From Bacteroidales bacterium Bact_19 (GTDB lineage Bacteria > Bacteroidota > Bacteroidia > Bacteroidales > ML635J-15), in the NCBI GenBank assembly GCA_001603595.1, contig LUZK01000072.1:1-62840 (forward strand): a stretch of DNA of 62,840 bases, in the 5' to 3' direction. The notes under the pieces were generated by a model. It saw only the letters and a program-made list of their open reading frames with translations. It ran no database searches and was not told where the DNA came from. Below, one piece after another: positions 1 to 62,840 of the stretch. How positions within the stretch are numbered: position 1 is the first letter of the stretch; every line of letters starts with the position of its first letter. Position numbers and translations under genes: made by a program.

Positions 1-194
1 CCTTTTTTTGAATGGATTTCAAAAATGAAACTTTATATTTTAGTTTTAAAAAATTTAAAATTAGACTTAAAGGTAAAAATTAATACTTGAAATTAGATTT
101 TATAAACCTTACATTTTGTTTAGTTTTTATCGCTTAATTCAAATCCTATAGTTTTTTTAAGAATATGTTTGCCGATAAAGTTTTTATCAAAGAA

Positions 195-223
195 TTGGCG
201 AAAGAAAAAAATAATTATATTTG
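195..223 (+). promoter_or_regulatory. Bacteroidota-type promoter for lgt
   Basis: A -7 box TATATTTG (216-223) matches TAnnTTTG, and a TTGG box starts at 195, giving an 18-base spacer. The TTG inside the -7 box (221) is in frame with lgt but falls in the promoter, so translation more likely begins at the ATG at 236. Confidence 0.6.
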
Positions 224-235
224 AACAAAAAAACT

Positions 236-1114
236 ATGGAATTTTTGTATATTGTTTGGGATGCAGATCCTGTTGCTTTTGAAATATTTGGACGTGGAGT
301 TCGTTGGTACGGAATTCTTTTAGCTGTGGGATTCTTTTTAGGATATTTGATAGTTTCGGCTTTAATGCGAAAAGAGGGGCAAAAACAAGAACGAATAGAT
401 ATTTTGGCTATTTATGTTGTTGTTGGAGTTGTTGTTGGGCTTAGATTAGGGCATTGTCTTTTTTATAATCCGGTTTATTATTTATCAAATCCACTCGAAA
501 TTCTTAAAGTTTGGGAGGGAGGTCTTGCCAGTCATGGAGGAGCTGTGGGGATATTATTGGCAGTATGGTTGTATTCTCGAAAATACAAAATGAATTATTT
601 AGGACTTCTTGACCGAATAGCGTTAATTGTTCCTTTGGCGGGTGGGTTAGTAAGGTTTGGAAATTTATTTAATTCTGAAATTTTTGGTGTGCAAACATCA
701 GTTCCGTGGGCATTCAAATTTCTAAGGAATCGTCCTGATTTAATTCCTGCAATTGAATCAGCACAAGGAAAATGCGATATTCAGAATTTGGATTGTTTAA
801 TACAATATTGGCCGGCACGACATCCAACCCAGTTGTATGAAGGTATTTTTTATCTAATAATGTTTATTGTTTTTTATTTTATTTTTATGAAATTCAAATC
901 CCGCTGGAAAGAAGGTGTATTTTTGGGATGGTTTTTAATAGTTCTTTTTGTCTTCAGGTATTTGATTGAATTTACTAAAGTTGAACAAGTTGAGTTTGAA
1001 GGTTGGACTGCTGCAATAAAAATGGGACAGCTTTTAAGTGTGCCTTTTGTGCTGCTTGGTTTGTACTTTCTTGGCAGGGGCTTTGGTTGGTTTAAAAGAA
1101 AACAAAATCCTTAA
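236..1114 (+). CDS. lgt: Prolipoprotein diacylglyceryl transferase
   Basis: Transfers a diacylglyceryl group from phosphatidylglycerol to the lipobox cysteine of prolipoproteins in the inner membrane, the first step of lipoprotein maturation. The 292-residue length and multiple hydrophobic segments fit the family. Signature pieces visible are WYGILLA near residue 24, GGLASHGGAVG at 95-105, the Arg-containing RFGNLFNSEIFG near 140-151 (the family signature region), HPTQLYE, and FRYLIEF near the end. The start is placed at ATG 236 and not at the in-frame TTG 221, because that TTG is part of a promoter -7 box and MEFLYIVWDADP resembles normal Lgt N-termini. An alcohol dehydrogenase gene follows 11 bases downstream, probably co-transcribed. 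Lipoprotein substrates are present in this window (metallopeptidase at 5269, PD40 pseudogene at 55227). Confidence 0.95.
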   Translation: MEFLYIVWDADPVAFEIFGRGVRWYGILLAVGFFLGYLIVSALMRKEGQKQERIDILAIYVVVGVVVGLRLGHCLFYNPVYYLSNPLEILKVWEGGLASHGGAVGILLAVWLYSRKYKMNYLGLLDRIALIVPLAGGLVRFGNLFNSEIFGVQTSVPWAFKFLRNRPDLIPAIESAQGKCDIQNLDCLIQYWPARHPTQLYEGIFYLIMFIVFYFIFMKFKSRWKEGVFLGWFLIVLFVFRYLIEFTKVEQVEFEGWTAAIKMGQLLSVPFVLLGLYFLGRGFGWFKRKQNP

Positions 1115-1125
1115 AATATTTTATT

Positions 1126-2283
1126 ATGAAGAATTTTGAATTTTATAATCCTGTGAAAGTAATTTTTGGTAAGGATAATTATTCCAAACTTCCCGAATTG
1201 CTGTCACCTTATAATAAAATTATGCTCGCTTTCGGTAAAGGCAGCATAAAACAAAACGGTATTTATGATAAAATAAAGTCAAATTTAGGGAATAAAGCCT
1301 ATGTTGAATTTTGGGGCATAGAGCCAAACCCAACTTATGAAACTTTAATTAAGGCTGTGGAAATTGTTAAGAATGAAAATGTTGATTTTATTTTAGCTGC
1401 CGGCGGAGGTTCTGTTATTGACGGGGTAAAATTTATTTGTGCAGCTGTGAAATATAAAGATGGTGGTGCCTGGGACATAATGGCTAAGTCCATAAAAATT
1501 AAAGATGCTTTAAAGTTCGGAACAATTCTTACTTTACCTGCTACCGGGAGTGAAATGAATAGTAATTTAGTGATTACACATAATGGAATAGGAGAGAAAT
1601 TAGCGTATAGCAGTCCACTGTTATTTCCTACTTTTTCTATACTTGATCCCGAAGCAATGTACAGTTTACCTGATCGTCAGATTTCCAACGGAGTGATTGA
1701 TGCATTTGTTCATATTACAGAGCAATATATAACTTATCCTGTGAATGCTGCTGTGCAGGATGCCTGGGCTTTTTCTTTATTAAAAGTTCTTATAGATATA
1801 GGTCCAAAGGTTTTAAAAGACAGAACTAATTATGATGAAAATGCAAATTTAATGTGGGCAGCAACAATGGCGTTAAACGGCTTGCTTTCTGCCGGAGTAC
1901 CTACAGATTGGAGTACACATTATATCGGGCATGAACTTACTGCCATGTATGGTTTGGATCATGCTGTTACACTTGCCATCGTGTTACCGGGAGTGTTAAG
2001 GGTGATGAAAGATTATAAAAAAGATAAGTTGTTACATTTTGCCCAAAATGTTTGGAATCTTAATCCAGAATATCCTGATGAGGCAATTGATAAAGCAATT
2101 ATCTTAACTGAAGAGTTTTTCAATTCTCTCGGCGTTAAAACAAAACTTTCCGATTATGGTATCGGAGAATATGGAATTGACCAAATATGCATTCGCCTTG
2201 ATAGGAAAAATTATACTCGTTTAGGTGAGAACAAAAATATTTCTCCTGATATTGTAAAACAAATCTTACTAACAGTTATATAA
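1126..2283 (+). CDS. Iron-containing alcohol dehydrogenase (YqhD/BDH-like)
   Basis: Probable NAD(P)H-dependent alcohol/aldehyde oxidoreductase of the group III metal-dependent family, cytoplasmic. The nucleotide-binding GGGSVID loop is at 93-99 and PATGSE at 138-143. The four metal ligands expected for this family are present: D192, H196 (IDAFVH), H265 (THYIGH) and H279 (GLDHA), with the same spacing as in YqhD-type enzymes. The length of 385 residues is normal. The H-E-L-T-A-M-Y-G-L-D-H stretch is typical of the butanol dehydrogenase/YqhD branch. Substrate cannot be told from sequence. It follows lgt closely, and its stop codon TAA overlaps the ATG of the following decayed gene. Confidence 0.9.
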   Translation: MKNFEFYNPVKVIFGKDNYSKLPELLSPYNKIMLAFGKGSIKQNGIYDKIKSNLGNKAYVEFWGIEPNPTYETLIKAVEIVKNENVDFILAAGGGSVIDGVKFICAAVKYKDGGAWDIMAKSIKIKDALKFGTILTLPATGSEMNSNLVITHNGIGEKLAYSSPLLFPTFSILDPEAMYSLPDRQISNGVIDAFVHITEQYITYPVNAAVQDAWAFSLLKVLIDIGPKVLKDRTNYDENANLMWAATMALNGLLSAGVPTDWSTHYIGHELTAMYGLDHAVTLAIVLPGVLRVMKDYKKDKLLHFAQNVWNLNPEYPDEAIDKAIILTEEFFNSLGVKTKLSDYGIGEYGIDQICIRLDRKNYTRLGENKNISPDIVKQILLTVI

Positions 2284-3450
2284 TGATTATTAAAAAAGTT
2301 TAGTTTTAATTATTGTTTTTTACAATACTTTTTATTCTTTCAGTTAGCAAACAATTTGCAGTTTTGAGTGGGATGGTGCTACTCGACAGTTCCTGGAATA
2401 TATTCCACAAATTTATAATCTTGAAAATCCTGCACCTGTTATCTTTTGTTTACATGGATTGGGCGATAATTTGAATAATTTTGGATGAATTGGATTCCAA
2501 CAGCTTTCTGAAAGTACTGGTTGGATTGTTATTACTCCGCAAGCCTTAATGGCAAGTGAGCCTTTAAGAGGGCAAATTGAAAGTGCATGGAATTCAGTTG
2601 CAGGCGGAGAATCCCCTTTAATTGGTTATACAATTTTAAACGAAAATGTTGATGATAGCGGATTTTTAATGGCAATTCTGGATTTTCCGGAAAATCATTT
2701 TAACATTGATACTGATAGCGTGTTTTTCATAGGATTTTCGATGGGTGGCTTTATGTCGCATAAAATGGCAATAGAACACGGAGATATTATAACGGCAATA
2801 GCTTCCGTAAGTGGCACAATTGGTACTGCCATTATTGGACAGACTCCTCAATTTAAGGTAAATGTTTTGCATTTTCAAGGCACTGACGATTCTCGGGTGA
2901 GATACGAAGATACTTTCTTTAATAACGGTATCGGATATTATTCAGTCGGAACGGGAGCGGAGCAAACCGTTGAAGCTTGGCGAAACTGAAACTCCTGCCG
3001 GCAAGAGCTTATAATTACATATTTTCAGGATATTTAGGAAGATGGTAAAACTTTGGAAAGATATTTATATTTTAATGAAAACGACAATGTATTAACAGCT
3101 TTTATTAAAATTATTGGTGGTGACATGAATGGTACTATTATCCTCAAAATGATATAAATTACACATTAGAAATTTATAAATTTTTTACTCGTACAATGGA
3201 TTTTCCAACATCAGCTGATAGTTATTTAAACGATGAAATCACTATATTTCCGAATCCTGTAAAAGATAAAATATTTGTGAATACTGAAGTTGATCAAATC
3301 CTGATATTTAATGTATTTGGACAAATTGTCGAAAAATTTGATTACTATAACTTAAGTTTTATAAATATTTCAAATCTAAATGCAGGGATGTATTTTATCA
3401 AGCTAAAAAAAGGAAACGAAATATATCTTAAAAAACTTATAGTTAAATAA
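2283..3450 (+). pseudogene. Decayed T9SS-secreted alpha/beta-hydrolase (PHB depolymerase/feruloyl esterase-like)
   Basis: Pieces of one protein can be followed through several disablements. A signal peptide-like start at 2283 is broken by TAG and TAA near 2301-2309. After a frame change, EWDGATRQFLEYIP and CLHGLGDN (oxyanion region) appear from 2366. An in-frame TGA lies near 2486. The longest open piece (2549-2989) carries the nucleophile elbow GFSMGG and the aspartate region FQGTDDSRV. Further TGA (2987-2989) and TAG (about 3029) stops follow. A frame change near 3125 leads into HEWYYYPQND, matching the catalytic His GGxHxWP region, and the C-terminus (3196-3450) is a T9SS type A sorting domain (IFPNPVKDKI, NAGMYFIKL). 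Homologues of this arrangement are secreted polysaccharide or polyester esterases. The residual reading frames are unlikely to be functional. Confidence 0.85.
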
Positions 3451-3511
3451 ACAAATAATTGTTTTGTGTAGATTTTAGGTAAAAATTAAGAAGCGAACAA
3501 AAATAATTGTA

Positions 3512-3547
3512 ACCAATAAAAAGTATTTCCACACAAAAAGAAATACT
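3512..3547 (-). terminator. Rho-independent terminator downstream of gmk
   Basis: AGTATTTC (3522-3529) and GAAATACT (3540-3547) form a perfect 8-bp stem with a 10-base loop. On the minus strand the stem is followed by TTTTTATTGG. It lies about 130 bases after the gmk stop, ending the yicC-gmk transcript. Confidence 0.6.
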
Positions 3548-3675
3548 AATGCTAAATAAACGACAAACAAATTAAATTACAAATTACTTATTATTAAATA
3601 TTTAATTAAAATAGTTATAAAGTTAAATTCTTCTTGGAAAACAAAAAATATTTTAAACTTATGGCAAATAAAGTT

Positions 3676-4254
3676 TTAAATTATTTGCTTTCTAATAAAT
3701 TCTTTTACAGCATTTTCAGCTTCTTTGATTGCTGTGCTCAAATTGTCGTTTATGATTATCTTATCGAATTTATCTGCAAATTCAAGTTCGTATTTTGCTT
3801 TTTCTATTCTGGTTTTGATCACATCCTTACTGTCCATGGATCTATTTACAAGTCTTCTTTGCAGTTCTTCTATTGAAGGGGCTTTTATGAATATAGCCAA
3901 GGCATTGTCTCCGTAATATTTTTTTATGTTTAATCCGCCACGTACATCCACATCAAATAAAACATTTTTACCTAATTTTGTAAGTCTTTCGACTTCGGAT
4001 TTCAGGCTGCCGTAAAAACTTCCGGGATATACTTCTTCCCATTCAAGAAATTCTCCTTCGGAAATTTTTTTCTTGAATTCTTCTACAGTGAGAAAATAGT
4101 AGTCTTTACCGTCAACTTCGTTTTCGCGGGGTGGTCTTGTACATGCCGATATCGAAAAACTTAAATTCAAAGATTTATTGTTTAGAAGTTCTTTAACAAT
4201 AGTAGTTTTTCCTGAACCGCTTGGGGCTGAAAAAATTATAACTTTTGGATTCAT
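3676..4254 (-). CDS. gmk: Guanylate kinase
   Basis: Phosphorylates GMP (and dGMP) to GDP with ATP in the cytoplasm, an essential nucleotide salvage and synthesis step. The 192-residue length is standard. The P-loop SAPSGSGKTT is at residues 9-18, the GMP-binding RPPRENEVDGKDYYF region follows near 41-55, and DVDVRGG is the equivalent of the family's DID-QG segment. The start ATG lies one base beyond the stop of yicC, the classical yicC-gmk operon arrangement. Regulation is presumably from the promoter upstream of yicC. Confidence 0.96.
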   Translation of the reverse strand: MNPKVIIFSAPSGSGKTTIVKELLNNKSLNLSFSISACTRPPRENEVDGKDYYFLTVEEFKKKISEGEFLEWEEVYPGSFYGSLKSEVERLTKLGKNVLFDVDVRGGLNIKKYYGDNALAIFIKAPSIEELQRRLVNRSMDSKDVIKTRIEKAKYELEFADKFDKIIINDNLSTAIKEAENAVKEFIRKQII

Positions 4255-4255
4255 T

Positions 4256-5131
4256 TTAAAGTATATTTAAAAGTTGTTCTTTAATTTTTTCCAGTTCATC
4301 TTTCATCATTACAACAATTTTCTGAATTTCGGAATGGTTAGCTTTGGAACCTAAAGTGTTGATTTCCCTCCCCATTTCCTGAGCTACGAAAGCCAGTTTT
4401 CTACCTTGGCATTCCTCGTTCTTCATGGTATCTATAAAATATTCGCAATGCTTTTTAAGTCTTACTTTTTCTTCTGTTATATCGAGTTTTTCGAGATAAA
4501 AAATTATTTCTTGCTCCAATCTGTTGAAATCAATATCTTCCGAATTATTAATTTTATTCAGTCCTGCACTAAGTCTATTTTTAATAGTGCTAATTCTTTC
4601 TTCTTCATATTCAGGAATCTTTGTCAGATAATCCAGAATCAGATTAATTCTTTGTAAAATATCTTTTTCGAGAGTTTGTCCTTCATTTTTCCTGAACTCG
4701 TTACACTGTTCTATGGCTTGTTTTGTGAGATTTTCAATATATTTCCATTCTTTGTCTTCCAGTACTTGTTCTTTTGTTTCAAAAATATCCGGAAATCTTA
4801 GTATTGCAGACATAATTTCGTTTCCGGCAGAAATGTTGTTTTTTGTACACATTTCGTTTATTTGTTTATAATAGTTCAGAACAAGCTTAGTGTTTATATT
4901 TTGACTAAGTGTTTCAGCATCAAGTTCAACATATATATTAAAATCAATTTTTCCTCTGACAAGATTTTCGCTGAGTAATTTACGGATTTCTATCTCTTTT
5001 TCTTTATAATATTGAGGAATACGCGTGTTGATATCTGCTGATTTTGAATTTAGAGTCTTTAATTCAATGCTTATCTTTTTGTTTTGGTAAGTTCCGGCTG
5101 CCTTTCCGAAACCTGTCATAGATTTTATCAT
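4256..5131 (-). CDS. yicC: YicC family endoribonuclease
   Basis: YicC/YloC family protein of 291 residues. The N-terminus MIKSMTGFGKA is the family hallmark, and the C-terminus EMGREINTLGSKAN followed by EKIKEQLLNIL is also typical. Members have been reported to act as endoribonucleases in RNA turnover; this is family knowledge and not something the sequence alone proves. A central Glu/Lys-rich helical region fits the hexameric fold described for the family. It is the first gene of a two-gene operon with gmk and has a good Bacteroidota promoter 14 bases upstream of its start. Confidence 0.9.
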   Translation of the reverse strand: MIKSMTGFGKAAGTYQNKKISIELKTLNSKSADINTRIPQYYKEKEIEIRKLLSENLVRGKIDFNIYVELDAETLSQNINTKLVLNYYKQINEMCTKNNISAGNEIMSAILRFPDIFETKEQVLEDKEWKYIENLTKQAIEQCNEFRKNEGQTLEKDILQRINLILDYLTKIPEYEEERISTIKNRLSAGLNKINNSEDIDFNRLEQEIIFYLEKLDITEEKVRLKKHCEYFIDTMKNEECQGRKLAFVAQEMGREINTLGSKANHSEIQKIVVMMKDELEKIKEQLLNIL

Positions 5132-5144
5132 CGCTTTTTTATTA

Positions 5145-5177
5145 CAAAGTTAAAAAATATAATTTTTAAATCTCCAA
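5145..5177 (-). promoter_or_regulatory. Promoter for yicC-gmk
   Basis: On the minus strand a TTG (5177-5175, within ATTGG) is followed after 22 bases by TAACTTTG (5152-5145), matching TAnnTTTG. The yicC ATG starts at 5131, so the leader would be very short. Confidence 0.6.
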
Positions 5178-5206
5178 TAAAATTCAAACATTTAATTATT
5201 ATAAAA

Positions 5207-5241
5207 TTTGCTCTATATGTTAATAATGTTTTCTACCTTTG
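5207..5241 (+). promoter_or_regulatory. Promoter for the metallopeptidase lipoprotein gene
   Basis: TTTG at 5207-5210, a 23-base spacer and TACCTTTG at 5234-5241 (TAnnTTTG). The gene's ATG is at 5269. It lies back to back with the yicC promoter. Confidence 0.55.
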
Positions 5242-5268
5242 TGATGTTTAATTTTAATCAATTTTGAA

Positions 5269-6963
5269 ATGAAAAATTTATTAATAATTTTTATCAGTGT
5301 TTGTATAGCAGTGATGTTTTTTTCGTGTAAAAACAATTCAAAAAAAGAAAACGAAATGGAAAAACAATTTAATGAGTTTTTAATTAAGCATGAGGCTGTG
5401 GTTAAGCCTTTGTATAAAAAACTGACTGAAGCATACTTTACTGCTTCCATAACAGGTGAGGAAGCTGACTATAACAAAGCAGCAGAATACGAATTTGAAT
5501 ATACAAAAATCTTCACCAATATAGATGACTTTGAATTTCTGAAAAAACTTAAAGAATCCGGAGAAATAAAGTCCGAAGTTTTTGCTCGAACTCTGGATGT
5601 TTTATACAACTCTTATCTTTCTAATCAGGCCGATCCTGCTAAGCTCGAAGAAATGATTAAGCTGGCTAATGAAATTGATAGAAAATTTTCAACGTTCAGA
5701 GCGAATATTAATGGTAAAGAGCTAAGCGACAATGATATAGAAGAAATATTAAAAACCTCCACAAGCTCTAAAGAAGTAAAAGAAGCATGGATAGCCGTAA
5801 AAGAATTAGGCCCAGTTGTTGCCGACGATATAAAAACTCTGGTAAAAAAACGTAATGAGTTGGCTAAATCATTAGGATTCAACAACTACCATGAAATGAG
5901 TCTCAAATTGAGCGACCAGGACCCTGAGGAAATAACAAGAATTTTTGACGAACTGGATAGCCTTACTCGCGATAATTATGCCTTACTTAAAAATGAAATT
6001 GACGAATATCTTGCAAAAAAATTTAATATCAAAAAAGAAGAACTCAGACCCTGGCATTATCAAAATAGATTTTATCAGGAAGCTCCCAAAATGTATGAAG
6101 TAGATCTTGATAAATATTACAAGGATAAAAATATAGAAAAATTAACTATTGATTATTATTCTTCAATAGGTTTGGATATTACCGACATAATTGCTAAAAG
6201 CGACTTGTACGAAAAACCAAAGAAAAACCAACATGCTTATTGTATAGATATTGATAAAGACGGAGATATCAGAGTTTTATGTAATATAAAACCAAATTAC
6301 TACTGGATGAATACAATGTTACATGAATTTGGACACGCAGTTTACGATAAATATATTGACCGCGGTTTGCCGTTTGCTTTGATAGATCCTGCTCATACAT
6401 TTACAACTGAAGCTATTGCAATGCTTTTTGGTAGATTGGGCTCAAATGCTCAATGGATGCAGGGTATGCTTGGAATTGACGAGGTTGAAAAAAAGAAAAT
6501 AGCTGAAGAAGGTTTTAAAACTTTGCGTTTAGAACAGCTCGTTTTCAGCAGATGGGCACAGGTAATGTACAGATTTGAAAAGTCAATGTACGAAAATCCC
6601 GATCAGGATTTGAATAAATTATGGTGGGATCTTGTAGAAAAATATCAACTTGTAACTCGTCCGGAGGGTAGAGATATGCCGGATTGGGCTACAAAGAGTC
6701 ATATTGCAACTTCTCCTTGCTATTACCATAATTATTTGTTAGGAGAACTTCTGGCTTCGCAATTGAATTATTACATTACAAAAAATATTTGCAAAAACGA
6801 CGACTATAATATGCAAAGTTTTTATAACAATAAGGAAGTAGGTAAATTTCTTATCGAAAAAGTTTTTAATCCGGGAGCTAAATATCACTGGAATACAATG
6901 ATAGAAAAGGCTACCGGGGAAAAACTCACTGCTAAATATTATGCTATGCAATTTGTGAAATAG
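5269..6963 (+). CDS. Lipoprotein zinc metallopeptidase (M2/M3-like gluzincin)
   Basis: Probable membrane-anchored oligopeptidase or peptidyl-dipeptidase. The N-terminus is a lipoprotein signal peptide with the modified cysteine at C20 (MFFSC). The zinc-binding HEFGH motif is near residue 350, and a downstream TTEAIAM supplies the likely third ligand Glu about 30 residues later, as in gluzincins. The 564-residue, mainly helical sequence before the motif resembles the M2 (angiotensin-converting enzyme-like) and M3/PepF families; which of the two cannot be settled by eye. It is a single gene with its own promoter, and the bidirectional terminator at 7050-7080 lies between it and hutH. A role in degrading peptides at the outer membrane or periplasmic face is inferred. 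Confidence 0.8.
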   Translation: MKNLLIIFISVCIAVMFFSCKNNSKKENEMEKQFNEFLIKHEAVVKPLYKKLTEAYFTASITGEEADYNKAAEYEFEYTKIFTNIDDFEFLKKLKESGEIKSEVFARTLDVLYNSYLSNQADPAKLEEMIKLANEIDRKFSTFRANINGKELSDNDIEEILKTSTSSKEVKEAWIAVKELGPVVADDIKTLVKKRNELAKSLGFNNYHEMSLKLSDQDPEEITRIFDELDSLTRDNYALLKNEIDEYLAKKFNIKKEELRPWHYQNRFYQEAPKMYEVDLDKYYKDKNIEKLTIDYYSSIGLDITDIIAKSDLYEKPKKNQHAYCIDIDKDGDIRVLCNIKPNYYWMNTMLHEFGHAVYDKYIDRGLPFALIDPAHTFTTEAIAMLFGRLGSNAQWMQGMLGIDEVEKKKIAEEGFKTLRLEQLVFSRWAQVMYRFEKSMYENPDQDLNKLWWDLVEKYQLVTRPEGRDMPDWATKSHIATSPCYYHNYLLGELLASQLNYYITKNICKNDDYNMQSFYNNKEVGKFLIEKVFNPGAKYHWNTMIEKATGEKLTAKYYAMQFVK

Positions 6964-7049
6964 TGAATAAAATTCATTTATGTGTTTTTATTTTCTTTCG
7001 GGTTATGCAATTTACTTTATTAAATTGCTAGCCGTGTTTTGTTAAAAAT

Positions 7050-7080
7050 AAAAAAGGTATCTTTTCGAAATGCCTTTTTT
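7050..7080. terminator. Bidirectional terminator between peptidase gene and hutH
   Basis: An 11-bp stem (7050-7060 with 7070-7080, one T-G wobble) and a 9-base loop, with A-runs on the left arm and T-runs on the right arm so that either strand gives a U-rich tail. It lies between two convergent genes. Confidence 0.75.
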
Positions 7081-7095
7081 TTGTTTATATTGTTT

Positions 7096-8631
7096 TTATT
7101 CTAATGAACCTACAATTTTTTCAACTTCATTCAAAATTTCACAAGATTTTACAACTTCTTTCATTTTAGTATGGTCAGGGTATAATGGTCGGTCAACATC
7201 CAGAAAATCTACATGGCGACGAATTACTTCCCATGCTTTTGTAGTACCTCTTCCAAAAGTTTTGATTTCTTCTTTTCTAAAGTCCAGAGCTTGTGCAGCA
7301 GCCATAAACTCTATTCCGAGAACGCCGTAAGCATTATCTAGTATCTGGAAGTTTTTAATTGCAGTGTTCATACCCATAGAAACGAAATCCTCTTGGTCTG
7401 CGGCAGCAGGTATGGATTGAATACAAGCCGGTGAAGATAAAATCCTTTGTTCGGCAATTAAAGTATCAGCTGTATATTGGCTTAACATAAGTCCTGAAAA
7501 CATTCCTGCTCCTTTGGTTAGAAAAGCCGGCAATCCTACACTGAGTGCAGGGTTATTGAGACGATTCAATCTTCTTTCGGAAAGTACAGAAACCATTGTT
7601 ATCACATAACCTGCCATATCCATTGGAACAGCGACCGGAGTTCCCTGGAAATTTGCTCCTGATAGAGCAAGATTTTTATCCGGGAAGAAAATTGGATTAT
7701 CACCAACACCATTAAGTTCAATCTCCACCTGTGACCTTGCATAAGCTATTGCATCATGAGCAGCACCAATTACCTGTGGAGTTGAACGCATAGAGTAAGC
7801 ATCCTGAACCTTGCATTTAACCCTGCCTTCTTTTAAGTCGCCGCCTTCAACACATTTCTCTATTGCTCTTGCCGAACGTATTGCACCTTTAAATCCTCTG
7901 ACTTCGTGAATTAATGCAGTGTAAGGTTTCATGTTTGCTTTTAGAGCTTCGAGCGACATGGCGGCAGCAATTTCTGCTTGCTTGAGCCAATTGTTAGCAT
8001 CGTAAAGGAATATTGCCGACATTGCTGTAAGTACGTTAGACCCGTTTATTGTTCCTAACCCGTCGCGAGCTTTAAGTCCCGGAACAGGAATACCTGCTTT
8101 TTCCATTGCAATTTTACCGGGAAGCAACTCTCCGTTATAATATGCCATTCCTTCTCCCATCATCAGTAATGCAATCTGAGACATTGGAGCTAGGTCGCCG
8201 CAGGCTCCTACCGACCCTTTTTGGCATACATAAGGAGTAACTCCCTTATTCAATAATTCTACAAGTGTAAGAGTAATTTCGGGTCTAATGCCGCTATTCC
8301 CATGAGCATGCACATTAATTCTGCCAAGAATTGCTCCACGCACATACTCTATAGGAGCAGGGTCTCCAATTCCGGCCGCATGATTGTACACCAAATATTT
8401 TTGAAATTCTTTAACTTGTTCTTCATTTAATACCACTTCCGAAAATTCTCCAATTCCTGTATTAATGCCATACATGATTTCCTTAGCTTCGATTTTTTTC
8501 TCAAGCATAGCTCTACATGCTTTTATCCTTTCAAGAGCTTCGGGATGGAGTTCTACTTTTCGGCCATATCTGGCTACTTCTACTACATTTTCAATTGTGA
8601 GATTTTTTCCTGTTATGATTAATGGTTCCAT
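7096..8631 (-). CDS. hutH: Histidine/aromatic amino acid ammonia-lyase with Ala-Cys-Gly MIO triad
   Basis: MIO-dependent ammonia-lyase, cytoplasmic, probably converting L-histidine to urocanate and ammonia. The 511-residue length is normal. Family features are YGINTGIGEF near 54-63 (catalytic Tyr54), NHAAG at 83-87 (His84, the position linked to histidine specificity), QKGSVGACGDLAP near 137-149, NLALSGANFQG, AEQRILSSPA and AADQEDFVSMG. The cofactor-forming triad is A143-C144-G145; the usual triad is Ala-Ser-Gly. The codon for residue 144 reads TGC clearly. A Ser-to-Cys mutant of histidase is known to retain activity, so this enzyme is probably active. No hutU, hutI or ftcD is seen nearby, so substrate preference for histidine is probable but not proven; a phenylalanine/tyrosine lyase or aminomutase remains possible. 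Confidence 0.88.
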   Translation of the reverse strand: MEPLIITGKNLTIENVVEVARYGRKVELHPEALERIKACRAMLEKKIEAKEIMYGINTGIGEFSEVVLNEEQVKEFQKYLVYNHAAGIGDPAPIEYVRGAILGRINVHAHGNSGIRPEITLTLVELLNKGVTPYVCQKGSVGACGDLAPMSQIALLMMGEGMAYYNGELLPGKIAMEKAGIPVPGLKARDGLGTINGSNVLTAMSAIFLYDANNWLKQAEIAAAMSLEALKANMKPYTALIHEVRGFKGAIRSARAIEKCVEGGDLKEGRVKCKVQDAYSMRSTPQVIGAAHDAIAYARSQVEIELNGVGDNPIFFPDKNLALSGANFQGTPVAVPMDMAGYVITMVSVLSERRLNRLNNPALSVGLPAFLTKGAGMFSGLMLSQYTADTLIAEQRILSSPACIQSIPAAADQEDFVSMGMNTAIKNFQILDNAYGVLGIEFMAAAQALDFRKEEIKTFGRGTTKAWEVIRRHVDFLDVDRPLYPDHTKMKEVVKSCEILNEVEKIVGSLE

Positions 8632-8709
8632 AAAATTTTGTTTTGATTATTTTCGATGTAAAGTTAAAATTTGATTTTACATTTACTAATAGTTTTTGAA
8701 CATAATTTT

Positions 8710-8750
8710 AAAAAAATAAAAAAAGGAGATACCCTTAAAAAGATATCTCC
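8710..8750 (-). terminator. Terminator downstream of the DUF4465 gene
   Basis: GGAGATA (8725-8731) pairs with TATCTCC (8744-8750) around a 12-base loop. On the minus strand the stem is followed by a run equivalent to U7-A-U7 (8724 down to 8710). It lies 36 bases after the stop at 8786. Confidence 0.85.
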
Positions 8751-8785
8751 CCGACGTAAGACGGACGAAAAGACTTACGATTTTT

Positions 8786-9994
8786 CTATTTAAAGATTTT
8801 CTGTGTGATGTTTAAGTTTGGTATGGAAACAATATATACACCTCCGGAAAGTTTGGAGATGTTAATGCTGCTATTAGTGTTTTCAATAATATTTTCAAGA
8901 ATTAATTTTCCTGTTATATCGTAGATTTTTACTAAGCCGATGTTTTTCTCGGAGGAGATTATTAGATTATCGTTTTCTATGTTTAAATGAACAAAAATTT
9001 TATTTTGAATTATTGAAGTTGGATTTACATTAACAACAACTGTTTTTATAACCTGATTTCCAATTGCGTCGTTTACTGTCACATAATAATAAGTTGTTTC
9101 AAGTGGGGCAACAGAAACTGTTTGTGTATTCAAAGTGTTTCCTTCAATGTTCCATTCGAAATTGTAAGGTTGAACGCCGCCTTTAACAAGAGCTTTTAGT
9201 TCCACACTTTCACCAGCAGTAATGTCATAAGATTGTTGAATTTCTTCTTCGAAAGGAATTGAAGTACCCGAACCTCCGTTAATATCGTCGAGGCAGAAGT
9301 ATGAAGGTGTGTTTGGTCCCCAATCTCCAAAATCGCTGGTATAAACACTAAATGTGAGACTATCGGCATCTCCTGTCCATTGCATATCTATAAAAGTCCA
9401 ATCATTTAGTTTTAAAGGCTCGATATTTTCAAATCTGTAATCAGCAAGGATGAATTCTCTTGAAATTTCAGAATTGGTTGTAGTATTATAAGCTGTTATC
9501 ATCATTTTGTACCAGTGTTTTCCTGTTTGGTAAATATTGTCAGCATCCATATACAGCGAAGAATAAGTATTTAAAGAAATATACATTCCGAAAATTGTTT
9601 CTGCCATTTGGCTTCTGTCAATTTTAGCCGACACCGGAATAGGTTCGTAATTATTCATCCAGTCGCTCATAACGTATGCAACGGCATAATTAGCAGAATT
9701 GTTGTTTCCTGAGCCGTTAGCCGATGAATATTCATTCAGGTATGAAAATGTTTCTGTATCGGTTTCATTAGTGTATGCAAAACCGTTCCAAGAATACATT
9801 CCTCCTCCCCAGTCGGTAAATTCGTTGTAAAATTTCATCCATTTACTCGTAAAGCTACCACTCATGTCCGAACCATTCCAGTGAGAGTTTGGTTCAAGGC
9901 TTAATTCTTCGAATTCAATTACATTCTGAGCAGAAATGCTCAAAACTCCAAAAGCAAATGCAGCAAAAAAGTTAAAAATTCTTTTCATTTTCAT
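8786..9994 (-). CDS. DUF4465 domain T9SS-exported protein under cobalamin riboswitch control
   Basis: Secreted or cell-surface protein of 402 residues. An N-terminal signal peptide ending near SISAQ is followed by a DUF4465-type domain (about 25-235: FEELSLEPNSHWNGSD, WNGFAYTNETDT, ILADYRFE, DWTFIDMQW, YFCLDDI). A PKD/Ig-like segment follows (about 245-325, PYNFEWNIEG), and a T9SS type A sorting domain ends the protein (KIYDITGKLI, KLSGGVYIVSI). DUF4465 proteins are, from memory, often encoded in B12-uptake loci of gut Bacteroidota. Here the gene lies directly behind a cobalamin riboswitch, which supports a role in cobamide capture at the cell surface (inference). It is a single-gene unit with a strong terminator. 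The start at 9994 gives MKMKRIFNFF; the overlapping upstream reading frame starts inside the riboswitch and was not accepted. Confidence 0.88.
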   Translation of the reverse strand: MKMKRIFNFFAAFAFGVLSISAQNVIEFEELSLEPNSHWNGSDMSGSFTSKWMKFYNEFTDWGGGMYSWNGFAYTNETDTETFSYLNEYSSANGSGNNNSANYAVAYVMSDWMNNYEPIPVSAKIDRSQMAETIFGMYISLNTYSSLYMDADNIYQTGKHWYKMMITAYNTTTNSEISREFILADYRFENIEPLKLNDWTFIDMQWTGDADSLTFSVYTSDFGDWGPNTPSYFCLDDINGGSGTSIPFEEEIQQSYDITAGESVELKALVKGGVQPYNFEWNIEGNTLNTQTVSVAPLETTYYYVTVNDAIGNQVIKTVVVNVNPTSIIQNKIFVHLNIENDNLIISSEKNIGLVKIYDITGKLILENIIENTNSSINISKLSGGVYIVSIPNLNITQKIFK

Positions 9995-10078
9995 TAAGAT
10001 TTAAGTTAAACATTTCAAACATCATCTCGACGTCAATGTTTTTTTGCAAGCGGGAAAAATGAATAATTTCTGTATTCA

Positions 10079-10106
10079 TTAAAGCCTTTGTTCCCGAAAG
10101 CTTTAA
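10079..10106 (-). promoter_or_regulatory. Hairpin between the riboswitch and its gene (possible expression platform)
   Basis: TTAAAGC (10079-10085) and GCTTTAA (10100-10106) form a perfect 7-bp stem just after the aptamer on the minus strand. Its loop contains CGGGAA, which could instead pair with TTCCCG about 40 bases further on. No U-tract follows, so translational control is more likely than termination. Confidence 0.45.
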
Positions 10107-10117
10107 AACTATTGACT

Positions 10118-10290
10118 TGTTATTGGCAGGTCTTCTGACTTGTTCCATGTTGTAATGCCTTCCCATTCCTATTTCGGAACAGTGGCGAAGATTTTACAAC
10201 ACTTTTTAGAACTTACAGCAGCGGGCACTGTTCAGGATTTTCACCTGATTCCCTCTTAGTTTCGGAATTTTTATTCCGAAAAACCAATAA
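10118..10290 (-). ncRNA. Cobalamin (AdoCbl) riboswitch
   Basis: Read on the minus strand, the closing P1 helix is TTATTGG (10290-10284) with CCAATAA (10126-10120). Inside are GGGAATCAGGTGAAAATCC, the GCCCGC core, CTGCTGTAAG (B12-box type) and, near the 3' end, GTCAGAAGACCTGCC. These are the conserved elements of class I cobalamin riboswitches in the right order. It precedes the DUF4465 gene by about 125 bases. When cobalamin is bound, expression of the downstream gene is expected to fall. Confidence 0.95.
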
Positions 10291-10409
10291 CACTACAAAA
10301 AAAATATAAAATTTATTATAAAAAAAATTTTTACAGCTTAATTTTTGAACAAGTTAAAATCTATAAGATTTCGGTTTTATGTGGAATTTTCAAAAAATAT
10401 TGTTAATAA

Positions 10410-10441
10410 TTCGGATATAGTTAAATCATTATTTAATTTTG
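10410..10441 (+). promoter_or_regulatory. Promoter for the ctp-pnuC-NR kinase operon
   Basis: TAATTTTG at 10434-10441 matches TAnnTTTG, and TTCGG at 10410-10414 is a weak -33-like box about 20 bases upstream. The first gene starts at 10475. Confidence 0.45.
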
Positions 10442-10474
10442 CTTGTTTATTTTATTTAAGAAAAAAATATAATT

Positions 10475-12076
10475 ATGATAAGGATAAAAATATTTTTGGT
10501 ATTACTGATTTCTATTCTTATAATCTCAGAAATTCGTTCTCAGGATGTAAGTTCAGAAACTGTTAAATTCAACAGATTACTTCAATTAATTGAAGCCACC
10601 TACGTGGATTCTGTAAATATGAATGAGTTGGTTGAGAAAGCAATAATTTCTATGCTAAAAGAAATGGACCCTCATTCATCATATATTAGTGCAAAAGAGT
10701 TAGAAAAAACAAGAGAACCTCTCGAAGGTAGTTTCGAAGGGATTGGTGTACAATTTCGAATAATTGATGATACTGTTACGATTACCGGAGTAATTAGCGG
10801 TGGGCCGTCTGAAAAAGTAGGAATAATGGCAGGAGATAGAATTGTTAGCGTTGATGGAGAAACCATTGCAGGTATAAAAATTACAAACGATGGCGTTGCA
10901 AAACGATTGAGAGGAAAAAAGGGTACTCAGGTAACAGTTGAAATTTTGAGGAGAGGTGAAAAGTCTCTTTTGAGTTTTGTTATTATTAGAGATAAAATTC
11001 CTTTATACAGCATTGATGCTAGATATATTACCGAAGACGGGATCGGATATATTAAACTCAATAAATTTGCGAAAACTACAAAGGAAGAATTGGATTCTGC
11101 ATTTACAATGTTTGTAAAACATGGCGTAAAAGATATTGTGCTGGATTTGAGTGGCAATACAGGCGGTTATCTTGATAAGGCTGTGGAATTAGTTGATGAA
11201 TTTTTGCAAAAGGACAAATTAATAGTATATACCGAAGGGCGTAAATTTCCAAGGACTGACTATAAATCAACCAAAAACGGAAGATTTTATCGCGGTAAAT
11301 TAGTTGTTATTGTTGATGAAGGTTCGGCTTCTGCCTCCGAAATAGTTGCCGGAGCTCTTCAGGATTGGGATAGGGCTGTTATAGTAGGGCGTCGGACTTT
11401 CGGTAAAGGACTTGTACAAAGAGAAATGATGCTCACCGACGGTTCAGCAGTGAGACTTACTATAGCAAGATATTATACTCCGACAGGAAGGTTAATTCAA
11501 AAACCCTATGAAGAAGGTTTTGATGAATATTCCCAGGATTTAACAAAAAGATTCAAACACGGCGAATTTCTTTACAAAGACAGTATACATTTTCCGGATT
11601 CTTTGAAATATAAGACTTTGGTGTTTAACAAGACTGTTTACGGAGGAGGCGGCATTATGCCTGATGATTTTATTCCGGTTGACACTACTGCTCGTTCTGA
11701 TTTTCATGTAGAAATTCTCCGTAAAGGAGTATTGTTTTCTTTTGTTAGCAGATATGTTGACAGAAACAGAACTGAACTTAAGAAAAAGTATCCCGATGTA
11801 GAAGCTTTCAGAAAAGGGTTCTATCCGGGAGACGATATCCTTGACGAATTAAAACAAGCTGCAATTGAACAAAAAATTAATCTTGATTCATTAAAAGAAG
11901 CTACTCCCGAACAAATACATAATCTCAAAATGCACCTTAAGGCTTTAATTGCAGGAGACTTATGGAAAAATAACGAATTCTGGAGAATTTATAACGAGAT
12001 AAATCCATTCTATATCCGAGCAATGGAGATTATTAAGGACGATAAATTATACAATTCTTTTTTAAAAGGTAACTAA
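10475..12076 (+). CDS. S41 family C-terminal processing peptidase
   Basis: Carboxyl-terminal processing serine protease acting in the periplasm. A signal peptide or N-terminal anchor covers residues 1-22 (ending IRSQ). An N-terminal helical part is followed by a PDZ domain at about 85-165 (GIGVQFR, GGPSEKVGIMAGDRI) and the S41 catalytic domain. The catalytic dyad is S285 in GSASASE and K310 in FGKGLVQ, with the 25-residue spacing known from Prc/CtpA. A C-terminal region of about 170 residues beyond the core is common in Bacteroidota members. Its stop codon overlaps the pnuC start (TAATG), so the two are translationally coupled. Why a protease is coupled to nicotinamide riboside uptake is unclear and may be only a chance operon. 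Confidence 0.92.
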   Translation: MIRIKIFLVLLISILIISEIRSQDVSSETVKFNRLLQLIEATYVDSVNMNELVEKAIISMLKEMDPHSSYISAKELEKTREPLEGSFEGIGVQFRIIDDTVTITGVISGGPSEKVGIMAGDRIVSVDGETIAGIKITNDGVAKRLRGKKGTQVTVEILRRGEKSLLSFVIIRDKIPLYSIDARYITEDGIGYIKLNKFAKTTKEELDSAFTMFVKHGVKDIVLDLSGNTGGYLDKAVELVDEFLQKDKLIVYTEGRKFPRTDYKSTKNGRFYRGKLVVIVDEGSASASEIVAGALQDWDRAVIVGRRTFGKGLVQREMMLTDGSAVRLTIARYYTPTGRLIQKPYEEGFDEYSQDLTKRFKHGEFLYKDSIHFPDSLKYKTLVFNKTVYGGGGIMPDDFIPVDTTARSDFHVEILRKGVLFSFVSRYVDRNRTELKKKYPDVEAFRKGFYPGDDILDELKQAAIEQKINLDSLKEATPEQIHNLKMHLKALIAGDLWKNNEFWRIYNEINPFYIRAMEIIKDDKLYNSFLKGN

Positions 12077-12669
12077 TGGATTGTATTGTATCGTGGATTG
12101 CTCAAAATTATATTGAGCTCCTTGCCGCATCTTTGGGAATAATAGGTATTTTTCTTCAGATTAAACAAAATCCATGGTATTGGTTTACCTCAATAATAAT
12201 GGTTGTTTTATATATTTTTGTGTTTTACTCTTCCAAATTCTATGCTGATATGAGTTTTCAGTTTTATTATCTTGGAGTGAGTATTTACGGCTGGTATCAT
12301 TGGATTACAGGGAAAACTCCGGTTTCAGAATCTAAAAATTATATATTACGCCTAAATCGCAGACAAATTGTTTTAAGTTTATTGTTAAGTTTAATTCTTC
12401 TAATTTCGATATATTTGATTTTAAAAAACTTCACCGATTCGGACGTCCCATTGGGCGATGCCTTTACAACAGCTTTGAGTTTTACGGCAACTTGGTTGCT
12501 GGCAAAAAAATATATCGAAAATTGGTTTTTCTGGATTGTTGTAAATATTGTTTCCACTATCTTATATGTTTATAAAGGATTGTATCCTACCGTTGTTCTT
12601 TTTACTATTTTAACATTGCTCGCGTTTGTAGGTTATCATAAATGGAAAAAATTTGAAGTCGTTCAATAA
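12076..12669 (+). CDS. pnuC: PnuC nicotinamide riboside transporter
   Basis: Inner-membrane facilitator for nicotinamide riboside (or a related vitamin precursor) of the PnuC/SWEET-like family. The 197 residues show about seven hydrophobic segments, and the family-typical aromatic stretches are present: QNPWYWFTS and YLGVSIYGWYHW. The final part, YVYKGLYPTVVLFTILT, also fits. PnuC relatives can carry thiamine or riboflavin (PnuT, PnuX), but the overlapping downstream gene is a nicotinamide riboside kinase, which favours nicotinamide riboside. Phosphorylation by the kinase would trap the substrate in the cell. It overlaps the protease stop by one base and the kinase start by 17 bases. Confidence 0.93.
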   Translation: MDCIVSWIAQNYIELLAASLGIIGIFLQIKQNPWYWFTSIIMVVLYIFVFYSSKFYADMSFQFYYLGVSIYGWYHWITGKTPVSESKNYILRLNRRQIVLSLLLSLILLISIYLILKNFTDSDVPLGDAFTTALSFTATWLLAKKYIENWFFWIVVNIVSTILYVYKGLYPTVVLFTILTLLAFVGYHKWKKFEVVQ

Positions 12670-13195
12670 AAATATTAAAATTGTTTTAACCGGACCGGAG
12701 TCAACAGGGAAGTCAACTTTAACGCGACTTCTTGCCGAAAAATACAATGCCCCGTTTGTTGATGAAATTGCCAGAGACTATCTTAATTCCCTTAATAGAA
12801 AATATGTATATAATGATTTAGTGGAAATTGCCAAAATGCAAATTCTCGCGGAAAAAAATCTTGAAAACAAGAACTCTCCGATAGTTTTTTTAGATACTGA
12901 TTTGATTGTAACAAAAATCTGGTTTTTACACTGTTATGGTAAATTTCCTTCATTTGTTGATAAACATTTGAAAAATAATAAGAATGTTTATCACCTGCTT
13001 TGTTATTATGATTTACCCTGGGAACCCGATCCTTTGCGAGAAAATCCTGATATACGCGATGTGTTGTTTGAAAAATACAGATTCGAGATTGAAAAATATT
13101 CATATCCTTACGGAATTGTAAAAGGAATTGGGATAAATAGAGAAGAAAATGCTTTAAAAATTATCCAAAAATATTTTCTAGAAAATAATATTTAA
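12653..13195 (+). CDS. NadR-type nicotinamide riboside kinase (AAA_28 ATPase)
   Basis: P-loop kinase of 180 residues resembling the C-terminal ribosylnicotinamide kinase domain of NadR, expected to convert nicotinamide riboside and ATP to NMN. The P-loop GPESTGKST is at 14-22, followed by FVDEIARDYL, typical of this domain, and FLDTDLIVT as the Walker B-like segment. The N-terminal adenylyltransferase domain of full NadR is absent, so it is a stand-alone kinase. The start codon is TTG at 12653, overlapping pnuC; there is no in-frame ATG before the P-loop. Together with PnuC it forms a minimal NAD salvage pair. Confidence 0.88.
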   Translation: MKSFNKNIKIVLTGPESTGKSTLTRLLAEKYNAPFVDEIARDYLNSLNRKYVYNDLVEIAKMQILAEKNLENKNSPIVFLDTDLIVTKIWFLHCYGKFPSFVDKHLKNNKNVYHLLCYYDLPWEPDPLRENPDIRDVLFEKYRFEIEKYSYPYGIVKGIGINREENALKIIQKYFLENNI

Positions 13196-13546
13196 AGACC
13201 GTTTTAATTACCTTAATGCTAAATTATATTGTTGAAATTTAATTTAATGATCAAAATACAATGCTTAGCATTTTTTATTTTACAATATTCATATTATAAT
13301 TTATTTTGTTAAGTTTAACGATAAGCATAAATTAAAGGACTAAAAATCTAAAAATTTAAAATGAATAAGATAACCTTATAGATACGATTGGCAATTTGAA
13401 AGATTTTAATATTACAAAATTATGTGGTTAATAATTTTTATTTTCTTTGATAATACTTGCTCTTAATTATATTTGAAAAAGAATTATTTTGCAAATATAT
13501 ATTTGGCAAATTTTATAAAAATTAAATGATAAATTGTTCATCTATA
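13196..13546. other. AT-rich intergenic stretch without a recognisable gene
   Basis: About 350 bases of very A+T-rich DNA between convergent genes. I see no convincing reading frame, RNA gene or repeat here; only the terminator at its right end (13547-13581) is recognisable. Confidence 0.5.
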
Positions 13547-13581
13547 ACAAAAAAGTAAGTCAATACGGCTTTCTTTTTTGT
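13547..13581. terminator. Bidirectional terminator between NR kinase gene and prs
   Basis: ACAAAAAAG-t-AAG (13547-13559) pairs with CTT-t-CTTTTTTGT (13569-13581) with one mismatch and a 9-base loop. The A-run and T-run arms suit termination on both strands of this convergent junction. Confidence 0.65.
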
Positions 13582-13599
13582 GGAAAATCAGAAAATACA

Positions 13600-14592
13600 T
13601 TAAACTATAAAACTGCCTGAGATACTTTGGAAATTATAAACTTTATTTATAACATCTCCAAAAAGATCACCAATGGATAAAACTTTTATTTTATCGGAGA
13701 GTTCTTTTTTTACAGGAATTGAATTTGTTGTAATTACTTCTACAAGTGAAGATTTATTGATTCTTTCATAGGCCGGACCTGATAAAACAGGATGAGTAGC
13801 AACAACACGAACACTTTTAGCACCTTTTTCCATCATAATATCGGCAGCCATTGAAACCGTTCCTGCAGTATCAACCATATCATCAACGATTATAACGTTT
13901 TTGTCTTTTACTTCGCCAATAACGAGCATTTCACCAACAACATTTGCTTTTTCTCTGGATTTATGAGCTATTGCCATACCACATTCGAGGAAGTGAGAAT
14001 AAGCTTTAGCTCTTTTACTGCCGCCCATATCCGGAGAAGCAATCACAAGATTATCGAGATTGAGGCTTTTTATGTAAGGAACAAAAATTGTTGAAGCGTA
14101 TATGTGATCAACAGGCACATTGAAAAAACCTTGAATTTGATCAGCATGCAAATCCATAGTCATAACTCTGTCAACTTTTGCTGCGGTTAATAAATCTGCA
14201 ACCAATTTTGCTCCGATTGCTACACGTGGTTGGTCCTTGCGGTCCTGTCGAGCAAAACCAAAGTAAGGAATTACCGCAACAACTTTATATGCCGAAGCTC
14301 TTTTAGCTGCATCAATCATTAGCATTAGTTCAAAAAGATTGTCAACAGGCGGAAAAGTACTCTGAATTAAGAAAACAGTACATCCTCTAACTGTTTCATC
14401 GAAGCTGGTGATAAATTCTCCGTCACTAAAGCGGGTTAAGGAGCTTTTTCCAAGGCTGTAGTTAACAATTTTTTCCGGATGATGACCGGCATCAAGATGC
14501 ATTTGCCTCTGACTTTTGTTGAAACCTGTTATTATCTCTTCGGCCAAAGCTTTGCTTGCTGAACCTGCAAAGAATTTTATGGGTGAGTGCAT
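13600..14592 (-). CDS. prs: Ribose-phosphate pyrophosphokinase
   Basis: Makes PRPP from ribose 5-phosphate and ATP, feeding purine, pyrimidine, histidine, tryptophan and NAD synthesis. Family motifs are VAVIPYFGFARQDRK, the metal-binding MDLHADQIQGFF (Asp where many homologues have Gly) and the PRPP-binding VIIVDDMVDTAGT. The open frame extends to 14628, but those extra 12 codons cover a promoter -7 box (14612-14619). ATG 14592, giving MHSPIKFFAG, is therefore the better start and yields 330 residues. PRPP is also a substrate for NAD salvage, which connects loosely to the convergent pnuC operon. Confidence 0.95.
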   Translation of the reverse strand: MHSPIKFFAGSASKALAEEIITGFNKSQRQMHLDAGHHPEKIVNYSLGKSSLTRFSDGEFITSFDETVRGCTVFLIQSTFPPVDNLFELMLMIDAAKRASAYKVVAVIPYFGFARQDRKDQPRVAIGAKLVADLLTAAKVDRVMTMDLHADQIQGFFNVPVDHIYASTIFVPYIKSLNLDNLVIASPDMGGSKRAKAYSHFLECGMAIAHKSREKANVVGEMLVIGEVKDKNVIIVDDMVDTAGTVSMAADIMMEKGAKSVRVVATHPVLSGPAYERINKSSLVEVITTNSIPVKKELSDKIKVLSIGDLFGDVINKVYNFQSISGSFIV

Positions 14593-14611
14593 ATCCTTAA
14601 TTTTTGTTGCA

Positions 14612-14643
14612 CAAAAATAAACTTTCAAATTTTTTTATCACAA
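14612..14643 (-). promoter_or_regulatory. Promoter for prs
   Basis: On the minus strand TTG (14643-14641), a 21-base spacer, then TATTTTTG (14619-14612) matching TAnnTTTG. The ATG at 14592 lies 20 bases downstream. Confidence 0.65.
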
Positions 14644-14805
14644 TTATTAATCAATATAAGACAAAAAACTTTTTAACAAGCTGTTGAAAAAAATATTTTT
14701 CTGTAACTACTTAAAAATCAGCGACATATTATTATTTATTGCTGAATGTTTTTTATTTTATAAAAAGTTAATAAATATTTAATCCAAAGTTCAGTGATTA
14801 TTAGC

Positions 14806-14813
14806 TATTTTTG
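14806..14813 (+). promoter_or_regulatory. -7 promoter box for the large T9SS surface protein
   Basis: TATTTTTG matches TAnnTTTG and lies 26 bases before the ATG at 14839. I cannot point to a convincing -33 box. Confidence 0.4.
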
Positions 14814-14838
14814 CATTTGAGGTAAATTTTTAATCTTT

Positions 14839-17800
14839 ATGAAAAAAGTATTTTTTGTTTTAGTTATAGTTTTGCTGTGTGCTAATTTTGTCGGATTTGG
14901 ACAAACAAATCCTAGTCCCCAAAATCTACCATATACTATGAATTTTTCTTCTTTACAGCATTCTTCTACTGTATATCCTGATGGGTGGCATGGATGGACT
15001 TTTTCTACATCGCCCGGTTCAAGTTTTAATACCGCTGCTCCAACTGCAGACAGAACTTTAACGGCTATTAGTACCGCTGCTACTAATTCAGGCAATGTTC
15101 ATAATTACGATGGAAAAATTGGTTTTTTGAACAATAATTCACTGGATCTAAGTATCGTCCTTGCAATTAATACAACAGGAAAACAAAACGTTGAAGTTAC
15201 TTATGATATCATGACTATTAGAAATCCTTATGATGGTTCCTCAAATACAAGGATTAACGAGGTAACTTTACAATATAGAATCGGGACTAGCGGAACATTT
15301 ACAAATTTAACGGGAATAGAATATCAAAACAATACTACAACCCAAACTGGTAGTGTTACTACACCACAAAATGCACAAACAAAGACAATAACACTTCCTG
15401 CTTCTTGTAATAATCAATCAGTTGTCCAATTGAGATGGGCATCAAGACAGGTATCCGGTAGCGGCTCGCGTCCAAGTTTTGCTGTTGACAATGTAAGCAT
15501 CACCGGGGTAGATATCTCTGCTTCCCCCACCATCACAGTATCGCCGACATCCTTAAGCGGATTTACTTATATTGTAGGTTTAGGCCCAAGTTCCGAACAA
15601 AGTTTTACTATCTCCGGGACAGATCTTACAGAAAATATAACTATTACTCCTCCTACAAACTATGAGATTTCTTTAACATCCGGAAGTGGTTTTGTTTCCT
15701 CTCCTGGTAATCTTACGTTAACACCTTCCGGAGGTAATGTTCCAAATACAACTATTTATGTTAGATTAAAGGCAGACCTTAGTGCCGGAAATTACAATAA
15801 TGAAAATATTGTTTGCAGCAGCAGTGGTGCTACAAGCCAAAATGTAAGCTGTAGCGGAACGGTTTCAATTTGGTGTTATGAAATTAATTTTGATGATGCT
15901 GCAAAGTGGACGGCTGGTAGTGCTGCTCTTACATCTTATGCAAGCGATCATGTATATTCTGAAGGTGTTTTAACTGCTACCGGAGGACCTGCCTTAAGAA
16001 ATACCACTTCCACTCAAGATGGCTATCCCGGAGCAATCGGAACTTATTCATGGAGATTGAAGGATGAGGCTGGAGTTAGTTGGGTTGCCACAATAGCTTC
16101 CGGAGGTGTTGGTGATTTTGAAATTGATTTAAGAAGATGGGATAACGACCCTTCTACAAATTTCGTTTTAAGCTATTCAATTGACGGCGGTAATAATTGG
16201 ACAATAGTTTCAACAATTAATAATACCACTCTTGATAATAGTTCTGCCTGGAAAACATTTTCAGGAACGATTAATTCCGGTAACAATAACATCAAAATTC
16301 GTTTAACTTCTTCGGTTACCACTGAAAGAATCATGGTGGATAATCTCAAGTGGACTTGTTATGATGAAAATTGCGAAACTCCTACTATTAATGTTTCATC
16401 TTTAATTAGCTCTTCTGTCACGGGGAACTCTGCAGAAATATCTTTTACCAAAGGAAATGGAACTTACACTATAGTCCTTGCCAAAATGGGATCTCCGGTT
16501 GATGCAATACCTTCTGATAATACGACATACAACGCAGGTCCTTATGGCGACGGTGATGAAATCGGTACCGGAAATTTTGTTGTATATTCTGGAAATGGGA
16601 ATACTTTTAATCTTTCAGGGCTTACAGGAGGAACTACATATTATCTAAAGGCATTTTCTTATAATTGTTCTTCCGGTAATGAACTTTATTATACCGGAGG
16701 ATCACCGGCAACACATAATTTTACAACTTTAGTTTCTCCGGTTACAAATTTAAAAGTAGTTTGTACTGATAATAATTCAGCTGTTATTTCCTGGACAAAT
16801 CCTTTGGGTAATTTCGACGGAGTTATTATTGGTATAAGGCAGAATACTTTAGCTCCGCATTCTTTAAGTGCCGATCCTTCGACTTTAAATGCTAACTCTA
16901 TTTTTGGATCAGGAACTTCTTATGGTGCCGATAATACAAGTTTTGTTGTTTATAAAGGAACCGGGAATTCTGTTACTGTAACAAATCTAGTAGCAGGCGA
17001 AACCTATTCTATTAAAGCCTATGTATATTCAGGTACTTTATATTCATCAACACAACCAACTACAACAATTTCAAATCTTGGAGTGCCCAAAGTGAGCAAC
17101 GTTATTCATAATGATGCAGATCAAAAATCTTCGATAAGTTGGGCAAATCCTGCTTCGGGATGTTATGACGAAATTCTTGTTATTGCTCGACAGGGAGCTT
17201 CTGTAACGTCAATTCCAACAGGTGATGGATCAGGATATTCTGCCAATTCGGTTTTTGGTTACGGTACACAAATTAATGCAGGAGAGTATGTTTGTTATAA
17301 AGGCACATCAAATAATTTTCTTCTTACAGGTTTAACAAACGGACAAACTTATTATGTCAAAATTTTTGTCAGAGTAGGGATGTCATGGTCCGAAGGTGTT
17401 GAAATTCTATTGAATCCGATTGCGATAACTTTATTGGAGTATGGTGATTTAGCTGTTTTGGCCGTTAATACAAATGGAACTGTTGGTGATGAATTTACAG
17501 TTGTTTCTTTTGTTGATATTTTGCCAAATACTGCAATAGATTTTACTGACAATGGATATGAAAGAAAGTATGAAGGATTTTGGGGTAATACAGAAGGTGT
17601 GTTGAGATTTGCCAGACAAAATTCAGTATTATCAGCAGGTAAAGTCATTACTTTTGAAGTGATTGGTAATGTTATTAATCCTGTTTTAGATAGCAATTGT
17701 AATGTATATGTTGATGGACTGCTTGATAACTCTAATTGGACCGCACAGAGTATAGGAGGTTCAGGTATTGGTGGATTTAATTTTAACGACAGTGATCAAC

Positions 17801-19761
17801 TCTGGGTTATGCAAGGTGGAAGTTGGTTGCCTGGTACAGTTGGTAACCATGATGCAATATATACCGGTAATGTTTTGTACGGATGGACTGCGATAGGATG
17901 GCAATCTGCTCCGGGTTATAATAGTACTGACGGTTCTACCATAGTTGCTGAGGCTCAATGTGCAACAACAAATATTGTAGGGTTAACCAATAAATCTAAA
18001 GTAAAATATTCGGGGTCTTTTGATCCTACAAATAGAATAGGATGGATTACCAGGATAAACGACCCTGCAAACTGGACCGGATATGCTGATAACAGTGCCT
18101 ATGATGCAGCAATACCTAAGTATAAACAAGATGGTCAAACAATTTCTATTGAATCCGGAGGTCTTATTGCCGGTACATGGGGTGGATTAAAATCTTCTGA
18201 TTGGTGCAATTGTGCAAACTGGCTAGGATTAAAAGTCCCCGACGAATACACCGATGTTTTTGTTCCTGCTACAAATCAGGGCAATGATTTAGTGTTGAAT
18301 AATTGTAGTACAGATAAAATTTGTAAATCGTTAACCATTCAAGGACAAATTTATAATCAGGCTAATGCAGTGCTAGATATTAAAGAAAACTTAATTCTCC
18401 AGGGTGGAATCGTAAATTTTGATTTAAACAGCATACAGATAAAAATTGGTGGTGATTTGATAGTTGATGATAATACTAATTTTAATGCAGATAGTTTGGA
18501 GATTATTTTTAATGGTATTTCTGATCAAAATGTTTTTTCTGGAACAAATGGAAATTTATTTATCAATAAAATTACTCTCGATAAAAATTCCGGGAATTTA
18601 ATACTTGATGATGACATCGAGGTTTCATACTTGAATTTTATTAATGGAGTTTTATCAACAGGTTTCAACAGAATTTTTGTAAGCAATCCTGAAACTTTTG
18701 CAATCAGTGGGTTTAGTGAAAGTGCGTATATTACGGGCAATTTACGAAGGGCAGTAAACAGTACGGGAAATTATTCTTTTCCGGTAGGTATTTCCGGAAT
18801 CTTTGAAAGAGCTGATGTCGAAATTATGAATTCAGATAATCTTAATTATATTGATGCTAGTTTCAATCATATAGATCCTTCCGAATTAGATATTTCAAGT
18901 CTCGGACTTTATGTTAATGGAGACCTTTTGCAGACTGTTCTTAACGGAGGATACTGGACTTTAACTCCAAATTCAGGGATTAATTCTGTTAATTATAATA
19001 TAGGTCTTTATCTTAGAGGCTCTTCAAATGCAGGTAATGAGCCAGGGCAGCATAGTATTATAAAACGTCAAAATTCTTCATCTGACTGGGTAATAAGAGG
19101 GATTCACAATAATGCCACTCAATCTATTGCAGGAGGTACTGTTTATGCTTATCGTTCTAATCTCGACGAATTTTCTGATTTTGCTATCGCAAAAAACAAC
19201 GATAACATCCTGCCGGTTGAATTTTTGTACCTCGAAATTGAGTGTGAAAATAATGCAAATATTTTGAAATGGGCTACAGCATCAGAAAAAAACAGCGATT
19301 ATTTCGAAGTCCAATCCAGTTCCAATACAAATAAATGGACAACTTTAACTAAAGTTTCGGCAGCTGGAAATTCTAATAGTACTGTTGAATATAGCTATAA
19401 GGTTGATTCTAAAAATTCGAATATTACATATTATCGTCTCAAACAGGTTGATTTTGATGGCAGTGTTTTGTACTCAAAAATTGTAAGCTCTAACTGTGCT
19501 CAAAATGAGAGTTCTGAAATTATCATTTATCCTGTGCCTGCAGATGAATTTGTAAATATTGTTCTGAATAATTGGAAAAATGATCAGGTAGTAATCGAAA
19601 TTTTTGGAGCTGATTATAAATTAATTAATAAGTATGTATTTGATTTAAGTAATTCAAATGAAATTTTTACTATTGACATAAGTTATTTAAAATCGGGAAT
19701 TTATAGTTTACGATTAACTGATAATCAAAATGTTTATTTAAGGAGAATAGTAAAACATTAG
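14839..19761 (+). CDS. Large T9SS-exported multidomain surface protein
   Basis: A secreted protein of 1640 residues, function unknown. A signal peptide ends near residue 22 (FVGFGQ). A beta-rich N-terminal domain (about 25-230) is followed by an Ig-like unit (about 232-345, ISGTDLTENITITPPTNYEI) and a second carbohydrate-binding-like or anchor domain (about 345-510). Three fibronectin type III-like repeats follow (about 515-860); each carries the pair 'SGNGNTFNLSGLTGGTTY' / 'KGTGNSVTVTNLVAGETY' / 'KGTSNNFLLTGLTNGQTY'. Next comes a lamin-tail-like region (about 865-1110) and a beta-helix-like stretch. The C-terminus has a FN3-like ILKWATASEKNSDYFEVQSS block and a T9SS type A sorting domain (IIYPVPADEFVNIV, LKSGIYSLRL). 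It likely mediates adhesion or surface binding (inference). No catalytic motif was seen. Confidence 0.85.
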   Translation: MKKVFFVLVIVLLCANFVGFGQTNPSPQNLPYTMNFSSLQHSSTVYPDGWHGWTFSTSPGSSFNTAAPTADRTLTAISTAATNSGNVHNYDGKIGFLNNNSLDLSIVLAINTTGKQNVEVTYDIMTIRNPYDGSSNTRINEVTLQYRIGTSGTFTNLTGIEYQNNTTTQTGSVTTPQNAQTKTITLPASCNNQSVVQLRWASRQVSGSGSRPSFAVDNVSITGVDISASPTITVSPTSLSGFTYIVGLGPSSEQSFTISGTDLTENITITPPTNYEISLTSGSGFVSSPGNLTLTPSGGNVPNTTIYVRLKADLSAGNYNNENIVCSSSGATSQNVSCSGTVSIWCYEINFDDAAKWTAGSAALTSYASDHVYSEGVLTATGGPALRNTTSTQDGYPGAIGTYSWRLKDEAGVSWVATIASGGVGDFEIDLRRWDNDPSTNFVLSYSIDGGNNWTIVSTINNTTLDNSSAWKTFSGTINSGNNNIKIRLTSSVTTERIMVDNLKWTCYDENCETPTINVSSLISSSVTGNSAEISFTKGNGTYTIVLAKMGSPVDAIPSDNTTYNAGPYGDGDEIGTGNFVVYSGNGNTFNLSGLTGGTTYYLKAFSYNCSSGNELYYTGGSPATHNFTTLVSPVTNLKVVCTDNNSAVISWTNPLGNFDGVIIGIRQNTLAPHSLSADPSTLNANSIFGSGTSYGADNTSFVVYKGTGNSVTVTNLVAGETYSIKAYVYSGTLYSSTQPTTTISNLGVPKVSNVIHNDADQKSSISWANPASGCYDEILVIARQGASVTSIPTGDGSGYSANSVFGYGTQINAGEYVCYKGTSNNFLLTGLTNGQTYYVKIFVRVGMSWSEGVEILLNPIAITLLEYGDLAVLAVNTNGTVGDEFTVVSFVDILPNTAIDFTDNGYERKYEGFWGNTEGVLRFARQNSVLSAGKVITFEVIGNVINPVLDSNCNVYVDGLLDNSNWTAQSIGGSGIGGFNFNDSDQLWVMQGGSWLPGTVGNHDAIYTGNVLYGWTAIGWQSAPGYNSTDGSTIVAEAQCATTNIVGLTNKSKVKYSGSFDPTNRIGWITRINDPANWTGYADNSAYDAAIPKYKQDGQTISIESGGLIAGTWGGLKSSDWCNCANWLGLKVPDEYTDVFVPATNQGNDLVLNNCSTDKICKSLTIQGQIYNQANAVLDIKENLILQGGIVNFDLNSIQIKIGGDLIVDDNTNFNADSLEIIFNGISDQNVFSGTNGNLFINKITLDKNSGNLILDDDIEVSYLNFINGVLSTGFNRIFVSNPETFAISGFSESAYITGNLRRAVNSTGNYSFPVGISGIFERADVEIMNSDNLNYIDASFNHIDPSELDISSLGLYVNGDLLQTVLNGGYWTLTPNSGINSVNYNIGLYLRGSSNAGNEPGQHSIIKRQNSSSDWVIRGIHNNATQSIAGGTVYAYRSNLDEFSDFAIAKNNDNILPVEFLYLEIECENNANILKWATASEKNSDYFEVQSSSNTNKWTTLTKVSAAGNSNSTVEYSYKVDSKNSNITYYRLKQVDFDGSVLYSKIVSSNCAQNESSEIIIYPVPADEFVNIVLNNWKNDQVVIEIFGADYKLINKYVFDLSNSNEIFTIDISYLKSGIYSLRLTDNQNVYLRRIVKH

Positions 19762-19779
19762 TTGTTTATTTAGTCTCTC

Positions 19780-19813
19780 TTAAGCAATATTTTATTACAT
19801 CCCTGATGCTTAA
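19780..19813. terminator. Possible terminator hairpin at a convergent junction
   Basis: TTAAGCA (19780-19786) and TGCTTAA (19807-19813) form a 7-bp stem with a 20-base loop between the convergent T9SS gene and the glycosyltransferase gene. The loop is long and the U-tract poor, so this is only tentative. Confidence 0.3.
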
Positions 19814-19820
19814 TACGGGT

Positions 19821-21008
19821 TTAATTTATCTGTTTCAACGAGTTCCAGATACTCCAGTTTTCATTTCCCCATTCGTGATATATATGCAGCAATACAGGAT
19901 TGAAAATGGTCTTAAATCCGTCTTTTGTATAACCTTTTTCAGGACACCAATCTATCAGATTATTTTCGTATTCTGTAATCCAATTAAATTCTTCGGGCAG
20001 GGTAGGATGATTTTGTAATCCAAATTTCCAAACGCTTAATGCAAGTGTGCCCTGATCTCTGGTCTTAGTATATGGATTTGAAAATTCTTTTATTGTTTGT
20101 TGATGCCAGTAGTTTAAAAATTCATCGGAGCTATCGTCAAAAAGGAAAACTCCTCCATTCCAGTGTTGCCAATTTTCGGGGATTGTGATTTTATATTCTT
20201 TTTTTACATAATCAATAAGGTGATTACATTTGGGAGCTTTAAATTCAAATTTTTTACCTTCTTTAGTTTCCCAATAATTTCCCTCTTTGTTAAATCTGAT
20301 ACAGCTGGTTCCCCAAAGTTTTTTTTCATAATACGGATAGTCGAATAATATAATTTCGTTATCCTTATTAAACCAGCATTTTGTTTTTTTATCAAACCTG
20401 TATCCTATAAGTGTAAAATCTTTTAAGGGTAAAACATACCTTTTGGTAAGATAGAAAATATTTTTGAAAAAGTATTTAAAAGGACTTTCCCGGTATGAAT
20501 TGAAAATTCCGAGAAGTTCTTCGGTTTGTTTTTTTATTTTCGGGTTTGTAAGATTAATTTTATTGAATAATTCTGATAGTTTTGCATTAAAGATTTCTTC
20601 TTCTTTGGCGTTTTCTTCAACACAATTACAATTCATAGCGTGTGGCGAAAATTCATTTATCGGGCAATGGTCTTTAGCAAAAGTTATGGGAGTTTGAAAA
20701 TAATCAAATATATTATCAACTTTTTTACTTATTGTTACAATGTCTCCATCCAGATAGCAATATAAATGACCTTTTTCGAGAAATTTGTATAACCCTGTTT
20801 TTATGTATATGCTTGCCTGATGATTGTCGAAATTTTCGGGGGTATCTATCTGAATAACTCTGTCATGCTCAATTCTTATTTCATTGCGTTTATGATCTGT
20901 GAGAACTATAATTTCATTTTTAGTAAACTTTTTTAAAAATTTTAAAGAAAAATTTAGTTCCGAAATATGTTCTTTTCCACCACAAACTACAAATACAAAT
21001 TTGTTCAT
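19821..21008 (-). CDS. GT8-like / nucleotide-diphospho-sugar glycosyltransferase
   Basis: Predicted cytoplasmic glycosyltransferase of GT-A fold, 395 residues. It begins with FVFVVCGG, as expected for a nucleotide-binding Rossmann start. The DxD metal/nucleotide-sugar motif is YLDGDIV near residues 90-96. The acceptor-site region HWNGGVFLFDD near 300 and the RDQGTLAL segment are typical of GT8-like or putative nucleotide-diphospho-sugar transferases. It is the last gene of an eight-gene operon running from the dehydratase at 28359. Its ATG overlaps the stop of the preceding radical SAM gene (TAATG). Donor and acceptor sugars are unknown. Confidence 0.75.
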   Translation of the reverse strand: MNKFVFVVCGGKEHISELNFSLKFLKKFTKNEIIVLTDHKRNEIRIEHDRVIQIDTPENFDNHQASIYIKTGLYKFLEKGHLYCYLDGDIVTISKKVDNIFDYFQTPITFAKDHCPINEFSPHAMNCNCVEENAKEEEIFNAKLSELFNKINLTNPKIKKQTEELLGIFNSYRESPFKYFFKNIFYLTKRYVLPLKDFTLIGYRFDKKTKCWFNKDNEIILFDYPYYEKKLWGTSCIRFNKEGNYWETKEGKKFEFKAPKCNHLIDYVKKEYKITIPENWQHWNGGVFLFDDSSDEFLNYWHQQTIKEFSNPYTKTRDQGTLALSVWKFGLQNHPTLPEEFNWITEYENNLIDWCPEKGYTKDGFKTIFNPVLLHIYHEWGNENWSIWNSLKQIN

Positions 21009-22318
21009 TAGTCTAAATTTTCGTAAGGATACAATTCGAAAAATTCTTTTGCAATATTAATAATTTCGACTTTAGTTTTACCTGCACTTAATAATTGATT
21101 TATTTTTGATTCATAATCAATATCTTGAATTTCTTTGTATTTTATCTTATCAACATACCACTTGTTCGGTAAATTTTTTAAAATCTCATTGTAAAATTCA
21201 GAATATTTTGTTTCTATTGTCCGCAGATTCGCAATGATTTCCTCTTTTAGAACAATAACAGACTCTGCTTCTCTAGATATGGAGTTTTGATGCCAATTTT
21301 TTAATTGTTGTAAAAATCCTTTGAAGGCATATTTATTTTTATCGTTTTTTAATTTAAGTTCTTTAATAATTTCACTGTAATATTCAACCAATTTTTGTAG
21401 TTCAGCTGAATTAAAATATTTTAAGCTTAAATTTTTCGGAAAATCTACAGTGTTAAAAAAAACTACACAATCTTTTTCATCAAAATACTTTATTATTTCA
21501 TGAATTTCGTATCGGTTAAATCTTATAGGACAAACAGAAATTTGTAATATCTGATTTTTTCTTTTTGTAATTGAATTAAAATATTCAAAGTTTTCAATAG
21601 TTTTTTCAAAATCAGCCTTTCTTCTGATTTTTTCATAAGTTTCTTTATTTACTGCATCAATTGAAATTCCAATTCGGAAATTTTTATTTTGCAAGAGTCT
21701 TTTAATTTCGTCGTTTAATATTGTGCCGTTTGTTTGAACGTAAATTTCACACTGCGGATTATTATCAAGTAGATAATACCATATTTTATAATATTCTTTG
21801 ATAAGAAATGGTTCCCCTCCGACAAAATTTGTAAATTTAAGTTTATTCAGTAGTGTTTTTATTTCTGAAAAAAAAGCTACATCGTAAATATTATCGGATT
21901 TCCCGGTTTTATCTCTCAGGCACATTATACAATCAAGATTACAAAAGTGCGAAAGTTCAAAATCAATTCTTTGTATTGTTTTTTTGTCGTAAGGATTGTA
22001 AATATTCAACATCAGTCCGGAAAAATTGTTTGCTTTAATATTTTCAAGGCAGGTTTTACATCCAAGCTGAAAATTACCGGCCGAAACATATTCTTGTTGA
22101 AGTTTACGTGGAATTGAGTTTAATATTTGCTTTAAATTATTTTCAGGATAATGTCCGTAATAGAAACTATTTTTATTTAAACAGCAAGCCGTAATTTGAC
22201 CATTGGGATGAAAATACAATGCACTGAAAGGAGCATTGCAAATTCTCTTGTTCGTAATTTTTGACAACTCCTCGCCGGTAAGATCGGTTTTAATATTTTT
22301 TCTTTTTCCGAAAATCAT
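21008..22318 (-). CDS. Radical SAM protein with N-terminal SPASM/twitch-like Cys module
   Basis: Radical S-adenosylmethionine enzyme of 436 residues, product unknown. The CX3CX2C cluster motif is C126-NLD-C130-IM-C133, followed by FVGGEPF (the GGE motif) and QTNGT. Ahead of it is a Cys-rich module with CNAPFSALYFHPNGQI (C27), ITACC (C45, C46) and LGCKTC (C87, C90). This is the sequence pattern normally found after the radical SAM domain in SPASM/twitch proteins, so an auxiliary Fe-S cluster bound at the N-terminus is likely. The C-terminal third is helical and charged. It is coupled to asnB by an ATGA overlap. Three paralogues lie at 29573, 30957 and 32319. No precursor peptide gene is visible. 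Confidence 0.85.
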   Translation of the reverse strand: MIFGKRKNIKTDLTGEELSKITNKRICNAPFSALYFHPNGQITACCLNKNSFYYGHYPENNLKQILNSIPRKLQQEYVSAGNFQLGCKTCLENIKANNFSGLMLNIYNPYDKKTIQRIDFELSHFCNLDCIMCLRDKTGKSDNIYDVAFFSEIKTLLNKLKFTNFVGGEPFLIKEYYKIWYYLLDNNPQCEIYVQTNGTILNDEIKRLLQNKNFRIGISIDAVNKETYEKIRRKADFEKTIENFEYFNSITKRKNQILQISVCPIRFNRYEIHEIIKYFDEKDCVVFFNTVDFPKNLSLKYFNSAELQKLVEYYSEIIKELKLKNDKNKYAFKGFLQQLKNWHQNSISREAESVIVLKEEIIANLRTIETKYSEFYNEILKNLPNKWYVDKIKYKEIQDIDYESKINQLLSAGKTKVEIINIAKEFFELYPYENLD

Positions 22319-24099
22319 TGACTAATCCATTTTTTATACCATAACTCAAGCACGGCAATTTTCCATAAACGCCAATGGTCTTTTTTTTGAAAATAATTTT
22401 CGACGGCTTCTTTATTTATTATATTATCTTTAATTAGATCAGAGTTTTGGAGAATTTTGCGATATTTTTCAAAATTCATATAATACTTATCAGGCCCTGT
22501 AAAACCTTGTTTTTTTCGGTTTAAAATTTTTCGGGGGACTTTTTTCTTAAGAATTTTCCTGATAACAGGCTTTTGAATTTTTTCGTCGAAATAAACTGAG
22601 GGATTAAGGCTGAGCATTAAATTACAAAGTTCGGTATTTAAAAAAGGCACTCTTACTTCGAGTGAATTAGCCATACTTGCTCTGTCAACTTTGGTGAGGA
22701 CTAATTCCCCCATAAAACATTTAATGTCAAGAATCTGAAATCTTTTTGGAGTTGGGATATCATCATTAAAAAACTTCTCATAAAAATAATTTGTATTTTC
22801 GGGAATGTATTGATGAAGTGCAGGGGAGAGTAACTGTTTCATTTCTTCGGTACTAAAGTCTCCCATTGCCATTGCTTTTGAATAGCTTTCTATATCGAAA
22901 TTATTAACAGGCAATTCCCATCCCCATTTTTTTGCATCTTTGATTTGTTTTCGTGAAATATGCCAGAGATATTTTCTGTGCCATGTATATCCGGCAAATA
23001 GTTCATCAGCTCCTTCTCCGGATAAAACTGCTTTGTTTTCTTTTCTTGCAAGTTGAGACACAAAGTATGTAGGTATTATAGATATATCTGCAATAGGTTC
23101 ATCATAGTAATACATGAGTTTTTCCAGCACATCAAAAGATGTTTCATCCAAAATCTGTTTGAAATGATTTGTCTTATATATTTCAGAAATTACTTCAGCA
23201 AATTGATCTTCGGAATTTTCCCAGTCCTTAAAACCAATCGAAAAGGTATTGAAATTTTTGCAATACTTTTTGTAAAAGTGAACCATTGCTGTAGAGTCAT
23301 AACCTCCGCTCAGAAAAGAACCAATAGGGACGTCGGACCGTATATGTATTTTTACTGAATCAGATAATATTCTCTCTATTTCTTTCACCAGAGCTTTAAA
23401 CCTAAAATTTTGATTTGAAATGTTGAATGAAAAGTATTCAGTTTTTTGAGAATTAAAATTATCGTCAATTTCTAAATATGTTGCAGGTTCAATTTTGTAG
23501 ATATTTTTTAAAATTGATTTAGGTGATGGAACATATCTGTATTTGAGAAAATCGCAAATTGCAGAGTAGTCTATTTCTCTTTTGATGTCAGGATTGATAA
23601 TGATAGCTTTTATTTCGGATGCAAAAATTATTTGATTTTCATTCTTGTAATAATACAGTGGTTTTATGCCAAACTTGTCACGAGCCAGAATAAGTTTTTT
23701 TTTGTTTTCATCCCAGAGGGCAAAAGCAAACATTCCTTCGAGCATAGAAATCATATCCGTTCCCCATTCTTCGTAGGCGTGTATCAATACTTCCGCATCA
23801 CTTCGTGACTTGAATTGATGTTTGTTTTCTGAAAGTTTTTGTTGGATTTCGGAGTAATTATAAATTTCTCCGTTAAGGGTTAGTAGGATAGTTCCGTTTT
23901 CGTTGCTGATAGGTTGAGCAGCATTTTCACTTAAATCTAAAAATGCCAAACGACGATGCCCAAGAGCTATATTGTGTTTTTCTGAATAATATGTTCCAAA
24001 TCCATCCGGACCGCGATGCTTTAGAGTATCTCGCATGGAGTTGAATAATTCTAAATCTATTTTTTTGGATTTACTCCACCATCCGGTTATGCCGCACAT
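22315..24099 (-). CDS. asnB: Asparagine synthetase-type glutamine amidotransferase
   Basis: Glutamine-hydrolysing amidotransferase of 594 residues. The N-terminal Ntn glutaminase starts with the nucleophile Cys2 (MCGITGWW) and contains RGPDGFGTY, GHRRLAFLDLS and NGEIYN. The C-terminal ATP-pyrophosphatase synthetase domain has FLSGGYDSTA (PP-loop) and SGEGADELFAGY. Enzymes of this family in surface polysaccharide loci often amidate uronic acids or other carboxylates instead of making free asparagine. Its position between a glycosyltransferase and a radical SAM gene suggests such a role here (inference). The start overlaps the GT2 gene by 29 bases. Confidence 0.92.
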   Translation of the reverse strand: MCGITGWWSKSKKIDLELFNSMRDTLKHRGPDGFGTYYSEKHNIALGHRRLAFLDLSENAAQPISNENGTILLTLNGEIYNYSEIQQKLSENKHQFKSRSDAEVLIHAYEEWGTDMISMLEGMFAFALWDENKKKLILARDKFGIKPLYYYKNENQIIFASEIKAIIINPDIKREIDYSAICDFLKYRYVPSPKSILKNIYKIEPATYLEIDDNFNSQKTEYFSFNISNQNFRFKALVKEIERILSDSVKIHIRSDVPIGSFLSGGYDSTAMVHFYKKYCKNFNTFSIGFKDWENSEDQFAEVISEIYKTNHFKQILDETSFDVLEKLMYYYDEPIADISIIPTYFVSQLARKENKAVLSGEGADELFAGYTWHRKYLWHISRKQIKDAKKWGWELPVNNFDIESYSKAMAMGDFSTEEMKQLLSPALHQYIPENTNYFYEKFFNDDIPTPKRFQILDIKCFMGELVLTKVDRASMANSLEVRVPFLNTELCNLMLSLNPSVYFDEKIQKPVIRKILKKKVPRKILNRKKQGFTGPDKYYMNFEKYRKILQNSDLIKDNIINKEAVENYFQKKDHWRLWKIAVLELWYKKWISQ

Positions 24100-25048
24100 A
24101 ATAATAGTCGTCTTTTAGCTGTTTTAGGTCTTCCTTTTGTGCCAGTTTTAGGTATTTTGAGTATTGTTTTAATAGTTTTTTATATTCTTTAAATGAATCT
24201 ATAGTTTTACAAGTTGATTTTAAAATCATTCTGTATTCATTGCAAATACTTCTGTAAATATCAGCTTTGTAGTAATTCCATGCAGGGTCTTTAAGCAGGT
24301 TCTCCAGAATACTGATATTGTTAAATTTAAAATCCGTAAGCCTATGTTTTTTTGAGTAACCTTCGGGGTGGTCTCTGTAAACTGACCAGGTTTGGTTGAA
24401 ATATTTGAATTTTGAATTTTTAATTATTTCGAGGTGCAAGGCCCAACTTAACGAAAATTCTTTTGCCCTATAACTATCCAGAAATGTTGTTAAATTTATA
24501 TTTCTAAAAACCAGTGAAGCTGTTGGAATTATATTTCTTTGTATTAAAGCCCATGGCATGAAATCCGATGAATATTTATTGAATTGAGAATAAGTTTTCC
24601 ATTGATTTTGAGTTTTTTTTTGATATTCATCATCTCCTGAGTTCTCTTGTTTAATTAAGGCATCGTGGAAACATCCGGCATAGTCGGGGTTATTTTCCAG
24701 AAAATCTATTTGCTCCTGCAACTTGTTATTGTAGCACCAATAATCATCTCCATCAAGAAATGTAATATATTTGGATTTGAGTTTGGTTGCAAGATATTTA
24801 GCGGATTTTATCGGACCTAAATTACTTTCATTACGATGGATGAAAATTAATTCAGGAAATCTTTTTTTATATTCTTCTAATAAAATATTGTATGTATTAT
24901 CATATGAATGATCATCTATTATGAATATTCGAAAATTATAAGTAGTTTTTTGATTTAAAATAGAATCAAGACATTCTGGAATAAAGTTAAAATGATTGTA
25001 GGATAAAATCCCAATATCTAAAATAAAGTCTTTTGATCGGGATTCCAT
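24071..25048 (-). CDS. Family 2 glycosyltransferase
   Basis: GT-A fold inverting glycosyltransferase of 325 residues. The N-terminal LDIGILSYNHFNFIPECLDS is the classic GT2 start, IIDDHSYDNT is the nucleotide-binding segment and FLDGDDYW near residues 96-103 is the DxD-type motif. No membrane segment is evident, so it is probably cytoplasmic or peripheral. It lies one base downstream of the acyl carrier protein gene in the same operon, which raises the possibility that the glycosyl acceptor is an acyl product of that module (inference). Confidence 0.88.
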   Translation of the reverse strand: MESRSKDFILDIGILSYNHFNFIPECLDSILNQKTTYNFRIFIIDDHSYDNTYNILLEEYKKRFPELIFIHRNESNLGPIKSAKYLATKLKSKYITFLDGDDYWCYNNKLQEQIDFLENNPDYAGCFHDALIKQENSGDDEYQKKTQNQWKTYSQFNKYSSDFMPWALIQRNIIPTASLVFRNINLTTFLDSYRAKEFSLSWALHLEIIKNSKFKYFNQTWSVYRDHPEGYSKKHRLTDFKFNNISILENLLKDPAWNYYKADIYRSICNEYRMILKSTCKTIDSFKEYKKLLKQYSKYLKLAQKEDLKQLKDDYYYVRHNRMVE

Positions 25049-25049
25049 T

Positions 25050-25295
25050 TCAGTCGTTTAATTTTCTTTTTACAAGTTTAATTATATCTCCAAAACAAGA
25101 AAGTTCTTCAAGCTCTTCATCCGTAATTTCGATATTGTATTTTTCTTCAATATCAATAATGATGTCCACTATGCGTGCGGAATTAATTTTTAAATCGTTT
25201 ATAATGCTTGATTTTTCATTAAAGCCTTCCCACACTTCTTCATTAAAAGTGTATTTCTTAAGAATTGCTATTAAATCATTTTTTATCTGTTCCAT
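25050..25295 (-). CDS. Acyl carrier protein
   Basis: Small acidic carrier protein of 81 residues with the four-helix pattern. The phosphopantetheine attachment site is probably S39 in DLKINSARIVDI; the usual motif is DSL, here it is N-S-A, so this is a divergent, specialised ACP and not the housekeeping AcpP. The downstream VDIIIDIEEKYNIEI recognition helix is conserved. It sits 41 bases after the ketosynthase gene and ends with a TGA stop two bases before GT2. It is expected to carry the acyl chain made by the two ketosynthases and the dehydratase. Confidence 0.88.
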   Translation of the reverse strand: MEQIKNDLIAILKKYTFNEEVWEGFNEKSSIINDLKINSARIVDIIIDIEEKYNIEITDEELEELSCFGDIIKLVKRKLND

Positions 25296-25336
25296 AATTA
25301 AATATTTATAAACAAAATTAACAAAATGCTATTAAA

Positions 25337-26626
25337 TTAAATAAACCTGGGATTGAATTTTTTTAAAATGATACAAGAATTCACATCCCCAAAACCGAAG
25401 CTTGCTTTAGCAACGTAGTTTAGATTGATGTTAGTTATAGTTTGTTGTGGTATTTTATTTTTATCCCATAATTTTTCTATTTCTGGATGTAGGTCTTCAC
25501 AGTTTAAGTTTGCGTGAACAAAATTATTATAAAGTTGTAACACAGCAGCAATTGTTTCTACTGCGCCAGCTGCACCAATCATGTGTCCAAACATAGATTT
25601 AGGAGCATTAATATATGGGTAGTAATCTGTTAATTCAAGTGCTTCTTTCCAGTTTTTGATTTCAAGTACGTCTGCTTTAGTACTTGTTAAATGTCCACTA
25701 ATAAGATCAATTTCGGAAAATTTGATTTTAGCTTCTTGCACTGCTTTACGAATACAATCAACAACTCTTTGAGGATTTGGGTAAGTCATTGTTCCTCCGT
25801 TACGTTGTCCACCTGAGTTAATTTCGGCACCTACAATTTCGGCATAAATTTTTGCATTTCTGTTTAGAGCGTGTTCAAGTTCCTCCAGGATTAATATACC
25901 GGCTCCTGCTGATGGGACAAATCCATTGGCAGAACCGCTCATGGGACGACTGGCTTTTTCAGGAGTATTGTTGTATTTTCGAGCCAATAATCGCATAGAA
26001 TCAAAACCTGCCCATGCAAAAGGAGAATATGGGTCTGTTCCGCCTGCTAACATAACTTTTGCTTTACCGAATTTTATCCTTTCATAAGCCATAATTACAG
26101 CTTCTAAGCCAGTAGAGCAAGCAGAAGAATTCACAGTATTTTGATTGGCAAAGCCTAATATTTTACTAATAGATGCAACTGATCCACTCGGCATCCAGTG
26201 TTCTATTATTTGACTACCTAACTTTTTTAAATTTCCTGAACTAATTAGTGGATACATTTTTCTTAGAAAGATCTCGATTCCACCAAAACAACTTCCAATA
26301 ATACTTCCAAAATCAATTAAAACTTCATTCTCGTTAAAATTTTCAAAATGAAATCCGGCTAACTCATAAGCTTCTAAGGCTGTAATGACTGCATACAATA
26401 TAGAAATATCTGCTTCCGAAATTTCATATTTAGCAAGAAGTTTATCATATTTTGTACTTTTAATTTCAGGGACTCCGCCAACACAACAATTAAAATTGTA
26501 ATTTTCAAGCTCTGGAATGTATTTGATACCAGAAATCCCATTTTTTAATGATTTTAAAAAATCATTAATATTTAATCCATTAGGAGATATAACACCCAAA
26601 CCGGTGATGACTACTCTTTTTTTCAT
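25337..26626 (-). CDS. Beta-ketoacyl-ACP synthase, second of a pair
   Basis: FabF-type ketosynthase of 429 residues. The catalytic triad is intact: C170 in SSACSTG, H312 in SGHLTSTKAD and H348 in KSMFGHMIGAAGA. Two usually conserved segments differ: the NAHGT motif reads SGHLT, and the C-terminal GFGGTN loop reads GFGDVN. The same departures occur in the neighbouring ketosynthase, so the two form a divergent sister pair. The start is placed at 26626 because ATGAAAAAAAGAG there overlaps the stop of the upstream ketosynthase as ATGA; the longer frame to 26650 is unlikely. Both enzymes keep the active Cys, so a classical inactive chain-length factor is not evident. Confidence 0.88.
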   Translation of the reverse strand: MKKRVVITGLGVISPNGLNINDFLKSLKNGISGIKYIPELENYNFNCCVGGVPEIKSTKYDKLLAKYEISEADISILYAVITALEAYELAGFHFENFNENEVLIDFGSIIGSCFGGIEIFLRKMYPLISSGNLKKLGSQIIEHWMPSGSVASISKILGFANQNTVNSSACSTGLEAVIMAYERIKFGKAKVMLAGGTDPYSPFAWAGFDSMRLLARKYNNTPEKASRPMSGSANGFVPSAGAGILILEELEHALNRNAKIYAEIVGAEINSGGQRNGGTMTYPNPQRVVDCIRKAVQEAKIKFSEIDLISGHLTSTKADVLEIKNWKEALELTDYYPYINAPKSMFGHMIGAAGAVETIAAVLQLYNNFVHANLNCEDLHPEIEKLWDKNKIPQQTITNINLNYVAKASFGFGDVNSCIILKKFNPRFI

Positions 26627-27897
26627 CTTATATTTTTTAACAACAAACAAGCATTTACATCTCCAAAACCAAAATTAGCTTTTATTGTATAATCTATATC
26701 AACATTATCTATTCTTTTAAATGGGATACTATTTTTTGAAATTGTTTTCTCTATTTCGGGATGTAAATCTTCACAATTAATTGATGCATGAATAAATTTA
26801 TTTCTCATTTGTATTATGCAAGCAACAATTTCTATAGCTCCACATGCTCCCATTGTGTGCCCTATTAAAGATTTTGTTGAATTTATATATGGAAAATTTT
26901 GTTTATTTAAATTTAGAGCTTCTTTCCATGCTTTGATTTCTAAAGAATCTGCTTTTGTTCCGGTCAAATGTCCTGAAATATATTTTATTTCTTTTGGAGA
27001 GATATTAGATTTTTTAATAGTAATTTCAATACAATTTTTTAATTTCTCATAATTTGATGCAGTCATACTTCCTCCATTTCTTTGACCTCCTGAATTTACA
27101 TGGGAGCTAATTATTTCGGCAAGTATATTAGCTCCCCTTTTTTGAGCATGCTCAAGCTCTTCTAAAATAAGTATTCCTGCACCTTCTGCAGGAACAAAAC
27201 CATGCGATGAAGCACTCATCGGGCGACTAGCTTTTGTTGGTTTATCATTATGATTGGGAGTAATAATTTTCATAGCATCCATAGTGCTCCAATAATACTT
27301 AGAATATGGTTCATATCCTCCTGCAATTATAATTTTATTATCTCCATTTTTTATTCTAAAAAAAGCTTCTGCAATGGCTTCTGTTGAACTGGCACAAGCC
27401 AGAGAATTTGATATAACTCTTCCTTTGGTACCAATAATTCCGGATAAAATTGCAGACGGACTGGAAAATATTACTTGCTCAAAAGCATAACTTCCTAGTT
27501 TTAAATGTTTCCCCTTATCAACATAGGGAATTACTTTGTCATGCCAAACATCTATAGCTCCTGTGGTGGAACCTATTATAATATCTGGATTTAATTTTTC
27601 TAATATTTCAGATCCTATGTTAAAACCAGAATTATTTAATGCTTCTTCTGTAGCTTGAACTAATAAAAATGTGCTGCGACTTATTATTGGAATATTCAAT
27701 ATGGGATATTTATTTCGTAATTCATCTATATTTAAAGAACAAATTCCCCCAATTTTGCACCTAAAATTAAGCTCTACTAGTTCATCTATTTTTTTTATTC
27801 CGGATGTCGAATGATATAATAAATTATGGAATTCTTTTAATCCCGTCGCTCCAGGAGCAATAACTCCCATTCCTGTTATCACAACTTTATTATTCAT
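26623..27897 (-). CDS. Beta-ketoacyl-ACP synthase, first of a pair
   Basis: FabF-type ketosynthase of 424 residues with catalytic C168 (SLACASST), H310 (SGHLTGTKAD) and H347 (KSLIGHTMGACGA). It shares with its neighbour the motifs VNSGGQRNGG, INCEDLHPEIEK and GFGDVN, which are not those of housekeeping FabF. The pair probably arose by duplication. It lies six bases after the dehydratase gene and overlaps the next ketosynthase. No ketoreductase or malonyltransferase gene is present in the operon; these would have to come from general fatty acid synthesis. The product may be an unsaturated acyl chain, by analogy with aryl polyene and similar type II systems (inference). Confidence 0.88.
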   Translation of the reverse strand: MNNKVVITGMGVIAPGATGLKEFHNLLYHSTSGIKKIDELVELNFRCKIGGICSLNIDELRNKYPILNIPIISRSTFLLVQATEEALNNSGFNIGSEILEKLNPDIIIGSTTGAIDVWHDKVIPYVDKGKHLKLGSYAFEQVIFSSPSAILSGIIGTKGRVISNSLACASSTEAIAEAFFRIKNGDNKIIIAGGYEPYSKYYWSTMDAMKIITPNHNDKPTKASRPMSASSHGFVPAEGAGILILEELEHAQKRGANILAEIISSHVNSGGQRNGGSMTASNYEKLKNCIEITIKKSNISPKEIKYISGHLTGTKADSLEIKAWKEALNLNKQNFPYINSTKSLIGHTMGACGAIEIVACIIQMRNKFIHASINCEDLHPEIEKTISKNSIPFKRIDNVDIDYTIKANFGFGDVNACLLLKNIR

Positions 27898-27903
27898 TTT
27901 ATC

Positions 27904-28359
27904 CTAATCTTTTTTTATCAACAATTGAGCAGTTAGTGTAGAACATAATTCATTTTTTGAATTGTATAATTCTACTTCTGATTTTAATATTCCTTTTCGA
28001 AGGTATATTTTTTTAGATTTAGCAATCAATCTATCTTCTACGAAAACTTGCTTAATAAAATTTGCTTCAACAAAGGTCAATATCGGATGATATAAAATGT
28101 TTTTTTTGTATAAGCCATCAAGGTAAACTAAATGACAAACTAAGCCAATTTGTCCCATCATCTCAATGAGGATAACTCCGGGAGTAACTTGAATGTGCTT
28201 AAAATGAGCATTAACAAAAAATTCATTTTGCTTAAAAGTATAATATCCCCAAATAGATGAATCATTTACTTTTATAATTTCATCTACAAATAAAAAATCT
28301 TTTCTATAAGGCAAACTATCTATAATTTTTTTGCTCAATTCTTTTATCTCAGCACTCAT
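27904..28359 (-). CDS. FabZ/FabA-like hotdog hydroxyacyl-ACP dehydratase
   Basis: Hotdog-fold protein of 151 residues resembling 3-hydroxyacyl-ACP dehydratases. LPYRKDFLFVDEI is the FabZ-like N-terminus. The catalytic pair appears as H52 in NAHFKHIQVTPG (equivalent to the GHFPGxPxxPG region) and E66 in LIEMMGQIG. The GHFP Gly is replaced by Ala and the following Pro by Lys, so it is a divergent member. It is the first gene of the eight-gene minus-strand operon and sits 74 bases from the divergent radical SAM/SPASM gene. Confidence 0.83.
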   Translation of the reverse strand: MSAEIKELSKKIIDSLPYRKDFLFVDEIIKVNDSSIWGYYTFKQNEFFVNAHFKHIQVTPGVILIEMMGQIGLVCHLVYLDGLYKKNILYHPILTFVEANFIKQVFVEDRLIAKSKKIYLRKGILKSEVELYNSKNELCSTLTAQLLIKKD

Positions 28360-28385
28360 AAATTATTTTCTAAAAAATTACATTT

Positions 28386-28415
28386 CAAATTTAATGTAAA
28401 AATAATTTAAATTTG
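28386..28415. promoter_or_regulatory. Divergent promoter region between the acyl operon and a radical SAM gene
   Basis: TAAATTTG boxes occur on both strands: plus 28408-28415 for the gene at 28434, and minus 28393-28386 for the operon starting at 28359. Clear -33 boxes were not found for either. Confidence 0.4.
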
Positions 28416-28433
28416 TAATTTAAATATAATTTC

Positions 28434-29558
28434 ATGATTACAAAATTTAATACTCTATATTTAGAAACAACGCGCAATTGTAATTTAGCTTGTAAATATT
28501 GCTCTACTGGTTCGAATAAGCGAAATGATTATAAAGATTTACCAAAAGGTATTATTATAAATCGGATTTTGGAACCTGCTTACGATTTAGGAACTCGTTT
28601 GGTGAACTTTTCCGGAGGAGAATTTTTGTTGCGAAAAGATGCTTTTGAACTTATAAGCTATGGCATTAATAAAGGGTTTAACCTTGCTTTGGCAAGTAAT
28701 GGAATTTTGTTAAACGATGAAGTATTGAAAATCATAAAAGAAATTGCCGGAAATAGAATAATAATTTCATTGGGAATAAATTCTTTTGATGATTTAAACG
28801 CTGAAACCAGAAATCAAGAGTTTAATAAAACATTAGAAATTTTGGAAAGAATTGAAAAATATTCATTACGTGCCAATATTAGCGTAACGATTGGGAAATT
28901 TAATTATAAAAGTTTCTCTAAAACACTAAAGGAGATTGAAAACTTAAAACTTCCTTTCAATAGAATACCTTTTGTCCCTCGCAGTTGCAATTTATGTAAA
29001 GATTTAATGTTTGACAAACAAACTTTGAAAGACTATTTCCATCCTGAACTTATTAAATATTTTAATGGTCAGGTTAGTTATACTCCTTATTTTTTGCCAA
29101 CAGATGTTTATGAAAAATTCTCCGGGCAGGATTTAGAAAAAGATCAAATTCCGATTAATCCACCTGTCGGATGTTGGGTAGGAGCTTATTACGCAATTAA
29201 TCCGGAAGGAGACGTTTCTCCTTGTCCAATGTTTCTTGACCACGTGAATGCAGGAAATGTAATTGATACTCCACTTGCAGATATTTTATATAAAAGTGAA
29301 TTGTTCTTGAAAATTACTGACAGAAAAAACCTTGAAGGAAAATGTGGAAACTGTAAATATACTTACACTTGTGGCGGTTGCAGAGTAATGGCTTATTATT
29401 ACACCGGAAACCCTTTTGCTGAGGACCCTACATGCTTTATTAATGAATTAAGTGAAAAGGAATTAAATAAAAAAGAAAAACAAACTATTAAAACTTTTAA
29501 AAATTACTTAAGAATGGCAAAGTTCGGTAAAATTTATAATGATAAAAATAGTTTGTAA
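28434..29558 (+). CDS. Radical SAM/SPASM domain protein
   Basis: Radical SAM enzyme of 374 residues with the usual domain order. C16-NLA-C20-KY-C23 binds the SAM cluster, and FSGGEFLL is the GGE motif. A C-terminal SPASM domain has GCWVGAYYAINPEGD, SPCPMF, GKCGNCKYTYTCGGCR and a final DPTCF. SPASM proteins modify peptides, proteins or small molecules and resemble PqqE, AhbC/D and MoaA relatives. No short precursor peptide gene is evident close by. It is transcribed away from the ketosynthase operon and its stop lies 14 bases from that of a convergent radical SAM gene. Confidence 0.88.
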   Translation: MITKFNTLYLETTRNCNLACKYCSTGSNKRNDYKDLPKGIIINRILEPAYDLGTRLVNFSGGEFLLRKDAFELISYGINKGFNLALASNGILLNDEVLKIIKEIAGNRIIISLGINSFDDLNAETRNQEFNKTLEILERIEKYSLRANISVTIGKFNYKSFSKTLKEIENLKLPFNRIPFVPRSCNLCKDLMFDKQTLKDYFHPELIKYFNGQVSYTPYFLPTDVYEKFSGQDLEKDQIPINPPVGCWVGAYYAINPEGDVSPCPMFLDHVNAGNVIDTPLADILYKSELFLKITDRKNLEGKCGNCKYTYTCGGCRVMAYYYTGNPFAEDPTCFINELSEKELNKKEKQTIKTFKNYLRMAKFGKIYNDKNSL

Positions 29559-29572
29559 TGCTATTTTTTTAT

Positions 29573-30892
29573 TTAAGTTTCTTCATAAATAGAACATTGT
29601 CTAAATCTTTCAATCAACTTATTGAAATCTTTGCGATTAAATTCGGATGCAATAATCTCTGAAGGGACAGATAAAAACGAAATTAAAGATTTTTTTAAAG
29701 ATTCATCATCATTTATAGAGTTTATTAGTTTTTGAGCCATTTCTTTTAAGTCGGTTTTACTATAATTTGAAATAAGTCTTTTTTGTGAGATCATTTTTTT
29801 TAAAAATTCTTTTTCCAATTTTTTAATAGATTGATTCTGATATTTTTCTATGGTTTCTTTTCTAAGTTTTTTTATTTCTTTAATTTCATTTAATATTTCC
29901 TTAAATCTACTATAATTGTTATTTTCTGTTTGTGAGGTTGGATTTTTTATTTTTATAATTTCTTCGAATGTTTTAGTAGCATCGTCAATAATTAATTCAG
30001 AGCTAAAACTAAAATTGCCAAAAGATGGTATTAATACAGTTTTGGGGATAAAGTTTATTTGATTATTATTACAAAATTCCAGAACTTCTGGAATATTTTT
30101 GTAATTAAAAGGAGTTACAACAGATTTAATATTTATGTTTAGATTTTTTGTTTTCGCATATCTGATGAAAAAATCAATGTTTTCTAATGTTTTTTCAAGA
30201 CTAGCATTTCTACGAATCTTTTCGTAATTATCTTTTTGCAAAGAGTCAATAGATATTGTAAAATTAAAATTTAATTTGTCAAGATATTTTTTTATTTTAT
30301 CATTTAATATCGTTCCATTAGTAGAAACATATATTTGAAGATGAGGATTTAAAATTTGAATTAAATCCCAAATTTGATAGTAAATTTCAATTAAAAATGG
30401 TTCGCCTCCTGTAAATGAAGCTTGTTTTAAATAATGAATATATTTTTTTATTTGATATACAAAATTTTCATCGTAAGGACTGATGTATGGTGTTCCTTTT
30501 TCTCTGTTTTTTCTTATAAGTGCCGAATATTCGCCCGAACACATTATGCACTCGAGGTTGCAAATATTATCAAGTTGAAATTCCATTGAAGATGGATAGC
30601 CTGATTGTCCGGGAGTAATATACTGATATTTATTTATACCTGATTTATTGTAGAATCCATTTTTTATTGCACGTTTGCAAAACTCACAGGTTTTCGGGAA
30701 ATTACCTTTTCGAATTTTTTTTGTGAGATTTTTCCTTTTTTCTCCATTCCAAACATCATCTATTGTATTTTGCGGATAATTTCCCAAAATATATCCTCGA
30801 TTGTAATGACATGCAAGAATTTCTCCACTCGGCTGAAACAATAATGAATATTCAGCAGCATTACATAAATATTTTTCTTTTTTTTGAAACAT
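29573..30892 (-). CDS. Radical SAM protein with N-terminal SPASM/twitch-like module (variant)
   Basis: Paralogue of the enzyme at 21008, 439 residues. Radical SAM motif C111-NLE-C115-IM-C118, then FTGGEPF and STNGT. The N-terminal module is present but altered: CNAAEYSLLFQPSGEI has C10, the usual Cys-Cys pair is Cys-His (ACHY, C28), and TCEFC supplies C69 and C72. This may change the ligation of the auxiliary cluster. The C-terminal tail is lysine- and glutamate-rich and helical. It stands alone on the minus strand between two plus-strand radical SAM genes and shares a 64-base divergent region with the gene at 30957. Confidence 0.83.
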   Translation of the reverse strand: MFQKKEKYLCNAAEYSLLFQPSGEILACHYNRGYILGNYPQNTIDDVWNGEKRKNLTKKIRKGNFPKTCEFCKRAIKNGFYNKSGINKYQYITPGQSGYPSSMEFQLDNICNLECIMCSGEYSALIRKNREKGTPYISPYDENFVYQIKKYIHYLKQASFTGGEPFLIEIYYQIWDLIQILNPHLQIYVSTNGTILNDKIKKYLDKLNFNFTISIDSLQKDNYEKIRRNASLEKTLENIDFFIRYAKTKNLNINIKSVVTPFNYKNIPEVLEFCNNNQINFIPKTVLIPSFGNFSFSSELIIDDATKTFEEIIKIKNPTSQTENNNYSRFKEILNEIKEIKKLRKETIEKYQNQSIKKLEKEFLKKMISQKRLISNYSKTDLKEMAQKLINSINDDESLKKSLISFLSVPSEIIASEFNRKDFNKLIERFRQCSIYEET

Positions 30893-30923
30893 TAATCAGT
30901 TTTATAAATAAAAACTTAATCCC

Positions 30924-30952
30924 CAAAATTAACAAATTAGTTTTTATCTTTG
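30924..30952. promoter_or_regulatory. Divergent promoter region between two radical SAM genes
   Basis: Plus-strand TATCTTTG (30945-30952) lies only four bases before the ATG at 30957, so that transcript would be nearly leaderless. Minus-strand TAATTTTG (30931-30924) precedes the gene starting at 30892. The -33 boxes are unclear. Confidence 0.4.
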
Positions 30953-30956
30953 TATT

Positions 30957-32309
30957 ATGTTTAAATTTCTTTTAAATAGAAAGTTTAAAAAATTAAAAAA
31001 ATCATATAACATATCGAGGAATTCCGACGATAGAAATTTTTTTTGCAAAGCTCCTTTTGGTGCCTTAAGATTTCATCGCAACGGAAGTGTTCAGGTTTGT
31101 TGCCACCACATTGATTATTATTTTTTGAAAAATCGCAGTCTGAAATCCATCTGGTTTGGAAAAGAAATGCAAACTCTTCGCAAGCAAATGCTTTCCTACA
31201 AAATTCCAGATTCTTGTAATTTCTGTTCTAATCCATTTTTGCAAGAGGATTTTGGAAATGTAGCTGCTTTAAGTTTCGATTATCTTGAGTTAAATAAAAA
31301 CGGATATCCGGTTTTAATGGATTTTTCTCTTTCAAACACTTGCAATCTTGCATGTGTAATGTGTGATGCCTCCTTATCATCAAGAATACAGAAGGAAAGA
31401 AATTATGAACCTGAGGAAAAATTCGTTTATGATACAAATTTTTTAAAACAATTAGACGAGTTTATACCATTTTTGAAGTATGCTGTTTTCACGGGAGGAG
31501 AACCATTTTTGATAAACATCTATTATTCTATATGGGAAAGAATGATTCAGCTTAATCCGGAAATAAACATTAATGTTACAACTAACGGAACTATTTTTAA
31601 TCAAAAAGTTGTGGATATTTTAAATTCCGGAAGGTTCAACATTACTGTTTCAATTGATAGTTTTGTTCCTGAGACTTATTCGCAAATACGTAAGGGAGCA
31701 GTTTTGGCAGAAACATTCAAAAATATTGAACAATTTGAACGAATTTGTAAACAAAGAGGAACCCAATTTTCGATTACGATTTGTCCAATGAGGATTAATG
31801 CAAAGGAAATACCCGAAATTATTCAAACATGTAATGAAAAACAATGGATATTTAATTATAATATTGTTTTGAAGCCGTGGAACCTGGCATTGTGGTCTTT
31901 ACCTTTTTCAGAATTAAACGACATAATTAAATTTTATGAAAATTCTAAATTCGAAAATAATAATGAAGTCGCTCAACAAAATATCAAAAAATTTAATAAT
32001 CTTTTAAATTTGCTAAAGATTTGGCAAAATAAAGTTTTACAATTAAACTCTCAAAGTTCAACAAATAGTTCAAGAAAACATCCGGAGTTAAGAAATGAGA
32101 TTATTGAAATTATTCTAATTAAAATTGGCAACAGTAGATACAAAAATTTGGTTGAAAATGTTGTTAATTCTATTCCAGATATACTTATAAAAAAGGAATT
32201 TTCAGATTTTATAAAAAGATATCCGGATTATATTTTGAAAAATGAATTTAAAAACAATGATTTAGAAACGATTATAGATCATTTTTGTATTTTAGCTTTT
32301 AATACATAA
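30957..32309 (+). CDS. Radical SAM protein with N-terminal SPASM/twitch-like module
   Basis: Paralogue of 450 residues. N-terminal module: FFCKAPFGALRFHRNGSV (C30), VCC (C48, C49), SCNFC (C87, C90). Radical SAM motif: C129-NLA-C133-VM-C136, then FTGGEPF and TTNGT. A long helical C-terminal region follows (residues about 330-450). The start ATG lies almost on the predicted transcription start. A tandem paralogue follows after nine bases. Function unknown. The conserved spacing between the N-terminal Cys module and the radical SAM motif in all four paralogues argues that the module is functional. Confidence 0.84.
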   Translation: MFKFLLNRKFKKLKKSYNISRNSDDRNFFCKAPFGALRFHRNGSVQVCCHHIDYYFLKNRSLKSIWFGKEMQTLRKQMLSYKIPDSCNFCSNPFLQEDFGNVAALSFDYLELNKNGYPVLMDFSLSNTCNLACVMCDASLSSRIQKERNYEPEEKFVYDTNFLKQLDEFIPFLKYAVFTGGEPFLINIYYSIWERMIQLNPEININVTTNGTIFNQKVVDILNSGRFNITVSIDSFVPETYSQIRKGAVLAETFKNIEQFERICKQRGTQFSITICPMRINAKEIPEIIQTCNEKQWIFNYNIVLKPWNLALWSLPFSELNDIIKFYENSKFENNNEVAQQNIKKFNNLLNLLKIWQNKVLQLNSQSSTNSSRKHPELRNEIIEIILIKIGNSRYKNLVENVVNSIPDILIKKEFSDFIKRYPDYILKNEFKNNDLETIIDHFCILAFNT

Positions 32310-32318
32310 CAAGATAAA

Positions 32319-33665
32319 GTGTTTAGTAAGAAATTTGTTTTAAGAAAAAATAAGATTCGACAATATCAGGCTGCAAGAAGGTTTGAAAACAGATTTTCTC
32401 CTGTTTGTCTAGCGCCGTTTAAGAGTCTTCGTTTTATGCCAAATGGAGATATTACTGTTTGTTGTCATAATAATTCTTATGTTTTAGGGAGTTACCCTCA
32501 AAATACTATTAAAGAAGTTTGGGAAGGGGATAAGCTAAAAAAACTAAGAAAATCAATATCGAAGGCAGATTTTTCTCTGGGATGTCAGGTCTGTTTGGAT
32601 GCTTTTGAGGCTGGTTTATTTGATTCTGTAAATCCATTACTATACGAAAAATTTGATATTAACAAACTGCAGCCTGTAATACTGGATTTTAAGATTGCTA
32701 CTGAGTGCAATTTAGAGTGCATAATGTGCTCAGAATATTCTTCTTCAGAAATTAGGAGAAAAAATGAATTTGTTTTTAAAAATTTGTATGATGAAAATTT
32801 TATTTTTCAAATTCATAATCTTTTGCCGGGAATTAAAGCTGCAAGATTTAGTGGAGGGGAGCCGTTTTTAAACAAAATTTATTACAAATTATGGGATTTG
32901 ATAATAAACCTTAATCCTGATTGTGAGATTTACATACAAACAAATGGAACAATTTTAAACGATAAAATTAAAAATCTTATAGAAAAAGGTAAATTTTTTA
33001 TTAATGTCTCCGTTGATTCCGTTAATTGTAAAAATTACTCAAAAATAAGAGTTAATGGAGATTTTAATAAATTAAAATCGAATATTGAATATTTTTCTGA
33101 ATATTCACAAAGAAATAATCGCAAATTTGGAATTACTGCTTGTGCAATGAAAGATAATATTTATGAATGGGCAGATATTGTGCTGTTTGCAAACCATTTT
33201 AATGCTGAAATTTGGTTTAGTGAGGTGTTTTTCCCTTTTAAAAATGCACTCTGGTGTCAGGATTCTAATTTTCTAAAAGCGGCTTTTGAATTTTTAAAAA
33301 CAAAAAAAGTTTTAAACTCACATGATTCTGAAACTGTTGCTAATAATATTCTTGTATATAACAATTTGCTAAAACGCCTCGAAAGACTTATTCTTGAAAT
33401 TGAGAAAAGAGAAAAATCCACTAAGTATTTTATAACTAATGAAATACTTTTGAAAAAAATTAAAAAATATGGCAAAAGTTTGATAGGGGGTGATTTGCAA
33501 AAAATTGAAACAGCGATTTTTGAATCCGGGGATGAAGAAATTATTGATTTTACGCTTTTGTTTAATAAGTTTTACTCAATCAATTATGTTTTTGAATATT
33601 TATCCGGAATTAATAAAGATGTGCTTGTAAATAATTTTAGATTTTTAAGAAAAAATGCTCTCTAA
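32319..33665 (+). CDS. Radical SAM protein with N-terminal SPASM/twitch-like module (GTG start)
   Basis: Tandem paralogue of the preceding gene, 448 residues. PVCLAPFKSLRFMPNGDI (C30), VCC (C48, C49), LGCQVC (C89, C92), then C130-NLE-C134-IM-C137, FSGGEPF and QTNGT. The start codon is GTG at 32319, nine bases after the upstream stop, so the two are probably one transcript. Its TAA stop overlaps the TAG stop of the convergent gene on the other strand within the four bases CTAA (33662-33665). Confidence 0.84.
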   Translation: MFSKKFVLRKNKIRQYQAARRFENRFSPVCLAPFKSLRFMPNGDITVCCHNNSYVLGSYPQNTIKEVWEGDKLKKLRKSISKADFSLGCQVCLDAFEAGLFDSVNPLLYEKFDINKLQPVILDFKIATECNLECIMCSEYSSSEIRRKNEFVFKNLYDENFIFQIHNLLPGIKAARFSGGEPFLNKIYYKLWDLIINLNPDCEIYIQTNGTILNDKIKNLIEKGKFFINVSVDSVNCKNYSKIRVNGDFNKLKSNIEYFSEYSQRNNRKFGITACAMKDNIYEWADIVLFANHFNAEIWFSEVFFPFKNALWCQDSNFLKAAFEFLKTKKVLNSHDSETVANNILVYNNLLKRLERLILEIEKREKSTKYFITNEILLKKIKKYGKSLIGGDLQKIETAIFESGDEEIIDFTLLFNKFYSINYVFEYLSGINKDVLVNNFRFLRKNAL

Positions 33666-35158
33666 GATTTATTAAAGCCGTAATTAAAGTTGGAGGTTAG
33701 ATGTCTGATCCCAATATCTGAAAGAGAGTAGTTTAAATCTATTCCGTGTTTTTGTTTGATTTTATTTAGTTTAGATCTTACTAACGAATATTCCCATAAA
33801 TTTGAAGTAATTCCCAGCAAAAATCTTAATCTGATTAGTGGACTGAAAAATAGATTGATAAATTTTAAATCTTTGGCTAAGTCGTCAGGTAATAATTTAT
33901 AAAAATGAGGATTGTCAAAAATAAAATAGAATGTTTCAAATTTTTTCAATTTTAGTTTTTCTTTTTTTGTAGTCCAGATGTTATTTGAAAATGTATCGGT
34001 TGATGTATTTATATCTCGGTAAATTTCATTGAAAATCTCTGTTCCCGGTATAGGTTGATATATAGTGCAATATAAACTCAATGATGGAAATTTTAATTTA
34101 AGTCTCATAAGAAATTTTAAAGTCTTAATAAAATCTCTTTTATTGTTGTAAGGAAAAGAGATTATACTCGTTACCGAAACAGTTATTCCTGAATTTTTTA
34201 TTTTTTTAAGAGTGTTAATACTGTCTCTTTTAGTTGTTTTTGATTTAGTAATATTTTTTAAAATGTAATCGTCTCCGGATTCAATTCCAATAGAGATGTT
34301 TCTACAGCCGTGATCATAGAGAAATTTTAAATCTTCTTGTGTGTATAATTTCAGTATATTAACGCTGGTTTGGCAACTCCAAGTAAAAGAAAAATTTTGT
34401 TTTTCAATCTCTTTAAACAGATCGAAAATAAATCTTTTGCTAACTAAAAAATTGTCATCTCTAAAATGAATTACTTTTATTTCCGGAAAATTTTCAAATA
34501 AAAACCTTAAATGATTAATAATATTTTCAATACTATTATGAGTCCACTTTTTTTTATATATGACAGGTACAGAACAAAAACTGCAACTATTTACACAACC
34601 TGTAGTCGCCAAATAATTAAAAGTATTATTATGAATATACTTTTCTACACTGATTTTTTCAAAATTATAATTTCCAAATTTTTTGAAAGAGTTTTTATCT
34701 TCAATAAAATCACTTAGAGTATCTTCATAGATTTCTTTTATATTTTTATTATTTCTAGTATAGTTTTCAATAAAAATTTTTAAAAAATTTTCGTCTGTAG
34801 TTTTAACCAAAATATCATCAGGACAGTTTTCTTCAATACTTTTATTAAGTAGAATAGGAGCCATTCCTGTCCATACAACCGGAACTTTATAATTTTTTAA
34901 TATTTTTGAAAAATTTATGCCATCTTTTAATTGAAAGTTTATTGTAATTGAAGTATATTTTATCAAAGTAGTAATAATGCAAATTTCTGAGTCTTGTACT
35001 AATTTTTCAATTTCAAAATGATCTTTTGCTGCATCAACAAAAATGATTCTTTCCGAAAAATCTTTTAATGCTTCAATAAGCATTAATGATTCGTATGGTG
35101 GAGTAGGATTGTAATTTTTTGTATCAGGATAATATATGAGAATATTTTTATTTTTCAT
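33662..35158 (-). CDS. B12-binding-type radical SAM protein
   Basis: Protein of 498 residues with an N-terminal Rossmann-like domain of the cobalamin-binding type (residues about 1-150) and a radical SAM domain with C188-VNS-C192-SF-C195. Family features downstream are HFRDDNFLVS and NISIGIESGDDYIL. The His ligand motif DxHxxG of methionine synthase-like B12 domains is not seen, as is common in the BchE/class B group. These enzymes include methyltransferases and ring-forming or contracting enzymes; the reaction here is unknown. It is the last gene of the operon that starts with the DegT aminotransferase, overlapping the SGNH gene by 11 bases. Confidence 0.84.
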   Translation of the reverse strand: MKNKNILIYYPDTKNYNPTPPYESLMLIEALKDFSERIIFVDAAKDHFEIEKLVQDSEICIITTLIKYTSITINFQLKDGINFSKILKNYKVPVVWTGMAPILLNKSIEENCPDDILVKTTDENFLKIFIENYTRNNKNIKEIYEDTLSDFIEDKNSFKKFGNYNFEKISVEKYIHNNTFNYLATTGCVNSCSFCSVPVIYKKKWTHNSIENIINHLRFLFENFPEIKVIHFRDDNFLVSKRFIFDLFKEIEKQNFSFTWSCQTSVNILKLYTQEDLKFLYDHGCRNISIGIESGDDYILKNITKSKTTKRDSINTLKKIKNSGITVSVTSIISFPYNNKRDFIKTLKFLMRLKLKFPSLSLYCTIYQPIPGTEIFNEIYRDINTSTDTFSNNIWTTKKEKLKLKKFETFYFIFDNPHFYKLLPDDLAKDLKFINLFFSPLIRLRFLLGITSNLWEYSLVRSKLNKIKQKHGIDLNYSLSDIGIRHLTSNFNYGFNKS

Positions 35159-36287
35159 TTATAATTGAGATTAATTTATTCGCTATTATTTTATGCACTT
35201 CAGGGCTTGGATGCTGGTCAAATTTGTTTGCTATTCGTTTTGATAATGGTAAGTTTTTGATATAAGGATAAATATTAATAAATTCTATATTCTCTTCACG
35301 ACAAAATTCTTCAATTTTTTTCCCGGCAATAACATTTGTAAAAGCAATGCCTTCACCCAATCCGGGAATAAATAAACTTATCAATTTTACATTATTTTCT
35401 ATACTGTATTCCTTAAATTTTTTGAGGCTTTGTTTCTGAGTATTCCAAATATCTGCATTTAAGTATAAGAGTATGTCGTTTTGCTCTGATTCCATGAATT
35501 CAGCAGATATTTGTGATTTTGCTTTTATGCTGAATAAGAAATTAAAAAACAAAGAATTATCAATTATAAATTTACTAAATGGGGATAATTTGTTTTTAGG
35601 ATTACTAAACTTTGAATGAATATTGTGTTTAATCATTGCAGATTCTATATCGTTATGATAATAGCCTAAAATTATAATGTCTGGCTTAACAGGGTATGTT
35701 AGCAAGCTGTCGTATTCTCTTTCGGTATGCGAACCACAAACTCCCAAATTATAAACATTGTATTGCTGCCGTAATTCTTTTCTTAATATTGAACTAAATA
35801 CCTCTTCGTATTTTACGCCATGACCTGCAACAAAAGAATCTCCAATAACCAGAATATTTTTCTTATCCGGTTTTTCGTTAGGTTCAACATCTCTATAACC
35901 TAAGGAGTTAATTGGTTTCCAGTATTTTTTTTGCCATATTTTGTTAGACAGGTCAGTAAATACATTGGTGCTCGGAGTATAGAAGGTAAAGATTATTTCC
36001 ATAATTGAGAAAAACAATAATATACTGAAAATTGATATAGTAATATTTTTAATAATTTTACTTGAGAAAATATTTGAAAAATAAAATGAAAAAGATAGAA
36101 AAGCAAAAACGCTTATTATCAATGATATTGTTTTTAAAATTGCAAAAATCAGTATTTTGTGATGTGTATAAGCTATAAAATAATTTAGCTTAAATGAAAA
36201 AATAAACAGCAAAACAAAAACTAAAAGGCTCAAAAACAGTTTAAAAAATATTCTATTAGTTTTCATAAGTTTCATAATCTTTAACAT
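35148..36287 (-). CDS. Membrane-anchored SGNH/GDSL hydrolase
   Basis: Protein of 379 residues with three or so N-terminal transmembrane segments (about 12-115) and an SGNH hydrolase domain. The nucleophile block is VIGDSFVAGHG, the Asn/His-containing block III is GYYHND, and the catalytic Asp-His pair is DQHPSPEVH near the C-terminus. Such proteins in surface glycan loci often remove or transfer acyl groups on sugars or lipids. Three ATG codons (36287, 36275, 36266) are possible starts, all overlapping the upstream gene. A second SGNH gene of the locus at 47436 is decayed. Confidence 0.8.
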   Translation of the reverse strand: MLKIMKLMKTNRIFFKLFLSLLVFVLLFIFSFKLNYFIAYTHHKILIFAILKTISLIISVFAFLSFSFYFSNIFSSKIIKNITISIFSILLFFSIMEIIFTFYTPSTNVFTDLSNKIWQKKYWKPINSLGYRDVEPNEKPDKKNILVIGDSFVAGHGVKYEEVFSSILRKELRQQYNVYNLGVCGSHTEREYDSLLTYPVKPDIIILGYYHNDIESAMIKHNIHSKFSNPKNKLSPFSKFIIDNSLFFNFLFSIKAKSQISAEFMESEQNDILLYLNADIWNTQKQSLKKFKEYSIENNVKLISLFIPGLGEGIAFTNVIAGKKIEEFCREENIEFINIYPYIKNLPLSKRIANKFDQHPSPEVHKIIANKLISIINEK

Positions 36288-36843
36288 CTCTTTTTACAAT
36301 GCTCCCTGGAGTAATATATGAATATTTTCCGATGTATAAACCCGGATTTACAATGCTTCCTGTTCCAATATATGTAAAATCATCAATTTTAGTGGGGCCT
36401 ATTATCGAACACAAAGGACTTATATTTACAAAATCACCTATTTCAACTTTATGACCAATAACTGAATTTGCATGAATCATATTTGATTTTCCGATTTTTA
36501 CATCATAAGAAATACATACGCCCGGTTGAATAATTGTTGCATTCTCATAAATTGAAGACAAAATAAAACTTTTATAAGAAACAACATTCGCCGGTTTTGC
36601 TCCTATTTCAAGCATAAAGTTAAACATCCTGGCTCTAATTCTCGGATGACCGATGGCAACACAAAATTTATTATCTTTTTTTATGATCTCAATTATTTTT
36701 TTTATATTTGAAATAACATGATATTTCCCGTAAATAAGATTTTCTTTAGGATTATTATCAAAAAAAAATATTTCTTCATCAGATTGAAGCATGATTATTC
36801 CTGATGTTTCTTTTCCTGCTGAACCTGAACCTACAATTATCAT
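36256..36843 (-). CDS. PglD/NeuD-like sugar O- or N-acyltransferase
   Basis: Left-handed beta-helix acyltransferase of 195 residues. An N-terminal Rossmann-like domain (MIIVGSGSAGKE) that binds the sugar nucleotide is followed by hexapeptide repeats such as ISYDVKIGKSNMIHANSVIG and IGDFVNISPLCSIIG. The catalytic His is probably in MIHANSVIGH. PglD-type enzymes acetylate the amino group made by a DegT-type aminotransferase, and here the aminotransferase gene lies immediately upstream with an ATGA overlap. The pair should therefore install an acylamino group on a nucleotide sugar. Confidence 0.85.
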   Translation of the reverse strand: MIIVGSGSAGKETSGIIMLQSDEEIFFFDNNPKENLIYGKYHVISNIKKIIEIIKKDNKFCVAIGHPRIRARMFNFMLEIGAKPANVVSYKSFILSSIYENATIIQPGVCISYDVKIGKSNMIHANSVIGHKVEIGDFVNISPLCSIIGPTKIDDFTYIGTGSIVNPGLYIGKYSYITPGSIVKRDVKDYETYEN

Positions 36844-37949
36844 AATGTGTAAAAGTTTTTAATGTTCTCACAAATATAATTGATTTCTTCTGATTTTAAT
36901 CCGGGATAAATTGGTAAACTCAGGACTTCATTTTTGAGTTTTTCTGCTTGACTTAGTTCAGTAATTTTATAATTGTAATTTTTTAGTAATAGGTGTTCAT
37001 GTAATAGAGGATTGTAATGTATTCTGGTTTCTATGCCTTTTTTTAACAAATATTCTCTTAATTGATTTCTGTTTTGTGCTAAAATCACAAACTTATGCCA
37101 TGTAGATCTGCATGAGGGTTCTGGCAAGATTATTTCTACTTCTTTTATTTTGCTGAGTTGACCAATGTATGTGTTTGCTATTCTTTGCATTTTCGAAATG
37201 GTGTTATCAAGTTGCGATAGTTGCATGTTTATCATAAAGGCACTCAGCTCAGAAATTTTGCTATTAAATCCTAAAATTTCAAAATTTCCTTCTTCATTAC
37301 GTCCGTGATGAATTATTTTAAGCAGTGTTTTGTAATAATCTTCGTTGTCGGTAACAGCAATACCACCTGTTGCATACGCAGAAACCAGTTTTGTGGGATC
37401 GAAACTAATACAACTGATATCTCCGAAAGATGCTCCCGAAAATCCTTCAAAACTTGCACCTATAGCTTGAGCAGAATCTTCAATCAAAATTATATTATTC
37501 TGATTACAAGTTTCTTTTAAGTTTCTTAAATCTGTAATATGCCCGAATAATTGAACAAAAACTATAGCCCGGGTTTTTTCAGTAAAAAACTTTTCGATGC
37601 CTTCAGTTTTAAGTGTTAATGTATGTTTATCTATGTCAACAAAAACCGGAACAGCTCCACATTTTAGAATAGCAGTTAAAGTTGATATATAAGAAAATGT
37701 AGGTAGGATGACTTCGTCTTGTGGTTTTATCCCGGCAGTGATTAAAGCAAAATATAACGCATCGGTACACGATGAGGTGCTTACAGCGAAGTTTCTTTTA
37801 CAAAGTTTTGCAATTTCCTTTTCCAGCTGCAAAGTTTCTTTGTCTCTGAGATATTTTCCGCTTTCTAAAATGAACATAAGCTTTTCTGAGATTTCTTTCG
37901 TATGATCTAAATAAAATTCATTAAATTTATTAAAAGGAATTTTTTCCAT
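36840..37949 (-). CDS. DegT/DnrJ/EryC1/StrS sugar aminotransferase
   Basis: PLP-dependent aminotransferase of 369 residues for keto-sugar nucleotides. The PLP lysine is K187 in FDPTKLVSAYATGG, the ring-binding Asp is in LIEDSAQAIGA (D158), and STSSCTDALY binds the phosphate. The C-terminal YPGLKSEEINYICENI is typical. It begins the operon aminotransferase-PglD-SGNH-B12 radical SAM. It would aminate a 3- or 4-keto sugar. No 4,6-dehydratase is recognised in the window apart from the epimerase at 54136, so the keto-sugar source lies elsewhere or is made by that enzyme. Confidence 0.9.
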   Translation of the reverse strand: MEKIPFNKFNEFYLDHTKEISEKLMFILESGKYLRDKETLQLEKEIAKLCKRNFAVSTSSCTDALYFALITAGIKPQDEVILPTFSYISTLTAILKCGAVPVFVDIDKHTLTLKTEGIEKFFTEKTRAIVFVQLFGHITDLRNLKETCNQNNIILIEDSAQAIGASFEGFSGASFGDISCISFDPTKLVSAYATGGIAVTDNEDYYKTLLKIIHHGRNEEGNFEILGFNSKISELSAFMINMQLSQLDNTISKMQRIANTYIGQLSKIKEVEIILPEPSCRSTWHKFVILAQNRNQLREYLLKKGIETRIHYNPLLHEHLLLKNYNYKITELSQAEKLKNEVLSLPIYPGLKSEEINYICENIKNFYTL

Positions 37950-38014
37950 AATAACGAAATTAAATAATGCAATTAGAATTCATTTAAAGCAATATTAAAA
38001 TAAATTTTCAATAA

Positions 38015-40189
38015 TTAATCCTTCGATAAAAAATTTATACTTAATTTTTTCATGAAATTTTGGATAATCATTATTAAAATGTATAAAATCAGAGGATAAA
38101 TCATGAATAAATAATAAATTGAATATCTTGGAGAGCTATAGGCTATTAAAGTAAAGGCAATTCCGTTTAATGCTAAAAACAATACAGGTTTTACGGGTAT
38201 AATTTTTTCTTCTTTAGAAAACAACATAATAATAAGCAAGAAAATAAAAGCATAAGGAATACATTGCGGTAATAAATTAATTGCAACAATAGCGATTATA
38301 ATAATTATTAATAAGACTTTCTGTTTTTTTGTTTCCAGAGTTTTTATTAAAAAGTAAAATATAGCTATTAAGGTAAAAAGAATAAACATTTTAGAATGTG
38401 AAACAAAATCTATCAATTTTGAATGAGCAATTCTAAAAATTTCAGTTGGATTGTTGATGTAAAAATTAGCAATACGTATAAACTGAGACTTATTGGCAAA
38501 ATTGTCGTTGTTGTAAAAACTGTTTTTATGAAAAATCCACTCATTTGTTATTTTTCCATCTTTAAGGTATTCATTATGGCATTCAAGTGCCCCATAATTC
38601 GCTATTAATGAAATCATGAAATATGGCTTCTTATTTAACGAAATAATTTTTAAGTATGATAGTTTAACGATGTTGGAAGATGGTTTTTCATTATTGAAAA
38701 GATAAAGTGGAAAATACCCTGTTCTTTCTATTTCAGGCATTACATCATTTTTAAATTTAAGAATTTCTGAATGAGCTAAATTATTCAAAACAAAATATTT
38801 GGTCTGAAAAATATTTTTTTGATTATATTTAGATATAAATTCCGTTTCCGATAAACCTGAAACGTCAACAATAATTGATTTTGATATTTCAGCCAATTTG
38901 TAAAATTCTTTAACACTATATATATTATAAGGTAGCCAAAATATTAAAAACAATAAAAGAAAAAATGCTAAGGATTTTAAAATATAGAGAAACAAAAACC
39001 CTCGCTTTTTTAATATCTGATATAGATCAATTATAATTATTGGAATAAGAATCGCAATACTTGTTTTTACCAGAAAGCTAATTCCCAATAAAATTGCCAA
39101 AAGATAAAAATATTTGTTTTTAAAATCTTTTTTTAGATATATCCAAAAGTAAATAATCAGTAAGTTTATGAAAACAGTCAGGATATCGGGCAAAATTAAA
39201 TGAGCATAAAAAATAAGTTGGTGAAAAACAAAAGGTATTGCAAAAAGTCCGGCAAAGTATCCAGAAATGTTAATTGATTTTTTTAATATTAGTGGTAAAA
39301 TAACACATAAAATTAAAACAATTATTATATTAAAAGTTTTTGCAACGATTGGTTCAGGCTTGAAAATTCTGTAAATAATAGACATAATGTACTGATAACC
39401 GGGAAATCTGTTTAATGCTTTTAACCCATAAAAATTAGTAATGTTGAAATCCCGATTTTCTGTAATTATTTTATAATCTGTATTAGAAAATACAGGACCG
39501 TTAATTCCAAATTCAGCACCTTTAGCATGATTAACTGCAATGGTGTGATAATCAAATTGATCAGGACCAAAACTAAGGTAAATATTGTTGTCGGGGATGT
39601 TTGCCGGATTAGAAAAATAAATATAGCTTGTTATAGAAGTTATCAATAATGAAAATAAAATCTGATAAAAAAATGAATTTTTTAAAACATTGAAGAAAAT
39701 CGATATTTGATTAAATATCTTATACCGTTCCATTATGACATAATATAGAACAAATATTGAACTTGTTATAAGTACATAAATCCAAAAATTTTTCCTAAAA
39801 AATATAAAGTCACAAAGATTTAGTAATCTTTGAAAATAATTATCAGTTTTAATTTTTATTTTTTCCCCGTAAATGAAATCGTCATAAACTAAATTTTTGT
39901 TGTTTTTATAAATTTCAGTTTTCGAATAAGAGTCTGTGTTTCTAGCAGTAATTCTGAATTCTTTATAAAACCGAGGATGATTATAGTAATAATAATGTTT
40001 ATTGTCAATTAAAACATGTTTAAAGTTAAGGTTTTTGTTAAAAGGGCTTTTTGCTTTAACATATATTTCATTTTCAGAAATGATTTTAATAGTGCCGTAA
40101 AAATTTGCATTAAAAATATAAAACAAAACAACTGACAAAATAATAATATAAGCAGCTATTGATGATATTATAATTATTTTGTTTTTCAA
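38015..40189 (-). CDS. Multi-pass membrane protein of glycosyltransferase-39 type
   Basis: About 724 residues with an N-terminal TM helix, a roughly 100-residue beta-rich extracytoplasmic region, and then about 12 hydrophobic segments. The polytopic layout, with charged loops such as FGPDQFDYHTIA after an early TM segment, resembles ArnT/PMT-like lipid-linked sugar transferases (GT39 or GT83), but I do not see a decisive motif. The reading frame extends to 40237, but that part contains a promoter (TTG and TAATTTTG). A TTG codon at 40189, giving MKNKIIIISSIAAY, is the better start; no ATG is in frame nearby. It is a single gene divergent from the B12 radical SAM gene at 40262. Confidence 0.65.
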   Translation of the reverse strand: MKNKIIIISSIAAYIIILSVVLFYIFNANFYGTIKIISENEIYVKAKSPFNKNLNFKHVLIDNKHYYYYNHPRFYKEFRITARNTDSYSKTEIYKNNKNLVYDDFIYGEKIKIKTDNYFQRLLNLCDFIFFRKNFWIYVLITSSIFVLYYVIMERYKIFNQISIFFNVLKNSFFYQILFSLLITSITSYIYFSNPANIPDNNIYLSFGPDQFDYHTIAVNHAKGAEFGINGPVFSNTDYKIITENRDFNITNFYGLKALNRFPGYQYIMSIIYRIFKPEPIVAKTFNIIIVLILCVILPLILKKSINISGYFAGLFAIPFVFHQLIFYAHLILPDILTVFINLLIIYFWIYLKKDFKNKYFYLLAILLGISFLVKTSIAILIPIIIIDLYQILKKRGFLFLYILKSLAFFLLLFLIFWLPYNIYSVKEFYKLAEISKSIIVDVSGLSETEFISKYNQKNIFQTKYFVLNNLAHSEILKFKNDVMPEIERTGYFPLYLFNNEKPSSNIVKLSYLKIISLNKKPYFMISLIANYGALECHNEYLKDGKITNEWIFHKNSFYNNDNFANKSQFIRIANFYINNPTEIFRIAHSKLIDFVSHSKMFILFTLIAIFYFLIKTLETKKQKVLLIIIIIAIVAINLLPQCIPYAFIFLLIIMLFSKEEKIIPVKPVLFLALNGIAFTLIAYSSPRYSIYYLFMIYPLILYILIMIIQNFMKKLSINFLSKD

Positions 40190-40206
40190 AATAGTCTTAT
40201 TTTGAG

Positions 40207-40237
40207 CAAAATTAGTAAATTTGCATAAAACTAACAA
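40207..40237 (-). promoter_or_regulatory. Promoter for the GT39-type membrane protein gene
   Basis: On the minus strand TTG (40237-40235), a 20-base spacer and TAATTTTG (40214-40207). An overlapping plus-strand TAAATTTG (40216-40223) could serve the divergent gene at 40262, though without a matching -33 box. The two -7 boxes are only one base apart. Confidence 0.55.
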
Positions 40238-40261
40238 TGGTTCTGTTTTTATTTATCATAA

Positions 40262-41785
40262 ATGATTTTTATAAATACATCTACAAATTCAACAGGGCTT
40301 TTTAAACCTTTATTTCCAATAAGTATTCCTTATGGCATTGGAATTTTGATATCGGTATTGCGAGAGAATCATATTAAGGCATCTTTTGTTGATCAACAAA
40401 TTTATAAAAATGTTTTACCGAAGATTTCTGAAATAGTTAGTAAACATTCAAAACCATATATATTTTGTATTTCTACCCTTACCGAGGCTTATTCAGAAGC
40501 CGTTAGACTTTCTTATAAATTAAAAAAACTTTACCCGGATTGTATTATTATTTTAGGTGGGATACATCCAACTGTTGTACCGGAAGAAGTTTTAGCTGAA
40601 ATAGAAGCATGTGATTATGTTTTTATCGGAGAAGGCGAATTACAGATAGTGAATATTTATAATAAATTAAAATCAGGTAATGATATTCAGGATATTCCGG
40701 GAATAGCTTACCGAAAAGGTTCTGAAGTTGTAATAAATCTTGCAGATGAAGTTGTAAACAATATAAATATGTTGCCTGAATTTCCTTATGATATTTTTAT
40801 CCCTTTTTCTCAGTATAATTTTTCTCATATAATAAGTTCGAGGGGTTGCCCCTATAATTGTACATTTTGCTGTGTAAATTTTGTAGGCAAACGCAGGTAT
40901 CGTTATAAAAATACAGAAAATACTGTAAAAGAATTAGAATTTTTAGCTAAAGATCTCAAACAAAAACACATTGCGTTTTTTGATGATAACTTATTGGCAA
41001 ATAAAAAAAGAATAATTGAATTATGTGAAGCTATAAGCAATTCCAAAATATTAAAAGATGTAACTTATTCCTTTCAGGCGCGTGTTAGAGATATGAATGA
41101 AAATGTTTTGAGGTTAATGTTTAATACGGGCTTTAAAACAGTATTCCTAGGAATCGAAACAGTATCTCCTGAAATATTAAAAAATATAGGTAAAACCGAA
41201 ATGCCGGATGAAATATCGCAAGCAATATACAAATTGAAAGAGATAGGATTCAGGGTAATGGCGAATTTTATCTTTTGTTTTCCTGACGAATCACGAGAAA
41301 TACGAATGAAATGTGTAGATTTTTCAATTAAGCACGACTTGGATTTAGTAAAATTTAATAATGTTGTACCTTATCCCGGAACAGTTTTATATGACCAAAA
41401 TAAAGATAAGATCAAAGTAAAAAAATATTATTCAAATTTTAATTCGCAGGAGGTGTTAGTAAGACCATTCTATAAAAAACCGAAATTCCCTCTTATCCCA
41501 CAAAATACATCAGAATATCAAATTTACAATGATATTCTTTTTTCTTACTTTAAATATTATTTCAGATACAGGCAGATAAAGAAAATTTTCACTCAAAAAG
41601 GCTGGGGTGATTTAATTTTAAGTACCGGAGACAGTTTTTTTATAAAAATAAAAAAGAGCCCTGCACTTATTTTTTTAGGAATAGATATTTTTATTAAATT
41701 TGTTCTAATGTTTTTAAGTGTTTTTAAAAGAGATGGTGTTAAAATAAAAGAATTATTAATGGTTTTTCGTGAATTTTTCAAATGA
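40262..41785 (+). CDS. B12-binding-type radical SAM protein
   Basis: Protein of 507 residues. The N-terminal cobalamin-binding-type Rossmann domain has ILGGIHPTVVPEEVL and YVFIGEGELQ. The radical SAM motif is C196-PYN-C200-TF-C203, followed by FFDDNLLANKKRI and FLGIETVSPEIL. A C-terminal region of about 120 residues with basic and hydrophobic stretches (IFLGIDIFIKFVLMFL) could associate with membrane. The gene overlaps the next one by 17 bases and both run on the plus strand. The reaction is unknown; C-methylation or C-C bond rearrangement of a lipid or sugar is plausible. Confidence 0.86.
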   Translation: MIFINTSTNSTGLFKPLFPISIPYGIGILISVLRENHIKASFVDQQIYKNVLPKISEIVSKHSKPYIFCISTLTEAYSEAVRLSYKLKKLYPDCIIILGGIHPTVVPEEVLAEIEACDYVFIGEGELQIVNIYNKLKSGNDIQDIPGIAYRKGSEVVINLADEVVNNINMLPEFPYDIFIPFSQYNFSHIISSRGCPYNCTFCCVNFVGKRRYRYKNTENTVKELEFLAKDLKQKHIAFFDDNLLANKKRIIELCEAISNSKILKDVTYSFQARVRDMNENVLRLMFNTGFKTVFLGIETVSPEILKNIGKTEMPDEISQAIYKLKEIGFRVMANFIFCFPDESREIRMKCVDFSIKHDLDLVKFNNVVPYPGTVLYDQNKDKIKVKKYYSNFNSQEVLVRPFYKKPKFPLIPQNTSEYQIYNDILFSYFKYYFRYRQIKKIFTQKGWGDLILSTGDSFFIKIKKSPALIFLGIDIFIKFVLMFLSVFKRDGVKIKELLMVFREFFK

Positions 41786-43157
41786 AAATATTAATTCTGT
41801 TGATGTTTTATTTGTTACATCTTCAAGTGGAAATGCCCTGCAGTTTTCGATATATCCTTATTTGGGTGTAGGTTATTTATCTGCATTATTAAAACAGAAT
41901 GGTTTTACTACAGCCTTATTTGATACAGATTTAGAAAATAGTAAAATCGACAGATTTGAAAAATTTATTTTAAAAACAAAACCTTTAATTGTAGGGTTCA
42001 GCATAATGTCGATATCATTACCTTTTTTTTACAGAATCGTTCCTATCATCAGAAAATTATTCCCGGGATCCTTAATTGTTGCAGGTGGTCCTCATGTAAC
42101 AAATAATCCTGAGATAATATCGGAGCTGTCTATTGATTATGGCTTTATTGGGCAATCTGAAGAATGTTTTATTGAATTTGTAAAAAAAATTAAAAATGGT
42201 GATTGGGATTTTTCAAAAATTAACGGAATGATTATCCCTTCAATAAATAGAATAGATAAACCAAGTAGTATTGATGTATCAAAATTTGAAAGTTTGCCGG
42301 ATTATACTTTATACGATATTGGAAGTTATCGGAATATATTTTATGGTAAGAATTGGTTTACTATTATTACGAGTAGAGGATGTCCATTTAATTGTAAGTT
42401 CTGTAAAGACCCCGGTAAAAACAAATATAAGGAATATCCATTAACTCAAGTACAAAAGCAAATTTTATTTCTAGTAAAAGAAAAAAAATGTCAATGGATT
42501 AGTTTTGTTGATGATACTTTTACATTTAATAGACAGAGAGTAATAGAATTATGTAATTGGATAATAACAAACGATTTGAAATTTAAATGGACATGTTGTA
42601 CCCGAGCAGATACATTAGATGAAGATTTAATAGACATAATGCAAAAGGCCGGATTAAGTTATGTAATAATAGGTGTTGAAGCTGGTAGTGAAAAAGTAAG
42701 AGAACAAATTAACAAAAATATTTCTACCAGTAAATATATTTCTGTAATAAATTATTTGAAAGCAAAAAAAATTAGAGTTTTGTGTTCTTACATTTTAGGT
42801 AATCCTGGTGAAACATATTTTGATATCAAAAAAACCATTAATTTTAGTTTAAATCTTAAGGCTGATTATGCACAATTTTATTTAATGACAGCTCTACCAA
42901 ATTCACCTATTTTTTTCAAAGGACTAAATGAAAATGTTTTTGATAAAAATGTTTGGACAGAATATATGAGAGGAAATCATGAATTACCTTATTATTATGG
43001 AGATTTAGATTTAAAAAAACTTAAAAAAATCCAAAAAAAGGCTTTTTTAAAATTTTATTTAAGACCTAAATATTTTTTTGATTTACTATTCAGATTATTT
43101 AATTTCTTTGTTGATACCAAATTTTTACATTTTTTTTCTAAAAAGAATAAAATTTAA
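41769..43157 (+). CDS. B12-binding-type radical SAM protein (GTG start)
   Basis: Protein of 462 residues. The B12-type domain has VAGGPHVTNNPEII and YGFIGQSEE, where GQSEE replaces the common GEGE. The radical SAM motif is C205-PFN-C209-KF-C212, then SFVDDTFTFNRQRV and VIIGVEAGSEKV. The start appears to be GTG at 41769 inside the previous gene; no in-frame ATG precedes the conserved domain. Its 3' end overlaps the convergent gene at 43125 by 33 bases, both stops lying inside the other gene. Confidence 0.84.
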   Translation: MNFSNENINSVDVLFVTSSSGNALQFSIYPYLGVGYLSALLKQNGFTTALFDTDLENSKIDRFEKFILKTKPLIVGFSIMSISLPFFYRIVPIIRKLFPGSLIVAGGPHVTNNPEIISELSIDYGFIGQSEECFIEFVKKIKNGDWDFSKINGMIIPSINRIDKPSSIDVSKFESLPDYTLYDIGSYRNIFYGKNWFTIITSRGCPFNCKFCKDPGKNKYKEYPLTQVQKQILFLVKEKKCQWISFVDDTFTFNRQRVIELCNWIITNDLKFKWTCCTRADTLDEDLIDIMQKAGLSYVIIGVEAGSEKVREQINKNISTSKYISVINYLKAKKIRVLCSYILGNPGETYFDIKKTINFSLNLKADYAQFYLMTALPNSPIFFKGLNENVFDKNVWTEYMRGNHELPYYYGDLDLKKLKKIQKKAFLKFYLRPKYFFDLLFRLFNFFVDTKFLHFFSKKNKI

Positions 43158-44552
43158 AACATAAAAGAAAGCTTTAACAGTATTTATAAATTCGGTAAAG
43201 CTATTTATTCGTTTAATCCTTCTTATGAAGTAAGGTAAATTGTAGTAGTAATCAGAATAAATTTTGCGATACTGTTTGATTACATCTTCCTGGCTGAGAT
43301 AATCTAATTTCATAACTGAATTATTGCCTGCAAATTTGCTCCAATCGGTTGTCAATAAACGATTATTTTGTTTTGCCCATTCATACAATTTACTTCCCGG
43401 TATGGGTGTGAAAATACTCGATACAAGAATGTCGGGTTTTAATTTCTTTAATGCTTTAATGTTGTTTTTATATGTGTCCCAAGTATCTATAGTATTACCG
43501 ACCATAACCGAAACTCGAGTTACAATTCCGGCTTTTCTAGTTGCCGAAATAACTTCTTCAATTTTTTCTACTTTTATTCCTTTTGCTAAATTGTCAAGAA
43601 TTTCTTGGTTAAAATTTTCAACACCATACATAATCTGATAACAACCTGCCTTTTTCATTTTTTTTAGAATTTGTTCATCCATCGTATCTATCCTTGCAAA
43701 ACATGTCCATTCAATATCCAGGTTTTCTGTTATTAATCTTTCGCAAAAATCTAATACTCTTTGCTTTTTTAAAGTGAAGGTGTCGTCGTAAATATTGATG
43801 TGTTTAATTTTATAGTTTGATTTTAAAAACTTTATTTCTTCAATTATTTTATCAACAGATTTGTAGCTGACTTTCTGACCGAAAGTTTTACAGCAAAAAT
43901 TACATTTCCCGGGACAGCCTCTGCTTGTAATGATGTTTGCTGCAGGTAATTTTCGATACGAACCTAAAATAGGTTTGTATTTATTCATTTTTAATTGCTT
44001 GTATTCAGGTATGGGTAGGCTATCAAGATCTTTTATTCTTTCTCTATCAGGATTTCTTATGAATTTGTTTTCTTTTATGTAACTAATTCCATCAATTTCG
44101 TTAAAACTTTTTCCGGAAATAATATCAAATAATGTTAGTTCGCCTTCTCCGTGAACAACAACATCAACAAGTTTAGAATTAAGAACTTCTTCTGCCATAA
44201 ATGTTGCATGAGCTGCTCCTGCTATAATTAAATTATTTGGGAATCGTTTACGAAGCTCTTCTGCAATTTTGTATGATGCGTAGGCATAAGGAGTTAGAAA
44301 TGAAATTCCAAAAATTGTTTCCGAGATATTGTATTTTAATTTTAATTCAGAAAGAAAGTTATTAATTTCTGTGTTTGAATTTATTTCAACATTTAGGTCA
44401 TAAACAAGAGTTTTAAAATTTCTTTCGTTCAAATATGCCGACAAACAGATTAATCCAAGAGGGGGGTCTAAATTGCTCACCTCCCTGTATATGCTGCCCT
44501 TTACATACTCAAAATGGGGGCTAAATAATATGCAAGATATACTTTCTTTCAC
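43125..44552 (-). CDS. B12-binding-type radical SAM protein, third of a tandem trio
   Basis: Protein of 475 residues. B12-type domain: PPLGLICLSAYL, IIAGAAHATFMAEEV, VVVHGEGELTL. Radical SAM motif: C213-PGK-C217-NF-C220, with HINIYDDTFTLKKQRV and QIMYGVENFNQEIL. In the GGxH segment the second Gly is Ala (AGAAHAT). The start is GTG at 44552, overlapping the stop of the upstream paralogue as GTGA. It is closely related to the next two genes, so the three probably arose by tandem duplication. Confidence 0.86.
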   Translation of the reverse strand: MKESISCILFSPHFEYVKGSIYREVSNLDPPLGLICLSAYLNERNFKTLVYDLNVEINSNTEINNFLSELKLKYNISETIFGISFLTPYAYASYKIAEELRKRFPNNLIIAGAAHATFMAEEVLNSKLVDVVVHGEGELTLFDIISGKSFNEIDGISYIKENKFIRNPDRERIKDLDSLPIPEYKQLKMNKYKPILGSYRKLPAANIITSRGCPGKCNFCCKTFGQKVSYKSVDKIIEEIKFLKSNYKIKHINIYDDTFTLKKQRVLDFCERLITENLDIEWTCFARIDTMDEQILKKMKKAGCYQIMYGVENFNQEILDNLAKGIKVEKIEEVISATRKAGIVTRVSVMVGNTIDTWDTYKNNIKALKKLKPDILVSSIFTPIPGSKLYEWAKQNNRLLTTDWSKFAGNNSVMKLDYLSQEDVIKQYRKIYSDYYYNLPYFIRRIKRINSFTEFINTVKAFFYVLNFILFRKKM

Positions 44553-45994
44553 TTTTTGCTGCTTGCCAAAAAAATATTTTTGAAAATAATCGGGAAAATA
44601 GATAAAAACCCAATAATCAGGACTTTTATTTTCGTTAATGAATTAATTTTAAAAATTGACCTTATGATAAATGAAGGTCTTAAATAGAACTTTAAATATG
44701 TTTTTCTGTAATATTTCTGTAATGTTTTAAAATCCAAAGTTTCGTGTTCAACAATCTGGTAATTACCTTCATATTTATCCCAATCATATGTTAATATTTT
44801 TCCTTTAATGTGAGCATCTTTAAACATTTGAGATCCGGGTATTGCAGTAGTAATAGTAACTTGAATCATGTCGGGGTTAAGTTTTTTCAATAATCTTATA
44901 TTTTCATTTAAAATTGACTCTGTGTCTCCTGGATTACCCAACATAATGGCAGCTCTAGCTTCTATGCCGGCTTTTTTTGTTTCTCTGATAGCATAAAAAA
45001 TATCTTCAGGTTTAGTTTTTTTATTTATATTTTTGAGTACAACTTCATTAAAACTTTCAATCCCGAACATTATTTGATAACATCCTGCTTTTTTCATTTT
45101 TTTTAGCAATTCGGGATAAACCCTGTCAACTCGAGAAGAACATGTCCAACTAATCTTAATTTTATTTTCAATTATTAAATCACAGAATTTTTCAATGCGA
45201 TTTTTATCGGAAATAAAAGTGTCATCGTAAAAAATAATTTGATTTATTCCGTATTTATAATGCAAAATCTTTACTTCCTCAAGCATTCTTTCCGGAGACA
45301 TAACGCTTAAATAGTTTCCTGTTACTCTGCTGCAAAAAGTACATCTGCCCGGACAACCTCTTGCAGTTACCATTATTGTTGCCGGAAGTCTTTTGTATGT
45401 CCCTATTAGTGGTTTGCTTTTATGGATTGGGATAATGCTATAATCGGGGAAAGGAAGCGAATCCAAGTTTTTTATTCTCTCTCTCGGTGGATTGATTATA
45501 ATATTATTTTCTTTTCTGTAAGCAAGTCCTTTAATTTCACTTGGATTAGGGCTTTGCAACAATTCTAATAAAGTAATTTCTCCTTCACCAACTGCAACAT
45601 AATCAATATGGCTGTGTTTTAAAACGTCTTCAGGAAGAGCTGTTGGATGTGCTCCTCCAAAGACAATTTTAGAATGCGGAAATTTTTTCTTTATTTTTTC
45701 AGATATTCGGTAGGTAGTATTAACGGTTTGAGTGGTACAAGAGAATCCGAAAAATAATGCCTCTATGTTGCTAAATCTTTTTTCAAATTCTATTTCGAAA
45801 GATTCTTCCGGTATTTGTTCAAGATTACAATCAAATATTGAAGTCTTGAAGCCGTGATAATTTAGAAATCCTGCAAGAGAAAGCACTCCCGGACTGTGAA
45901 ATCTGTATTCTATAGCCTTCCAAATAAACCCTTCTGTTGGTTGATATCTTGGAATTATAAATATAATATCATATTTTAGAATTTTAAAGTTCAT
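44549..45994 (-). CDS. B12-binding-type radical SAM protein, second of a tandem trio
   Basis: Protein of 481 residues. B12-type domain: SPGVLSLAGFLNYHG, VFGGAHPTALPEDV, YVAVGEGEITL. Radical SAM motif: C214-PGR-C218-TF-C221, with IIFYDDTFISDKNRI and QIMFGIESFNEVVL. A hydrophobic C-terminal tail (VLIIGFLSIFPIIF) suggests membrane association. It is coupled to its neighbours by 4-base overlaps at both ends. Confidence 0.87.
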   Translation of the reverse strand: MNFKILKYDIIFIIPRYQPTEGFIWKAIEYRFHSPGVLSLAGFLNYHGFKTSIFDCNLEQIPEESFEIEFEKRFSNIEALFFGFSCTTQTVNTTYRISEKIKKKFPHSKIVFGGAHPTALPEDVLKHSHIDYVAVGEGEITLLELLQSPNPSEIKGLAYRKENNIIINPPRERIKNLDSLPFPDYSIIPIHKSKPLIGTYKRLPATIMVTARGCPGRCTFCSRVTGNYLSVMSPERMLEEVKILHYKYGINQIIFYDDTFISDKNRIEKFCDLIIENKIKISWTCSSRVDRVYPELLKKMKKAGCYQIMFGIESFNEVVLKNINKKTKPEDIFYAIRETKKAGIEARAAIMLGNPGDTESILNENIRLLKKLNPDMIQVTITTAIPGSQMFKDAHIKGKILTYDWDKYEGNYQIVEHETLDFKTLQKYYRKTYLKFYLRPSFIIRSIFKINSLTKIKVLIIGFLSIFPIIFKNIFLASSKK

Positions 45995-47403
45995 GAGGAA
46001 ACGATTTTAACAAATCCCTTAAGCCCTCTCAAAGCATTCTTTATAGCGTTCCATGAATTGATACTTTTTATAGTATTAAAAATAATTTTTGGTCTTAAGT
46101 AAAATTTAAGATACAATTTTCTTTGGATGGCAAATAACTCTTTTTCAGTAAATATTTTATGTTTATAAAGAACTTTGCTGAGGTTGTAATCTGCCCAGTT
46201 TTCGTTAATCACTCTTCCTTCGTTTTTTGCTTCGATATAAAACTGAGAACCAGGCATTGGAACTGCAATAAATACTTGAAAAAAATCGGTGTCAAGTTTT
46301 AAAAGTTTTTTCCCGGTTTTTTCTAAACTTTCTCTTGTCTCGGTTGGCGTTCCAATAATTAGAGAAATCCGGGATTCGATCCCAGCTTTTCTGGTTAATA
46401 TTAGTGCTTTCTGAATTTGTTCGACGGTTATGCCTTTTTTTACATCTAATAGAATTTTTTCATCAAGACTTTCTGCTCCATACATAATAACAAAACATCC
46501 AGCTTTTTTCATCAAGCCTAAGATTTCTTCGTCCACGGTATCAACTCTTGCAAAGCAACTCCAGTGTAGATTTAAATTTTCATCAATGATCCTGTTGCAA
46601 AGGGTTTTAATAAAATTTTTGTTGCATGTTATGGTGTCGTCATAAAAGTGGAATTGTTTAATTTTAAATTTTTCTTTTAAATATTTGATTTCATCTATTA
46701 TTTGATCAATTGTTTTAAATCTTAACTTGTGTCCTGTGATTCTTGCACAAAAAGTGCATTTATAAGGGCAACCTCTTGAAGTAATTATTCCAATTGCGGG
46801 GCGTTTGCTGTTAAGCGAAGCCGGTGGCGGAACATATTTCTCAAATTCCAATAAATCGTATGCCGGTATTGGTAATTTTGAAATTTCAATTTCTTTGGCA
46901 GGAATTTTTATAATATTTGGGTGTGGATTTTTTTCAAATAAATTATCCGGACTTAAATCATTATTTTTTATTAGTTCGCAAAGTGTATATTCGCCTTCTC
47001 CTGTAATTAAAAAATCGGCATTTTGACATTCATCAAAAATTCTTTTTTTTAGAACAGTTATGTGTGGTCCTCCTAAAACAATTTTTATTTCCGGAAAGTT
47101 AGATTTTATAATCTCGGCAATTTTATATGCATTGTATGCCACTGGTGTACAAACCGATATCCCAACCCATTTAGGAATGCCGAAATCTTTTATTTTTTTT
47201 ATTAAGAAGGATTCTAAGTTTGAATGTTTTAGTTTTGATTGAATTGTTAAATCGAGGATGTTTGTTTTTATGCCATTTTCACGTAAGTATCCTGCAATTG
47301 AAAGAAGACCTACAGGAGGCATAGAATATGTAAAAGAATTTAATATACTTCCTTTACCTGAAATAAAATACGGAACTATCAACAAACAAGAATTATCTTG
47401 CAT
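45991..47403 (-). CDS. B12-binding-type radical SAM protein, first of a tandem trio
   Basis: Protein of 470 residues. B12-type domain: PPVGLLSIAGYLRENG, VLGGPHITVLKKR, FLITGEGEYTL. Radical SAM motif: C212-PYK-C216-TF-C219, with QFHFYDDTITCNKNFI and VIMYGAESLDEKIL. It starts with ATG and is followed by an ATGA overlap into the next paralogue. Upstream lies the decayed SGNH gene, so the trio may originally have been transcribed from the epimerase/ABC exporter operon. Confidence 0.87.
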   Translation of the reverse strand: MQDNSCLLIVPYFISGKGSILNSFTYSMPPVGLLSIAGYLRENGIKTNILDLTIQSKLKHSNLESFLIKKIKDFGIPKWVGISVCTPVAYNAYKIAEIIKSNFPEIKIVLGGPHITVLKKRIFDECQNADFLITGEGEYTLCELIKNNDLSPDNLFEKNPHPNIIKIPAKEIEISKLPIPAYDLLEFEKYVPPPASLNSKRPAIGIITSRGCPYKCTFCARITGHKLRFKTIDQIIDEIKYLKEKFKIKQFHFYDDTITCNKNFIKTLCNRIIDENLNLHWSCFARVDTVDEEILGLMKKAGCFVIMYGAESLDEKILLDVKKGITVEQIQKALILTRKAGIESRISLIIGTPTETRESLEKTGKKLLKLDTDFFQVFIAVPMPGSQFYIEAKNEGRVINENWADYNLSKVLYKHKIFTEKELFAIQRKLYLKFYLRPKIIFNTIKSINSWNAIKNALRGLKGFVKIVSS

Positions 47404-47435
47404 CCTCAGAAATTTATTGTAAAAATAAAAAAAAA

Positions 47436-48690
47436 TTAGTTATTTATGTTGTTTTGAATAAGAAGACGTATTTTCTTATAAATAATTTCTGCACAAATTC
47501 TATTTCCGTCAAATGTTAGATGGCAATAATCGGTGTAAAATTCAAAATTATGATATTTATCAGCAATTTGCTTGTTCATGTCAATGAAATAAAATTCATG
47601 TATGAGTGAAAGGCTTTCTATTTTATTACTCAGGTAATCATCAAAAAAATATTTTAAAACTATATTTCCGTAATGTTCAATTTTTTTAGGCTGTCGGGAT
47701 TCATTTCGGGAGAACTTAATGATATATTGATGGGGTTAATTTGGTTTTGCATTTTTAATTCTGTTGTTGTTAATTTTATTAATTTGCCTGTAAAGCATTG
47801 GTTGTAAGACAAATACAAAGTCTGTTTTGTTTATTCTTGTCAACGCATTAAACATTATTATTAGGTCGGTGAATTGGGTTATTGTTGCTACTAAATTCGT
47901 TTTTATTTTCAAGTAATCATCTTTTGAATAACTTGAATAATCATAATTAAGGAGACGTACGGATAATTTTTTTCTTGTTTTTTCACTTTTTGATTTAGAA
48001 ATCAAGAATGAAAAATAATCTAGAAGTTCTTTAGTTTTAAAAAGATTAGCAAAGGATTTATTTTTAGAGTTGGTTCCTAAATTTAGATATTTAGGAAATG
48101 TGTATTTTTTATCTTCAAAATATGGATTTTCCCCTGCTATTGTTGAAAGGTCATTTTGTCCATCGAAAGAAATAATTATGTCGGGATTAAAAAATTTGAT
48201 TAAAGAAATATATAAGTTTAAAGATTGATTAATTTTTCTTCTGCTTGAGCAGGCATTAATTACTTGAAAATTGTATTCCGGAAAATTTTGTTGGAGGAGT
48301 TTGCTTTATTGACCGCATATTCCAGATTCGTACGAATATAAACCCTGCGGGTATTTTTTTATTTTGTCGTAAGGTTCTGATTGTCCGCTGCCGAATGCCG
48401 CCGATCCTCCAACCATAAATATTCTGATACATTTTTTGTTTTTTTTAGTTCTAAAGGGTCCGGAAAAATAAATCTATAAGCATTAATTTTTACATCCTTT
48501 TCTTCCGAATTATTTTTTATTGTTGTATATATAAATACCGGAGTATTTTCAAAAACGCAAAAAGGAGATGTAATTCTATTGTATTTTTTTGCTGTAAGTG
48601 AAGGTAATAGTGATAATAATATTGAATTTATAATCTCAATACTGAAAAAAATATTAGGAGTAAAAAGAAAATCGCATTGAGGTCACTTTT
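47436..48690 (-). pseudogene. Decayed SGNH/GDSL hydrolase gene
   Basis: No intact frame spans this 1.25 kb, but the minus strand shows an SGNH hydrolase in pieces. An N-terminal region shifts frame before SGPFRTKKNKKCIRIF. Next comes the nucleophile block MVGGSAAFGSGQS (near 48400), which is followed by an in-frame TAA (near 48307). DIIISFDGQNDL (block III) and an open stretch 48005-47736 follow. Another stop near 47734 and at least one further frame change precede the C-terminal FYTDYCHLTFDGNRICAEII with the Asp-His pair. The largest open piece (89 residues) has no catalytic residues. The intact gene would have encoded a protein of roughly 400 residues similar in kind to the SGNH protein at 35148. 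Confidence 0.82.
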
Positions 48691-48698
48691 TGTTTTTA

Positions 48699-49553
48699 TT
48701 AAATTATTTTTTTTAGAAAATAAATTAATCCTGCAAAGAAATACAAAAGTCTGTAATATTTTCTGATTTTAATCGCGTTTTCCTGAATGTTTTTAAATGA
48801 AGAAATTATTAAAATGAAATGGGCTGCTGATGCAGCAAAAAATGAAAGGAATGTTTCATAATCGAGTATTTTCAGATAAAACAAAAGATACAGATAAACC
48901 ATGTTGAATCCAAGTAAGGTAGTTATAGCATAAGTAGAAGTTTTGATGCCGAATTTAATGGGTGTGGTTTTAAATCCGGATGAATTATCTGCGTTATAAT
49001 CAATAATTTCGTGAAGTAAATGTCCGCAACTAAAAGCAATTGAAAAATATATTGCGAGTAATATTGCGTTCAAACTTATATCTTTAAAAACCATCCAAGC
49101 TAGAATAAAATGAAATATTTGGGCAATAAAATGAATTAGTGTTCCATAAATAGCTTTTTGTTTAAGTCCGTATTTAGGATGTGAATAAAAAGTCCAAAGT
49201 ATTAAAATAATAATGCTAAAAACTATAGTGAAAGGATTTAAAAATAATGAAATGGCAATTACAAAAAATGAAGCTGTAAAAAATGAACTAATGAAAAATT
49301 TTGGAGAAACAGAAAAAAGGCTTTGCAAACGAAGGTTATATTTATCGTCATCAATTCCTGCATAGGCGTTAAAACTATAAACGGCAAAAACAATAAATAC
49401 GCTTAAAATGCCTAAAGCTAAAATCTTATAAATCTCGTTTATTCCAACTGTGTCAATTGCAAAAAATCCACCGATAAGAAAAAATCCGCTCATCATTATA
49501 ACTTCGGGGATTCGGAAAGCTGTGATATATTTATTTAATTTATTTTCTAACAT
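48699..49553 (-). CDS. UbiA family prenyltransferase
   Basis: Integral membrane prenyltransferase of 284 residues with seven to nine TM segments. The two Asp-rich motifs are visible: NAYAGIDDDKYN near 62-73 (NxxxDxxxD type) and EIIDYNADNSSGFKTTP near 176-192. UbiA enzymes attach isoprenoid chains to aromatic rings or, in decaprenyl-phosphate ribose synthesis, to sugar phosphates. In a glycan export operon the latter kind of role, or formation of a lipid anchor, is possible (inference). It is the last intact gene of the six-gene operon that begins with the epimerase, overlapping the preceding gene by 14 bases. Confidence 0.82.
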   Translation of the reverse strand: MLENKLNKYITAFRIPEVIMMSGFFLIGGFFAIDTVGINEIYKILALGILSVFIVFAVYSFNAYAGIDDDKYNLRLQSLFSVSPKFFISSFFTASFFVIAISLFLNPFTIVFSIIILILWTFYSHPKYGLKQKAIYGTLIHFIAQIFHFILAWMVFKDISLNAILLAIYFSIAFSCGHLLHEIIDYNADNSSGFKTTPIKFGIKTSTYAITTLLGFNMVYLYLLFYLKILDYETFLSFFAASAAHFILIISSFKNIQENAIKIRKYYRLLYFFAGLIYFLKKII

Positions 49554-50091
49554 CTATCCTTGTTTTTTTGTCATTTTTTAAAAAGTAATCTATATAATTA
49601 TCCAATAAAGTATGAATATTAATTAATCTAAAGATTTTGCCAGTATTTTTTTCTTTGATAAACTGAATTTCAAAATGACAATTTCGATTTGCAAAACTTT
49701 CAAACTCAAAAGAAGCAAAATTAAAAACATTTTCAAATGAATGGGAAACTAAAGCAAAATCCATTCGGTTATCATAGATGCAATTTAAAATATCTTTGAC
49801 CAAATTTGCATAATTGTCCGAATCCAATCTTTCATTCTCGAAATATATTAATTTAATCTCGGAACAAAATTCCGACTTTTTAATCTCACTTTCGATATGA
49901 AAAAAAAATTTTGTTGTATCTTCAGGAAAATAGTTTTTTAATTCATTTTGTTCGGCCTGTAGAATAATAACAGCTGAATTATATAATAATTCTCTATGTT
50001 TATTTTTAAGAAAAATTGCTGAAAACACAACAATAAGCACTATTGTGAATACAGAAAAATAAAGCCAAAATATGTATTTATTTTTTTTCAT
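49540..50091 (-). CDS. Hypothetical single-pass membrane protein
   Basis: Not recognised. The 183 residues have one N-terminal TM helix (about 8-28, YFSVFTIVLIVVFSAIFL) and then a soluble domain rich in Phe, Glu and Asn, presumably extracytoplasmic. There are no cysteine motifs or catalytic signatures that I can identify. It overlaps both neighbours by 14 bases in the exporter operon, so it probably acts together with the 676-residue membrane protein or the UbiA enzyme. Confidence 0.65.
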   Translation of the reverse strand: MKKNKYIFWLYFSVFTIVLIVVFSAIFLKNKHRELLYNSAVIILQAEQNELKNYFPEDTTKFFFHIESEIKKSEFCSEIKLIYFENERLDSDNYANLVKDILNCIYDNRMDFALVSHSFENVFNFASFEFESFANRNCHFEIQFIKEKNTGKIFRLINIHTLLDNYIDYFLKNDKKTRIDVRK

Positions 50092-52108
50092 ATTTTTTCA
50101 ATGAATGATTTATTTCTGTTTCGTCAAATGAAATTTTATCCGTATTAAAGTACCTGTTGTATTTTTTTATCCAAAGTTTTAATTCGGGGTCTGAGCCAAT
50201 CAAATCTTTTTCGTGAACAAAAATAGTTGCAGGTTTATTCTTTATTTCACCTATTATTATTTTAGAAGAACCTGATTTAGTTCCATTTTCGATTTTAAAA
50301 AATCTTTCTTTTATTTCGTAGTCGAAATTTTTGTATGTGCCATTTGTTAATTCTATGTAAATTTGTTTTAATTGATTATCTGTGTATAATATTTGTATTA
50401 TAAAAAATAAAACAATAAAAAAAGAAAATAAATTTATATACTTTAAAATGTTGGAATTTAATTTTTTTAATGTCACTTTATGCAATATCAATACTAATAA
50501 AATATAAAACAAGAATATATATAACCATTGGATATAATTTATCAATCTAACCGGATAACCTTCGTTAAACATATTTCTATTTGTGAATGCAAAAATGTAA
50601 TAAATAAAGTACATAGTTATTAATCCCGAAATAAAAAATATGACAAGGTCTTTTGTCTTTAAAGAAGTTGAAAAATCGATTTTCTTACAGATAATAGTTC
50701 CAAGAAAAATAATAGGGATACTTATTAGATTAAAAAATGTCCATTCAAACAAAATTTTAAAAAAGGGGAAAAATGTGAGATTAAAAGTTTCGATAACGTA
50801 AGATAGGTTGTATTGTATCGGCGATCCTAATGTTCTGTGAGAATTTCCCGGGATCATAAAAATGAATGAACTCGAAATTAAAGCAGAAAGAATCAAAGCA
50901 ATTGTTTCGTGCTTGAATTTATTAATGTTTTTTGATGAGAATTGCCACCAAACAATTATAAAAATAATATAAGCATTCAGAAAAATATTTAATTCGATAG
51001 TGCCGTAACTTAAGAAAAGAAAAATTAAAGCTAATATTAATCTGCGTAAGCGTTTTTTTTGATTTTGATCAATAATAGCTAAATAATAAAATGTTGACCA
51101 AATAATAACAGACAGAATTCCAAACAAATAAACATAACTCGAACCAATGTAAAAAAAGTCATAAGCAATTCCCGGACTAAAAATTAAATGTGTTGTAAAA
51201 ATTATTAAACTTAAAATTAGAACTGAAGGTAGTGAAATACTTTTCTTAAAAAATGTTTTCAAACTCCAAAAAATTATTAGTAGAGTAATTATTACAACTA
51301 AAATCGAGTTTAGTCTGTGAAATTCTATTCCACCAATAGCAAATGGGCTTAATCCATAAAGGAAATTAGTGAAAAATCTGGCATCATAAACCAATAAAAT
51401 AATAAAGCCGTTTTTCAGAAAATTGAAATCTCCTTTTTTAGTTGAAAGTGCTATATCTTCTGCATTTGGATACGTGTATGATGCCGCAATTAATAATAAG
51501 ACAAAGCAAACTGCTAATATTGAGATAGTTGTAAATAGAGCAAAATTTCCTAGTTTCTTATCAAAAGAAGAATTATATAAGCAGGCCGTTTTATAAACCA
51601 AAATTGAAAAAATAAATAATAATATTAATGCAATAAGCTTTTGCAAGTTTGTTATTAAAACATTACTCAATTTTTTATATAAACTAATTTCTCCGATTCT
51701 TTCGACGATTATTGTATTCTGTTGATAGCGAGACTCAAAACTTGTTTTGTTGTTTTTGTAAAATATTTCTACCTGCAAATCATTATTTTCAGCACTGGAT
51801 ATTTTTTGGGTTTCGATAATAATATTTTTATAATAGCCTGTTTTTATCAGAAAAGAATTTTTACCATCTGAAGGCTCCAACTTTGTTTTAAAACCTAAAG
51901 GACCGGTTAAATAAACTGTAATATCTTTAAGATTTTCGTTTGAAAGTATTTTTATCGAAACAGGGCTCAGGACATTGATTTGTTTGATATAAATAAAAAA
52001 TGCACCAATAAAAAATATAAATATCAAAAAGAAAAAGATTTTGAAATCTTTTCTTTTAACTCGATTTGATAGGCCGGAAAAAAATCTACAAATTTTCATC
52101 GGCTGCAT
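50078..52108 (-). CDS. Large polytopic membrane protein, possible lipid-linked glycosyltransferase
   Basis: Protein of 676 residues with an N-terminal TM helix, a beta-rich domain of about 110 residues, and about 11 further TM segments, ending in a small soluble tail. NAEDIALSTKKGDF and YDARFFTNFLYG after the second TM region resemble the loop motifs of DUF6056-like and GT39/GT83-type membrane proteins in surface polysaccharide loci, but the assignment is tentative. Its general layout (TM, beta domain, many TM) is like that of the protein at 38015. The start overlaps the ABC ATPase gene by 23 bases; ATG 52099 is an alternative. Confidence 0.6.
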   Translation of the reverse strand: MQPMKICRFFSGLSNRVKRKDFKIFFFLIFIFFIGAFFIYIKQINVLSPVSIKILSNENLKDITVYLTGPLGFKTKLEPSDGKNSFLIKTGYYKNIIIETQKISSAENNDLQVEIFYKNNKTSFESRYQQNTIIVERIGEISLYKKLSNVLITNLQKLIALILLFIFSILVYKTACLYNSSFDKKLGNFALFTTISILAVCFVLLLIAASYTYPNAEDIALSTKKGDFNFLKNGFIILLVYDARFFTNFLYGLSPFAIGGIEFHRLNSILVVIITLLIIFWSLKTFFKKSISLPSVLILSLIIFTTHLIFSPGIAYDFFYIGSSYVYLFGILSVIIWSTFYYLAIIDQNQKKRLRRLILALIFLFLSYGTIELNIFLNAYIIFIIVWWQFSSKNINKFKHETIALILSALISSSFIFMIPGNSHRTLGSPIQYNLSYVIETFNLTFFPFFKILFEWTFFNLISIPIIFLGTIICKKIDFSTSLKTKDLVIFFISGLITMYFIYYIFAFTNRNMFNEGYPVRLINYIQWLYIFLFYILLVLILHKVTLKKLNSNILKYINLFSFFIVLFFIIQILYTDNQLKQIYIELTNGTYKNFDYEIKERFFKIENGTKSGSSKIIIGEIKNKPATIFVHEKDLIGSDPELKLWIKKYNRYFNTDKISFDETEINHSLKKYEKK

Positions 52109-53321
52109 GTGATTTTTTAATAATTTCTGTATCTATTCTAATTATCCCTGTAAAATTATCGGTTTTATTTTCGGAATGAAAAAATTCTATTGTCAGGAGG
52201 TTTCTGTAATTGCATAAAATATGATTATTTTCATCTAAAAATGCTGCTTCGAATCCGTATTGAGAATTGCTGAATGTAAAAGGTTTAAAAATAATTGTGA
52301 TTTCCTCACCTGTACTCTCGCTTTCATTGCCAAGGGAAATTTTTTGAGTGTTCAGAAGGTTCCCGTTAAAATCACTAATCATTAGAGCAAAAATTATTTT
52401 TTGTTTTATATTTGACTTAATTTTAATTAAAATTTCAATAGGTTTATCATAAAATATTTTATCGCTGTTTGAAAAGCCTTTGTTTGATATTCTAAAAAAT
52501 AAAATATCAGTATCAAAGGATGGATTTGATTTAAACTTTAAGATATCGTGTTTTTCTAACTCTAAAAAATATGCAAGCTTTTTATTTTGCTTTTGTATTA
52601 TTCTTTGATATTCTATGATTACATCATTCGGATGATCAAATGATATTTGTTCTGATTTTATAAGCAATAACATTCTATCACAGAGATTGTGGATGGTTTT
52701 AGGCACATGTGTAACTATCAAAACTGTTTTGCCTTTTTCTTTAAGTTTTTTTATTTCTGCCAAAGCCTGCCATTGGAATGCGGCATCTCCTACATTTAAT
52801 ATTTCATCAAAAAGATAAATATCTGCTTCTATATTAATTATTATTGAGAAAGCTAAACGCATATACATTCCCGAGGAGTAATATTTTACTTCGGTATTAA
52901 TAAAGTTCGGGAAACCGAAAAGTTCGATTATTTTTTCAATTTTTTTGGCAATTTCTTTTTTTCTTAAACCATAAAGCTGCCCAACGAGAAAGATGTTTTC
53001 GTAACCCGACAATTCTGGTTGAAAGCCTATCCCAATTTCGAGAATTGATGCAAGTTTTCCGTAAATTTCAACTTCACCTTTTGATGGAGGAGTAACCTCT
53101 GCTAGAATTTTTAAAAGCGTACTTTTACCGGCACCGTTTGGACCAATTATTCCTATAATTTCGCCTTGTTTTATTTCTAGGTTAATATCTTTTAGTGCAA
53201 AAAAATTGCTTGATTTATTTGTTTTAAAAATTTTTTGCCAAAAAGAAATTCTATCTAAGCCTTCTTTTTTTAAAAAGACCTTACTCAAATTTTTAATTAC
53301 TATGGCATTATCTCCTCTCAC
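52086..53321 (-). CDS. wzt: ABC transporter ATP-binding protein, Wzt type
   Basis: ATPase of an ABC exporter for surface polysaccharide. The ATPase domain has Walker A GPNGAGKST at 60-68, the signature YSSGMYMRLAFS near 147-158 and Walker B ADIYLFDEIL. The Asp after the usual 'DE' region is retained in NVGDAAF. A C-terminal beta-rich extension of about 150 residues (residues about 260-405) corresponds to the Wzt C-terminal domain, which in known systems binds the non-reducing-end modification of the glycan. The start is GTG overlapping the permease stop as GTGA. Confidence 0.9.
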   Translation of the reverse strand: MRGDNAIVIKNLSKVFLKKEGLDRISFWQKIFKTNKSSNFFALKDINLEIKQGEIIGIIGPNGAGKSTLLKILAEVTPPSKGEVEIYGKLASILEIGIGFQPELSGYENIFLVGQLYGLRKKEIAKKIEKIIELFGFPNFINTEVKYYSSGMYMRLAFSIIINIEADIYLFDEILNVGDAAFQWQALAEIKKLKEKGKTVLIVTHVPKTIHNLCDRMLLLIKSEQISFDHPNDVIIEYQRIIQKQNKKLAYFLELEKHDILKFKSNPSFDTDILFFRISNKGFSNSDKIFYDKPIEILIKIKSNIKQKIIFALMISDFNGNLLNTQKISLGNESESTGEEITIIFKPFTFSNSQYGFEAAFLDENNHILCNYRNLLTIEFFHSENKTDNFTGIIRIDTEIIKKSHAADENL

Positions 53322-54136
53322 AGCAAATCAGTAATTTGTTTTTCGATTTTCTTAAATACTAACACAGCACTTACAAACAAAATTAGAATAATTCCAAAAC
53401 CGATTAAATATTCTGCATCAGGATTTGACCCGCCAAATAAAAACCATCTGAAATATTCTGCAACTCCTGCTATTGGATTTATGTATAAAATAAATCTGAA
53501 GTTTTCCGGAACTATTGTCCCCGGATAAAATACCGGTGTAATGAAAATCAGAAAATTTGTAATTTGAATAATAATTTGGCTTAAATCACGCACAAATAAA
53601 GATAATATTGCCGACCACAAGCCCACAGCTAATCCACAAACTATTAACCAAACCAGCAGAATAGGTATGAATAACCAAAAGATGTTAAACTGCATTCCGA
53701 AAGCTGTAAACAAAATGACAAAAATTATAAAACCTGCTCCAAAATCAACTAATCCCGGAAGAATCTTTGCCAACACTAAATTTATTCTTGGAAAGTAAAG
53801 TTTGTTTATTAGATGCTCAGATTGTATTAAAATTCCGCTACTGTTGCCTACAAGATACGAAAAATACTGCCAGACTATTATCCCCGGTAATGCAAATACA
53901 GGATATGGAATATCGCCTGTGTTAATTTTTATAGCTTTTCCAAAGATTAACCAGTAAATGGCTAATCCTAACAAACTTTGAATTATGCTCAGAAATAGAC
54001 CTGAATAATTTTGGGCATATTTATTTTTTATCTCACCAACGGCAACAGAATATGAAAAATATCTGAAATCGAAAATCTGTTTTAGATATTCCGACAAGCT
54101 GATATTATTATTTTGGGAGATTATCTTTCTTTCCAT
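53318..54136 (-). CDS. wzm: ABC-2 type polysaccharide export permease, Wzm type
   Basis: Inner-membrane permease of about 272 residues with six TM segments, matching the Wzm/ABC-2 transporter family. The N-terminal helix YLKQIFDFRYFSYSVAVGEI and the segment NKYAQNYSGLFLSIIQ are typical, as is SLFVRDLSQIIIQITNFLIF in the middle. With Wzt it exports a finished polysaccharide or glycolipid on a lipid carrier. ATG 54136 overlaps the epimerase stop as TGATG; a GTG one codon earlier is an alternative start. Confidence 0.9.
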   Translation of the reverse strand: MERKIISQNNNISLSEYLKQIFDFRYFSYSVAVGEIKNKYAQNYSGLFLSIIQSLLGLAIYWLIFGKAIKINTGDIPYPVFALPGIIVWQYFSYLVGNSSGILIQSEHLINKLYFPRINLVLAKILPGLVDFGAGFIIFVILFTAFGMQFNIFWLFIPILLVWLIVCGLAVGLWSAILSLFVRDLSQIIIQITNFLIFITPVFYPGTIVPENFRFILYINPIAGVAEYFRWFLFGGSNPDAEYLIGFGIILILFVSAVLVFKKIEKQITDLL

Positions 54137-55086
54137 CACCCGTTAATATTATTTTTGTACCATTCAATAAACAATTTTACCCCATTTTCTATATTGATTT
54201 TGGGATTAAATCCTAAAACTTCTTTAGCTTTACTATTATCTGCCCAGGTAATTTCAGATTCTCCTTTAATAGAATCTACATATTCAATGTTGGCTCTGGA
54301 ATTTGTATAGTTTTCAAAAAGTTTAATTATTTCAGAAAGTTTTATGGGGTTTCCGTTACCCAGATTAAAAATTTCAAATTTTGATTTTTTATATTCAAGA
54401 GCAGATATTATTCCCGAAATTATATCATCGACATAAGTATAATCTCTGGCAGAGCTGCCGTCACCAAAAATTTTTAATTTTTCTCCTTTGAAAATGCTCC
54501 GGGCAATTTTATTCATAACTAGGTCAGGGCGAAGTCGAGGTCCGTAAACGGAAAAAAAACGTAATGAAATAAAGTTTAGTTCATATTTTTCGGAATATTC
54601 TTTACCGAGTTTTTCTGATAATAGCTTTGTTTGAGCATAAGGACTAATAGGATTCAGAGAATTGTAATTTTCTTTAAATGGAGTAGGTGAGTTGCCGTAA
54701 ATGCTTGATGATGATGCAAAGATAAATTGTTTAATGTCCTTTTTTACGGCTAATTCCAGTATATTCTTTGTGCCAACAACATTAATTTCTTCATATCCTA
54801 CCGGATATTTCAAGGAATATCTTACACCGGCTTTTGCAGCTAAATGAATTATGGCATCGTAATTATCGTCAATTAAAGATTCAATATTTGAAAGGTCTTT
54901 TATGTCTGCTTCAAAAAATTTGAAGTTTTTATTTTGTTGAGCAATAGTGATATTATTGCGTTTTATTTCCGGGTTATAGTAATTATCAAAGTTGTCAATA
55001 CATAGAACTTTGTGATTGTTGTTCAACAGATAATCACATAGATTGCTCCCTATAAAGCCGGCTCCTCCTGTAACAATTAATTTCAT
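54136..55086 (-). CDS. NAD-dependent sugar epimerase/dehydratase (UDP-glucuronate 4-epimerase-like)
   Basis: Extended short-chain dehydrogenase acting on a nucleotide sugar. The NAD-binding TGGAGFIGSNL is at 6-16, and the catalytic Tyr150 and Lys154 are in SPYAQTKLL with the preceding SSSSIYGN. SVYGPRLRPDLVMNKI and GDGSSARDYTYVDDI are typical of UDP-glucuronate or UDP-N-acetylhexosamine 4-epimerases. The frame extends to 55113, but ATG 55086 (MKLIVTGG) is the natural start, giving 316 residues. It is the first gene of the exporter operon. If it makes UDP-galacturonate, the AsnB enzyme could amidate that uronic acid (inference). Confidence 0.88.
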   Translation of the reverse strand: MKLIVTGGAGFIGSNLCDYLLNNNHKVLCIDNFDNYYNPEIKRNNITIAQQNKNFKFFEADIKDLSNIESLIDDNYDAIIHLAAKAGVRYSLKYPVGYEEINVVGTKNILELAVKKDIKQFIFASSSSIYGNSPTPFKENYNSLNPISPYAQTKLLSEKLGKEYSEKYELNFISLRFFSVYGPRLRPDLVMNKIARSIFKGEKLKIFGDGSSARDYTYVDDIISGIISALEYKKSKFEIFNLGNGNPIKLSEIIKLFENYTNSRANIEYVDSIKGESEITWADNSKAKEVLGFNPKINIENGVKLFIEWYKNNING

Positions 55087-55226
55087 AATTAAAAGAAAAA
55101 TACAAATATACATTAAATTTTTCCATTACATACAGGCGAAAAATCTTTTACAAGAGAAAATTAACAAAATAACTTTGATAATAAACAAAAGGAAAAAAAA
55201 TTATAAATGGAGTTTTAAATTAGGTT

Positions 55227-56187
55227 TTATCGTTTTTTAAATGCCACATAAATGTCAGCTTCAATCATTATATTATTTTCGAAATAGTGGTGAACAAAAT
55301 AAAGATTCCCTGCATCGTCCAGAGTAGGTTCACCCGCAAACTGAGAAACAATTAATTCCGGTTCTTGCCATTGATCATTTATTTTTTTTTGATCTAAAAA
55401 CAGCAGGAGTTCCCAAATAAGTTCTGCAAAACCATAGTTCGTTACCGTCAGAAGAAATAAAAGGGAATCCATCCATTTCGGGTGAATTTACGGTTGCAAT
55501 GTTTATAGGGTCTGATCAGGTATTTCCATTTCTTGTAGTCATCCAAATATCATAATTACCTTGCCCGCCCTCTCTATCTGAATGAAAGTACAAGTCATTA
55601 CCATGCAGGTGAACTTCTCCAATCTTTATTTCTTTCATTAGTCTATCGCCACAGTAAGTCCAATTACTCCATTTTCCATCAATCCATTTTGCAATAAACA
55701 TGTTCATTCCTGTATAGCCTTCTCGAGCCGAAGCGAACCACATTTCGTCCCCTTGAATTGCAACAGCTCCATCGAGAGCAAGTTTGCCGGGATACTGAAG
55801 CCAAACTCTTACTGCCGGTTGCCAAACATTGTTTATTTTATGCGAAACCCAAACTCCTGTTACGCTATCGATAAGCTGTTCATTTGGCGGAATTCTCACA
55901 TCCGGAGTAAAAAAGAAATACATAGTATTCCCATCAGGAAGAATAAATGGAGAGTCTTCGACTCCTGAAGTTTTAATTCCGTCTCCCAATGGTATTGGAG
56001 TTTCGAATTCATCCGAATGTAAAATTGGAGGATGTGGATCATTATCGGGAGTCCGCTTTGAAATATCAACGGGAAGTTTATCAAGTCTATTTACATCGGG
56101 ATAGTTTGGGTCTTCTTTTTTACAACCTAATTGAGAAATAAATAGTAAAGAAGTCACAGTAAAAATTAAAATTTTTGAATTTTTCAT
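55227..56187 (-). pseudogene. PD40/WD40-like beta-propeller lipoprotein, disrupted
   Basis: The first 223 codons (56187-55516) encode a lipoprotein signal with lipobox LGC (C22) and PD40-type propeller repeats (DSPFILPDGNTMYFFF, LDGAVAIQGDEMWFAS, DLYFHSDREGGQGNYDIW). A TGA then interrupts the frame after RNGNT. The same frame continues with INIATVNSPEMDGFPFISSD up to a run of nine A's (near 55390), where it shifts into the frame that reads DQWQEPELIVSQFAGEP and ends at 55227. So one nonsense change and one homopolymer frameshift break an otherwise continuous propeller. The homopolymer shift could be a sequencing error, but the TGA is harder to explain that way. Confidence 0.75.
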
Positions 56188-56407
56188 AATCTATGTTTGG
56201 GTTAGTATTTTTGAATAACAATAACAAATATAAATAGTAATTTTTTTTAAATCACAAAACTCAGAAACTTTTTTTATCATAATTATAAAGAAGGACTGAA
56301 AAATAAAGATATTTCAAATTGGATTATTTTAATTATAAATTATTATTTTTTAGATTATTATAAAATTTAGTTTTTGTAGTAGTAATAGGCTCAATGAAAT
56401 TTCATAA

Positions 56408-56442
56408 TTTCGATAAATATTATTAAAAAAAATATAAATTTG
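56408..56442 (+). promoter_or_regulatory. Promoter for the nitrilase-carbamoyltransferase operon
   Basis: TAAATTTG at 56435-56442 matches TAnnTTTG, with a TTTCG box at 56408-56412 and a 22-base spacer. The first ATG is at 56466. The rest of the 278-base gap to the PD40 pseudogene shows no gene. Confidence 0.45.
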
Positions 56443-56465
56443 TGATTTAAAAATCCTATTTATCC

Positions 56466-57305
56466 ATGAAAATAAAAATTGGAATGGCTCAATTACTTGT
56501 GGAGGGAGGCGAACCTGAAAGAAATTTCAATAGGGCTGAAAAACTAGTTGTAGAAGCTGCTCAACAAAATTGCGATTTGGTTTTGTTACCCGAAACTATT
56601 GATTTTGCATGGACACATCCCTCTGTTTATAACGAGGCTCAACCAATACCCGGAAAATTTAGCTATATATTTACCGAACTTGCAAAGCAACATAATATAT
56701 ATATATGCGTCGGATTAAGTGAACGTAGTAACGAAAAAATTTATAATACTGCCATACTAATTAATAAATATGGTGATATAATACTCAAATATTCTAAGAT
56801 AAATTTGCTCGAAGTGGAGCATCCTTTTTATGAAGTTGGAACTAAGTTGGAGGTTGTTGATACTGAGTTTGGAAAAATTGGAGTGAATATTTGTGCAGAT
56901 AATTATTCCGGAGCTTTGTCCATTGGTCATACACTGGGAAGAATGGGAGCCAATATTTTGTTATCACCTTCATCATGGACAGTTGACTATTGCGTAACGG
57001 AGGAAATGGACCCATATAAGGATAAATGGAAAAAGCCGTTGCAATCATTAGCTTCGCTGTTTAATATGCTTGTAGTAAGTACAACATCTGTTGGCTATAT
57101 TGTTGGCGGACCATATGAAGGCAAAAAAATGGTAGGTTGTTCTCTTGCTGTTAATAAAAATGGGATTATTAAAGAAGGTCATTTTAATGAATTTGCTGGA
57201 GAATTAGTTGTTTTTGAAACAGATGTGCCTAAAAATAAATTTAAAGGTACACAAATTTCAGATTATTTAAGCAGCCGAGGAGTGGATTATTATTCTAAAA
57301 TGTAG
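56466..57305 (+). CDS. Carbon-nitrogen hydrolase (nitrilase superfamily)
   Basis: Amidase-type enzyme of 279 residues with an intact catalytic triad: E43 in LLPETIDF, K111 in YSKINLLE and C143 in VNICADN. Members hydrolyse non-peptide C-N bonds; the glutaminase domain of NAD synthetase belongs to this superfamily. The next gene, five bases downstream, is a PP-loop ATPase. The pair could therefore act as a split glutamine- or amide-dependent amidotransferase, with this protein releasing ammonia (inference). It is the first gene of a four-gene plus-strand operon. Confidence 0.88.
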   Translation: MKIKIGMAQLLVEGGEPERNFNRAEKLVVEAAQQNCDLVLLPETIDFAWTHPSVYNEAQPIPGKFSYIFTELAKQHNIYICVGLSERSNEKIYNTAILINKYGDIILKYSKINLLEVEHPFYEVGTKLEVVDTEFGKIGVNICADNYSGALSIGHTLGRMGANILLSPSSWTVDYCVTEEMDPYKDKWKKPLQSLASLFNMLVVSTTSVGYIVGGPYEGKKMVGCSLAVNKNGIIKEGHFNEFAGELVVFETDVPKNKFKGTQISDYLSSRGVDYYSKM

Positions 57306-57310
57306 CGTTT

Positions 57311-58510
57311 ATGGATAAAAGGGTAGTGATTGTTAACGGGAAACCAACAAATTTTGAATATCAGGTATGTAGTCGTTGTGTTCAGGATTCCACGGTACCG
57401 GGCATAAAATTCGATAAATACGGAGTATGCAACTTTTGCCATATACATGATAAACTTGAGAAAATATTTCCAAATGGAGAAGCTGGGCGGAAAATTCTCG
57501 ATAAATACATTGAAAAAATAAAAAAATCCGGACAGGGGAAAAAATACGATTGTGTTGTTGGAATTAGTGGTGGTAGGGATAGTACTTACCTATTATATTT
57601 AACTGTAAAAGAATTTGGATTGCGTCCTCTTGCAGTTCATTTTAATGATGGCTTTGATAACCCGGTGGCAGGAGAAAATATGGTTAAAGCCACACGCAAA
57701 CTTGGTGTAGAGTTGCGAACCATTTCAAGCGACTGGAGAGAAGCTAAGGAGTTAAAAATTGATTTTCTCAAAGCCTCGGTGCCGGACCTGAATATGGGAA
57801 CAGATATCGGAATAGCATCATCATTATACGGAGTAGCATGTAAAGAAAATCTTAAATATATTTTAATAGGTCAATCTTTTCGTACCGAAGGGATTAAACC
57901 TCTTTCGTGGTCATTTTTCGATGGGCGTTATCTAAAATCAGTTCATAAAAAATTTGGTAAAACTCCATTACGAAAATGGAAACCCGAAGACCCTGGTTTT
58001 AACTTTGGAGTTAAAGAACTATTGTATTATTCATTGATAAAAGGGATTCGTACCATTACGCCCATGTATTACTGGGATTACAACAGATCCGCAGCGACTG
58101 AGTTAATACAAAAAGAATTGGATTGGGTTTATCCCGGAGCTCATTATTATGATGATTTGTATCATAGTTTGATTAAGTATGTTCATAGGGTAAAATTCAA
58201 TATTGATATGAACATGAACAGCGATTCCGCACTTGTTCGCTCAGGTCAGATGACGCGTGAAACAGCTCTTGAAAGGGCTCATGGCATTTATGCAATTGAG
58301 GACCCTAAGGTAATTGATTTATGTATTAAACGACTGGGGCTTACAAGAGAACAATTTGATGAATACATGTCATATCCTCCAAAAACTTTTAGAGATTATG
58401 ATACAATTTATAATCTTATAAGATTATTCAAATTTCCTATTTATGTTTTTTCGAAATTAAATTTGATACCACGAATTACTTATGATAAATATTTTAATGT
58501 AGGCAAATAA
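57311..58510 (+). CDS. PP-loop ATPase, N-acetyl sugar amidotransferase-like (WbpG/PseA family)
   Basis: Protein of 399 residues. The N-terminal Cys-rich segment has C20-x2-C23 and C40-x2-C43 (CSRCVQDST, GVCNFC), as in WbpG/PseA-like N-acetyl sugar amidotransferases. The pyrophosphatase loop is ISGGRDSTY at 85-93. These enzymes adenylate an acyl or keto group and replace it with an amino group from ammonia, giving acetamidino sugars in known systems. HisH/HisF-like partners are usual; here a nitrilase-family protein is next to it instead. Its stop overlaps the carbamoyltransferase start as TAATG. Confidence 0.85.
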   Translation: MDKRVVIVNGKPTNFEYQVCSRCVQDSTVPGIKFDKYGVCNFCHIHDKLEKIFPNGEAGRKILDKYIEKIKKSGQGKKYDCVVGISGGRDSTYLLYLTVKEFGLRPLAVHFNDGFDNPVAGENMVKATRKLGVELRTISSDWREAKELKIDFLKASVPDLNMGTDIGIASSLYGVACKENLKYILIGQSFRTEGIKPLSWSFFDGRYLKSVHKKFGKTPLRKWKPEDPGFNFGVKELLYYSLIKGIRTITPMYYWDYNRSAATELIQKELDWVYPGAHYYDDLYHSLIKYVHRVKFNIDMNMNSDSALVRSGQMTRETALERAHGIYAIEDPKVIDLCIKRLGLTREQFDEYMSYPPKTFRDYDTIYNLIRLFKFPIYVFSKLNLIPRITYDKYFNVGK

Positions 58511-60132
58511 TGATAGTATTAGGAATCAATGGAGGTGTACGTCTTGGCTATCAAGACGTTTCGGCATCATTACTAAAGGATGGTAAAGTACTTGTTGCTA
58601 TTGAAGAAGAAAGACTGAACAGGATAAAATTTTCTCCCGGACAGTTATCAGAATTATCTGTTTATAAATGTCTTGAATATTCTGGATTAACGATTCGTGA
58701 TGTTGATGTAGTTGCTTGCCATGGCAGCACATGGGGAACGGTTTTTGAAAATATTCTTCGTTCATATTTTACCGATAATTTTGGATATTGTCCCGAGTTA
58801 TATTTTGTTCATCATCATACTGCTCATGCTGCTAGTGCGTACTACGGAAGCGGGTTTGACGAGGCTTTAATTATTACTATGGATGCTTCTGGAGACGGTG
58901 TTTCAACTCAAGTATGCACTGGAAAAAACGGTAAAATAGAAATTATCGAAAGATTTAGCCGACCTAACTCACTTGGAATTTTTTATTCTATAATTACCCA
59001 ATTTTGCGGATTCAGACGCGACAGCGATGAATACAAACTTATGGGAATGGCTGCCTACGGCAATAAACATGCTTATGATTTCAGCAATATTCTCGATTAT
59101 AGAAACGGACAATTATTTTTTAACGAAGAATTTTTAAAACCTATTAAGCCTGGAGAATCACAACCTACTCGACAGGAAAAAGCCTACAGCAAGAAACTCA
59201 CGGAAATGCTCGGTAAAGCCCGCCTACGGAACGAAGAAATTACGCAGAAATATTATGACATTGCTGCTTCTGCACAATATCAATTCGAGAAGGTTATTTT
59301 GGCGATGGTTGAAGACTTTCATAAACGCACAGGATTGAGAAAAATTTGTTTGGCTGGCGGAGTTGCATTGAATTGCCTTGTTAATCAAAAAATAATGAAC
59401 CTTGATTTCATTGATGAGATATATGTTCAGCCTGCTACCGGAGATTCCGGAATTTCTTTAGGTGCTGCAATGTATGCTTCGGTACAAAAAGGTTATATTC
59501 CCGAACCTATCGAAACAGCTTTACTAGGACCGGATTTTACCAACGAACAAATTAAATCTGTTCTCGACGAAAATTTAATTAAATATAAATATATTGACGA
59601 TCCGGCCGAAGTTGCTGCCGAACTGATTTCCCAAAACAAGGTTATAGGATGGTTTCAAGGACGAATTGAATTTGGTCCCAGAGCTCTGGGAGCTAGAAGC
59701 ATTCTTGCAAATCCTGCTATGCCTGACGTTAAAAATATTTTAAACAAGAAAATAAAATTTCGTGAACCTTTCCGTCCGTTTTGCCCATCTGTAACAGAAG
59801 AGGATAGCAGAGAATACTTTGTTGGAAAAGCAGAAAAAGCTCCTTTTATGAATATTACCTTTGATACTACACAAAAAGCTAAGGATTTTACTCCCGGAAT
59901 TGTTCATGCCGATGGCACATCAAGAATACAAACTGTTAATAAGGAACTTCAGCCTCTGTATCACTCGCTATTGTGTAAACTAAAAGAAAAAACCGGTCAT
60001 CCCGTAGTTGTGAATACAAGTTTTAACACAAATAACGAACCTATAGTTTTTAGTCCTGCAGATGCTGTGGCTACATTCTACCGTAGTGGGCTTGAGGCTC
60101 TTGTTATTGGAAATTATCTGATTGAAAAATGA
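58510..60132 (+). CDS. Carbamoyltransferase (NodU/CmcH/TobZ family)
   Basis: Enzyme of 540 residues that transfers a carbamoyl group from carbamoyl phosphate, via carbamoyl-AMP, to a hydroxyl of a sugar or natural product. The N-terminal Kae1-like domain has LGINGGVRLGYQD, VHHHTAHAASAYY (metal-binding His residues) and TMDASGDGVST. The C-terminal YrdC-like domain has GWFQGRIEFGPRALGARS, typical of the family, and FRPFCPSV. The length is a little short of many members (about 570-600) but both domains are complete. It overlaps the following radical SAM gene as ATGA. Confidence 0.93.
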   Translation: MIVLGINGGVRLGYQDVSASLLKDGKVLVAIEEERLNRIKFSPGQLSELSVYKCLEYSGLTIRDVDVVACHGSTWGTVFENILRSYFTDNFGYCPELYFVHHHTAHAASAYYGSGFDEALIITMDASGDGVSTQVCTGKNGKIEIIERFSRPNSLGIFYSIITQFCGFRRDSDEYKLMGMAAYGNKHAYDFSNILDYRNGQLFFNEEFLKPIKPGESQPTRQEKAYSKKLTEMLGKARLRNEEITQKYYDIAASAQYQFEKVILAMVEDFHKRTGLRKICLAGGVALNCLVNQKIMNLDFIDEIYVQPATGDSGISLGAAMYASVQKGYIPEPIETALLGPDFTNEQIKSVLDENLIKYKYIDDPAEVAAELISQNKVIGWFQGRIEFGPRALGARSILANPAMPDVKNILNKKIKFREPFRPFCPSVTEEDSREYFVGKAEKAPFMNITFDTTQKAKDFTPGIVHADGTSRIQTVNKELQPLYHSLLCKLKEKTGHPVVVNTSFNTNNEPIVFSPADAVATFYRSGLEALVIGNYLIEK

Positions 60133-61511
60133 AATTTTTAGTTCTAAATTTACCTTATCAAAGTAAAATAATAAGAAAATATTCTTGCTCTTATTTTGCC
60201 AGAGGATTCTTATATCCACCTGTGGAATTGGTTAGGCTGTCAACAATTATTGAAGAAAATAGTTTTCCTGGTGATGAGGTGTTATTTTATGATGCAATTG
60301 TAGAAAATCATGACGAAGATAATTGTATCGAAAAAATAAAAAATATTCAACCGGATTATATTTTCACCATGACCTCGATTGATTTTATTTCTTCTGAATT
60401 AAAATTTATTGAAAAATTAAGACTTTGTGTAAAAAATCCATTAATAATAATAGGTTATATCCCTTCTTTATATCCTGATGATTTTTCAAAGTATGGTGTT
60501 GTTCTGGATGGTAACTTCGAAACAATTGTTTATAATTCATTACTTATAATTAAAGCTGAACAAAAAGCTGATTTTATCGAAATAATAAAAAATGAAAGAT
60601 TAAAAAGAACGGAGCATAATCCTGATTTGATAGTTCATTATAATTTGAAATTCATTAAGAATTATAGATACAAAGAACTTTTTTCAAAAGGTAATACAGG
60701 TTTCACTTATTGGTCTTTCGGATGTCCTTATTCCTGTAGTTTTTGCATAAAAACATACAACCAACACAAAGTTAGTTTTAGAAAAACCGAAAATATTTTG
60801 CAAGAAATAAAATATTTTGCCGAGAATGGAATAAAAAATATAAGATTGCTTGACGACAACTGTACTCTCAAAAAAACGCTTCTGAAAGAAGTTTTAAAGT
60901 TTCAATCTGAAAATGGATTGAAATTTAACTATTACGGATTAACTCGTATTGATTTGCTTGATAATGAGGTTGTGGATTTACTGATAGATTTGAATTTTAA
61001 GCATATTATGATTGGGCTCGAAACCATAAACGAAAATTCGGGAAGAGAATACAATAAAATATTTAACATTGATTTTGAACAGACAAAATTAATACTGAAA
61101 AAACTTAGGAAAAATAAAGTTGAAATTAGTATTTTCATGCTTTTTAATCCTTTAACAGAACAATTTACAGATATTAAAAACACATTGAGTTATTTGCGTA
61201 ATTTGCCTGTAAGTTTTGCCTCTTTATCTTATGTAATTCCATATCCGGGAACAGATATTTTTAAGAAAAATGAGCAAAATATCGAAGTGCAAAATTATCC
61301 GGAATTTCGTTGGAGATGGAAAAAAGATTATTATCTCAATTTGAAAAAAAATGAAACATATTTTTTGAAAAACTTTTATTTTACCAATCCTGATAGATTT
61401 ATTAATTTAATAAGATTATTTTTAAAATATCCATCGCAGGCTTTTGATATATTTTTCGATAGCATGAAGTACCTTTTCACATCGAACAAGGAGCGGGAAG
61501 ATTATTTTTAA
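60129..61511 (+). CDS. B12-binding-type radical SAM protein, divergent
   Basis: Protein of 460 residues. The N-terminal domain (about 1-150) has the Rossmann layout of the B12-binding group (YPPVELVRLSTIIEE, IIIGYIPSLYPDDF), but the usual GG-H-T and GEGE motifs are changed (LDGNFE), so cobalamin binding is less sure than in the other members. The radical SAM motif is C199-PYS-C203-SF-C206, then RLLDDNCTLKKTLL and IMIGLETINENSG. It ends the nitrilase/amidotransferase/carbamoyltransferase operon and probably modifies the same product. Confidence 0.82.
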   Translation: MKFLVLNLPYQSKIIRKYSCSYFARGFLYPPVELVRLSTIIEENSFPGDEVLFYDAIVENHDEDNCIEKIKNIQPDYIFTMTSIDFISSELKFIEKLRLCVKNPLIIIGYIPSLYPDDFSKYGVVLDGNFETIVYNSLLIIKAEQKADFIEIIKNERLKRTEHNPDLIVHYNLKFIKNYRYKELFSKGNTGFTYWSFGCPYSCSFCIKTYNQHKVSFRKTENILQEIKYFAENGIKNIRLLDDNCTLKKTLLKEVLKFQSENGLKFNYYGLTRIDLLDNEVVDLLIDLNFKHIMIGLETINENSGREYNKIFNIDFEQTKLILKKLRKNKVEISIFMLFNPLTEQFTDIKNTLSYLRNLPVSFASLSYVIPYPGTDIFKKNEQNIEVQNYPEFRWRWKKDYYLNLKKNETYFLKNFYFTNPDRFINLIRLFLKYPSQAFDIFFDSMKYLFTSNKEREDYF

Positions 61512-61608
61512 AAAAAAAGTTTAAAAACTTTTAAAAAAATACTTTTAATTCAAAAAAAAACACTAATATTGCAGTCCGAAATTTTAAGGACTTAAAAATA
61601 TATTTGTG

Positions 61609-61956
61609 ATGGAATTAATGAAAGTTGTAAACGAGACTTTGGCTGTAAAAAGGGAATTTCCAAAATTCAAAGCCGGAGATACTATTACCGTAAATTATAA
61701 GATTCGCGAAGGTAATAAGGAAAGAGTACAGTCATTCAGAGGTGTAGTATTACAGATTAAGGGACAAGGTAATACTGCTACTTTTACTGTTCGCAAAATG
61801 TCAGGTGCTTATGGAGTAGAAAGAATTTTTCCTTTTGCATCTCCATTTATCGAGTCAATTGAATTAAATAAAGTTGGTAAAGTACGTCGTGCGCGTATTT
61901 TCTATTTACGTAATTTGACAGGAAAGAAAGCACGTATTCAGGAAAAGCGTTTCTAA
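61609..61956 (+). CDS. rplS: 50S ribosomal protein L19
   Basis: Ribosomal protein L19, 115 residues, located at the 30S-50S interface. Family features: FKAGDTITVNYKIREGNKERVQ in its usual place near the N-terminus (the GD-V-V-Y-I-EG-K-R-Q pattern), FRGVVL, FTVRKMS, GVERIFP and the C-terminal RARIFYLRNLTGKKARI. ATG 61609 is preferred to the GTG one codon upstream. It marks the return to housekeeping genes after the accessory locus. A terminator follows 20 bases after the stop. Confidence 0.97.
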   Translation: MELMKVVNETLAVKREFPKFKAGDTITVNYKIREGNKERVQSFRGVVLQIKGQGNTATFTVRKMSGAYGVERIFPFASPFIESIELNKVGKVRRARIFYLRNLTGKKARIQEKRF

Positions 61957-61976
61957 AATTTTTCTCGAAAAAGATA

Positions 61977-62014
61977 AAACTCCACAGTATTTTATGCTTT
62001 GGAGTTTTTTTATT
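61977..62014 (+). terminator. Rho-independent terminator after rplS
   Basis: AAACTCCA (61977-61984) and TGGAGTTT (62000-62007) form a perfect 8-bp stem with a 15-base loop, followed by a T-rich tail to 62014. Confidence 0.85.
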
Positions 62015-62067
62015 TTACCGGTTTGATGAATTAGTGTAATGTTCAGACCGGGATTTTTATTGTATTA

Positions 62068-62840
62068 TTATTCAAGGATAAAAAATTCAGTGCGTCTGTT
62101 TTTTGCTCTTCCTGCTTCGGTATTATTATCAGCTATAGGCATGTTAGGTCCGTAGCCCCTGAATCTCATTCTTGTAGGCTCAATGCCTATGTTAATAAGA
62201 TAATCGTAAACGGCTTTTGCTCTTTGGTTTGATAATGTCATATTCATTTGCAGAGAGCCCACATTATCTGTATGCCCGCGAATTTCAATTTTTATTTTAG
62301 GATTTTCTTTAAGGAAATCGGCAAAAGCATCGAGTACCGGAAAACTTTTAGGTTCAATAGTATATGAATTTGTTGCAAAATAAATATCGTTGAGTTCAAC
62401 AGTTTTTCCTTTTTCGATAGGTTTAATTTCAAAATCAATTTGAATTGGAGTTTCAATAATTTCAACACTAGGTTCGATAAGAGCAGAGGCAAAACTGTAA
62501 TTTTCTTTTTTTACAAGCAAAAGGTATGAATCATTCTGAGTTGAATCAGTAGTTACAGCAACGGCATAATTTCCATCGTGTTCATTAATTATACCATCGC
62601 TTATTTCTTTTGTTCTGGTATTTCTGATTTCGAGTTTTGCATTTTTAAGGCTGTCGCCGTATTCGGTAATAATTTGTCCTTTAATTAACATAACTTTTTC
62701 GGGACGCGCTTCGGGATAAAGGTCGAAAGCATAAATATCCCAGCCTCCGAGCCCGTTTAACTTATTGCTTGCAAAATATGCTTTTGTGCCTTGTGTATTA
62801 ACAATGAATCCAAGATCATCGCTTTTGGTATTTATGGGAT
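62068..62840 (-). CDS. PorE-like PD40/CRD/OmpA outer-membrane protein, partial
   Basis: The frame is open through the right edge, so the N-terminal part is missing. Visible from the edge: the end of a PD40 propeller (AYFASNKLNGLGGWDIY), a carboxypeptidase-regulatory-like beta-sandwich (GQIITEYGDSLKNAKLEI), and a C-terminal OmpA peptidoglycan-binding domain with EIRGHTDNVGS, LSNQRAKAVYDYL and GYGPNMPIADN followed by NRRTEF. The order propeller, CRD, OmpA is that of the T9SS component PorE and its relatives, which anchor complexes to the cell wall. The ATG at 62691 is an internal Met and not the true start. Confidence 0.85.
   Translation of the reverse strand, partial: PINTKSDDLGFIVNTQGTKAYFASNKLNGLGGWDIYAFDLYPEARPEKVMLIKGQIITEYGDSLKNAKLEIRNTRTKEISDGIINEHDGNYAVAVTTDSTQNDSYLLLVKKENYSFASALIEPSVEIIETPIQIDFEIKPIEKGKTVELNDIYFATNSYTIEPKSFPVLDAFADFLKENPKIKIEIRGHTDNVGSLQMNMTLSNQRAKAVYDYLINIGIEPTRMRFRGYGPNMPIADNNTEAGRAKNRRTEFFILE

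Follow-up and report, generated by a model that had tools for sequence, protein, structure and literature searches.

A gene cluster with twelve radical SAM enzymes in an uncultured Bacteroidota bacterium and its probable role in making an exported, modified glycan

Radical SAM (rSAM) enzymes are known to act on aminoglycosides, peptides, lipids, and cofactors, which raises the question of what a single 42-kb gene cluster does with twelve of them. This cluster of an uncultured Bacteroidota bacterium occupies positions 19821 to 61511 of the 62,840-nucleotide stretch of DNA that was analyzed (the window, to which all coordinates refer; + and − denote the strand). The count of twelve had been given in an earlier note and holds: each position named there is the low coordinate of an open reading frame, and all twelve proteins carry a CX3CX2C motif and match PF04055 above its cut-off. 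Genome-wide (3.07 Mb, 186 contigs), 41 PF04055 matches were found, 40 of them above the cut-off, and uniform placement, a crude null, would put 0.54 instead of twelve into this 40.5-kb span (binomial tail 1.5e-13). Three classes were distinguished, namely four enzymes with an N-terminal twitch domain (NF033640 type), one with a C-terminal SPASM domain, and seven of the B12 kind. With identities of 30-35% within the twitch group and 18-40% within the B12 group, the twelve are old paralogues. Scattered housekeeping genes, the alternative raised in the earlier note, were not seen, as every rSAM scores below the NCBIfam cut-offs of characterized families.

All four N-twitch proteins consist of a four-Cys N-terminal twitch followed by a CX3CX2C barrel. 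Against an NF033640 cut-off of 170 bits they score 136.6 (21008..22318, −; PF04055 72.6 bits, plus an N-terminal SPASM match), 149.9 (29573..30892, −; PF04055 60.8 bits), 171.5 (30957..32309, +; AlphaFold pLDDT 93.3, pTM 0.90), and 133.6 bits (32319..33665, +; PF04055 62.5 bits). By this model 30957 belongs to the family and the other three are near relatives of it. The twitch cysteines C30, C48, C87, and C90 and the rSAM cysteines C129, C133, and C136 are conserved without exception in the alignment (71 of 71 sequences). When the N-twitch profile was compared with PDB sequences, BtrN of butirosin biosynthesis ranked first (whole-sequence E 1.5e-12), matched in two segments of swapped order: the barrel (121-226) aligns to BtrN 4-104 and the twitch (25-100) to BtrN 162-241, the barrel half being weak by itself (i-Evalue 0.05-0.08). 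Foldseek with the whole N-twitch model returned SPASM enzymes, viperins, and MoaA, and BtrN was not among the 50 matches listed. Both proteins combine an rSAM barrel with one four-Cys twitch auxiliary cluster, but the twitch lies C-terminal to the barrel in BtrN and N-terminal in the locus enzymes. Judged by these alignments, the N-twitch enzymes look like circularly permuted forms of BtrN, which is a radical dehydrogenase of aminocyclitols. BtrN oxidizes an aminocyclitol, and four cysteines ligate its auxiliary cluster (PMC9012708). That the twitch enzymes in turn oxidize sugar hydroxyls is a plausible reading, which we place just short of an even chance.

A link to sugars is given by the gene at 19821..21008 (−), which belongs to a partner family of the N-twitch rSAMs. 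Its protein found no sequence match in Pfam, NCBIfam, or the PDB; the AlphaFold model (pLDDT 91.5) is GT-A-like, with UGGT, XXYLT1, WbbM, glycogenin, and LgtC as best Foldseek matches (E 3e-5 to 6e-4, TM-scores low), and D87 and D89 are invariant in the family (21/21 sequences). With at most six candidates scored per genome, full-length N-twitch genes were detected in 11 and this glycosyltransferase type in 12 of the 295 genomes of the order (14 glycosyltransferase matches), and the two coincide in 11 genomes from six families (hypergeometric P 4e-19, taking genomes as independent). Genome G220 has the glycosyltransferase with no twitch gene detected, and in G518, from the phylum draw, a full-length N-twitch gene occurs without the glycosyltransferase. 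Because the glycosyltransferase profile derives from loci linked to twitch genes, some of them inside the tested genomes, the link holds for this subfamily. The glycosyltransferase is present in 26 of 77 N-twitch loci, compared with the 14 matches in 295 whole genomes, and lies less than 200 bp from a twitch gene in 15 of the 26 cases and less than 2 kb in 24. Wzm or Wzt occurs in only 19 of the 77 loci, and at least one of 19821-type glycosyltransferase, GT2, AsnB, Wzm, and Wzt in 38, many of these loci being incomplete.

The glycosyltransferases, amidotransferases, carbamoyltransferase, and exporter that the earlier note had placed among the rSAM genes were recovered, together with further sugar-tailoring genes. 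Close to the first twitch gene lie an AsnB-like glutamine amidotransferase (22315..24099, −; TIGR01536 481 bits, cut-off 267) and a GT2 glycosyltransferase (24071..25048, −; PF00535 80.6 bits). They are followed further on by an SGNH/GDSL-like protein (35148..36287, −; PF00657 26.0 bits, cut-off 23.6), a PglD-like left-handed-helix acyltransferase (36256..36843, −; PF17836, PF00132), a DegT/StrS sugar aminotransferase (36840..37949, −; PF01041 303 bits), and a GT-C-like membrane glycosyltransferase (38015..40237, −; PF13231 32.1 bits, cut-off 26.1). At 47454..48699 (−), tblastn pieces in three frames, the longest with 76% identity over 340 aa, mark what is left of an SGNH-like gene with a broken reading frame; the gene is intact in genomes G004 and G012 (its SGNH nature was assigned by eye). 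Next come a UbiA-family prenyltransferase (48699..49553, −; PF01040 65.8 bits), a 183-aa protein for which family-model searches gave no match (49540..50091, −), and a large DUF6056-like membrane protein (50078..52108, −; PF19528 26.1 bits, slightly under the cut-off of 27). The exporter comprises Wzt, an O-antigen-type ABC exporter ATPase with a C-terminal extension (52086..53321, −; PF00005), and the ABC-2 membrane subunit Wzm (53318..54139, −; PF01061 38.8 bits). Two full-length chains of 404 aa that we take to be A. aeolicus Wzt, 8dku (E 1.9e-57) and 7k2t (E 4.7e-57), match Wzt residues 29-369 with their own residues 24-358, an alignment that runs past the ATPase domain into the C-terminal part. 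Beyond the exporter are an NAD-dependent nucleotide-sugar epimerase/dehydratase (54136..55113, −; PF01370 212 bits), a nitrilase-superfamily C-N hydrolase (56466..57305, +; PF00795 119 bits, PDB matches to nitrilases), a WbuX-type N-acetyl sugar amidotransferase (57311..58510, +; TIGR03573 226.1 bits, cut-off 203.2), and a carbamoyltransferase (58510..60132, +; PF16861, PF02543). No initiating glycosyltransferase was recognized among the locus reading frames; two PF00953 genes, one of which may be MraY, lie on contigs C185 and C175, and four PF04932 genes also lie on contigs other than that of the locus.

Among the seven B12-type rSAMs, five match both PF04055 and PF02310 (40262..41785, +; 41769..43157, +; 43125..44552, −; 44549..45994, −; 45991..47403, −), the last three being HpnJ/BchE-like (43125: HpnJ 207 bits of 577.6). 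The other two have no PF02310 match (33662..35158, −, PF04055 79.2 bits, with a BchE alignment over residues 20-384; 60129..61511, +, PF04055 68.6 bits). The group's best NCBIfam matches include HpnJ and BchE, but its scores stay far under the family cut-offs, and membership in HpnJ, BchE, and TIGR04072 was rejected (at best 207.1, 192.5, and 137.1 bits against 577.6, 481.35, and 360). The best PDB sequence matches of 44549 are 9ccb, TokK, AprD4, CysS, and OxsB. Neither CbiC nor the MetH B12 domain found a match in the genome, and B12 would therefore need to be salvaged; a cobalamin adenosyltransferase is present. Tentatively, the B12 enzymes may C-methylate their substrates.

The ketosynthase/ACP module of the earlier note was likewise found, and it bears on whether the product is a lipid instead. 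It comprises an acyl carrier protein (ACP; 25050..25295, −; PF00550 22.6 bits, cut-off 20.8), a FabF-type ketosynthase with Cys178 and two His motifs (25337..26650, −; PF00109/PF02801, motifs by eye), a second FabF-type ketosynthase (26623..27897, −; Pfam and reading by eye), and a FabZ/FabA-like dehydratase (27904..28359, −; PF07977 39.9 bits, cut-off 23) for which all NCBIfam FabZ models stayed under their cut-offs. The active-site Cys and His were assigned by motif; since Cys168 is present, the second ketosynthase is not a chain-length factor. Adjoining the dehydratase is the C-terminal SPASM rSAM (28434..29558, +; PF04055 77.4, PF13186 35.5 bits), for which an AhbD or NirJ identity was rejected (146.1 and 108.4 bits against 500 and 515.45). 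Ketosynthase, FabZ, and SPASM rSAM identities are 72/62/74% between G004 and G012 and 64/74/70% between G000 (this genome) and G018, but only 49/46/55% between G000 and G004, and in G012 the trio stands at a different place in the block. By these comparisons the three exchange as one cassette, which ties the SPASM rSAM to the acyl branch. If the product were instead an unusual lipid or polyketide glycolipid, most rSAMs would act on an ACP-bound acyl chain, as has been suggested for ladderane clusters, and sugars would form the head group only. Such a reading would agree with this linkage, with the B12 rSAM matches to the ladderane-associated TIGR04072 (up to 137 bits), and with the anammox FASII clusters described in PMC2649909, which combine four putative rSAMs with numerous paralogues of FabF. 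However, none of the twelve rSAMs reaches the TIGR04072 cut-off, the N-twitch genes go together with a glycosyltransferase family while a ketosynthase occurs in only 7 of the 77 N-twitch loci, and the exporter is of the O-antigen type, so that we regard this reading as unlikely.

Whether the genes form one system was addressed by their recurrence. The earlier note had suggested searching other genomes for the same orthologues, and they do co-occur: a largely collinear copy of the block is present in each of three other genomes of the genus (G004, G012, and G018). Its marker rSAM was missing at that level from 22 of the 26 genomes sampled, so that the locus looks accessory. In G004, 30 proteins of the locus have a reciprocal best match, 25 of them at 75-96% identity. 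The rSAM tallies of related blocks are 11, 11, 11, and 19; twelve is no record and is unexceptional for this locus class. Independent surface-glycan or lipid modules might simply lie side by side (glycosyltransferase/twitch/AsnB; acyl cassette; B12 block with exporter; nitrilase/WbuX/carbamoyltransferase), as their histories differ. The nitrilase/WbuX/carbamoyltransferase trio is absent from the block of G012, an orthologue of 60129 occurs only in G004 among the other three blocks, G018 has a smaller B12 block (40262, 41769, and 45991 missing), and the acyl cassette moves and exchanges. The G012 copy may also be decayed or misassembled, since several genes (Wzt, 45991, 38015, and 32319) are split. 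The acyl and the nitrilase/WbuX/carbamoyltransferase modules are exchangeable. Nevertheless, all four genomes keep the exporter and UbiA in one block with the glycosyltransferase/twitch/AsnB genes, the acyl cassette, and the B12 genes, even though the flanks differ (G000 and G004 are alike on both sides, while G012 and G018 share other genes on the glycosyltransferase side), which makes a chance neighborhood somewhat less probable still than the lipid reading. A ribosomal peptide matured by the SPASM/twitch and B12 rSAMs and the AsnB-like enzyme is highly improbable: many NCBIfam matches are RiPP maturases and AsnB relatives include lasso-peptide cyclases, but no maturase model reaches its cut-off and no peptidase occurs among the reading frames scanned.

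An exported modified glycan or glycolipid, as the earlier note had proposed, is very likely the product: block recurrence, the Wzt alignment, and the twitch/glycosyltransferase co-occurrence support the exported glycan, while its chemistry and the reactions are what we infer from the genes. We think the locus is probably of mosaic make-up, seemingly accessory, and devoted to O-antigen-like biosynthesis and export, its glycan or glycolipid being oxidized, C-modified, acylated, amidated, carbamoylated, and exported. In the cytoplasm, the GT-A-like and GT2 enzymes would assemble an oligosaccharide on a carrier. On this glycan each of the four N-twitch rSAMs, with its BtrN-like four-Cys auxiliary cluster, would oxidize one particular ring hydroxyl by two-electron dehydrogenation, possibly leading to epimerization. 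The B12 rSAMs would introduce C-C changes, for example C-methylation, on sugar or acyl carbons. ACP, the two ketosynthases, and the FabZ-like dehydratase would supply an acyl group, modified by SPASM rSAM 28434 (perhaps also by 33662) and transferred by the PglD-like enzyme to the DegT-made amino sugar, a destination about which our confidence is evenly divided. Amide, amidine, and carbamoyl groups would come from the AsnB-like enzyme, the nitrilase with WbuX, and the carbamoyltransferase. The Wzt extension would recognize the product for export by Wzm/Wzt, and the UbiA and GT-C proteins may take part in additional sugar transfer outside. More speculatively, such loci could represent a widespread glycan tailoring not described in the literature searched: permuted BtrN-like twitch rSAMs and one GT-A family would rewrite sugar rings during or after chain assembly and B12 rSAMs would add carbon. 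The rSAM arrays (up to 19 per block) would then act as a surface-glycan code in uncultured members of the Bacteroidota and in some further phyla, because each extra twitch or B12 gene would mean one more site-specific radical edit. A surface-glycan locus class built around many rSAMs would hold a large store of unexplored sugar chemistry (oxidized, C-branched, and amidated sugars), for which the twitch rSAM/glycosyltransferase pair offers a concrete, testable entry point.

Among known systems, Wzm/Wzt O-antigen loci share Wzm and an extended Wzt, glycosyltransferases, DegT/PglD-type tailoring, and a patchy mosaic distribution. They differ from the present locus by its twelve rSAMs, its ACP/ketosynthase/ketosynthase/FabZ cassette, its UbiA, and the lack of a recognized initiating enzyme in the block. 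rSAM genes amid LOS and rfb genes are already in print: PMC4267127 reports at least six among the 31 genes of a 36-kb Brachyspira hyodysenteriae plasmid, amid glycosyltransferase, epimerase, and rfb genes and interpreted there as possibly serving LOS biosynthesis or glycosylation. This likeness is one of gene descriptions, and the rows of the plasmid table covered here contain no ketosynthase/ACP or Wzm/Wzt. The anammox FASII clusters of the ladderane proposal place rSAMs beside FabF paralogues as well, but the passages of PMC2649909 covered here describe no O-antigen exporter or twitch/glycosyltransferase pair. The likeness to a BtrN permutant, the co-occurrence of twitch rSAMs with the 19821-type glycosyltransferase, and the cassette exchange of ketosynthase, FabZ, and SPASM rSAM are new here.

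The locus at 19821-61511 of the window holds twelve radical SAM (rSAM) genes, named here like all others by their low coordinate. All twelve coordinates (21008, 28434, 29573, 30957, 32319, 33662, 40262, 41769, 43125, 44549, 45991 and 60129) are low ends of ORFs in the ORF listing, and the earlier note had described their products as CX3CX2C rSAM proteins. This description holds, as every translation matched Radical_SAM PF04055 above the cut-off in a Pfam scan and the motif was found in 12 of 12. With 41 PF04055 matches in the whole genome, 40 of them over the cut-off, 0.54 would be expected in the 40.5 kb that contain these 12 (binomial tail 1.5e-13; uniform placement is a crude null because bacterial genes cluster by function). 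A chance scatter of housekeeping rSAM genes, the outcome that would have spoken against a joint locus, is ruled out by this density together with the recurrence of the block described below.

Three classes were distinguished. Four enzymes (21008, 29573, 30957 and 32319) carry a SPASM/twitch-like domain N-terminal to the barrel, and each of them matches NCBIfam NF033640, whose cut-off of 170 is passed by one (171.5) and missed by the other three (134-150). The only one of the twelve with a C-terminal SPASM is 28434, and the remaining seven (33662, 40262, 41769, 43125, 44549, 45991 and 60129) are of the B12/BchE/HpnJ kind, five with PF02310 and two aligning to BchE across most of their length. 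Among the NCBIfam matches listed, which comprise the best 25 families for some proteins, all twelve stay below the cut-offs set for characterised rSAM families. A recent tandem duplication of the twitch enzymes is ruled out, with 30-35% identity among the four window copies versus 44-90% to their reciprocal best hits in the same-genus genomes G004, G012 and G018.

The neighbours predicted alongside, namely a ketosynthase/ACP module, glycosyltransferases, Wzm/Wzt, amidotransferases and a carbamoyltransferase, were all recovered by family matches. The block encodes a GT2 (24071), an AsnB-like enzyme over the cut-off (22315), an ACP, two ketosynthases (KS), a FabZ-like dehydratase, a DegT aminotransferase (36840), a PglD-like acyltransferase (36256), a GDSL-like protein, UbiA, a nucleotide-sugar epimerase, GT-C-like and DUF6056-like membrane proteins, Wzt (52086), Wzm (53318), a nitrilase, a WbuX amidotransferase over the cut-off (57311) and a carbamoyltransferase. 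Both ketosynthases carry Cys and His motifs, and the active-site Cys in each rules out a pairing of KS and chain-length factor. The Wzt alignment extends past the ATPase domain onto the 404-aa chains 8dku (E 1.9e-57) and 7k2t (E 4.7e-57), which we take to be the A. aeolicus O-antigen exporter with its carbohydrate-binding domain. For the 19821 protein, neither a family match nor a PDB sequence match was found; its AlphaFold model (pLDDT 91.5) led by Foldseek to the GT-A glycosyltransferases UGGT, XXYLT1, WbbM, glycogenin and LgtC (E 3e-5 to 6e-4), at TM-scores to the query of 0.21-0.43. The trio of nitrilase, WbuX and carbamoyltransferase (56466-60132, + strand) is also present in G004, G018 and a Chitinophagales locus (L100), and its nitrilase may supply ammonia to WbuX instead of HisH/HisF. 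A 422-aa SGNH-like gene is left as a remnant broken over three frames (47454-48699, - strand), which may be true decay or an assembly error in the metagenome bin; G004 and G012 have intact copies at the corresponding position. Adjoining the locus is a 1640-aa protein (14839-19761, + strand) whose C terminus carries a secretion sorting domain (PF18962).

The block was also found in three more genomes of the genus, a check that the earlier note had proposed. Among 26 same-genus genomes, own included, the marker B12 rSAM 44549 was matched at E < 1e-100 in four (the window's own genome G000, G004, G012 and G018), and weaker matches of 44549 to other B12 rSAMs were present in many. All four marker genomes hold the block, largely collinear and with 12, 11, 11 and 11 PF04055 matches. 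The order in G004 equals that of the window, as does that in G018, where 35148, 40262, 41769, 45991, 49540, 55516 and 60129 have no reciprocal best hit and a 28% DUF6056-like protein lies past the carbamoyltransferase. An identical order in all four is contradicted by G012, in which the acyl cassette (KS, FabZ and SPASM rSAM 28434) sits between 35148 and 32319, versus 29573 and 24071 elsewhere. The G012 block lacks the nitrilase/WbuX/carbamoyltransferase trio, and its Wzt, 45991, 38015 and 32319 genes are split. G000 and G004 have flanks in common (L19 at one side); a different set of neighbours on the glycosyltransferase side is common to G012 and G018. G018 has a further block on contig C98 with 19 PF04055 matches in 31 kb (10.7-41.7 kb; twitch loci L028, L029 and L032), five of them in small proteins of ~310 aa; the matches are arranged around a further Wzm/Wzt pair together with a GT-C-like protein.

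The acyl cassette departs from the rest of the locus. Its KS/FabZ/SPASM rSAM identities are 72/62/74% between G004 and G012 and 64/74/70% between G000 and G018, and merely 49/46/55% between G000 and G004, a pair whose remaining matched locus proteins share 75-96%, save 41769 (53%) and 32319 (67%). In these four genomes, the second KS and 33662 accompany the G000/G018 version; read by eye, G004 and G012 have a short-chain-dehydrogenase-like protein in their place. Thus, 28434 belongs to the acyl branch, and, judging from the four genomes, 33662 perhaps does as well.

Co-occurrence, which the earlier note had proposed to test, was seen for the twitch rSAMs and the 19821-type glycosyltransferase (GT). 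In a set of 295 genomes from the order, 11 contain a full-length twitch gene and 12 the GT; the two are found together in 11 genomes, which span six families (hypergeometric P 4e-19, treating genomes as independent); without the own genome, the GT is present in 10 of 10 twitch genomes and twitch genes in 10 of 11 GT genomes. Eight of 19 twitch-match genomes (G107, G151, G162, G167, G172, G203, G210 and G275) had been dropped before this count, because their matches start no earlier than profile position 93 and so leave out the twitch domain. Since the GT profile was built from GTs near twitch genes and at most six candidates per genome were scored, the claim is limited to this GT subfamily, which tracks the twitch genes. 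A phylum draw of 296 genomes said little, because just one of the 295 others (G518) has a full-length twitch gene; the GT was not found there.

Genome contigs were also scanned with one peptide pattern, and the best 80 matches correspond to 77 N-twitch loci. Among these, 67 bear Bacteroidota names, one is an 'uncultured bacterium' and nine are otherwise labelled: four Delongbacteria (one isolate) and one each of Neomarinimicrobiota, Kuenenia, Ruegeria, Proteobacteria and Actinomycetota. Genes were called with our own HMMs (>40 bits; eight of the 77 loci lie on training contigs), and counts are lower bounds, many loci being incomplete. At least 46 of the best 77 loci have two or more twitch genes and at least 25 three or more; a 19821-type GT is present in at least 26, AsnB in 15, Wzm or Wzt in 19, a B12 rSAM in 15 and KS in 7, each again at least. 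Fifteen of the 26 GT genes lie within 200 bp of a twitch gene and 24 within 2 kb. L074 (Bacteroidales SZUA-560) repeats GT, twitch, AsnB, GT2, KS, KS, FabZ, SPASM rSAM and B12 rSAM, as well as PglD-like, DegT and Wzt. L108, on a record whose label (Kuenenia stuttgartiensis MAG) falls outside Bacteroidota, joins twitch rSAM, AsnB and 19821-type GT. In L048 (G197, contig C130, 11.5-19.5 kb), three twitch genes are followed by a tandem run of five rSAM genes that resemble 33662 (26-28% identity). Outside the window, G000 itself carries a further three N-twitch genes, two of them on C153 (near 39-42 kb; L050 and L051) and the third on C162 (near 23 kb; L053). In six loci (L072, L088, L095, L098, L124 and L134), the GT makes up the N-terminal portion of a longer protein (670-703 aa), whose C-terminal half contains a PF04488 glycosyltransferase region in the three scanned (L072, L098 and L124). 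These six double-length sequences were omitted from the GT alignment (A4), which comprises the window's own GT and the remaining 20 of the 26.

A profile of 41 twitch enzymes (alignment A2; four from the window, 37 from relatives) ranked BtrN, the twitch rSAM dehydrogenase of butirosin biosynthesis, first among PDB sequences (E 1.5e-12). The match falls into two pieces in reversed order, barrel 121-226 on BtrN 4-104 and twitch 25-100 on BtrN 162-241; most of the score comes from the twitch piece (35 bits, i-Evalue 6e-8), with a weak match for the barrel (15 bits, i-Evalue 0.05-0.08). Hence, the domain order is swapped relative to BtrN, with the twitch domain N-terminal in the window proteins. 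All 71 sequences in the alignment made for structural work (A3; four window and 67 of the 137 twitch sequences listed) retain the four twitch cysteines. The confident 30957 model (pLDDT 93.3, pTM 0.90) retrieved SPASM enzymes, viperins, MoaA, NifB and similar proteins; BtrN was absent among the 50 Foldseek matches listed, and the search as run here preserves sequence order. In a review (PMC9012708), SPASM and twitch domains are termed C-terminal extensions, and BtrN oxidises an aminocyclitol and has four Cys ligands on its auxiliary cluster.

The gene content of the block, its recurrence, the twitch/GT co-occurrence and the permuted domain order are established here; each reaction given next is inferred. 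The locus probably makes a glycan or glycolipid that is tailored by radical chemistry and exported, with assembly by the GT-A-like 19821 enzyme and the GT2. Twitch rSAMs would oxidise ring hydroxyls and B12 rSAMs would modify carbons, while ACP, KS and FabZ would make an acyl group for modification by 28434 and transfer by the PglD-like enzyme onto the amino sugar that DegT provides. The product would also be amidated and carbamoylated, and Wzm/Wzt would export it. As CbiC and the MetH B12 domain gave no match in the genome and a cobalamin adenosyltransferase is present, B12 would be obtained by salvage.

Full-text searches of the open-licence PMC literature listed no description of such a Bacteroidota locus class or of the twitch/GT pair. 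Partial precedents are a Brachyspira plasmid, which according to its report (PMC4267127) likewise has rSAM genes among LOS/rfb genes, at least six in a 31-gene table, and anammox FASII clusters, which combine rSAMs and FabF paralogues (PMC2649909). We therefore call the locus a variant among the ABC-exporter surface-glycan loci.
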